A DNA stretch of 33,464 nt. Origin: Gammaproteobacteria bacterium (lineage in GTDB: Bacteria; Pseudomonadota; Gammaproteobacteria; Steroidobacterales; Steroidobacteraceae). The stretch lies in NCBI GenBank assembly GCA_028870275.1, contig JAGWPY010000179.1, positions 1 to 33,464 of the forward strand, read 5' to 3'. The notes below the pieces were generated by a model. That model ran no database searches. It saw only the letters and a program-made list of their open reading frames with translations, and was not told where the DNA came from. How positions within the stretch are numbered: the first letter of the stretch is position 1; the number at the start of each line of letters is the position of its first letter. The translations under genes were made by a program, and so were the position numbers. Below are positions 1 to 33,464 of the stretch, in pieces.

Positions 1-69
1 CATGATTGCCTGCAGCCCGGTCAGGAGGACGACCAGGAAGTTCTGCTTAACCAGTACGGGTTCGGCCAT
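1..69 (-). CDS. Start of unknown, probably membrane, protein (partial)
   Basis: Only the first 23 codons are in the window; the gene continues past base 1. It begins MAEPVLVKQNF and then runs into a hydrophobic stretch (VVLLTGLQAI), which looks like the first membrane helix of an inner-membrane protein. The ATG is read right to left at 69-67. No clear ribosome binding site is visible in front of it, and a longer 100-residue ORF in another frame crosses this area but looks like a shadow. Too little is visible to name a family. The neighbour, a DegT aminotransferase, is transcribed divergently, so this could be the first gene of a leftward unit. Confidence 0.35.
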   Translation of the reverse strand, partial: MAEPVLVKQNFLVVLLTGLQAIM

Positions 70-234
70 TCGGCATCCGTGATCCGATCTTTCGCGCCAT
101 TTCGCCGCCTGCGGTCCTGTAGAAGCCCTTCGGGTCCGCGCGGTAAAGCCCACACATTATCCACGAACTCGCCGGCGGCGAATGTGAACCAATCGTAAGA
201 GGAATCCAGGCTAATGCCTCGATCGGTGAAATGC

Positions 235-240
235 TATCCT
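235..240 (+). promoter_or_regulatory. -10-like box 8 nt before the aminotransferase ATG
   Basis: TATCCT matches four of six positions of the TATAAT consensus and is separated from ATG 249 by 8 bases. No good -35 hexamer is seen. It is part of the recurrent short-leader pattern described in the findings. Confidence 0.35.
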
Positions 241-248
241 CCGCGGTC

Positions 249-1415
249 ATGATCCAGGTACCGCTTCTCGACCTCAAAGCGCAATACGCGGCGATCCGCG
301 ACGAGGTCATGCCGCTCATCGAGGACGTCTGCGCCCGGCAGCAGTTCATTCTCGGCGAACACGTGCGTGAACTCGAGGCCGAACTCGCCGCCTATTCGCG
401 CTGCGCCTTCGGGATCGGCGTGTCGAGCGGCACCGACGCGCTGTTGCTCGCGCTGATGGCGCTCGGCCTCGGGCCGGGGGACGAGGTCGTGACCTCGCCG
501 TTCACCTTCTTCGCGACCGCTGGCGCGATCGCCCGCGTCGGCGCGCGGCCGGTGTTCTGCGACATCGATCCGGCGACGTTCAACCTGTCGCCGGCGGCGG
601 TGCGCGATTTCCTCGAACGCCGCTGCGAGCGGCGCGACGGCTTGTTGCGCAACCGGATCACCGGCGGCCGGGTCGCGGCGCTCATGCCGGTGCACCTGTA
701 CGGGCAATGCGCGGACATGGGACCGCTCATGGAGCTTGCGCGCGCGCACGGCCTTCGCGTCATCGAGGACGCCGCCCAGGCGATCGGCAGCGAGCACCTG
801 CATGGCGCGCGCGCGGGCTCGTTCGGCGACGTCGGCTGTTTCTCGTTCTTCCCGAGCAAGAATCTCGGGGCGTTCGGCGATGCGGGTCTGTGCACGGCAA
901 ACGATGCCGATCTCGCCGAGCACCTGCGCATCCTGCGGGTGCACGGCGGCAAGCCCAAGTATTACCACGGCTTCATCGGCGGCAATTTCCGCATCGACGA
1001 GTTACAGGCGGCGGTGCTGCGCGTGAAGCTCAAACATCTCGACGCCTGGACCGAGGGGCGTCGCCGCAATGCCGCCTGGTACGACCGGGCGTTCGCGGCC
1101 GCGGGGCTCGCCGGGCGGCTCGTGCCGCCCCGCGCGGTGCCCGGCTACCGGCACATCTACAACCAGTACGTGATTCGCGTGCCGAGGCGGGATGCGTTGC
1201 GCGCTTTCCTCGCCGAACGCGGGATCGGCACCGAGATCTATTATCCGGTGCCGCTGCATCTGCAGGAGTGCTTCGCCTATCTCGGATACCGGGTCGGCGA
1301 CCTGCCGGAATCCGAGCGCGCGGCCGCCGAGAGTCTCGCGCTGCCGGTCTATCCGGAGCTCGAGGCCGCCCAGCTCGAACACGTGGTCGCGACCATCGCG
1401 GCGTTCCACGCCTGA
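249..1415 (+). CDS. DegT/DnrJ/EryC1/StrS-family PLP aminotransferase
   Basis: This is a pyridoxal-phosphate enzyme of the family that aminates keto-sugars in surface polysaccharide, glycan or antibiotic-sugar synthesis. The fold type I signature is clear: substrate/cofactor region [11 protein letters not shown], the VIEDAAQ aspartate that contacts the pyridine nitrogen, and the Schiff-base lysine in [12 protein letters not shown] (about residue 204 of 388). The track starts at 231, but the family normally begins close to the motif [10 protein letters not shown], so I choose ATG 249. There is no Shine-Dalgarno before it, but a TATCCT box lies 8 bases upstream. No glycosyltransferase or sugar epimerase genes are adjacent, so the sugar substrate cannot be inferred. 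It is a standalone gene between divergent and convergent neighbours. Confidence 0.88.
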
Positions 1416-1440
1416 ACGTCCTTGCCGCCCTGGACCTGCG

Positions 1441-1474
1441 GTGGCCGTGGCGGGGCTGTGGCCGTGGCGGGGCT
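1441..1474. repeat. Perfect 17-bp tandem duplication
   Basis: The unit gtggccgtggcggggct occurs twice with no gap (1441-1457 and 1458-1474). It fills most of the 58-base interval between the convergent ends of the aminotransferase and glrR, and its last base is part of the glrR stop codon. It is G-rich on the plus strand. It may be a replication-slippage product. No T-tract follows, so it is not a typical terminator. Confidence 0.85.
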
Positions 1475-2919
1475 CAGGACTTCTTGAAGTCCTCGGGCAG
1501 GAGTTGGTGGCGCGACAGGAGCTTGTAGAAGTCGGTCCGGTTGCGTTTGGCGAGCCGGGCCGCCTGGCTGACGTTGCCGGCGGTGATCTGCAGGATCTGG
1601 GAGAGGTAGTTGCGGGTGAACTCGTCGCGCGCCTCGTCGAACGAGGGCAGACGGGTCGAGCCGCTGCCGAGCGACTGCTGGACGATTTCCGCGGTGATGA
1701 TCGCGCCGTGCGTCAGCGCGAAGTTCTGTCTCACGACGTTGGCGAGCTGGCGGACGTTGCCCGGCCAGTCCGCCGTGGCCAACACTTCGACCGCCTCGGG
1801 CGCGTAGATCCGCCGCTGGCCGGTTTCCTTGGCCATCTGTTCGAGGAAGTGCGCCACCAGCAGCGGAATGTCCTCGCGGTGGCGCGACAGCGGCGGCATC
1901 TCGATGTGGACCACGTTCAGCCGGTAATAGAGGTCCTCGCGATACTTGCCGGAGAGCATCTCGGCGTGCAGATCCGCGCGGGTCGCGGCGATCACCCGCA
2001 CGTTGATCGGCGTGGCCGCGCCGCCCAGGGGACGGACCGCGTTGTCCTGCAGCACGCGCAGCAGCTTCACCTGCAGGCGCATCGGCAGCTCGCCGACGTC
2101 CTCGAGAAGCAGCGTGCCGCCGTCGGCCGCGAGGAACTGGCCGCGCTGGGCCTTGGTCGCGCCCGGAAAGGCGCCCTTCTCGTGCCCGAACAGCTCCGAC
2201 TCGAGCAGGGTCTCGTCGGCGAGCGCGCAATTGACCACCACGAACGGCTGATTGCGCCGCGGGCTCGCATCGTGGATCGCGCGCGCGAGCAGCTTCTTGC
2301 CGGTGCCGCTCTCGCCCGAGATCAGCACACGCGCATCGGTGCCGGCGACCATGTTCGCCTGAGCGAGCTTGTCCTCGATGACCTGGCTGCGCGTCACGAT
2401 GCTCGCGCGCCAGGCCTCGTCGACCAGCGCGAAACCCGAGACCTTGAGCGCCTTTTGTACATGGTCGAGCAATTCCTGCTTGTCGACCGGCTTGGTGAGG
2501 AATCCGAACGCACCGCTCTGGGTCGCGTGCACCGCGTCCGGGATCGTGCCGTGCGCGGTCAGGATGATCACGCGCAGACCGGGCCAGCGGCTCTGCAGTT
2601 CCTTCAGCAGGCCGATGCCATCCATCTGGTCCATGCGCAGGTCGGTGATCACGAGATCCGGGCGGAACCGGGTGCAGGCGGCGAGCGCCGCCGCGCCGCT
2701 CTCGACCGCCTCGACCTCGTAATTCTCGGCACGCAGGCGGATCGTCAGCAGGCGCAGCAGCCCCGGGTCGTCGTCGACCACCAGGATCCTCGGCTTGCGC
2801 CGCAGCGGCGCGGCGCTCTCGCGCGCGGGGCGCGGCGTCAGGCCGAATCCGAGGCCGAGCGGGGCGGTGGCGGCGTTCAAGTAGGCATTCACGCGGGTAT
2901 CTCCCGGCTTCCTGGTCAT
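1474..2919 (-). CDS. glrR: GlrR/QseF-type response regulator with divergent sigma-54 activator core
   Basis: Response regulator of the GlrK/GlrR (QseE/QseF) envelope-stress pair, 481 residues. Order: N-terminal extension of about 43 residues; receiver domain with phospho-acceptor Asp93 (ITDLRMD) and the KPVDK lysine; AAA+ domain from about 170 to 400; Fis-type helix-turn-helix at the end (GNVSQAARLAKRNRTDFYKLLSRH), very close to E. coli GlrR. The AAA+ core is unusual: Walker A reads GESGTGKK (normally GKE), the sigma-54 contact loop reads GAFPGA (normally GAFTGA), and Walker B reads LLLEDVG (normally LDE). The Arg-finger region (REDLYYRLNV) and WPGNVRQL are intact. ATG 2919 overlaps the qseG stop as ATGA; a GTG at 2892 with a GGGAG site 8 bases upstream is an alternative start. 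Identity of the family is secure; normal sigma-54 activation is doubtful. Confidence 0.9.
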   Translation of the reverse strand: MTRKPGDTRVNAYLNAATAPLGLGFGLTPRPARESAAPLRRKPRILVVDDDPGLLRLLTIRLRAENYEVEAVESGAAALAACTRFRPDLVITDLRMDQMDGIGLLKELQSRWPGLRVIILTAHGTIPDAVHATQSGAFGFLTKPVDKQELLDHVQKALKVSGFALVDEAWRASIVTRSQVIEDKLAQANMVAGTDARVLISGESGTGKKLLARAIHDASPRRNQPFVVVNCALADETLLESELFGHEKGAFPGATKAQRGQFLAADGGTLLLEDVGELPMRLQVKLLRVLQDNAVRPLGGAATPINVRVIAATRADLHAEMLSGKYREDLYYRLNVVHIEMPPLSRHREDIPLLVAHFLEQMAKETGQRRIYAPEAVEVLATADWPGNVRQLANVVRQNFALTHGAIITAEIVQQSLGSGSTRLPSFDEARDEFTRNYLSQILQITAGNVSQAARLAKRNRTDFYKLLSRHQLLPEDFKKS

Positions 2920-3536
2920 GGCGGCGGCGCTCCGTCCGCGCCGCGTTCGTTGATCGAGCGCTCGATGTGCGTCACCGCCTCGAGCTTTGCGCGCGCATCC
3001 TGCAGCGCCTTGCGCAGCCGCGCATTCTCCTCCGCGGCGGCCGCGAGTCTGCGGGTCGCGACGCCGAGCCGGGTGCGTGCGTCGTCGTCGTTCGGCTGCG
3101 AGCGCAATCGCGCGTTCTCGCTCTCCAGCACCAGCTGCCGCTCGACTTCGCCGAGCACCACGCTCGCGAGCATCCGCTCCTCGGGAAGCAGAGTCTCGGG
3201 TCTGGCGAGGATTTCGGAAAGCTGTCGCTCGGCGGCGACGGGATCGGCGCCGCCGTGCCCCGGGGTGGCGAGCGCGAGCGCGTAGCGCAGGCGATTGGTC
3301 GTGGTCGGCGAGAGCTGGGCGGCGTCCTTGGCCGCCTGGAACTCCTCGGCCTGGCGGGCCGGATCGATCTGCGGCAGCCGGCTCATCAGCGCGAGGTCGG
3401 GTTCGATCGCGCTCGTCGGCCGCGCCGAGCGCGCGGCCGGCGGGGGCTTCTCGAGCGGCGCATGCACCAGGCTGCAGCCGCCGAGGCACAGCGCGGCGAG
3501 CGCTGCGAGGGATCGAGACGGGGGACTAGGCGGCAT
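2916..3536 (-). CDS. qseG: QseG-like outer-membrane lipoprotein between glrK and glrR
   Basis: A 206-residue predicted lipoprotein. A short basic N-terminus and a hydrophobic stretch lead to the lipobox LGGC, about residue 21, where lipidation would occur. The mature part is low in hydrophobicity and ends in a helical, heptad-like region (ESENARLRS, EENARLRKALQDARAKLEAV) likely to form a coiled coil. In E. coli the middle gene of glrK-yfhG-glrR encodes the lipoprotein QseG (YfhG), which modulates the kinase; position, length and coiled coil fit that role here. Sequence identity alone is weak, so the name rests largely on context. It overlaps the end of glrK by 11 bases and its stop overlaps the glrR ATG, so translation is likely coupled. 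Confidence 0.75.
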   Translation of the reverse strand: MPPSPPSRSLAALAALCLGGCSLVHAPLEKPPPAARSARPTSAIEPDLALMSRLPQIDPARQAEEFQAAKDAAQLSPTTTNRLRYALALATPGHGGADPVAAERQLSEILARPETLLPEERMLASVVLGEVERQLVLESENARLRSQPNDDDARTRLGVATRRLAAAAEENARLRKALQDARAKLEAVTHIERSINERGADGAPPP

Positions 3537-5007
3537 GGACGGTGTTTTCGCTGTTCAGGTCGGTCGGTGCGGGCATGGACTGGCGCAGTGGCAGGCGCAC
3601 GCGGAAATGAGCGCCGCCGGCGGGTGCGTCGAGGATCTCGATGCTGCCACCGTGCGCGTTGACGAATTCCGTGACCACCGACAGACCGATGCCCGTGCCC
3701 TTGACGTGACCGCCCTGCGGGATCCTTCCCTGGTAGAAAGCCTCGAAAATCTGCGCGCGCTCCTCGGCCGGAACCCCCGGGCCGCTGTCGATCACGTCGA
3801 GCACCATCTGCGCGCCCTCCCGGCGTGCGTGGATCGAGATGGTGCCCCCGCGTGGCGTGAATTTGATCGCATTCGACAGGAGGTTGTCGAGGATCAGGCG
3901 AACCTTGCTGCGATCGGCGAGGGGGGTGAGGTCCTCCACCTGGACGTCGAGGCGCACGCGCTGCGCGACCAGCGTGAGCTGCTGGTTCTCGAGTACGCTC
4001 TTCACCAGTGGGCGCATGCGGAACTCCGAGACCTCCAGGCCGACGCTCTTCGCCTGCCAGGCGCTGAAGCTCAGCAGGTTCTCGATGAGACGCTGCAGCT
4101 TCATGCTGTTCTCGCGCAGGATCGCGGCGACCTCGCGCTGCGCGCCGCGCAGTTCCCCGACCGCGCCGTCCATGAGGAGTTCGGTGCCTTCACGGATGTT
4201 CGCGAGCGGCGTCTTGAGTTCGTGGGACATGTGTCTCAGGAACCGGTTCTTCTCCTGGGCGAGTTCGAGCAGGCGCGAGCGCAGCCATTCGAGCTGTTCG
4301 GCGAGATGCTCGAGGTCCTTCGGGCCGCGGATCGTGATGGGCCGGGAGAAGGCGCCGCGGCCGAGTTCGTTGATCGCCCGGTCGATCGCCCGAATCGGTC
4401 GTCCGAACAGGTAGGTGAACACGCCGACGACGGCGAGCGTGAGCGGCACGAGCAGCAGCGTCTGCCATAGGAGCGTGTGGCGGGTGTGTTCCGCGGCGAG
4501 CTGCAGGTTGGTGAGATCGAGGTCGATCTGGGCGTTGCTGCGATTGGAGATCCGCGAGGCGATGTCCGAGAGGTGCGGGAACTCGCCGATCAACGCGTTC
4601 ATCGGCGCGGCGCTCGGGGCGGTCGCGCGCATCCGCACCAGCATCGCGCGGGCCTCCTCCTCGAGCGAGCGCAGGTCCGCGCGTGTCGGCGCATCGAGCG
4701 GCAGTCGTTCGAGGGCGCCGGCCGCCTGTTCGAGCCGGCCCGTCGCGCGTGCGTAGGTGTCGAGCAGGTCGGGCCCGCCGAGGATCTGATAGAGGCGGGC
4801 GGTGCGCTCGAGCACCCCGATGTTCTCGAACAGCAGCTGGGTGTTGCGCGTGCCCTGCATGCCGTGGATCACGAGCTCCTGGCTGCGGTTCGAGAGGCGA
4901 TTCATCTGCACGGCCGCGCTCACGATCGCGAACAGCAGTGGGATCGCCACGATCGTGAAGCCGACCAGCATCAGCCCGCTCAGCGATTTCGGCCGAGGAA
5001 TACGCAT
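3526..5007 (-). CDS. glrK: GlrK/QseE sensor histidine kinase
   Basis: Inner-membrane sensor kinase of 493 residues. Two membrane helices (about 11-33 and 178-200) flank a roughly 145-residue helical periplasmic sensor. A HAMP linker follows (FGRPIRAIDRAINELGRGAF), then the dimerisation/phospho-acceptor helix RHMSHELKTPLANIREGTELL with His262, then a complete ATPase domain: N box DNLLSNAIKF, G1 DSGPGVP and G2 GTGIGLSV. The H-box region is nearly the same as in E. coli GlrK. The track extends upstream in frame to 5496, but that part lies antisense to srkA. I prefer ATG 5007, which lies 7 bases after a TAGAAT box; ATG 5016 is an alternative. First gene of a three-gene overlapping operon with qseG and glrR. 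Confidence 0.9.
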   Translation of the reverse strand: MRIPRPKSLSGLMLVGFTIVAIPLLFAIVSAAVQMNRLSNRSQELVIHGMQGTRNTQLLFENIGVLERTARLYQILGGPDLLDTYARATGRLEQAAGALERLPLDAPTRADLRSLEEEARAMLVRMRATAPSAAPMNALIGEFPHLSDIASRISNRSNAQIDLDLTNLQLAAEHTRHTLLWQTLLLVPLTLAVVGVFTYLFGRPIRAIDRAINELGRGAFSRPITIRGPKDLEHLAEQLEWLRSRLLELAQEKNRFLRHMSHELKTPLANIREGTELLMDGAVGELRGAQREVAAILRENSMKLQRLIENLLSFSAWQAKSVGLEVSEFRMRPLVKSVLENQQLTLVAQRVRLDVQVEDLTPLADRSKVRLILDNLLSNAIKFTPRGGTISIHARREGAQMVLDVIDSGPGVPAEERAQIFEAFYQGRIPQGGHVKGTGIGLSVVTEFVNAHGGSIEILDAPAGGAHFRVRLPLRQSMPAPTDLNSENTVHAA

Positions 5008-5014
5008 GCGCGGC

Positions 5015-5020
5015 ATTCTA
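5015..5020 (-). promoter_or_regulatory. -10-like box TAGAAT in front of glrK
   Basis: On the minus strand TAGAAT (five of six matches to TATAAT) is followed by 7 bases and ATG 5007. If it is the -10 element, transcription would start at or within a couple of bases of the start codon. It overlaps the alternative ATG 5016, which argues for the 5007 start. Confidence 0.45.
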
Positions 5021-5049
5021 GCAGCGCCGCGCGACGGTGCGGCGCCGGG

Positions 5050-5055
5050 TAGAAT
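5050..5055 (+). promoter_or_regulatory. -10-like box TAGAAT in front of srkA
   Basis: TAGAAT followed by 8 bases and ATG 5064, the mirror image of the arrangement in front of glrK. Only 29 bases separate the two divergent boxes, so the upstream parts of the two promoters must overlap. No consensus -35 is visible for either. Confidence 0.45.
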
Positions 5056-5063
5056 CGGCGCCG

Positions 5064-6035
5064 ATGCGCAAGAACACGCCCTACGCCGATCTGTCGCCCG
5101 AGGCCGTGCTGGCCGCGGTCGAGTCCGCCGGAGGGGCCACCGACGGCCGCGTTCTAGCGCTGAACAGCTACGAGAACCGGGTCTATCAGATCGGCATCGA
5201 GGACGGCGAGCCCCTGGTCGCGAAGTTCTATCGGCCGGCTCGCTGGAGCGACGCGGCGATCCTCGAGGAACATGCCTTCGCGCTCGAGCTCGCCGCCCTG
5301 GAGATCCCGGTGGTCGCGCCACTGCGAATCGACGGGTGCACGCTTCACCAGTACGAGGGATTCCGCTTCGCCCTGTTCCCGCGTCGCGGCGGACGCTGGC
5401 CGGAACTCGGCCGGGCGGACGACCGCGAGTGGCTGGGGCGTTTCCTCGGGCGCATCCATCGTGCCGGCCTCGCTGGGCGTTTTGCCCACCGTGCACCCTT
5501 GCGGGTCGAGGAACTCGGCCGCCGCTCGCGCGACTTCCTGCTCGAGGGGGGCTGGCTGCCCGACTATCTGCAGGGCAAGTACGCCGACCTCACCGACGCG
5601 CTGCTCGAGGCGGTCGAAAGCCGCGCCGACGGCTGGGCGGGCGCGCGGCTCGGCCGGATCCACGGTGACTGCCATCGCGGCAACATTCTCTGGACCGACG
5701 CCGGTCCGCACTTCGTCGACCTGGACGACTGCACGACCGGTCCGGCGGTCCAGGACCTGTGGATGCTGCTCGCCGGATCGGCGGGCGAGATCGAGACGCA
5801 GTTGCAGGACCTGCTGCGTGGCTACGAACAATTCATGCCCTTCGACCGCGGCGAACTCGCGCTGATCGAGCCACTGCGGGCGCTACGCATGATCCACTAC
5901 ACCGCCTGGATCGCGCGCCGATGGCAGGATCCGGCCTTTCCGCGCGCGTTTCCGTGGTTCGCCGAGCCGCGATACTGGGAAGAGCATTATCGCGCGCTCG
6001 ACGAGCAGTTGGCCGCCATTGTTGGTAATCTATGA
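5064..6035 (+). CDS. srkA: Stress response kinase A (YihE family)
   Basis: A cytoplasmic Ser/Thr protein kinase of the aminoglycoside-phosphotransferase fold, 323 residues, close to E. coli SrkA/YihE (328). E. coli SrkA counters programmed death by limiting MazF-type toxicity under stress. Seen directly: the family signature LNSYENRVYQ, the ATP-binding lysine in LVAKFYRP, the catalytic loop HGDCHRGNILW, and the metal-binding FVDLDD. A conserved C-terminal block follows (PALQDLWMLL-like, then IEPLRALRMIHYTAWIARRW). The track's GTG at 5037 would start upstream of the -10-like box; ATG 5064 gives the usual family N-terminus. No Shine-Dalgarno is seen. An unknown lipoprotein gene begins 4 bases after its stop, probably in the same unit. 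Confidence 0.93.
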   Translation: MRKNTPYADLSPEAVLAAVESAGGATDGRVLALNSYENRVYQIGIEDGEPLVAKFYRPARWSDAAILEEHAFALELAALEIPVVAPLRIDGCTLHQYEGFRFALFPRRGGRWPELGRADDREWLGRFLGRIHRAGLAGRFAHRAPLRVEELGRRSRDFLLEGGWLPDYLQGKYADLTDALLEAVESRADGWAGARLGRIHGDCHRGNILWTDAGPHFVDLDDCTTGPAVQDLWMLLAGSAGEIETQLQDLLRGYEQFMPFDRGELALIEPLRALRMIHYTAWIARRWQDPAFPRAFPWFAEPRYWEEHYRALDEQLAAIVGNL

Positions 6036-6039
6036 GGCC

Positions 6040-6693
6040 ATGCGCCGTCCACGACCGCCCGCGCCGAACCTCGACCGGTTGCCGCTCGATTCACGGTTCA
6101 CCTGCTGCCGGGCGGTGTTGCTCGGGCTGCTCGCGATGCTGGGCGGCTGCCATCATTCCGATACCGCGGCCGGCCCGGCTCCGGTCTTTCAGAGGCATCG
6201 ATCCGCAAAGCCCGGCGGACCCACGGTCGCGCAACAGACGGCCGGAATGGTCGATGCGCCGAGTCTGACCAAGGCCCTGCCAGGATTTCAACTGAAGTTC
6301 GACCTGCAGGCGCGGCCCACCCCGCATGCACCGCTCACCCTCGACCTCGCGATCGTGCCCTCGGGGTTCGCCGAACTGGCCGCGGTCGACGTCGAGCCGC
6401 CCGCCGAGGTACAGCTGGCGCCCGCCGACCGTCAGTACACCGTGAGTGCGCTCGAGCCGCAGACGGTCTATCGGCATTCGGTCAATCTCACGCCGATCGC
6501 GTCCGGCATGGTCATGATCGGGGTGAACGTCGCGGTGCGTCACGACGGTGTCATCGATACGCTCAAGTTCGCGATTCCATTGATGATCGGTGGTCCGGGG
6601 GCGAAAGTGCCGCCGCCTTCGAGCGCGGCCGCCACGCCGGTCGCAACTACGCCGGGCACGCCGGGCACGTCCGACACACCCGACACGCACTGA
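6040..6693 (+). CDS. Predicted lipoprotein of unknown function
   Basis: 217 residues. After a basic proline-rich N-terminus (about 30 residues) comes a hydrophobic stretch and a lipobox LGGC followed by HHSD, so it is probably a lipoprotein. The middle (about 75-190) alternates short hydrophobic strands with polar turns and looks like a beta-sandwich domain; I do not recognise a family. The tail is low complexity ([14 protein letters not shown]), encoded by short GC-rich repeats. It starts 4 bases after srkA. A TAATCT box inside the last srkA codons lies exactly 8 bases before its ATG, so it might also have its own promoter. The TTG at 6019 in the track would overlap srkA and is less likely. 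Confidence 0.7.
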
Positions 6694-6703
6694 CGGCGTA
6701 TCC

Positions 6704-6722
6704 CGCCCATCTCGCATGGGCG
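6704..6722. promoter_or_regulatory. Perfect inverted repeat upstream of typA
   Basis: CGCCCAT-ctcgc-ATGGGCG, a 7-bp perfect stem with a 5-base loop, just after the lipoprotein stop and 14 bases upstream of a TATAGT box. It could be the terminator of the srkA unit (a short TTTT run follows 8 bases later) or an operator covering the -35 region of typA. The sequence does not decide between these. Confidence 0.4.
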
Positions 6723-6736
6723 AGGAGATTTTCGCG

Positions 6737-6742
6737 TATAGT
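6737..6742 (+). promoter_or_regulatory. Probable -10 element of typA
   Basis: TATAGT, five of six matches to the sigma-70 -10 consensus, 35 bases upstream of the typA GTG. No recognisable -35 hexamer lies at normal spacing; the inverted repeat 6704-6722 occupies that place. Confidence 0.4.
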
Positions 6743-6777
6743 AGCGAGTTTGCCCTCGCTCTTTCGAAGTACCACCC

Positions 6778-8613
6778 GTGACCAGCAAACTCCGCAACAT
6801 CGCGATCATCGCGCACGTAGACCACGGCAAGACCACGCTCGTCGACCAGCTGCTGCGCCAGTCCGGCACGCTCGACACCCGCAAGGACGTCGAGGAGCGC
6901 GTCATGGACTCCAACGCGCTCGAGAAGGAGCGCGGCATCACGATTCTCGCGAAGAACACGGCGATCAACTGGGGCGAGTATCGCATCAACATCGTCGATA
7001 CCCCCGGGCATGCCGATTTCGGTGGCGAGGTCGAGCGGGTGCTCGCGATGGTCGACTCTGTGCTGCTGCTCGTCGATGCGGTCGACGGGCCGATGCCGCA
7101 GACCCGGTTTGTCACCCAGAAGGCGTTCGCGCACGGCTTGCGGCCGATCGTCGTGATCAACAAGATCGACCGCGACGAAGCCCGGCCCGGCTGGGTGCTC
7201 GACCAGACCTTCGATCTGTTCGATCGGCTCGGCGCCACCGACGCGCAACTCGATTTCCCGGTCGTCTACGCCTCGGCGCTGCGCGGCTTCGCGAGCCTCG
7301 ACCCGGCCGCGCGCGGCGGCGACATGCGCGCGCTGTTCGAGACGATCGTGGCGCACTGTCCGCCGCCCGACGTCGATGAAAAGGGCGCTCTGCAGCTGCA
7401 GGTCACCCTGCTCGACTATTCGAGCTACGTCGGCGCGATCGGCATCGGCCGCATCAAGCGTGGCACATTGCGTCGCGGCATGGCGGTCACGGTGGTCGAC
7501 CGGGACGGTCGCCAGCGCGCCGAGAAGATCTCGCAGATCCTCGGTTTCCATGGCCTGACCCGGGTCGAGGTCGAGAGCGCGGCGGCCGGCGACATCGTCG
7601 CCTTCGCCGGCATCCCCGAACCCAAGGTCTCCGAGACCCTCTGCGATCCGGCGGCCGTCGAGCCGCTGCCGGCGCTCACGGTCGACGAGCCGACCATCAG
7701 CATGACCTTCGAGGTCAATACCTCGCCGTTCCTCGGCCGCGAGGGCCGCTTCGTCACGAGCCGGCAGATCCGCGAGCGGCTGGAGCGGGAGTCGATCCAC
7801 AACGTCGCGCTGCGGGTCGAGCCGACCGCCGATCCCGACAAGTTCATCGTCTATGGGCGCGGCGAACTGCACCTTGGCGTGCTGCTCGAGAACATGCGCC
7901 GCGAGGGCTACGAGCTCGCGGTGTCGCGCCCTCGGGTGGTGATTCGCGAGATCGACGGCCGTCCGCACGAGCCTTACGAACAGGTCACGGTCGACGTCGA
8001 CAGCGACGCCCAGGGCGACGTGATGAACGCGCTCGGCACGCGCGGCGCGGCGCTGTCGGACATGCAGCCGGACGGCCGGGGCCGGGTGCGCCTCGACTAC
8101 ATGATTCCCTCGCGCGGTCTGATCGGCTTCCAGACGGAGTTTCGCACCCTGACCCGCGGCACCGGCCTGCTGCACCACGTCTTCGATCATTACGGACCGC
8201 TGGTGCAGCGAGAACTCGGCCAGCGGCCACAGGGCGTGCTGGTCGCCAATGGCCAGGGCACGGCTCTCGCCTACGCGCTGTTCAGCCTGCAGGAGCGTGG
8301 GCGCCTGTGCATCGGTCACGGCGACGAAGTCTACGAGGGCATGATCATCGGCATTCACAACCGCGAGAACGATCTCGTCGTGAATCCGCTGAAGGGCAAG
8401 AAGCTCACCAACATCCGCGCCGCGGGCAAGGACGAGAACGTCGTGCTGTCCCCGCCGGTGCGCTTCACGCTCGAACAGGCCATGGAGTTCATCGACGACG
8501 ACGAGCTCATCGAAATCACGCCGGGCTCGATCCGCCTGCGCAAGCGCTTCCTGCGTGAGGCCGACCGCCGCCGATCCGGCAGGGAAGCCGTCGATCAGGG
8601 CGCGGCCGGCTGA
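6778..8613 (+). CDS. typA: Ribosome-associated translational GTPase TypA/BipA
   Basis: A 611-residue GTPase of the EF-G/LepA group that binds the ribosome and supports 50S assembly, cold growth and stress responses. G1 AHVDHGKTT (near residue 12), G2 ERGITI, G3 DTPGHADF, G4 NKID and G5 SAL are all intact. They are followed by the beta-barrel domain 2, two EF-G-like domains, and the TypA-specific C-terminal domain. That domain carries [11 protein letters not shown] and the conserved [14 protein letters not shown] segment that contacts the peptidyl-transferase region. The start is GTG 6778; it gives the family's normal N-terminus ([18 protein letters not shown]) and no in-frame ATG fits. Length and motifs are typical. 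It is probably a single-gene unit. Confidence 0.97.
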
Positions 8614-8789
8614 TCCGCCGGCCGACCGCGGCGCCGCAGCGGCGCGGCGAGCCGGGGGCATTTAACCGTTTGAGGGCCGAAACGAGACGCGGATCACGCA
8701 CCCGTTGAGGGATCTCCCTAACACTTGCGGCTGGTATGGATTACCCACGGCGGTTCGGCCGTCGGTCGCCTCAGGGAGGTTCTGCAGCC
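8614..8789. other. Intergenic region between typA and the GGDEF/EAL gene
   Basis: 176 bases. It holds a short very GC-rich hairpin (GCGCCG-cag-CGGCGC, 8631-8645) without a T-tract, and a strong Shine-Dalgarno (AGGGAGG at 8773-8779) near its end. No known riboswitch or clear sigma-70 promoter is recognisable to me. Confidence 0.5.
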
Positions 8790-11700
8790 TTGTCACGCGA
8801 TGCCGCGATGGCCGTTCGGCCACAGGAACCGCTGCCCGCGGTGAGCCTGAACCGCCTGCTGGAGCGCCAGCTCGCCGAGGCGCGCCGGCGCGGCGGCGAG
8901 GTCGATCTGGACGCGTTGTTGCGCATCGTCAGCTTCCACTACGACCGCATCGACGAGGAACGCCGCGGGGTCGTGCGTTCGATGCAGATCATGTCGGACG
9001 AGGCCCAGGCCCTCACCCGCGAGATCCGCGAGCGATCGGCCTCGCACCTGCAGGCGATCCTCGACAACGTCAAGGACGCGATCCTCACCATCGACGAGCA
9101 GGGACACATCGAGAGCTGCAATCCGACCGGCGAGCGCGTATTTGGTTACGCGCAGGCCGAGATCCTCGGCCGCACGCTCGAATTCCTCCTGCCGGACCTG
9201 ATCGACGACGGCCCGCGTGCATTCCTCGAGCGCCTCGCCACGCGCATCGACGACACGCACGTCGATCTCGCCGCGCAGCAGGTATGGGGACTGTCCAAGG
9301 ATGGCACGCGCATCGCGGTCGAGATCGCCGTCAGCAAGGCGGACCTCAGCCGGCGCGAGGGCTACATCGTCTGCATTCGCGACATCAGCGAGCGGCACCT
9401 CGCCGAACAGCTGATCCGCGAGAGCGAGGCGCGCTACCGCACGCTCGTCGAGCACGCGCCTGAGGCGATCGTGGTGTTCGACGTCGATCTGGGGCGGTTC
9501 GTCGAGGTGAACGACAACGCCTGCCGCTTCTTCAAGATGGACCGGCAGACCCTGCTCGCCTGCGGCCCCCGGGAGATCAGTCCGCCGGTGCAATTCGACG
9601 GCAGCGCGTCGTTCGGCGTGGTGCGTGGCTACGTCGAGGGCGCGCTCTCGGGCGCCGCGCCGGTGTTCGAGTGGGCGCATTGCGACTCTGAAGGCCGGGT
9701 CATGCCCTGCGAAGTCCGCCTGGTGCGCCTGCCGAGCTCGAACCGGCGGCTCGTCCGCGCGAGCATCACCGACATCACCGAGCGCAAGCGCACGGAGGCG
9801 CTCGCCGCGGGCGAGCGGCGCGTGTTCGAGAAGATTGCCGCCAATGCCACGCTCGGCGAGGTCCTCGAGTCGATCGCCGACACCGTCGAGCGCGTGCTGC
9901 CCGCGAGCTTCGGGGCGATCGCGCTGCTCGACGCCGAGCGCCGTTCGCTGATTTTCGGCGCCGCGCCCCGCCTGCCGCGCGAGTTCGTATTCGCGATGGA
10001 AGGCGTGCCGGTCGATGCGCGCTTCGGCAGCTGCGCCGCGAGCGCCGCCTCGGGCCAACCGGTGGTCTCGGCCGACATCGGCTCGGACGAGCACTGGGAG
10101 TGCCGCCGCGACGCGGCCACGCTCTGCGGCATGCGCGCGTCCTGGTCGATTCCCATCCTGGCGCGCGACGGCCTGGTGGTCGGCACGTTCGCGGTCTACC
10201 GCCAGCAGACCGGCGCTCCGACCGAGCGCGATCTCGAATGCCTGCACCGCATGGCGCAGATCGCCGGCATCGCGATCGAACGACGCACCGCCGAGGACGC
10301 GCTGCGGGCGAGCGAGGCGAAGTTCCGCGGCCTGTTCGACGGTGTGATGGAGGGTGTCTATCAGTCGACCCGCGAGGGCCGCCTGCTGGCGGTCAACCCC
10401 GCGTTCGTGCAGATGCTGGGCTACGACTCGGCCGAGGAAGTCTGCGCCCTGCCCGTGGCCTCGCTCTACTGGTTCCCCGCCGACCGCGATCACTACGTGC
10501 GGCGGATGGAGGACGAGGGCGAGATGCGCAACGTCGAGTTCAACCTGCGCCGCAAGGACGGCCGGATGCTGGTCGTCGAGGACAACAGCCGGGTGGTGCG
10601 CGACCCCAAGGGCCGGGTGATCGGTTACGAGGGCACCATCACCGATATCACCGAGCGCAAGCGGGCGGAGACGGCCGTCTTCCAGGCGAAGGAACGCGCC
10701 CAGGTCACGCTGCAGTCGATCGGCGATGCGGTGATCACCACGGACTCGGCGGGCCGCATCGACTACATGAACCCGGTGGCCGAGAGCCTGATCGGCTGCG
10801 AGAGCCGCGAGGCTCAGGGCCGCTTGATCGGCGACGTGCTGATCGTGGTGGATGAGGCGACGCGTGAGCAGAGCGAGTGCCCGGTGAGCCGCTGTCTCAG
10901 GGAGGGCCGTGTGCTCGGACTCGCCGAGCATACGGTGCTCGTCAACCGTCGCAGCAAGGAGATCGCCATCCAGGATTCGGCCGCGCCGATCCGGGACCGC
11001 GAAGGCAACATGATCGGCGCGGTCATGGTCTTCCACGACGTCAGCAAGGAGCGCCGTCTGCACCGCGCTCTGTACTACCAGGCGAGCCACGACGCGCTCA
11101 CCGGGCTGATCAACCGCCGGGAGTTCGAGAATCGTCTCGCGGCCGCCGTGGAGAGCGTGCGCGAGAACGCGCAGAGCCGCCACGCTCTGCTCTATCTGGA
11201 TCTCGACCAGTTCAAGCTGGTCAATGACACCTGCGGGCACCCGGCGGGCGATCAGCTCCTCAAACAGATCACCGGCGTGCTGCAGTCGCGGGTGCGCGCC
11301 GGGGACACGCTCGCGCGCCTCGGCGGCGACGAATTCGGCATTCTTCTGCAGGACTGCTCGCTCGATCAGGCGATGCGCGTCGCCGAGACTCTTCGCCAGG
11401 CGATCCGCGACTACCGGTTCATCTGGCAGGACGGCGTGCTCGGCGTGGGTGTGAGCATCGGCATCGTCGAGATCACCACCGAGACGCCGACCGTCGCGAA
11501 CGTGATGAGCGCCGCGGACGTCGCCTGCTATTCGGCCAAGGACTCCGGCCGCAACCGTCTGCACCTGTACACGCCGGACAACGTGCCGGAGCGGCACAAG
11601 GAGATGCACTGGGTCTCGAAGCTGACCCGGGCCTGCGAGGAGAGCCGCTTCGACCTGGTGTACCAGCCGATCGTGCCGATCGGCGCGACCGCGCCGGCGC

Positions 11701-12368
11701 GCGAGCACTTCGAGCTCATGCTGAGACTGCGCGACGAGTCGGGCGCTTTGATCGCGCCGGCCGAGTTCATACCGGCCGCCGAACGCTACAATCTGATGCC
11801 CTCGATCGACCGTTGGGTCGTCAAGACGGCGCTCGACCGGGTCGCGCACCGTGGCGATTCGGGCGTGGCCCCCTATACGATCGCGCTGAATCTGTCGGGC
11901 AACTCGCTCAACGACGAGCGCTTCCTCGAATACCTGATCGGGCTGCTCTCGGGCGCAGAATTCGCCCCGGGCGCGATCTGTTTCGAGATCACCGAAACGG
12001 CCGCGATCGCCAATCTCGGCAACGTGGTGTACTTCATGCGCGAGCTCAAGGCGCGCGGCTGCCACTTCGCGCTCGACGACTTCGGCAGCGGTCTGTCCTC
12101 GTTCATGTACTTGAAGACCCTGCCGGTCGACTATCTGAAGATCGACGGTCAGTTCATCGAGAACGTCACGCGCGACCCGGTCGACCGCAGCATGGTCGAG
12201 GCGATCAGCCAGGTCGGCCGGGCGATGGGCATACAGACCATCGCCGAGCGGGTCGACTCGCCCGAGGTCCTCGAGGAGCTCGCCAGGCTCGGGATCGGTT
12301 TCGCCCAGGGCTTCCACGTGGCGAGGCCTCAGCCGATCGCCGACTTCCCCTATGCCGTGCGCGGCTGA
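8790..12368 (+). CDS. Multi-sensor diguanylate cyclase/phosphodiesterase (PAS-PAS-GAF-PAS-PAS-GGDEF-EAL)
   Basis: A cytoplasmic c-di-GMP enzyme of 1192 residues with no membrane helices. Approximate order: helical N-terminus 1-80; PAS 85-205; PAS 210-330; GAF 345-500; PAS 507-625; PAS 635-755; GGDEF 765-925; EAL 950-1190. The GGDEF motif is intact (ARLGGDEFG) with an RAGD inhibitory I-site five residues before it, so it should make c-di-GMP with product inhibition. The EAL signature reads ELM (FELMLRLRD), but the other metal and catalytic positions look present (NLSGNS, EITET, DDFGSG, LKIDGQF, AERV), so phosphodiesterase activity is plausible. The track starts at ATG 8736; the AGGGAGG site 10 bases before TTG 8790 favours that start, with ATG 8808 possible. 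No heme-binding PAS signature is obvious. Confidence 0.92.
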   Translation: MSRDAAMAVRPQEPLPAVSLNRLLERQLAEARRRGGEVDLDALLRIVSFHYDRIDEERRGVVRSMQIMSDEAQALTREIRERSASHLQAILDNVKDAILTIDEQGHIESCNPTGERVFGYAQAEILGRTLEFLLPDLIDDGPRAFLERLATRIDDTHVDLAAQQVWGLSKDGTRIAVEIAVSKADLSRREGYIVCIRDISERHLAEQLIRESEARYRTLVEHAPEAIVVFDVDLGRFVEVNDNACRFFKMDRQTLLACGPREISPPVQFDGSASFGVVRGYVEGALSGAAPVFEWAHCDSEGRVMPCEVRLVRLPSSNRRLVRASITDITERKRTEALAAGERRVFEKIAANATLGEVLESIADTVERVLPASFGAIALLDAERRSLIFGAAPRLPREFVFAMEGVPVDARFGSCAASAASGQPVVSADIGSDEHWECRRDAATLCGMRASWSIPILARDGLVVGTFAVYRQQTGAPTERDLECLHRMAQIAGIAIERRTAEDALRASEAKFRGLFDGVMEGVYQSTREGRLLAVNPAFVQMLGYDSAEEVCALPVASLYWFPADRDHYVRRMEDEGEMRNVEFNLRRKDGRMLVVEDNSRVVRDPKGRVIGYEGTITDITERKRAETAVFQAKERAQVTLQSIGDAVITTDSAGRIDYMNPVAESLIGCESREAQGRLIGDVLIVVDEATREQSECPVSRCLREGRVLGLAEHTVLVNRRSKEIAIQDSAAPIRDREGNMIGAVMVFHDVSKERRLHRALYYQASHDALTGLINRREFENRLAAAVESVRENAQSRHALLYLDLDQFKLVNDTCGHPAGDQLLKQITGVLQSRVRAGDTLARLGGDEFGILLQDCSLDQAMRVAETLRQAIRDYRFIWQDGVLGVGVSIGIVEITTETPTVANVMSAADVACYSAKDSGRNRLHLYTPDNVPERHKEMHWVSKLTRACEESRFDLVYQPIVPIGATAPAREHFELMLRLRDESGALIAPAEFIPAAERYNLMPSIDRWVVKTALDRVAHRGDSGVAPYTIALNLSGNSLNDERFLEYLIGLLSGAEFAPGAICFEITETAAIANLGNVVYFMRELKARGCHFALDDFGSGLSSFMYLKTLPVDYLKIDGQFIENVTRDPVDRSMVEAISQVGRAMGIQTIAERVDSPEVLEELARLGIGFAQGFHVARPQPIADFPYAVRG

Positions 12369-12389
12369 GGCCTCATTGGACCCGGGGGC

Positions 12390-12407
12390 GCGGCGTTCGG
12401 TCGCCGC
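12390..12407. terminator. Possible hairpin between convergent GGDEF/EAL gene and hppD
   Basis: GCGGCG-ttcggt-CGCCGC, a 6-bp stem in the 51-base gap between two convergent genes. There is no T-run on either side, so it is at best a weak or Rho-assisted bidirectional stop. Confidence 0.25.
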
Positions 12408-12419
12408 CCGCGCCATGCG

Positions 12420-13544
12420 CTAGGGCTTGTTCGGTTTGAGCACGCCGCGACGCATCTGGTCGCGCTCCATGCTGACGAACAGCGCGCGGAAATTCCCCTG
12501 GCCGAAACCCTCGTCGCCGCGGCGTTCGATGATCTCGAAGAAGATCGGACCGATCAGCGTGCGCGTGAAGATCTGCAGCAGGTATCGTCCGTCCGCGCCG
12601 TCGACCAGGATGCCGCGCCGGCGCAATTCCTCCACCGGCAGGCCGTGACCGGGTAAACGCTCCTCGAGCATCTCGTAGTAGGCATCCGGCGGCGGTGACA
12701 TGAACGGCAGGCCCGCGGCCCGCAGGGCGTCCCAGGTGGCGAACATGTCGTCGGTGCGCAGGGCGACGTGCTGGATGCCCTCGCCGTGGTACTGCTCGAT
12801 GAACTCCTGGATCTGGTCGAGGGGTCCCTCGCCGGGCGCGTTCTTCGGTTCGTTGATCGGAATGCGGATCTTGCCGCAGGGCGCGACCAGCGCGCGGCTG
12901 GTGAGGCCCGTGTACTCGCCGCTGATGTCGAAATACTGCTGTTCGCGGAAGCCGAACACGCGCCGGTAGAAATCCTCGAAGTAATCCATCCGGCCCTTGC
13001 GCACGTTGTGGGTCAGGTGGTCGATTTCGACCAGCCCGGAACCGCGCGGCTGCGCTTCGATGCCCGGTTCGGCGAGAAAGTCGATGTCGTAGATGGACGG
13101 CCCCGCGTGCCGGTCGACCAGGTAGATCAGGCTGCCGCCGATGCCCTCGATCGCCGGGATGTTGAGCTCCATCGGTCCGACCGTGCCCTTGACCTCGCGG
13201 GCGCCGGCGGCGAGCGCGGCGCGCAGCGCCTGCGCGGCGTCGCGCACCCGGAACGCCATCGCACAGGCGCTGGGTCCGTGGGCGCGCGCGAATTCCTGGG
13301 CGAGGCTGTCTGGCTCGGCGTTGACGATGAAGTTGATGCGGCCCTGGCGGTACAGCGAGACGTTCTTGGAGCGGTGCCGGGCGACCCGGCGAAAACCCAG
13401 GGTCTCGAACACGCGACCGAGCTCGGCCGTGTCGGGAGCCGTGTATTCGACGAACTCGAAGCCGTCGGTGCCGAGGGGATTGTCCGCGCGTCCGGGCGAG
13501 GGTACCGACGCGGCAACGGGCGCGGATGGCGACGTCGTGCGCAT
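12420..13544 (-). CDS. hppD: 4-hydroxyphenylpyruvate dioxygenase
   Basis: A non-heme iron dioxygenase (374 residues) that converts 4-hydroxyphenylpyruvate to homogentisate in tyrosine catabolism; in many gammaproteobacteria this also feeds pyomelanin. The vicinal-oxygen-chelate fold is seen as two related halves. The metal triad is His176 ([10 protein letters not shown]), His259 (GIQHVALRT) and Glu337 (IFFEIIER). The C-terminal block [17 protein letters not shown] is typical and includes the substrate-gating helix. The N-terminus has a 24-residue Ser/Pro/Ala-rich extension before the first domain. ATG 13544 has a GAGG site 9 bases upstream; the track start at 13679 overlaps the dusA start and is rejected. 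Other homogentisate-pathway genes (hmgA, maiA) are not in the window. Confidence 0.96.
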
Positions 13545-13580
13545 GATGGCCGACCTCGGAGATGCCACAAGAGGGGGCGG

Positions 13581-13610
13581 ATCGTAGCAGCGGCCCGGCG
13601 CGGCTGTCGA
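13581..13610 (-). promoter_or_regulatory. Candidate sigma-70 promoter of hppD
   Basis: Minus strand: TCGACA (five of six to TTGACA), 18 bases, then TACGAT (four of six to TATAAT). Transcription would start near 13574, leaving a leader of about 30 bases that carries the GAGG ribosome site. This is the best -35/-10 pair I see in the window. Confidence 0.45.
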
Positions 13611-13664
13611 CCCGCCGTATCGCAGCGCGCCGCCGCCGTCGCGGCAGGCTACGCCGATCTCGGG

Positions 13665-13670
13665 TAATCT
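13665..13670 (+). promoter_or_regulatory. -10-like box 8 nt before the dusA ATG
   Basis: TAATCT followed by 8 bases and ATG 13679; the same hexamer and spacing occur before the lipoprotein gene at 6040. No Shine-Dalgarno is present. Confidence 0.35.
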
Positions 13671-13678
13671 TTCCGGCA

Positions 13679-14665
13679 ATGGATGTTCTCGATCGACGGC
13701 TGTGCGTCGCGCCGATGCTGGATTGGACCGATCGGCACTGCCGCTATTTTCACCGCCTGCTCGCCCCGCATGCGCTGCTCTACACGGAGATGCTGGTCGC
13801 CAAGGCGGTCCTGCACGGCGACCGCGCGCGCCTGCTGCGCTTCGATCCGGCCGAACGGCCGGTCGCGCTGCAGCTGGGCGGGAGCGATCCGGGTGAACTC
13901 GCCGAGGCCGCGGCGATCGGCGCCGCGGCGGGCTATGCGGAGATCAACCTGAACTGCGGCTGTCCGAGCGAGAGGGTGCGTAGCGGCGCCTTCGGGGCAT
14001 GCCTGATGGCCGAGCCGGACCTGGTCGCGAGCTGCGTCCGGCGCATGCGCGATGCGGTGCGCGTACCGGTCACGGTCAAGTGTCGCATCGGCATCGATGA
14101 TCGCCAGGACTATGAGTTTTTCGCGCGTTTCGCGGCCGCGCAGGCCGATGCGGGCGTCGATGCCCTGATCCTGCACGCGCGCGCGGCGATCCTCAAAGGC
14201 CTCTCGCCGAAACAGAATCGCGAGATCCCGCCCTTGCGCTACGAATACGCGTATCGCCTGAAGTCCGAACGGCCGTCGCTCGAGCTCGTGCTGAACGGCG
14301 GCATCGGCGGCCTCGAGGCCGCGAGGGGCCACTTCGCGGCCGGTGTCGATGGAGTGATGCTCGGTCGCGCGGCCTATCAGAGGCCCGCGCTGCTCGCCGC
14401 CTTCGAGCGCGAGTTCATCGATCCCGACTGGTCCCTGCCGTCGGCGGAGGCGCTGCTCGAGGCGATCGTCGCCTATGCGCGCCGCGAGCTCGAACGCGGT
14501 ACGCGGCTGCACGCGATCACACGTCACCTTCAAGGCCTGATCGCCGGCAGCGACGGTGCGCGCGCCTGGCGGCGGTTCCTCGGCGAGATCGCCACCCGGC
14601 CCGATGCGCGGCCCGAATTGCTGGCGGCGGCCTTGCCGCTGGTGCGGGGCCGGCTCGCCGCCTAG
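13679..14665 (+). CDS. dusA: tRNA-dihydrouridine(20/20a) synthase DusA
   Basis: An FMN-dependent enzyme (328 residues) that reduces uridine 20/20a in the tRNA D-loop. The DusA-type N-terminus [18 protein letters not shown] separates it from DusB and DusC. Further support: the FMN/substrate segment [10 protein letters not shown], catalytic Cys95 in [19 protein letters not shown], the DusA motif [13 protein letters not shown], and [11 protein letters not shown] with [12 protein letters not shown] for the flavin phosphate. The C-terminal helical RNA-binding domain is complete. The track begins at 13562, inside the hppD upstream region; ATG 13679 gives the standard N-terminus. It appears monocistronic, with hppD divergent and a cyclase gene 73 bases downstream under its own -10 box. 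Confidence 0.95.
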
Positions 14666-14700
14666 GACGACGGGGCGGCCCGGTCCGTACGCCTGGGTAG

Positions 14701-14713
14701 GGCGCGATGCGCC
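14701..14713. promoter_or_regulatory. Inverted repeat overlapping the cyclase promoter
   Basis: GGCGC-gat-GCGCC, perfect 5-bp arms, ending 8 bases before the TATAAT box of the next gene. It occupies the spacer/-35 zone, where an operator would sit. It might instead be a weak terminator hairpin for dusA. Confidence 0.35.
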
Positions 14714-14721
14714 AGATTAAG

Positions 14722-14727
14722 TATAAT
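14722..14727 (+). promoter_or_regulatory. Consensus -10 element (TATAAT) of the cyclase-FHA gene
   Basis: A perfect TATAAT, rare in such GC-rich DNA, 11 bases before ATG 14739. A start site 6-8 bases downstream would leave only about 4 leader bases, and no Shine-Dalgarno is visible. No -35 consensus is seen. Confidence 0.55.
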
Positions 14728-14738
14728 CGTGCCGCGAC

Positions 14739-15638
14739 ATGGGAAACGAAGTCGAAGTTGCAATCCTGTTCGCCGACGTCGTCGGCAGCACCAAGCTGTA
14801 CGAGCAGCTCGGCGACGTACGCGCGCGCGACATGGTCGGGATCTGCATCGACGTGATGCGCGGCGCCACGGAGCACAATCAGGGCACCGTGATCAAGACG
14901 ATGGGCGATGAGGTCATGGCGACCTTTCCTACCGCGGATTCGGCGCTCGACGCGGCCTCGCAGATGCAGAAGGAGATCTCCGCGCACCCCTCGCTCAAGG
15001 TCGGCGAGCACGCGGTGGCGATCCGCATCGGCTGCAACTTCGGTCCGGTGGTCACCGAGAACCGCGACATCTTCGGCTCGGCCGTGCACACCGCGAACCG
15101 CATGACCAGCCAGGCTAAGGCCGGCCAGATCATGACGACCTCGACGATGGTGGAGCACCTGTCGGGTGAATGGCGGGCCTCGGTGCGCCAGATCGACATT
15201 GCCACCCTGAAGGGCCGCAGCAGCGAGGTCGCGCTGTTCGAGGTGCTCTGGCAGCCGGAGGACGTGACCAGCATGGTTCCGGCGATCGCCGCCCGCGATC
15301 GCTCGGGGCGGCCGATGCGCCTGCGGCTTCGCTACCAGGGTCAGGAGATCTTCGTCGACGACGGGCATGCGAACGTGAGCATCGGCCGCGCCGAGGATAA
15401 CGATCTGGTGGTCAAGGGCAACCTGATCTCGCGATTGCACGCCCGGGTGGAGATCAGCCGCAACAAGTTCATCCTGGTCGATCAGAGCACCAACGGCACG
15501 TTCGTGGTCGGCAAGGACGGCGAGGAGGCGTTCGTGCGGCGCGACTCGATGCAGATTCGCGGCGAGGGACTGATCGGGCTCGGCAAGGCTCCCGACAGCA
15601 ATTCCTCGCAGGTGATCCGCTACGCCTGCGAGGACTGA
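14739..15638 (+). CDS. Class III adenylate/guanylate cyclase domain fused to FHA domain
   Basis: Soluble 299-residue protein. Residues 5-180 form a class III nucleotide cyclase homology domain: metal Asp13 (FADVVGST), base-specifying Lys53 and metal Asp57 (IKTMGDEVMA), a second specificity position Asp110 (RDIFG) and Arg121. Lys/Asp at the specificity positions point to ATP. The position normally held by the transition-state Asn (usual motif VNxAAR) is His117 (VHTANR), so activity may be low or altered. Residues about 203-290 form an FHA phosphothreonine-binding domain with GRAEDNDL, SRLHARV and STNGTF, complete. The pairing suggests a cyclase whose partner choice or activity depends on Ser/Thr phosphorylation; no kinase gene is adjacent. 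The convergent neighbour is pckG. Confidence 0.9.
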   Translation: MGNEVEVAILFADVVGSTKLYEQLGDVRARDMVGICIDVMRGATEHNQGTVIKTMGDEVMATFPTADSALDAASQMQKEISAHPSLKVGEHAVAIRIGCNFGPVVTENRDIFGSAVHTANRMTSQAKAGQIMTTSTMVEHLSGEWRASVRQIDIATLKGRSSEVALFEVLWQPEDVTSMVPAIAARDRSGRPMRLRLRYQGQEIFVDDGHANVSIGRAEDNDLVVKGNLISRLHARVEISRNKFILVDQSTNGTFVVGKDGEEAFVRRDSMQIRGEGLIGLGKAPDSNSSQVIRYACED

Positions 15639-15659
15639 TCGGACTGAGCCGACCCGGGG

Positions 15660-15677
15660 CCGGCGGTTCCGCGCCGG
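15660..15677. terminator. Hairpin between convergent cyclase-FHA and pckG genes
   Basis: CCGGCG-gttccg-CGCCGG, a perfect 6-bp stem with a 6-base loop, central in the 45-base gap between two convergent stop codons. No T-tract on either strand, so bidirectional termination is only a suggestion from position. Confidence 0.3.
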
Positions 15678-15683
15678 ACGCCT

Positions 15684-17459
15684 TCAGCCGCCGACGCGGC
15701 GCAGAGCCTCGCCGAGTTCCCGCTTGAGCGCCTGGGGCAGGCGTTCTCCGAACTCATCGAGATAAGCACCGACCTGGCCGAATTCGGCGCGCCATGCGTC
15801 CCGATCCACTTCGAGCAGCTCGGCGAGCGTCGAGCCGTGGATCGGCAGCCCATGCGTGTCGAGATCGGTCGGTCCCGGCAGGTGTCCGATCGGAGTGTCC
15901 ACCGCGCCGGCAGCGCCGCCGCAGCGGTCGATGATCCAGCGCAGCACGCGCATGTTCTCGCCGAATCCCGGCCAGAGGAACTTGCCATCGTCTCCCTGGC
16001 GGAACCAGTTCACGTGGAAGATCTGCGGCGGGCGCTCGAGCGCCGCGCCGACCTTGATCCAGTGGTCCCAGTAGTCGGCGAAGTTGTAGCCGGCGAAGGG
16101 TTTCATGGCCATCGGATCGCGACGGACCACGCCGACCTCGCCGGTCGCCGCGGCCGTGGTCTCGGAGGCGACGCCGGCGCCGATCAGCACGCCATGCGTC
16201 CAGCTGCGCGCCTGATAGACGAGCGGGGCGAGCGAGCGGCGGCGTCCGCCGAACACGATGGCCGAGATCGGCACGCCCTGAGGCGCATCGGCCGCGGGCG
16301 AGTAGCACGGATTCTGCTCGGCCGAGACCGTGAAGCGCGAGTTCGGGTGAGCGGCCGGGCCCTTCTTCGGATCGAACGGCCGGCCCTGCCAGTCGAACAG
16401 CGGTTCGCCGGCCTGCAGGCCCTCCCACCAGGGCTCGTCCTCGGCGGTCAGCGCGACGTTGGTGAAGATGGTGTCGCGGCGGATGGTCTCGAAGGCATTG
16501 CGGTTGGTCTGCGGATTGGTGCCGGGAACCACACCGAAATAGCCCTTCTCCGGATTGATCGCATACAGACGGCCATCGCTCCCCGGATGCAGCCAGGCGA
16601 TGTCGTCGCCGACCGTCCAGACCTTCCAGCCGGCATAGCTCGCCGGCGGGATCAGCATCGCGAGGTTGGTCTTGCCGCAGGCCGAGGGGAAGGCGCAGGC
16701 GAGGTAGTGGGTCTCGCCGCGCGGGTTCTCGATGCCGACGATCAGCATGTGCTCGGCGAGCCAGCCCTCGCGGCGCGCCTGCCAGCTGGCGATTCGCAGC
16801 GCGTGGCATTTCTTGCCGAGCAGGGCGTTGCCGCCGTAGCCCGAGCCGAAGCTCTTGATCGACAGCTCCTCGGGGAAGTGCATGATGAAGCGCCGGGCCG
16901 GGTCGAGCTCGCCCGTGGAATGCAATCCCTTCACGAAGGTGCCCTCGCGCGCGATCCGCTCGAGCGCCTCGCGGCCCATGCGGGTCATCAACCGCATGTT
17001 CAGCACGACGTAGGGGCTGTCGGTGATCTCCACACCGCAGCGGGCGTAGGGCGAGTCGATCGGCCCCATGCAATAGGGCACGACGTACAGGGTCCGTCCG
17101 CGCATGCAGCCGCGGAACAGATCGTCCATCTTGCGATGGGCCTCGGCCGGCGCCATCCAGTGGTTGTTCGGACCGGCATCCTCCCGCTCGCGGGTGCACA
17201 CGAAGGTCACGTGCTCGACTCTCGCCACGTCGTTCGGGTCCGAGCGGTACAGGTGGCAGCCGGGGTAGCTCGCCGCGTTGAGCGGAATCAGCTCCCGCGC
17301 CTCGACCAGGCGAGCCTGCAGAGCCCGCCGTTCGGATTCGCTGCCGTCGCACCAGACCACGGCATCCGGCACGGTCAGGCGGGCCACTTCGGCGACCCAG
17401 GCAGCGACCTCGCGGCTCAGGTTCTCGAGATGGGTGATTCGTTGCGGGGCGGTGGCCAT
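15684..17459 (-). CDS. pckG: Phosphoenolpyruvate carboxykinase (GTP)
   Basis: A cytosolic enzyme (591 residues) interconverting oxaloacetate plus GTP with phosphoenolpyruvate, CO2 and GDP; the first committed step of gluconeogenesis. It is the GTP type, not the ATP type of E. coli: length near 600, kinase-1 loop FPSACGKTNLAM (about 257-268), the substrate segment SFGSGYGGNALLGKKCHALRIAS, NPQTNRNA, and the guanine-side segment KPFAGYNFADYWDHW. The start ATG 17459 has a GAGGAA ribosome site 5 bases upstream. It is divergent from the DUF11-like gene at 17531. A TACACT hexamer about 55 bases upstream on the minus strand is a possible -10. It looks complete and functional. Confidence 0.97.
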   Translation of the reverse strand: MATAPQRITHLENLSREVAAWVAEVARLTVPDAVVWCDGSESERRALQARLVEARELIPLNAASYPGCHLYRSDPNDVARVEHVTFVCTREREDAGPNNHWMAPAEAHRKMDDLFRGCMRGRTLYVVPYCMGPIDSPYARCGVEITDSPYVVLNMRLMTRMGREALERIAREGTFVKGLHSTGELDPARRFIMHFPEELSIKSFGSGYGGNALLGKKCHALRIASWQARREGWLAEHMLIVGIENPRGETHYLACAFPSACGKTNLAMLIPPASYAGWKVWTVGDDIAWLHPGSDGRLYAINPEKGYFGVVPGTNPQTNRNAFETIRRDTIFTNVALTAEDEPWWEGLQAGEPLFDWQGRPFDPKKGPAAHPNSRFTVSAEQNPCYSPAADAPQGVPISAIVFGGRRRSLAPLVYQARSWTHGVLIGAGVASETTAAATGEVGVVRRDPMAMKPFAGYNFADYWDHWIKVGAALERPPQIFHVNWFRQGDDGKFLWPGFGENMRVLRWIIDRCGGAAGAVDTPIGHLPGPTDLDTHGLPIHGSTLAELLEVDRDAWRAEFGQVGAYLDEFGERLPQALKRELGEALRRVGG

Positions 17460-17522
17460 GCGAATTCCTCGTCTTTTGCGCCCCGAATGCCGGAGCCGTT
17501 CTCCGCGCAGTAGTGTACCATA

Positions 17523-17535
17523 GGCATAAAATGCC
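17523..17535. promoter_or_regulatory. Palindrome in the pckG/DUF11 divergent region
   Basis: GGCAT-aaa-ATGCC, a perfect inverted repeat between the divergent genes; its right arm contains the ATG (17531) of the rightward gene. It lies upstream of the possible pckG -10 (TACACT at 17516-17511, minus strand). It could be an operator serving both genes, or chance. Confidence 0.3.
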
Positions 17536-18118
17536 CAAAGATCAGACAGTTACGTTACGCATACGAATGCCGTCGCGGCGCTCGGCGAGAATCGTTCTCG
17601 GCATCGCGGCGAGTGCGGCCGTGACGCTTGCGAACGGCGGCACGCCGCTGGTTGGCACGCCGCCGGTCGGTGCGCCGGCCGGTACGCCGGCCGGTACGCT
17701 GCCTGCCGGCGTGCACGTGCGTATCCGCGCCGAGGTCGAGCGACTGAGTTCGGCGGGCGGGCGCACGCGGATCCGTCTGGTGCCGGCCGATCGCGTGGTC
17801 GCGGGCGATACCGTGGTCTACACGCTCTCGGTCCAGAACGACGGGCCCGATCCCGTGGCGGGGGTGGACGTGACCACGCCGATCCCGGCGCGCATGCGCT
17901 ACCTGCCGGGCAGCGCGGTCGGACCGGGTGCGGTCGTCGAATTCTCGGTCGACGGCGGACACAGTTACCAGCCGGCCGCCGCCTTGCGGGTGAGCGGCGC
18001 CGACGGCAAGCCCCGCGCCGCGGTCGCGGCCGACTACACCGACATCCGCTGGACCCTGCAGGACGTGCTGCACGCCGGGTCGGTGGCCTTCCTGCGCTAT
18101 CGCGCGGCGTTGCGCTGA
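17531..18118 (+). CDS. Exported DUF11-like repeat-domain protein
   Basis: 195 residues. The N-terminus has a basic region (RMPSRRSAR) and a hydrophobic core (IVLGIAASAAVTLANG), so it is probably exported. A Gly-Thr-Pro-rich linker follows (GTPLVGTPPVGAPAGTPAGT), encoded partly by a 12-bp tandem repeat. The rest (about 75-195) resembles the DUF11/conserved-repeat beta-sandwich domain: VVAGDTVVYTLSVQNDGPDPVAGVDVT and IPARMRYLPGSA are characteristic. Function is unknown; such domains are often in surface proteins. No Shine-Dalgarno; a TACCAT box lies 9 bases before ATG 17531. An inner ATG at 17567 would still keep the signal sequence, and the track's GTG 17513 seems less likely. Its stop overlaps the yoaA ATG (TGATG), so the two are probably co-translated. 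Confidence 0.7.
   Translation: MPKDQTVTLRIRMPSRRSARIVLGIAASAAVTLANGGTPLVGTPPVGAPAGTPAGTLPAGVHVRIRAEVERLSSAGGRTRIRLVPADRVVAGDTVVYTLSVQNDGPDPVAGVDVTTPIPARMRYLPGSAVGPGAVVEFSVDGGHSYQPAAALRVSGADGKPRAAVAADYTDIRWTLQDVLHAGSVAFLRYRAALR
17674..17697. repeat. 12-bp perfect tandem repeat in the DUF11-like gene
   Basis: gccggccggtac occurs twice head to tail, in frame, inside the Gly-Thr-Pro-Ala linker. Neighbouring codons are imperfect versions of the same unit, so the linker probably grew by slippage. Confidence 0.75.
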
Positions 18119-20100
18119 TGGGCAGCGACGTCGCGCGTCTGTTCGCCGCCGAGGGTCCGCTCGCCCGGGCGCTGCCGGATTACGCGCATCGCCCGGAACA
18201 GGCGGCGATGGCGGTCGCCGTGGCCCGGGCGATCGAACGCGGCGAACCGCTGCTGGTCGAAGCCGGCACCGGCATCGGCAAGACCTTCGCGTACCTGGTA
18301 CCGGCGCTGCTGTCGGGGCGCCGGGTGATCGTTTCGACCGGCACCCGCACGCTGCAGGATCAGTTGTATCGGCGCGATTTACCGCTGCTCGCGCGCGCGC
18401 TCGGCAGTCCCGTGCGCGTCGCGCTGCTCAAGGGCCGCGCCAACTATCTGTGCCGGCATCGGCTCGAGCTTGCGGTGCGGCAGCGTGGGCTGCCGGGTTT
18501 CGAGCGCGCTGCAACGCGGACTCTGGCGCGGGTCGAGCGCTGGGCCGCCAGCACGCGCGCCGGCGATCTGGCCGAGCTCACCGACCTGCCGGAGCACTCG
18601 CCGCTTTGGCCGCAGATCACCTCGACGCGCGAGAACTGCCTGGGCGCGGAGTGCCGCTACCACGCCGAGTGCCACGTGCTCGAGGCGCGGCGCGAGGCCC
18701 AGGCGGCCGACCTCGTGGTGGTCAATCATCATCTGCTGCTCGCCGATCTGGCGCTCAAGGACGAGGGCTTCGGCGACCTGCTGCCGGGCGCGGACGCGGT
18801 GATCCTCGACGAAGCGCACCAGGTCCCGGAGATCGCCGCGCAGTTCTTCGGCCGGTCCTGGTCGACGCGGCAGGTCGATCTGCTGGTGCGGGACGCCCAG
18901 GCCGAGATCGCCGCGGCCGCGGTCGACTCCGGCCGGACCGCCGCGACGCTCGGCGAGCTCACGGAGCGTTGCGCGGGGTTGCGCCGCGCGCTCGGTTCGG
19001 CGCCGTCGCGGGTCGAATGGGCGCGCGTGCCGGACGCTTTCGTCGAGGAGCTCGAGGCGATCGAGCGCGCACTCGGCGAGTGCGACGCGCGCCTGCAGGA
19101 ACTTGCGGCCGGTGCGGCGCTCACGGCCTGCGCCCGGCGCGCGCGTGCCGCGGCCGATTCGCTCGCGGCGTTGCGCGCCTGCGGCGACGAGGATGGTCTG
19201 CGCTGGGTGGAGTGCGGCCCCGCGGCGATCACGCTGCAGTTCACTCCCTTCGAGATCGCCGAGCGCCTGCGCGAGGCGGTGCAAGGCCAGGGCTCGGCCT
19301 GGATCTTCACCTCGGCGACCCTCGCCGTGGCGGGCGACTTCGCCCATTTCGCGGCACGCGTCGGTCTCGCGGATGCGCGCGCGTTCGCACTCGACAGCCC
19401 GTTCGACTACGCGCGTCAGGCGCGCATCCTGCTGCCCTCGGGCATGCCCGATCCGCAGTCGGGGCAATATCCGCAGGCGTTCGTCGAGGCGGTCGCCCCG
19501 CTGCTCGAGGCGGGCGGCGGACGCGCCTTCCTGCTCTTCACCAGCCACCGCGCGCTCGGTGAGGGGCTCGCGGCGCTCGAGCGCCGTTTTCCGCAGCCGC
19601 CCTTCCCGGTGCTGGTGCAGGGCCAGGCGCCTCGCGAGGCGCTGCTCGCGCGCTTCCGCGAACTCGGCCGGGCGGTGCTGCTCGCCACGGCGAGCTTCTG
19701 GGAGGGCGTGGACGTCAAGGGCGATGCCTTGGCGATCGTCGCGATCGACAAGCTGCCGTTCGCTTCGCCCGACGACCCTCTGCTCGCCGCCCGGCTCGAG
19801 GGCATACGCCGGCGCGGCGGCAACGGCTTCACCGAGCACCAGCTGCCCCAGGCGGTGCTCGCCCTCAAACAGGGCGCGGGCCGGCTGATCCGCGATTTCG
19901 ACGATTTCGGCGTGATCGTGATCGGCGATCCGAGGATCGCGCGCAAGTCCTACGGCCGCGCATTCCTCGCGGCGCTGCCGCCCTGTCCCGTGCTCACCGA
20001 CCCGGCCGAGGCCGCGCGCTTTCTCGCCGGGCGGCTCGCGGCGCACGCGCGCCAGCGCGCAAACCCGGCGAGCGCGGCGAACTCGGCGAGCGAAGCATGA
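18118..20100 (+). CDS. yoaA: YoaA/DinG-family iron-sulfur DNA helicase
   Basis: A superfamily 2 XPD-like helicase of 660 residues. Walker A is EAGTGIGKT (about 48-56) and the DEAH box is at 231-234 (VILDEAHQ). Four cysteines between them (Cys112, Cys174, Cys179, Cys185; YLCRHR and ENCLGAECRYHAEC) are the expected 4Fe-4S ligands. Late helicase motifs are present: TSATL, LFTSHRAL, FWEGVDVKGD and QGAGRLIRD. E. coli YoaA works with the polymerase clamp loader subunit chi in repair of replication-blocking damage. I call yoaA rather than dinG because it is directly followed by tsaB, as in E. coli, and the length fits. ATG 18118 overlaps the upstream stop by one base; its own stop overlaps the tsaB start (ATGA). 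Confidence 0.93.
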   Translation: MGSDVARLFAAEGPLARALPDYAHRPEQAAMAVAVARAIERGEPLLVEAGTGIGKTFAYLVPALLSGRRVIVSTGTRTLQDQLYRRDLPLLARALGSPVRVALLKGRANYLCRHRLELAVRQRGLPGFERAATRTLARVERWAASTRAGDLAELTDLPEHSPLWPQITSTRENCLGAECRYHAECHVLEARREAQAADLVVVNHHLLLADLALKDEGFGDLLPGADAVILDEAHQVPEIAAQFFGRSWSTRQVDLLVRDAQAEIAAAAVDSGRTAATLGELTERCAGLRRALGSAPSRVEWARVPDAFVEELEAIERALGECDARLQELAAGAALTACARRARAAADSLAALRACGDEDGLRWVECGPAAITLQFTPFEIAERLREAVQGQGSAWIFTSATLAVAGDFAHFAARVGLADARAFALDSPFDYARQARILLPSGMPDPQSGQYPQAFVEAVAPLLEAGGGRAFLLFTSHRALGEGLAALERRFPQPPFPVLVQGQAPREALLARFRELGRAVLLATASFWEGVDVKGDALAIVAIDKLPFASPDDPLLAARLEGIRRRGGNGFTEHQLPQAVLALKQGAGRLIRDFDDFGVIVIGDPRIARKSYGRAFLAALPPCPVLTDPAEAARFLAGRLAAHARQRANPASAANSASEA

Positions 20101-20807
20101 GCGGCCCGCGCCTTCTCGCGCTCGACGCATCGACCGAGGCCTGCTCGGCGGCGGTGCGTGTCGGCGGCGAGACCATCGAACGCTACGAGGAACCCGGCTC
20201 GGCGCAGTCCGAGCGTCTGCTCGAGCTGGCTGGCGCGGTGATGGCCGAGGCGGGACTCGCCTACGCCGGGCTCGACGCGATCGCGGTCGGCGTGGGTCCC
20301 GGGGCGTTCACCGGGGTGCGCATCGGCGTCGCGCTCGCCCAGGGGCTCGCGTTCGGCGCGGGCCTCGCCTTGCTGCCGGTCACGACGCTGGAAATGCTCG
20401 CGGCCGCGGCGACGTCTCAGGCGGCGGGCGAGGGCGCGGTGCTCGCCTGCCTCGATGCGCGCATGGCTGAACTCTATTGGGGGGTCTACCGGCCCGATGT
20501 GCTGCGCGGTGTCGAGGCGCTGGCCTCCCCCCGCGTCGGATCGGAGGAGTCGCTGCGCGCGGCGCGGCCGGCTTGCGTGCGCGGCCTCGGCAGGGGGTTC
20601 GCCGCCTACCCGGGGCTCGCGGCGGCGCTCGGTATCCCGGTCGAGCCCGCCGATGCACGCCGTCTGCCGCGCGCTGCGGACCTGGCATGGCTCGGGGAGT
20701 TGCGTCTGCGGGCGGGGGAAGCGCTCGACCCGGCCGCCATCAGCCCGGTCTACCTGCGCGACAAGGTGGCGCGGACCGAGGCCGAGCGCGCGCAGGGACG
20801 CCCCTGA
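20097..20807 (+). CDS. tsaB: tRNA N6-threonylcarbamoyladenosine synthesis protein TsaB
   Basis: The TsaB (YeaZ) subunit of the TsaBDE complex that makes t6A37 in ANN-decoding tRNAs; 236 residues. It has the ASKHA-type fold seen in TsaB: LALDASTEACSAAV at the start, the conserved QSERLLELAG helix, and GVGPGAFTGVRIGVALAQGLAFG, the family signature that forms the interface with TsaD. ATG 20097 overlaps the yoaA stop as ATGA. It is the last gene of the DUF11-yoaA-tsaB chain; phoB follows 51 bases later behind a Pho box. Confidence 0.95.
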   Translation: MSGPRLLALDASTEACSAAVRVGGETIERYEEPGSAQSERLLELAGAVMAEAGLAYAGLDAIAVGVGPGAFTGVRIGVALAQGLAFGAGLALLPVTTLEMLAAAATSQAAGEGAVLACLDARMAELYWGVYRPDVLRGVEALASPRVGSEESLRAARPACVRGLGRGFAAYPGLAAALGIPVEPADARRLPRAADLAWLGELRLRAGEALDPAAISPVYLRDKVARTEAERAQGRP

Positions 20808-20813
20808 CGGCCT

Positions 20814-20847
20814 TTGTCACGCGACTGTCACATCGGGCGGGTGTAAT
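20814..20847 (+). promoter_or_regulatory. Pho box and -10 element of phoB
   Basis: Two 7-base half-sites, TTGTCAC (20814-20820) and CTGTCAC (20825-20831), 4 bases apart (11-base period), match the PhoB half-site consensus CTGTCAT. Ten bases later comes TGTAAT (20842-20847), a -10 element. This is the class II PhoB-dependent layout in which the Pho box replaces the -35. The expected start near 20854 leaves about 5 leader bases before ATG 20859. It implies positive autoregulation of phoBR. Confidence 0.8.
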
Positions 20848-20858
20848 CGCGAACCCAT

Positions 20859-21554
20859 ATGAGCGCCAAGCGCATCCTCATCGTCGAAGACGAGAAGCCC
20901 ATTCGCGACATGGTCGCGTTCGGATTGCGCCGGGCCGGCTACGAGGTCGCCGAGGCCGAGGATTGCCGGGAGGCGCGCGCCCGCATCGCCGATCAGCGTC
21001 CGGACCTCATGCTGGTCGACTGGATGTTGCCCGACATGAGCGGTCTCGAACTCACCCGGACGCTCAAGCGCGACCGGGACTGCGAGGACATCCCGATCAT
21101 CATGCTCACCGCCCGCGCCGAGGAACAGGACAAGGTCGGTGGCCTGGAGGGCGGCGCCGACGACTACATGACCAAGCCGTTCTCGCCCCGCGAGCTGCTG
21201 GCGCGCATCCAGGCGGTCCTGCGCCGCGCCGCGCCGGGTGGCGGCGAGGACGTGATCGAGTTCGACCGCCTGCGTCTCGACGACTCCAGCCACCGGGTGA
21301 GCTGCGGCGAGGAGGAGATCGCGCTCGGTCCCACCGAATACCGCCTGCTGCATTTCTTCATGACGCACACGGAGCGGGTGTTCACGCGAGGCCAGCTGCT
21401 CGATCGGGTCTGGGGCGGCAATACCTACGTCGAGGAACGCACCGTGGACGTGCACATCCGCCGCCTGCGCAAGGCGCTGGAGCCGTCGGGGCTCGATCGC
21501 CTGGTGCAGACCGTGCGCGGCTCGGGCTACCGGTTCTCGAATCGCGACGCGTGA
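20859..21554 (+). CDS. phoB: Phosphate regulon response regulator PhoB
   Basis: OmpR/PhoB-family transcription factor, 231 residues, activated by PhoR under phosphate limitation. The receiver domain has the acidic pair in [12 protein letters not shown], phospho-acceptor Asp54 ([12 protein letters not shown], the same number as in E. coli), the Thr of MLTARAEE and Lys of [10 protein letters not shown]. The winged helix DNA-binding domain (about 130-230) contains [13 protein letters not shown] and the recognition helix [16 protein letters not shown]. No Shine-Dalgarno is seen before ATG 20859. phoR follows 38 bases downstream. The upstream Pho box indicates autoregulation. Confidence 0.97.
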
Positions 21555-21578
21555 GCAGCGCGGCCGCCTGAAAGGTGG

Positions 21579-21584
21579 TAAAAG
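21579..21584 (+). promoter_or_regulatory. Weak -10-like box before phoR
   Basis: TAAAAG, four of six to TATAAT, followed by 8 bases and ATG 21593. It could give phoR an extra leaderless promoter inside the phoB-phoR operon. The run CTAAAGG touching the ATG is too close to be a good ribosome site. Confidence 0.2.
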
Positions 21585-21592
21585 CCTAAAGG

Positions 21593-22924
<1,332 letters not shown>

Positions 22925-22976
22925 ACGAACGCCCTTAGCGACGCCCGAGGTCGCGTCCCGACCGAGAAGGACCCGC

Positions 22977-23708
22977 ATGGAAATCGCCGATCTCACCCAC
23001 CACACCTCCCGCAGGTTCAACGAGGACCTGGAAAAGGTCCGCAACCAGGTCCTGCAGATGGGCGGGTTCGTCGAGGAACAGCTGCACAAGGCCATCGCCG
23101 CCCTGGTCGACGGCGACAGCAAGCTCGGCGAGCTGGTGGCGACCGAGGACTACAAGGTCAACGGCATGGAGGTGTCGATCGACGAGGAATGCAGCCGCAT
23201 CCTCGCGCTGCGGGCGCCCGCCGCCGGGGACCTCAGGGTGATCGTCGCGATCATCAAGACGATCACGGACCTCGAGCGGATCGGCGACGAGGCCGAGAAG
23301 ATCGGCCACATCGCCTTGCGGCTCGCGACCATGGAACGACCCGCCGACAAGTACCGGGAGGTCAAGCACCTCGGCCGGCACGTCGCGCGCATGGTGCACG
23401 ACGCGCTGGACGCGTTCGCGCGCATGGACGCGAAGGCGGCGCTGCAGACCGCGCGCGAGGACCGGATGGTCGATGAGGAATACGAATCGATCCAGCGTCA
23501 GTGCATGACTTTCATGATGGAGGATCCCCGGCAGATCCGCCGGGCCCTCGAGATCATGTGGATCGTGCGCGCGCTCGAGCGCATCGGCGATCACGCCAAG
23601 AACATGTGCGAATACGTGGTGTACATGGTCTACGGCAAGGACATCCGCCACACCTCGCTGGAAGACGTCTCGCGCGAACTGGAAGGGCCCGCGGAGGCGC
23701 GGCGATGA
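22977..23708 (+). CDS. phoU: PhoU phosphate signalling protein (first copy)
   Basis: 243 residues, all helical, two PhoU repeats. Each carries the metal-binding E/DxxxD-type signature: LERIGDEAEKIGHIA in the first and LERIGDHAKNMCEYV in the second. PhoU links the Pst transporter to PhoR and keeps PhoR in the phosphatase state when phosphate is plentiful. This copy looks like the canonical one (E. coli-like N-terminus with FNEDLEKVRNQVLQMGG). It sits after phoR rather than after pstB. The track begins at 22758 inside phoR in another frame; ATG 22977 has an AGGA site 6 bases upstream. Its stop overlaps the dsbB ATG as ATGA. A second, divergent PhoU ends the pst operon. Confidence 0.95.
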   Translation: MEIADLTHHTSRRFNEDLEKVRNQVLQMGGFVEEQLHKAIAALVDGDSKLGELVATEDYKVNGMEVSIDEECSRILALRAPAAGDLRVIVAIIKTITDLERIGDEAEKIGHIALRLATMERPADKYREVKHLGRHVARMVHDALDAFARMDAKAALQTAREDRMVDEEYESIQRQCMTFMMEDPRQIRRALEIMWIVRALERIGDHAKNMCEYVVYMVYGKDIRHTSLEDVSRELEGPAEARR

Positions 23709-24205
23709 GCGCGCGCCAGGTGAATCTCCTCGGCTTCCTCGCCTGCGCGGCGCTGCTCGGCTACGCCTATTACGCGCAGTTCCATCTGCACCTCGATCCC
23801 TGCCCGTTGTGCATCTTCCAGCGCGTCGGCGTGTTCGCCACGGGACTCGTGTTCCTGATCGCGGCCGTCCAGGCTCCGCGGGGCTGGGGTCGGCGCGTCT
23901 ATGCGACGCTGATCATGCTCACCTCGGGCGCGACCATCGGCGTCGCCGCGCGCCAGCTCTACATCCAGCACCTGCCGCCGGACGCGGTGCCGAGCTGCGG
24001 GGCTTCGCTCGACATCATGCTCAAGTTCCTGCCGCTGAAGGACGTGCTGGTCAAGGTGCTGTCCGGATCGGGCGAATGCGCCAAGGTCGACTGGCGCTTC
24101 CTTGGCCTCGCCATGCCCGCCTGGGTGCTGATCGCCGCGCTCGCACTCGGCGCCTTCGGCGTGCTCGGCAACCTGCGCGGCACGGCGCGCCCGCAGCACC
24201 GCTGA
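23705..24205 (+). CDS. dsbB: Disulfide bond formation protein DsbB
   Basis: A four-helix inner-membrane oxidoreductase (166 residues) that reoxidises periplasmic DsbA and passes electrons to quinone. The first periplasmic loop has the redox pair Cys33-Pro-Leu-Cys36 ([10 protein letters not shown], a family signature). The second loop has Cys98 (PSCGASLD) and Cys125 (GECAKVDW), the pair that attacks DsbA. The conserved Arg (QR after CPLC) that helps bind quinone is present. Hydrophobic segments lie at about 7-24, 42-57, 66-83 and 133-154. It overlaps the phoU stop by four bases (ATGA) and is followed 13 bases later by dapE; no dsbA is in the window. Confidence 0.95.
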
Positions 24206-24218
24206 GGAGCGCCGAACG

Positions 24219-25361
24219 ATGTCGGCGACGCTCGATCTCACGCGGGCACTGATCGCGCGCGCCTCGGTCAGCCCGAACGACGCGGGCTGTCAGGCGCTCA
24301 TGACCGAGCGGCTCGCCTCGCTCGGCTTTCGGATCGAGCCGCTGCCGTTCGGTCCGGTCGAGAACTTCTGGGCCGAACGCCGCGGCGCTGGCGGGACCGA
24401 CGGGCCGGTATTCTGCTTCGCGGGCCATACCGACGTGGTGCCGACCGGGCCGGTCGAGGACTGGCACAGCGAACCGTTCACGCCGCTCGAGCGCGACGGC
24501 TATCTCTACGGCCGCGGCGCGGCGGACATGAAGAGCGCGCTCGCGGCGATGCTGACCGCCTGCGAGGCCTTCGTCGCCGCGCAACCCGACCACCGCGGCA
24601 GCATCGCGTTCCTGATCACGAGCGACGAGGAGGGACCGTCGGTCGACGGCACCCGACGCGTCGTCGAGGTGTTGCGCGAACGCCGGCAGCGCATCGACTG
24701 GTGCCTGGTCGGCGAGCCTTCGAGCGAGCAACGGCTCGGCGACGTGGTGAAGATCGGCAGGCGCGGCAGTCTCAGCGGCCGGCTGACCGTGCACGGGATC
24801 CAGGGCCACATCGCCTATCCGGATACCGCCGACAACCCGGTGCACCGGCTCGCTCCGGCGCTGGCCGAACTGGTGGCGCGGCACTGGGACCAGGGCAACG
24901 AGCATTTCCAGCCGACGAGTTTCCAGATATCGAACATCGCGGCCGGCACCGGCGCGCCAAACGTGATTCCGGGCGAGCTCAAGGCGCGCTTCAATCTGCG
25001 CTTCTCGACCGAGCAGACGGTGCAGTCCCTGCAGGCGGCGGTCGAGGAAGTGCTTTCGCGACATGGGGTCCGGTATTCGCTGGAGTGGTTCGTCTCGGGC
25101 CTGCCGTTTCTGACCCGCCCCGGTGAATTGTCGGCCGCGGTGTGCGCCGCGGTGCGCGAGGAGCTCGGCTACGATCCGCGCCTGTCGACCGGGGGCGGCA
25201 CCTCCGACGGCCGATTCATCGCGCCGCTCGGCGCCCAGGTGGTCGAACTCGGCGTGGTCAACGCCACCATCCACAAGGTCGACGAGTGCGTGCGCATCGA
25301 GGACGTGGATCGCCTGCACCTGCTGTACCTGCGTACGCTCGAGCGTCTCCTAGGACGTTGA
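24219..25361 (+). CDS. dapE: Succinyl-diaminopimelate desuccinylase DapE
   Basis: A dizinc M20-family hydrolase (380 residues) that splits N-succinyl-LL-2,6-diaminopimelate into succinate and LL-diaminopimelate for lysine and peptidoglycan. Metal and catalytic residues are visible: His70 and Asp72 ([11 protein letters not shown]), Asp103 ([12 protein letters not shown]), Glu137 and Glu138 (TSDEEGPS), and the late His in NATIHKVDE. The DapE motifs [12 protein letters not shown] and [19 protein letters not shown] are intact, as is the middle dimerisation domain. ATG 24219 has GAGGAG about 9 bases upstream. It is the last gene of the phoB-to-dapE run, and its end overlaps by 12 bases the end of the convergent permease gene. 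dapD, an earlier pathway step, lies 5.4 kb further on. Confidence 0.96.
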
Positions 25362-26120
25362 GTCCAGCGTGCGCGCGATCATGTAGATCGCCACCGCGAA
25401 CAGGACGGCGGCGAAGATCCGCGTGAGGCCCCGGCCGCCGGTGCCGAGACGCGTCGCCACGGCGATGCCGGCCGCGCCACCGAGCACACCGCCTGCGAGG
25501 AATTCGAGCGCGACACGCCATTCGATCATGCCCGACCACGCATAGTTCGCGGCGGTCGTCAGGCCGAACGCGCCGACCGACAGGAGCGAGGATCCGACCG
25601 CGTCCAGGATCGACAGGCCGCCGCCGAACATCAGCGCCGGCACGATCAGGAAACCGCCGCCGATGCCGAAGAACCCCGAGGCGGCGCCGGTCGCGAGCCC
25701 GAGACCCGCGAGCCTCGCGGCGATCGCGACCGTGAACGGCGGCGCGATCGCGCCGCGGTCGCGGCGCGGCCGCAGCATCGCGAAGGCCACGGCGAACATC
25801 GCCAGCGCGAACAGAATCAGGAGCTTGCGGCCATCGATCAGCTTGCCGAGGCTCGAGCCGAGGGCGGCTCCCGCGACGCCGAACAGCGCGAACGTGGCGG
25901 CCTGAGCCCAGCGCACGTGCCCGTGCCGCCAATGTCCCAGGAAGTTGCCGAGCGCATTCGCGCCCACCGATAGCGCACTGGTGCCGATCGCCACGTGGGG
26001 GTCGCTCACTCCGACCACGTACATCAGCAGGGGAACCGCGAGGATCGATCCGCCGCCGCCGATCAGCCCCAGGCTGAACCCGACCGCGGCCCCGCACAGC
26101 GTCGCCAGAAGCGTTTGCAT
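25350..26120 (-). CDS. TSUP-family (TauE/SafE) membrane permease
   Basis: A predicted inner-membrane transporter of 256 residues with about eight hydrophobic segments in two related halves. Each half carries the family's glycine-rich loop: [19 protein letters not shown] near the start and [17 protein letters not shown] in the middle. TSUP proteins (formerly DUF81) export or import sulfite, sulfoacetate, taurine or similar small anions; the substrate here is not evident. The track start is ATG 26132, but ATG 26120 lies 7 bases after a TATGCT box and fits the short-leader pattern. The C-terminus overlaps the dapE end by 12 bases. It is divergent from pstS; the Pho box lies about 64 bases from its start, pointing towards pstS. 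Confidence 0.88.
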
Positions 26121-26127
26121 CGCGCCC

Positions 26128-26133
26128 AGCATA
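26128..26133 (-). promoter_or_regulatory. -10-like box of the TSUP permease gene
   Basis: Minus-strand TATGCT (four of six to TATAAT), then 7 bases and ATG 26120. It includes the alternative ATG 26132, which would be untranslatable if this is the -10. Confidence 0.35.
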
Positions 26134-26183
26134 CGCGCTTTGGCCGTCGCTATTGCGATGCGACAGCCTGGCAGGCCCCGGTC

Positions 26184-26217
26184 GCGTCATCTATTTGTCA
26201 CAATCATGGCCTTAAAT
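26184..26217 (+). promoter_or_regulatory. Pho box and -10 element of the pst operon
   Basis: Half-sites GCGTCAT (26184-26190) and TTGTCAC (26195-26201) are 4 bases apart, the same 11-base period as at phoB. Exactly 10 bases later comes TTAAAT (26212-26217), a -10-like hexamer. The layout is identical to the phoB promoter and implies PhoB activation of pstSCAB-phoU2. The pstS leader would be about 88 bases. Confidence 0.78.
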
Positions 26218-26311
26218 GGCCGCCGCGAGCGCCGGCCGGGATGCCCCGGGCTGCGCCCGTCCGGGTCGCACCGACCCGGCCCGACGTGTTCCATCAACTC
26301 GAGGACTCAAC

Positions 26312-27331
26312 GTGTTAAAAACCACTCAAATGCGACTTGCCGCGCTGGCCGTCGCCGCGACTCTCGGCGCGGGCGCACAGGCCGCCCAGACCATCACCGG
26401 CGCTGGAAGCACCTGGGTCTACCCGCTGGTGGCCAAGTGGTCGACGGTGTATGCCAAGAACACCGGCATCCAGGTCAACTACCAGTCCATCGGCTCGGGC
26501 GGCGGCATCGCGCAGATCAAGGCGGGCACGGTCGCGTTCGGCGCGAGCGACAAGCCGCTCACCCCGGCCGAGCTCGCGCAGTCGAACCTGATCCAGTTCC
26601 CGACCGCGATCGCGGGCGAGGACGTGGTGTACAACGTGCCGGGGATCAAGCCGGGCGAGCTCGTCCTGAGCGGGCCGGTGGTCGCCGACATCTTCATGGG
26701 CAAGGTCAAGTCCTGGAACGATCCGGAGATCGCCCATCTGAACCGCGGCGTGAAGCTGCCGGCGATGCCGATCACCGTGGTGCACCGTTCGGACGGTTCG
26801 GGCACGACCTTCACGTTCGCGAACTATCTCTCGAAGGTGAGCCCCGAGTGGAAGACGCGCATCGGTGCGGACACCTCGATCGCCTGGCCGACCGGCGTCG
26901 GCGGCAAGGGCAACGAAGGCGTCGCGTCCTACGTTCAGCGCATCAAGGGCGCGGTCGGCTACGTCGAATACGCCTACATCATCGAGAACCACATGGCCTA
27001 TGCGCGCATGCTGAACAGCGCGGGCAAGGTGGTCAGCCCGTCTCTCGCGGGCTTCCAGGCCGCGGCAGCGAACGTCGACTTCACCAAGGCCGAGGATTTC
27101 TACGTGATCCTCACCGATCAGCCGGGCGCCGCTTCCTGGCCGATCTCGGGGTGCACCTGGCAGATCCTGCGCAAGAGCGCGCCGAAGGCCACCAACGCCT
27201 CGGTGACGGCGTTCTTCCGCTGGGGCTTCGAGCATGGCCAGGACATCGCCCGTTCGATCGCGTTCGGCCCGCTCCCGCCGAGCACCATTCATGCGATCGA
27301 GGCGTACTGGAAGAAGAACCTGGGAATTTGA
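26312..27331 (+). CDS. pstS: Periplasmic phosphate-binding protein PstS
   Basis: Substrate-binding protein of the high-affinity phosphate ABC transporter, 339 residues including a Sec signal peptide of about 24 residues (cleavage expected after GAQA). Phosphate-contact motifs are present: TGAGSTWVYPL at the mature N-terminus, IGSGGGIAQIKAGTVAFGASD, and HRSDGSGTTFTFANYL. I choose GTG 26312 because a GAGG site lies 7 bases before it; ATG 26330 is possible but would shorten the signal n-region. The track's 26216 start reads through the leader. First gene of pstSCAB-phoU2 with a Pho box promoter; pstC follows after 31 bases. Confidence 0.96.
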   Translation: MLKTTQMRLAALAVAATLGAGAQAAQTITGAGSTWVYPLVAKWSTVYAKNTGIQVNYQSIGSGGGIAQIKAGTVAFGASDKPLTPAELAQSNLIQFPTAIAGEDVVYNVPGIKPGELVLSGPVVADIFMGKVKSWNDPEIAHLNRGVKLPAMPITVVHRSDGSGTTFTFANYLSKVSPEWKTRIGADTSIAWPTGVGGKGNEGVASYVQRIKGAVGYVEYAYIIENHMAYARMLNSAGKVVSPSLAGFQAAAANVDFTKAEDFYVILTDQPGAASWPISGCTWQILRKSAPKATNASVTAFFRWGFEHGQDIARSIAFGPLPPSTIHAIEAYWKKNLGI

Positions 27332-27362
27332 TGATCTTCCGGTCGTAGGAGACAATGTCCGG

Positions 27363-28367
27363 ATGGAGAGTTCCGAGGCCGCAGTCGGGCAGAAATTGAC
27401 GCCAGCGGCCGAGGAACCCGGTACCGCCGGCAGAGGACGGCCTCTGTCGGCGGATTCCCTGTTTCACGGCGTCTGCGTCTCGATGGCGGGGCTGGTCGGC
27501 GTCGCGCTGGTCGCGATCGTGATCGCGATCGCGGTGGACAGCCTCCCCGCGATCCGGACGTTCGGGGTGCTCGGTTTCCTCAAATCGAGCGAGTGGGATC
27601 CGGTCTCCGAGCACTTCGGCGCGTTTCCGTTCATCGTCGGCACCCTGGTCAGTTCGGCGATCGCCATGGTGCTCGCGGTGCCCGTGAGCTTCGGCGTCGC
27701 CGTGTTCATCTCCGAACTGGCACCGGCCTGGATGCGCCAGCCGGTCTCGGCGGCGATCGAAATGCTCGCGGCGGTGCCGAGCATCGTCTATGGGTTGTGG
27801 GGGCTGCTGGTGTTCGCGCCGGCGTTCGCGAACCTCGAGCCGTGGATCAACGACCACCTCGGCGCGCTGCCGCTCGTCGGCGCGCTGTTCCAGGGCCCGC
27901 CGATGGGCATCGGCATGCTGACCGCCGGCATCGTGCTCGCGATCATGATCCTGCCCTACATCACCGCGATCATGCGCGACGTCTTCGTCGCCACTCCGAC
28001 GCGCCTCAAGGAGTCCGCCTACGCGATGGGCGCGACCACCTGGGAGGTGGCCCGGCAGATCCTGTTGCCGTACACGCGCACGGCGGTGACCGGCGGCATC
28101 TTCCTCGGCCTCGGCCGGGCCCTCGGCGAAACGATGGCGGTCACTTTCGTGATCGGCAACAGCAACAACCTCTCGGCGAGCCTTCTCATGCCGGGCGCCT
28201 CGATCCCGTCGGTGATCGCCAACGAGTTCACCGAGGCGACCAGCAAGCTGTACGTGTCCTCGCTGATCTACCTGGGCCTCGTGTTGATCGCGATCACCCT
28301 GATCGTGCAGGTGCTGGCGGTGCTGTTGCTCGGTAGCGTTCGCCGCGGCGCGGTGAGCTCGCGATGA
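27363..28367 (+). CDS. pstC: Phosphate ABC transporter permease PstC
   Basis: Inner-membrane permease, 334 residues, about six membrane helices. The polar N-terminus of some 35 residues precedes the first helix ([22 protein letters not shown]). The binding-protein-dependent transport (EAA) loop is seen as [21 protein letters not shown], which docks on PstB, and the PstC-type segment [16 protein letters not shown] follows. ATG 27363 is preceded by TAGGAG at 11 bases; another ATG at 27355 is out of frame. Its stop overlaps the pstA start (ATGA). Confidence 0.95.
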
Positions 28368-29212
28368 TCTCGCTCGCCGCCAAGCGACGCGCGGTCAACG
28401 CGGTCGCCTCGGCGTTGATGTTCGCGGCGACCTGCGTGGGCCTGTTCTTCCTCGCCTGGATCCTCTGGACCACGCTGCGTTTCGGTATCGCCGCGATGCA
28501 TTGGGACCTCTTCCTGAAGGACACTCCGGCGCCCGGCGACGGCGGCTACGGTCTGCGCAATGCCTTCGTCGGCAGCGTGATCCTGATGTGCATCGCGCTG
28601 CTGATCGGCGTCCCGGTCGGACTGATGGCCGGCACCTGGCTGGCCGAGTACGGCGGACGGAGCCGCCGCGCGCGCCTGGTGCGTTTCGTCAACGACATCA
28701 TGCTGAGCGCGCCCTCGATCGAGATCGGCCTGTTCACCTATGCGGTGATGGTCGATCCGCTGGGCCATTTCTCGGCGTTCTCCGGCGGCGTCGCGCTCGC
28801 GATCCTCATGGTGCCGATCATCGTGCGCACCACCGACGAGATGTTGCGACTGGTTGGCGCGGAGATGCGCGAGGCGGCGATCGCGCTCGGCGCGCCGATG
28901 TGGAAGGTGGTCACCAACATCACCTGGAAGGCCGCGCGCGCCGGCATCCTCACGGGCATCCTGATCTCGCTCGCGCGCATCAGCGGCGAGACCGCGCCCC
29001 TCCTGTTCACCGCGCTCAACAACCAGTACTACAGCACCAGTCTCGCACGGCCCATCGCCAACCTGCCGGTGGTCATCTTCCAGTTCGCCATGAGCCCGTA
29101 CGACAACTGGCAGCAGATGGCCTGGGCCGGCGCCTTCATCGCGATCACGTTCATCCTGTTGCTGAGCGTGACATCGCGTCTGATCCTGCAAAAAAGCGTA
29201 AAACGCCCATGA
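28364..29212 (+). CDS. pstA: Phosphate ABC transporter permease PstA
   Basis: Second permease of the Pst complex, 282 residues, about six helices. PstA features: [16 protein letters not shown] before helix two, the ATW-type segment [10 protein letters not shown], the EAA loop [27 protein letters not shown], and [19 protein letters not shown]. The start overlaps pstC and the stop overlaps pstB, both as ATGA, so the membrane and ATPase subunits are likely made in fixed ratio by coupled translation. Confidence 0.95.
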
Positions 29213-30066
29213 GTCCAGCCGATCCGCTTTCCGATCCACGCAGCCCGGAGACGTCCGCGATCCCGCAGACGCGCAAGGCCGTCGCGCCGCCGGAAGCCGC
29301 CGCCGAACCCTTCGTGGCCAAGGTCACGGTGCGCAACCTCGATTTCTTCTACGGCAAGGCCCGGGCCCTGAAGGACATCTCGCTCGAGATCCCGCAGAAC
29401 CGCGTGACCGCCTTCATCGGCCCCTCGGGGTGCGGGAAGTCGACGCTGCTGCGCACCTTCAACCGGATGTTCGAGCTCTATCCCGATCAGCGCGCCGAGG
29501 GCCAGGTGATCCTCGACGGCGAGAACATCCTGCAGTCGAAGCGCAGCATCGCCGAGATCCGCGCGCGCATCGGCATGGTGTTCCAGAAGCCGACGCCGTT
29601 CCCGATGTCGATCTACGACAACATCGCCTTCGGCATCCGCCTCTACGAGAAGCTGTCGCGGGCCGAGATGGACGCTCGCGTCGAGGGCTGTCTGCGGCAG
29701 GCGGCGCTCTGGGACGAGGTCAAGGACAAGCTCGGCCAGCTCGGCACCTCCCTCTCGGGCGGCCAGCAGCAGCGGCTGTGCATCGCCCGCACCATCGCGG
29801 TCAAACCCGAGGTCCTTCTGCTCGACGAGCCCTGTTCGGCGCTCGACCCGATCTCCACCGCGAAGATCGAGGAGATGATCTACCAGCTGAAGAGCGACTA
29901 CACGGTGGTGATCGTCACGCACAACATGCAGCAGGCGGCGCGCGCCTCTGACTACACCGCGTTCATGTACATGGGCGAGGTCGTCGAATTCGGCATGACC
30001 CGCAAGATCTTCACGGCGCCGCGCGAGTCGCGCACCGAGGACTACATCACCGGACGGTTCGGATGA
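29209..30066 (+). CDS. pstB: Phosphate ABC transporter ATPase PstB
   Basis: Cytoplasmic ATPase of the Pst importer, 285 residues. Walker A is GPSGCGKST, the Q-loop [19 protein letters not shown] is the PstB hallmark, the ABC signature is LSGGQQQRL, Walker B is VLLLDEP and the switch His is in VTHNMQQA. An N-terminal extension of about 35 polar residues (Ser/Pro/Ala-rich) precedes the first strand, longer than in E. coli. The start overlaps pstA and the stop overlaps phoU2, both ATGA. Confidence 0.97.
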
Positions 30067-30755
30067 CCGCCCCGCACACCCTGAGCGCGGTCGATCGGGA
30101 GCTCGGCGACCTGAACGCCTCGATCGCCGCGATGGGCGGGCTGGTCGTCGATCAGATCGAGCGGATGCTCGCCGCGTTGCACCGCGGCGACGGCGCGGCG
30201 CTCGCCGCGGTCGCGGCGCGCGACGCCGAGGTGGACGCGGCGCAGACGCGGGTCGAGGAGCGCGTGATGAGCGTGCTCGCGACGATGCAACCCATGGCGC
30301 GTGATCTTCGCGCCGCGCTCGCCGGCCAGATGGTCGCGCTCGAACTCGAGCGCAGCGGCGACCACGTCAAGCGCATCGCCAAGGATTTCGCGCGGATCCC
30401 CGGGGTCCTGCCGAGCGAAGTGGTGAGTCGGCTGCTTTGGTTCGGCAACAAGGCCCGCTCGCTGCTGCAGCGCTCGATCGACGCCTATATGCGCGCCGAC
30501 GCGAGCGAAGTGGGCGGCGCCTGGGCGGACGACGTCGAACTCGATCGCATGCACAAGGAATTCATCGGCGATCTCATGCTGCGGATGCGCGCCAGCGCGG
30601 ACTGGGTCGACATCGGCGTGCGCCTGATGGGCATCGCCAAGAGCCTCGAGCGCATCGGCGACCATGGCACCAATGTCGCCGAGCAGGCACGCTTCGTCGC
30701 GATCGGCGAAGTGACGCCCGCGCACCGCGGCGGCGCCGGCGACGCGGCCGGCTGA
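30063..30755 (+). CDS. PhoU-family protein (second, divergent copy)
   Basis: 230 residues, all helical, two PhoU repeats. Signatures are [16 protein letters not shown] in the first repeat and [16 protein letters not shown] in the second, so the metal-binding acidic residues are kept, but the first repeat has Ser where the other copy has Ile. The overall sequence differs clearly from phoU at 22977, so it is an old paralogue rather than a recent duplication. It occupies the usual phoU place after pstB and overlaps pstB by four bases, so it is co-regulated by phosphate. It may be the transporter-side partner while the other copy stays with PhoR; this division of labour is inference. Confidence 0.92.
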
Positions 30756-30792
30756 GGCGCCGGCGCGGCGGCAGAGCGGCGGCTGCGCCTCA
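30753..30792. terminator. Inverted repeat between convergent phoU2 and dapD
   Basis: TGAGGCGC (30753-30760) and GCGCCTCA (30785-30792) are perfect 8-bp arms around a GC-rich 24-base loop. The left arm contains the phoU2 stop, and the right arm ends 5 bases before the dapD stop codon. Position suggests a shared terminator, but there is no T-tract. Confidence 0.35.
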
Positions 30793-30797
30793 GGCGG

Positions 30798-31624
<827 letters not shown>

Positions 31625-31628
<4 letters not shown>

Positions 31629-33464
31629 GGTGTGGACCGGGCGCCGTCGCGGCGGTCGAGTGATTGCATCAGGGCTTCCTCGATCCGACCACGCGCGGCC
31701 GGATCGAGCGGCCGGCCTTCGGTGTCGGTCACGTAGAACACGTCCTCGGCCCGCTCGCCGATCGTCATGATCTTCGCGCCGTCGATCGCGACCCGCTCGT
31801 CCTTGAACGCCTTGCCGACGTCGGAGAGCAGGCCGGGACGGTCGGCGGCGACCAGTTCGAGAATGGTGCGGTTGTTGCGCTCGTCCAGGGCGAAGTTCAC
31901 CCGTGTGGGCGTCGAGAACATGCGCACCTGCCGCGGGGCTCGCCGGGTCACGGCGACCGGCGCGTCCTCGGCCTCGCGCAGGTTGCGCCACAGGCCGCTC
32001 TCGATCTCGCGGATCCTCAGGTGGTCGGTGATCGGTGCGCCGCTGTCCTCGAGCACGACGTAGGTCTCCAGGCTGAATCCGCCGGTGCCGCGGATCAGGC
32101 GGGCGTCGACCACGTTCAGGCCCATCTGGTCGAGTACCGCCGTGGTGCGCGCGAAACTGTGCACCCCGCGTGGGGTGTATGTGAGCACGGCCGTGCCGCC
32201 GCGCTCGCCGAGCTGGCGCACCGCAACGAGCGGCGCCTCGTCCTCTGGATCGCGTTCGGCGAGCAGCGTCGTGTGCCAGGCGATCTCCTCGGGCGTGAAC
32301 CGCAGGAAATACGCGTCGGTCCACTGGCCCCAGACCCGCTCGATGCGCGCGGGGTCGAGCTCGGCGAGCCGGCTGCGCGCGGCTGACTGGGTCTCGCGGA
32401 TCAACTCCTCCTGGTCGACCGGCTTCTCGAGCCCGCGGCGCAGAGCCTGCTTGGTTCTCTCGTAGATCTCCTCGAACAGGCGCGCCTTCCAGGCGTTCCA
32501 GAGCTTGGGGTTGGTGCCGCGCACATCGGAGACCGTGAGCACGTACAGGTAGTCGAGGTGCGCCTGGTCGCCGACCCGGGTCGCGAACCCGTGGATCACT
32601 TCCGGATCGCTGATGTCCTGTTTCTGGGCGGTGATCGACAGCACGAGATGGTGCCGGACGAGCCAGGCGACCAGGCGTGCCTCGTAGCGGCCAAGACCCT
32701 GTTCGAGGCAGAAGGCCTCGGCGTCGACCGCGCCGAGCTCGGAATGATCGCCGCCGCGGCCCTTGGCGATGTCGTGGAACAGCGCCGCGAGGTAGGCGAG
32801 CTCCGGCCGCGGCAGCGACTGCATGATCTGGCTGAGCGCCGGGAACTCGTGGTTGAACTTGGTCATCGCCAGCCGGCGCAGGTTACTCACCACGAACAGC
32901 GTGTGAGCGTCGACCGTATAGGCGTGGAACAGGTCGTACTGCATCCTGCCGACGATCCGGCCGAAGGCGGGTATGTAGCGGCCGAGCACGCCGTAGAGGT
33001 TCATGCGGCGCAGCTCGTGGGTCACGCCGAGCGGTGCGCTCAGGATCTCCATGAACAGCCGGTGGTTGCGCGGATTCTGGCGGAACTCCTCGTCGATCGA
33101 GCCGAGGTGCATGCCGACCAGACGGATCGTCTCGGCGCGCACGCCGCGCACCTCGGGGTGGGACTGCAGCAGCGAGAACATCTCGAGGAGCGCCGAGGGG
33201 TGGCGGATGAACACCTGCGGATGGGTCGCCTCGAGATAGTCGTTGCGCACCTGGAAGCGCGCGTTGATCGGCACCGGCGGGGCGCTGCGCGTGAGGATCG
33301 CCTCGCGGAACAGCTGCAGCAGCATCTCGTTCAGCAGACTCACGTCCATCACGGTGCGGTAGTACTTCTGCATCAGCTGTTCGACCGCGAGCGTGAAGCT
33401 CGCGTCCTCGTAGCCGAACAGCCTCGCGAGCTTGATCTGGTGGTCGAACAGCAGGCGGTCCTCG
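31625..33464 (-). CDS. glnD: PII uridylyltransferase/uridylyl-removing enzyme GlnD (5' end outside window)
   Basis: Bifunctional nitrogen sensor that adds or removes UMP on PII proteins according to glutamine. The last 612 residues are visible; the frame stays open to the window edge (reading [18 protein letters not shown] at the edge), so the N-terminal nucleotidyltransferase domain lies outside. Seen: the linker [26 protein letters not shown], an HD hydrolase domain ([37 protein letters not shown]), and two C-terminal ACT domains that bind glutamine (one near [15 protein letters not shown], the last near [20 protein letters not shown]). ATG 33373 in the track is only an internal Met. The stop overlaps the dapD start. 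Confidence 0.96.

What the first reader, a model, noticed from the sequence alone, without database searches (positions are those of the whole stretch)
235..26133. Recurrent -10-like hexamer 7-11 bases before start codons: likely widespread leaderless mRNAs
Genes that lack a Shine-Dalgarno repeatedly show a TATAAT-like hexamer just before the ATG: aminotransferase TATCCT-8-ATG, glrK TAGAAT-7, srkA TAGAAT-8, lipoprotein TAATCT-8, dusA TAATCT-8, cyclase-FHA TATAAT-11, DUF11-like TACCAT-9, phoB TGTAAT-11, TSUP permease TATGCT-7, and more weakly phoR TAAAAG-8. In DNA this GC-rich such AT-containing hexamers at a fixed spacing should be uncommon. Transcription would begin on or within a few bases of the start codon. 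Genes with clear ribosome sites (hppD, pckG, GGDEF/EAL, phoU, dapE, pstS, pstC) do not show it. The phoB case is independently supported by the Pho box position. Leaderless promoters of this shape are well known in Deinococcus and Actinobacteria, less so in Gammaproteobacteria.
Basis: partly seen in the sequence, partly recalled or inferred. Interest (0 to 1): 0.72.

Follow-up and report, generated by a model that had tools for sequence, protein, structure and literature searches.

The report
Leaderless genes with promoter-abutting start codons
In this GC-rich gammaproteobacterium (family Steroidobacteraceae) a minority of genes carry their promoter box 6-8 bases before the start codon, conserved across related species, so their mRNAs probably begin at the start codon without a ribosome-binding leader; this is known in other bacteria, but one conserved gene pair appears to share a single two-way promoter of this kind.

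Summary
In 0.97 Mb of the same MAG outside the window, TANNNT peaks 6-7 bases before ATG in genes heading transcription units (27/314 at spacers 5-9; shuffled 8.9 +/- 3.1) and is weak inside operons. Relatives decide which cases hold. Box and spacing are conserved for glrK (68/77 loci), the aminotransferase, cyclase-FHA and, within the genus, srkA; SD genes pck and phoU show none. Three loci picked outside the window by promoter score (prlC, a protease, cysQ/HAD) were also conserved. phoB is near-leaderless in five species but has a ~30-35-nt leader in most. The lipoprotein, dusA, DUF11, TSUP and phoR cases are unsupported. Such genes are known, including in Xanthomonadales and Legionellales; the excess here is about 4% of ATG genes. 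Most novel: one symmetrical TATNATA between the divergent cysQ and HAD start codons ~20 bp apart. No transcript data were available.

The parts
235..240 (+). -10 element TATCCT of the aminotransferase, spacer 8; preceded by TG (TGCTATCCT, 232-240: extended -10)
   Evidence: TANNNT conserved at spacer 6-9 in 8/9 relatives, expectation 0.9; alignment
249..1415 (+). DegT-type aminotransferase CDS; start is ATG249, not the in-frame ATG231, whose conserved counterpart is followed by an in-frame TAG in two relatives
3529..5007 (-). glrK-like sensor kinase CDS, start ATG5007
   Evidence: N-terminal residues P6 K7 S8 L9 invariant in 11 orthologues
5015..5020 (-). -10 element TAGAAT of glrK, spacer 7, extended -10 TGCTAGAAT (5015-5023)
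   Evidence: TANNNT at spacer 4-9 in 68/77 Steroidobacteraceae loci, TAGAAT in 50; SD 4-mer in 2/77
5050..5055 (+). -10 element TAGAAT of srkA, spacer 8
   Evidence: conserved in most genus members at spacer 6-8; 21/65 across the family against 4.7 expected
5008..5063 (.). 56-bp glrK/srkA intergenic region holding two divergent promoters that abut both start codons
   Evidence: sequence
14722..14727 (+). -10 element TATAAT of the cyclase-FHA gene, spacer 11 (leader of about 4-5 nt expected)
   Evidence: 23/25 relatives with TANNNT at spacer 6-12 against 2.2 expected; TTAAGTATAAT block
20813..20833 (+). Pho-box-like TTTGTCACGCGACTGTCACAT upstream of phoB
   Evidence: conserved in relatives with the downstream TGTAAT
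20842..20847 (+). -10 element TGTAAT of phoB, spacer 11
   Evidence: conserved, but spacer is 6, 7, 9, 11, 12 in five species and about 29-35 in most other genus members
13665..13670 (+). TAATCT before dusA, spacer 8: candidate, not conserved
6026..6031 (+). TAATCT before the lipoprotein ORF: inside the 3' end of srkA, not conserved; probably chance
17516..17521 (+). TACCAT before the DUF11-like ORF: not conserved in the two distant matches
26128..26133 (-). TATGCT before the TSUP permease: no orthologue in the relatives' syntenic DNA, untested

Best explanation
A minority of genes in this Steroidobacteraceae MAG use sigma70-type promoters whose -10 element (TAGAAT/TATAAT-like, sometimes with an extended TGn) lies 6-8 bases before the start codon. 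RNA polymerase would start on, or within about two bases of, the first base of the start codon, giving mRNAs with no room for a Shine-Dalgarno site, which are then translated from the 5'-terminal AUG or GUG, as known from other bacteria. Shown: sequence, position, weakness in operons, conservation, lack of SD. Inferred: promoter activity, 5' end, leaderless translation. A few neighbours (cyclase-FHA, phoB) would have leaders of only a few bases.
For: Positional peak at spacer 6-7 outside the window in TU-heading genes, 27/314 against 8.9 +/- 3.1, weak inside operons. Conservation: glrK 68/77 loci against 2.7 expected, SD 2/77; aminotransferase 8/9, cyclase-FHA 23/25, srkA in most genus members. 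Out-of-sample loci chosen by promoter score: prlC 15/21, protease 8/10, cysQ 16/26, HAD 15/19. SD controls pck and phoU: box 1/10 and 1/9, SD 10/10 and 9/9. Same pattern in Deinococcus MP1 (17/69 TU heads) and no peak in E. coli (4/62) with annotated starts. The box is experimentally a -10 element of leaderless genes in Deinococcus at ~6-7 bp (PMC12340547). N-termini are conserved from the called start.
Against: No RNA data. Unsupervised motif models on the own genome were dominated by SD and did not recover the box, as the class is small. Coding-only start calls were exact for about 76% of annotated genes in two control genomes. srkA loses the box in much of the family (21/65).
Confidence: 0.85

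Rival explanations
1. Ordinary promoters with normal leaders: transcription starts just after the box but the true start codon lies further downstream.
For: phoB has its conserved -10 box about 29-35 bases before ATG in most relatives, and typA keeps TATAAT about 24-28 bases upstream, so leadered promoters are common here.
Against: Protein N-termini are conserved right after the called starts in glrK, prlC, cyclase-FHA and the aminotransferase, and no SD precedes the genes: glrK 2/77.
Confidence: 0.08
2. Chance AT-rich hexamers picked because several start codons per gene were available.
Against: Window excess over shuffles with the same choice of starts, genome-wide peak outside the window, conservation in relatives.
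Confidence: 0.04
3. The conserved hexamer is a regulator's operator or a translation signal rather than a -10 element.
For: No -35 element was demonstrated; only the box itself was tested.
Against: The same box precedes functionally unrelated genes, fits TATAAT with TG extension in some, is weak inside operons, and at phoB and typA the same kind of box sits at leadered distances, as a promoter but not a ribosome signal would.
Confidence: 0.03

Closest known systems
TA-led leaderless genes of bacteria (Zheng et al. 2011, PMC3160421)
   Same: TANNNT about 12 bp upstream of the start (first T), in genes without SD; already reported for 15 of 239 gammaproteobacterial genomes, chiefly Xanthomonadales and Legionellales, at 3.0-5.7% of genes.
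   Different: No report on Steroidobacteraceae was found; conservation gene by gene across a family is added here; the favoured box in the best case is TAGAAT.
Deinococcus -10-motif adjacent to ORFs (PMC12340547)
   Same: TANNNT about 6-7 bp before the start codon, conserved among orthologues, experimentally shown to be the -10 region.
   Different: There it is a main mode; here a minority (Deinococcus MP1 17/69 TU heads against 27/314 here).
Bidirectional promoters with a symmetrical -10 element (Warman/Grainger; PMC10268837, PMC12825309)
   Same: cysQ/HAD shares the symmetrical TANNNTA layout, start points expected about 18 bp apart.
   Different: Both flanking start codons lie at the expected transcription start points, so both mRNAs would be leaderless.

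Membership tests
Leaderless (TA-led) bacterial genes | TANNNT-like -10 box about 6-8 bp before the start codon, above chance | tested here: met
Leaderless (TA-led) bacterial genes | No Shine-Dalgarno site | tested here: met
   glrK SD 4-mer 2/77; prlC 2/21, cyclase-FHA 1/25
Leaderless (TA-led) bacterial genes | Gene heads its transcription unit | tested here: met
   peak in divergent or well-separated genes, weak in operons
Leaderless (TA-led) bacterial genes | Transcript 5' end at or within about 5 nt of the start codon | not testable with these tools
   no RNA data
Leaderless (TA-led) bacterial genes | Translation initiates on the 5'-terminal start codon | not testable with these tools
   no ribosome data
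Symmetrical bidirectional promoter (cysQ/HAD) | TANNNTA, so that -11A and -7T coincide reciprocally on the two strands | tested here: met
   TANNNTA in all 14 genus-level loci where both genes aligned, TATNATA in 13 of them; G009 (L314) lacks the box
Symmetrical bidirectional promoter (cysQ/HAD) | T at -18 relative to each start point | tested here: inconclusive
   read by eye: present on one strand if the start points are 18 bp apart, not on the other
Symmetrical bidirectional promoter (cysQ/HAD) | Measured divergent start points 18 bp apart | not testable with these tools
   no RNA data

The most novel reading that the evidence does not exclude
In this genus one 7-bp symmetrical -10 element (TATNATA) in a ~19-bp gap between the divergent cysQ-like and HAD-hydrolase genes fires in both directions and yields two leaderless mRNAs, so the core promoter fits between two start codons and any -35 contacts would lie inside the opposing coding sequences. 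A search of an open-access library found no bacterial report combining bidirectional promoters with leaderless mRNAs.
Probability: 0.6. Interest if true: 0.55.

Novelty: new member of a known kind. Interest (0 to 1): 0.4.

Why it matters
It extends bacterial leaderless genes, gene by gene and with cross-species conservation, to an environmental gammaproteobacterial family, and names genes (glrK, prlC, cysQ/HAD) where it can be tested in cultured relatives such as Steroidobacter or Povalibacter. It affects start-codon annotation: the -10 region can hold an in-frame ATG upstream of the real start (ATG231 against ATG249). phoB gives a natural series in which a leader is present or nearly absent in close species under the same Pho-box promoter, useful for asking how leaders are gained or lost.

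Tried and rejected
Unsupervised one- and two-motif EM converged on SD or composition in the own genome and gave no usable leaderless fraction. A first footprint printout did not reorient minus-strand loci and was discarded (redone). A search for more TANNNTA pairs between close divergent starts found only cysQ/HAD in the own sample and none in the family sample, so the bidirectional layout is not general. The genus and family profiles include glrK-centred loci and are not used as independent estimates. dusA orthologues gave no consistent start.

Full report
What was checked. The window is one whole contig (33,464 bp) of a 2.91-Mb, 86%-complete MAG. A scan of species-representative genomes with a glrK alignment returned unnamed Gammaproteobacteria MAGs and Steroidobacteraceae, with Steroidobacter, Peristeroidobacter and Povalibacter as the nearest named organisms.

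Observation. Every hexamer in the finding is at its stated place. Allowing each gene its near-optimal starts (2.8 on average), 8 of 27 genes have TANNNT at spacer 7-11, against 1.50 +/- 1.17 when each upstream stretch is shuffled; none of 1000 shuffles reached 8.

Genome-wide test. I called genes by codon score and chose starts by coding score and start-codon prior only, without upstream signals. The same caller hit 61/80 annotated starts in E. coli K-12 and 78/103 in Deinococcus MP1 exactly. In 0.97 Mb outside the window, 314 ATG genes that head a transcription unit have TANNNT at spacer 6 in 13 and spacer 7 in 7 cases, against 0-5 at each spacer from 8 to 25; 27 at spacers 5-9 against 8.9 +/- 3.1 shuffled (maximum 19 in 300). 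Inside operons it is 7/237 against 4.1 +/- 1.9. A second, broader rise about 26-44 bases upstream fits ordinary leadered promoters. The excess is about 18 genes, 6% of TU-heading ATG genes and about 4% of all ATG genes, uncorrected for start errors and for boxes not fitting TANNNT. With annotated starts, Deinococcus MP1 shows 17/69 at spacers 5-9 and E. coli 4/62 with no peak.

Conservation. glrK has TANNNT at spacer 4-9 in 68 of 77 loci (50 TAGAAT; 21 with TG extension), expectation 2.7, SD 4-mer in 2, including Steroidobacter gossypii, S. agaridevorans, Peristeroidobacter and Povalibacter uvarum. Other counts at spacer 4-12: aminotransferase 8/9, cyclase-FHA 23/25, srkA 21/65 across the family but most of the genus. 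Controls: pck 1/10 and phoU 1/9, with SD in 10/10 and 9/9; typA 1/29, its TATAAT lying about 24-28 bases upstream. For the aminotransferase the upstream in-frame ATG231 is part of the extended -10 region, and relatives G002 and G006 have an in-frame TAG between it and the real start.

Out-of-sample test. I ranked own-genome candidates by a fixed -10 matrix and fetched orthologues of some of the best outside the window: prlC 15/21 (starts mostly GTG), a protease 8/10, cysQ 16/26 and its divergent neighbour HAD 15/19. A fourth (GST) could not be fetched.

phoB. A Pho-box-like repeat and TGTAAT are conserved, but the distance to ATG is 6, 7, 9, 11 or 12 in five genus members (this one 11) and about 29-35 in most others. 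So phoB is near-leaderless only in some species.

Not supported. The lipoprotein hexamer lies within srkA's 3' end and is not conserved; dusA, DUF11 and phoR show no consistent box; TSUP had no orthologue in the set.

Mechanism. With a 6-base spacer the usual start point falls on the first base of the start codon, so a leaderless mRNA is the simplest reading. Promoter activity, the 5' end and leaderless translation are inferred. The box is known to act this way in Deinococcus, where it sits ~6-7 bp before the ORF (PMC12340547), and TA-led genes are described in bacteria including gammaproteobacteria (PMC3160421).

Special case. Between cysQ and HAD, one TATNATA lies about 5-7 bases from one start codon and 7-8 from the other, the two about 20 bp apart, in nearly all genus-level loci aligned. 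Known bidirectional promoters usually have start points 18 bp apart on a symmetrical -10 (PMC10268837). A systematic search of the samples found no further pair.

Limits. One third of the genome was read; there are no transcript or protein data; related genomes are not independent observations; the literature library is open-access only.

Noticed in passing
L068 (G000:C67) 829-849: Divergent HAD hydrolase and cysQ-like genes with a single symmetrical TATCATA between start codons about 20 bp apart, conserved across the genus.
   Followed up: yes
L081 (G000:C80) 1351-1378: Another divergent pair with overlapping -10-like boxes on both strands in a ~26-bp gap; not tested in relatives.
   Followed up: no
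window 20779-20859 and L082-L111: phoB promoter conserved but leader length differs between close species (about 6-12 or about 29-35 nt).
   Followed up: yes
window 6737-6778: typA has a conserved TATAAT-type box roughly 24-35 bases before its GTG start and an SD 4-mer in only 1 of 29 loci: a short leader without SD.
   Followed up: partly
window 231 and 249: An upstream in-frame ATG next to the -10 box could mislead gene callers.
   Followed up: yes
window 5008-5063: glrK and srkA share a 56-bp intergenic region with two divergent start-abutting promoters.
   Followed up: partly
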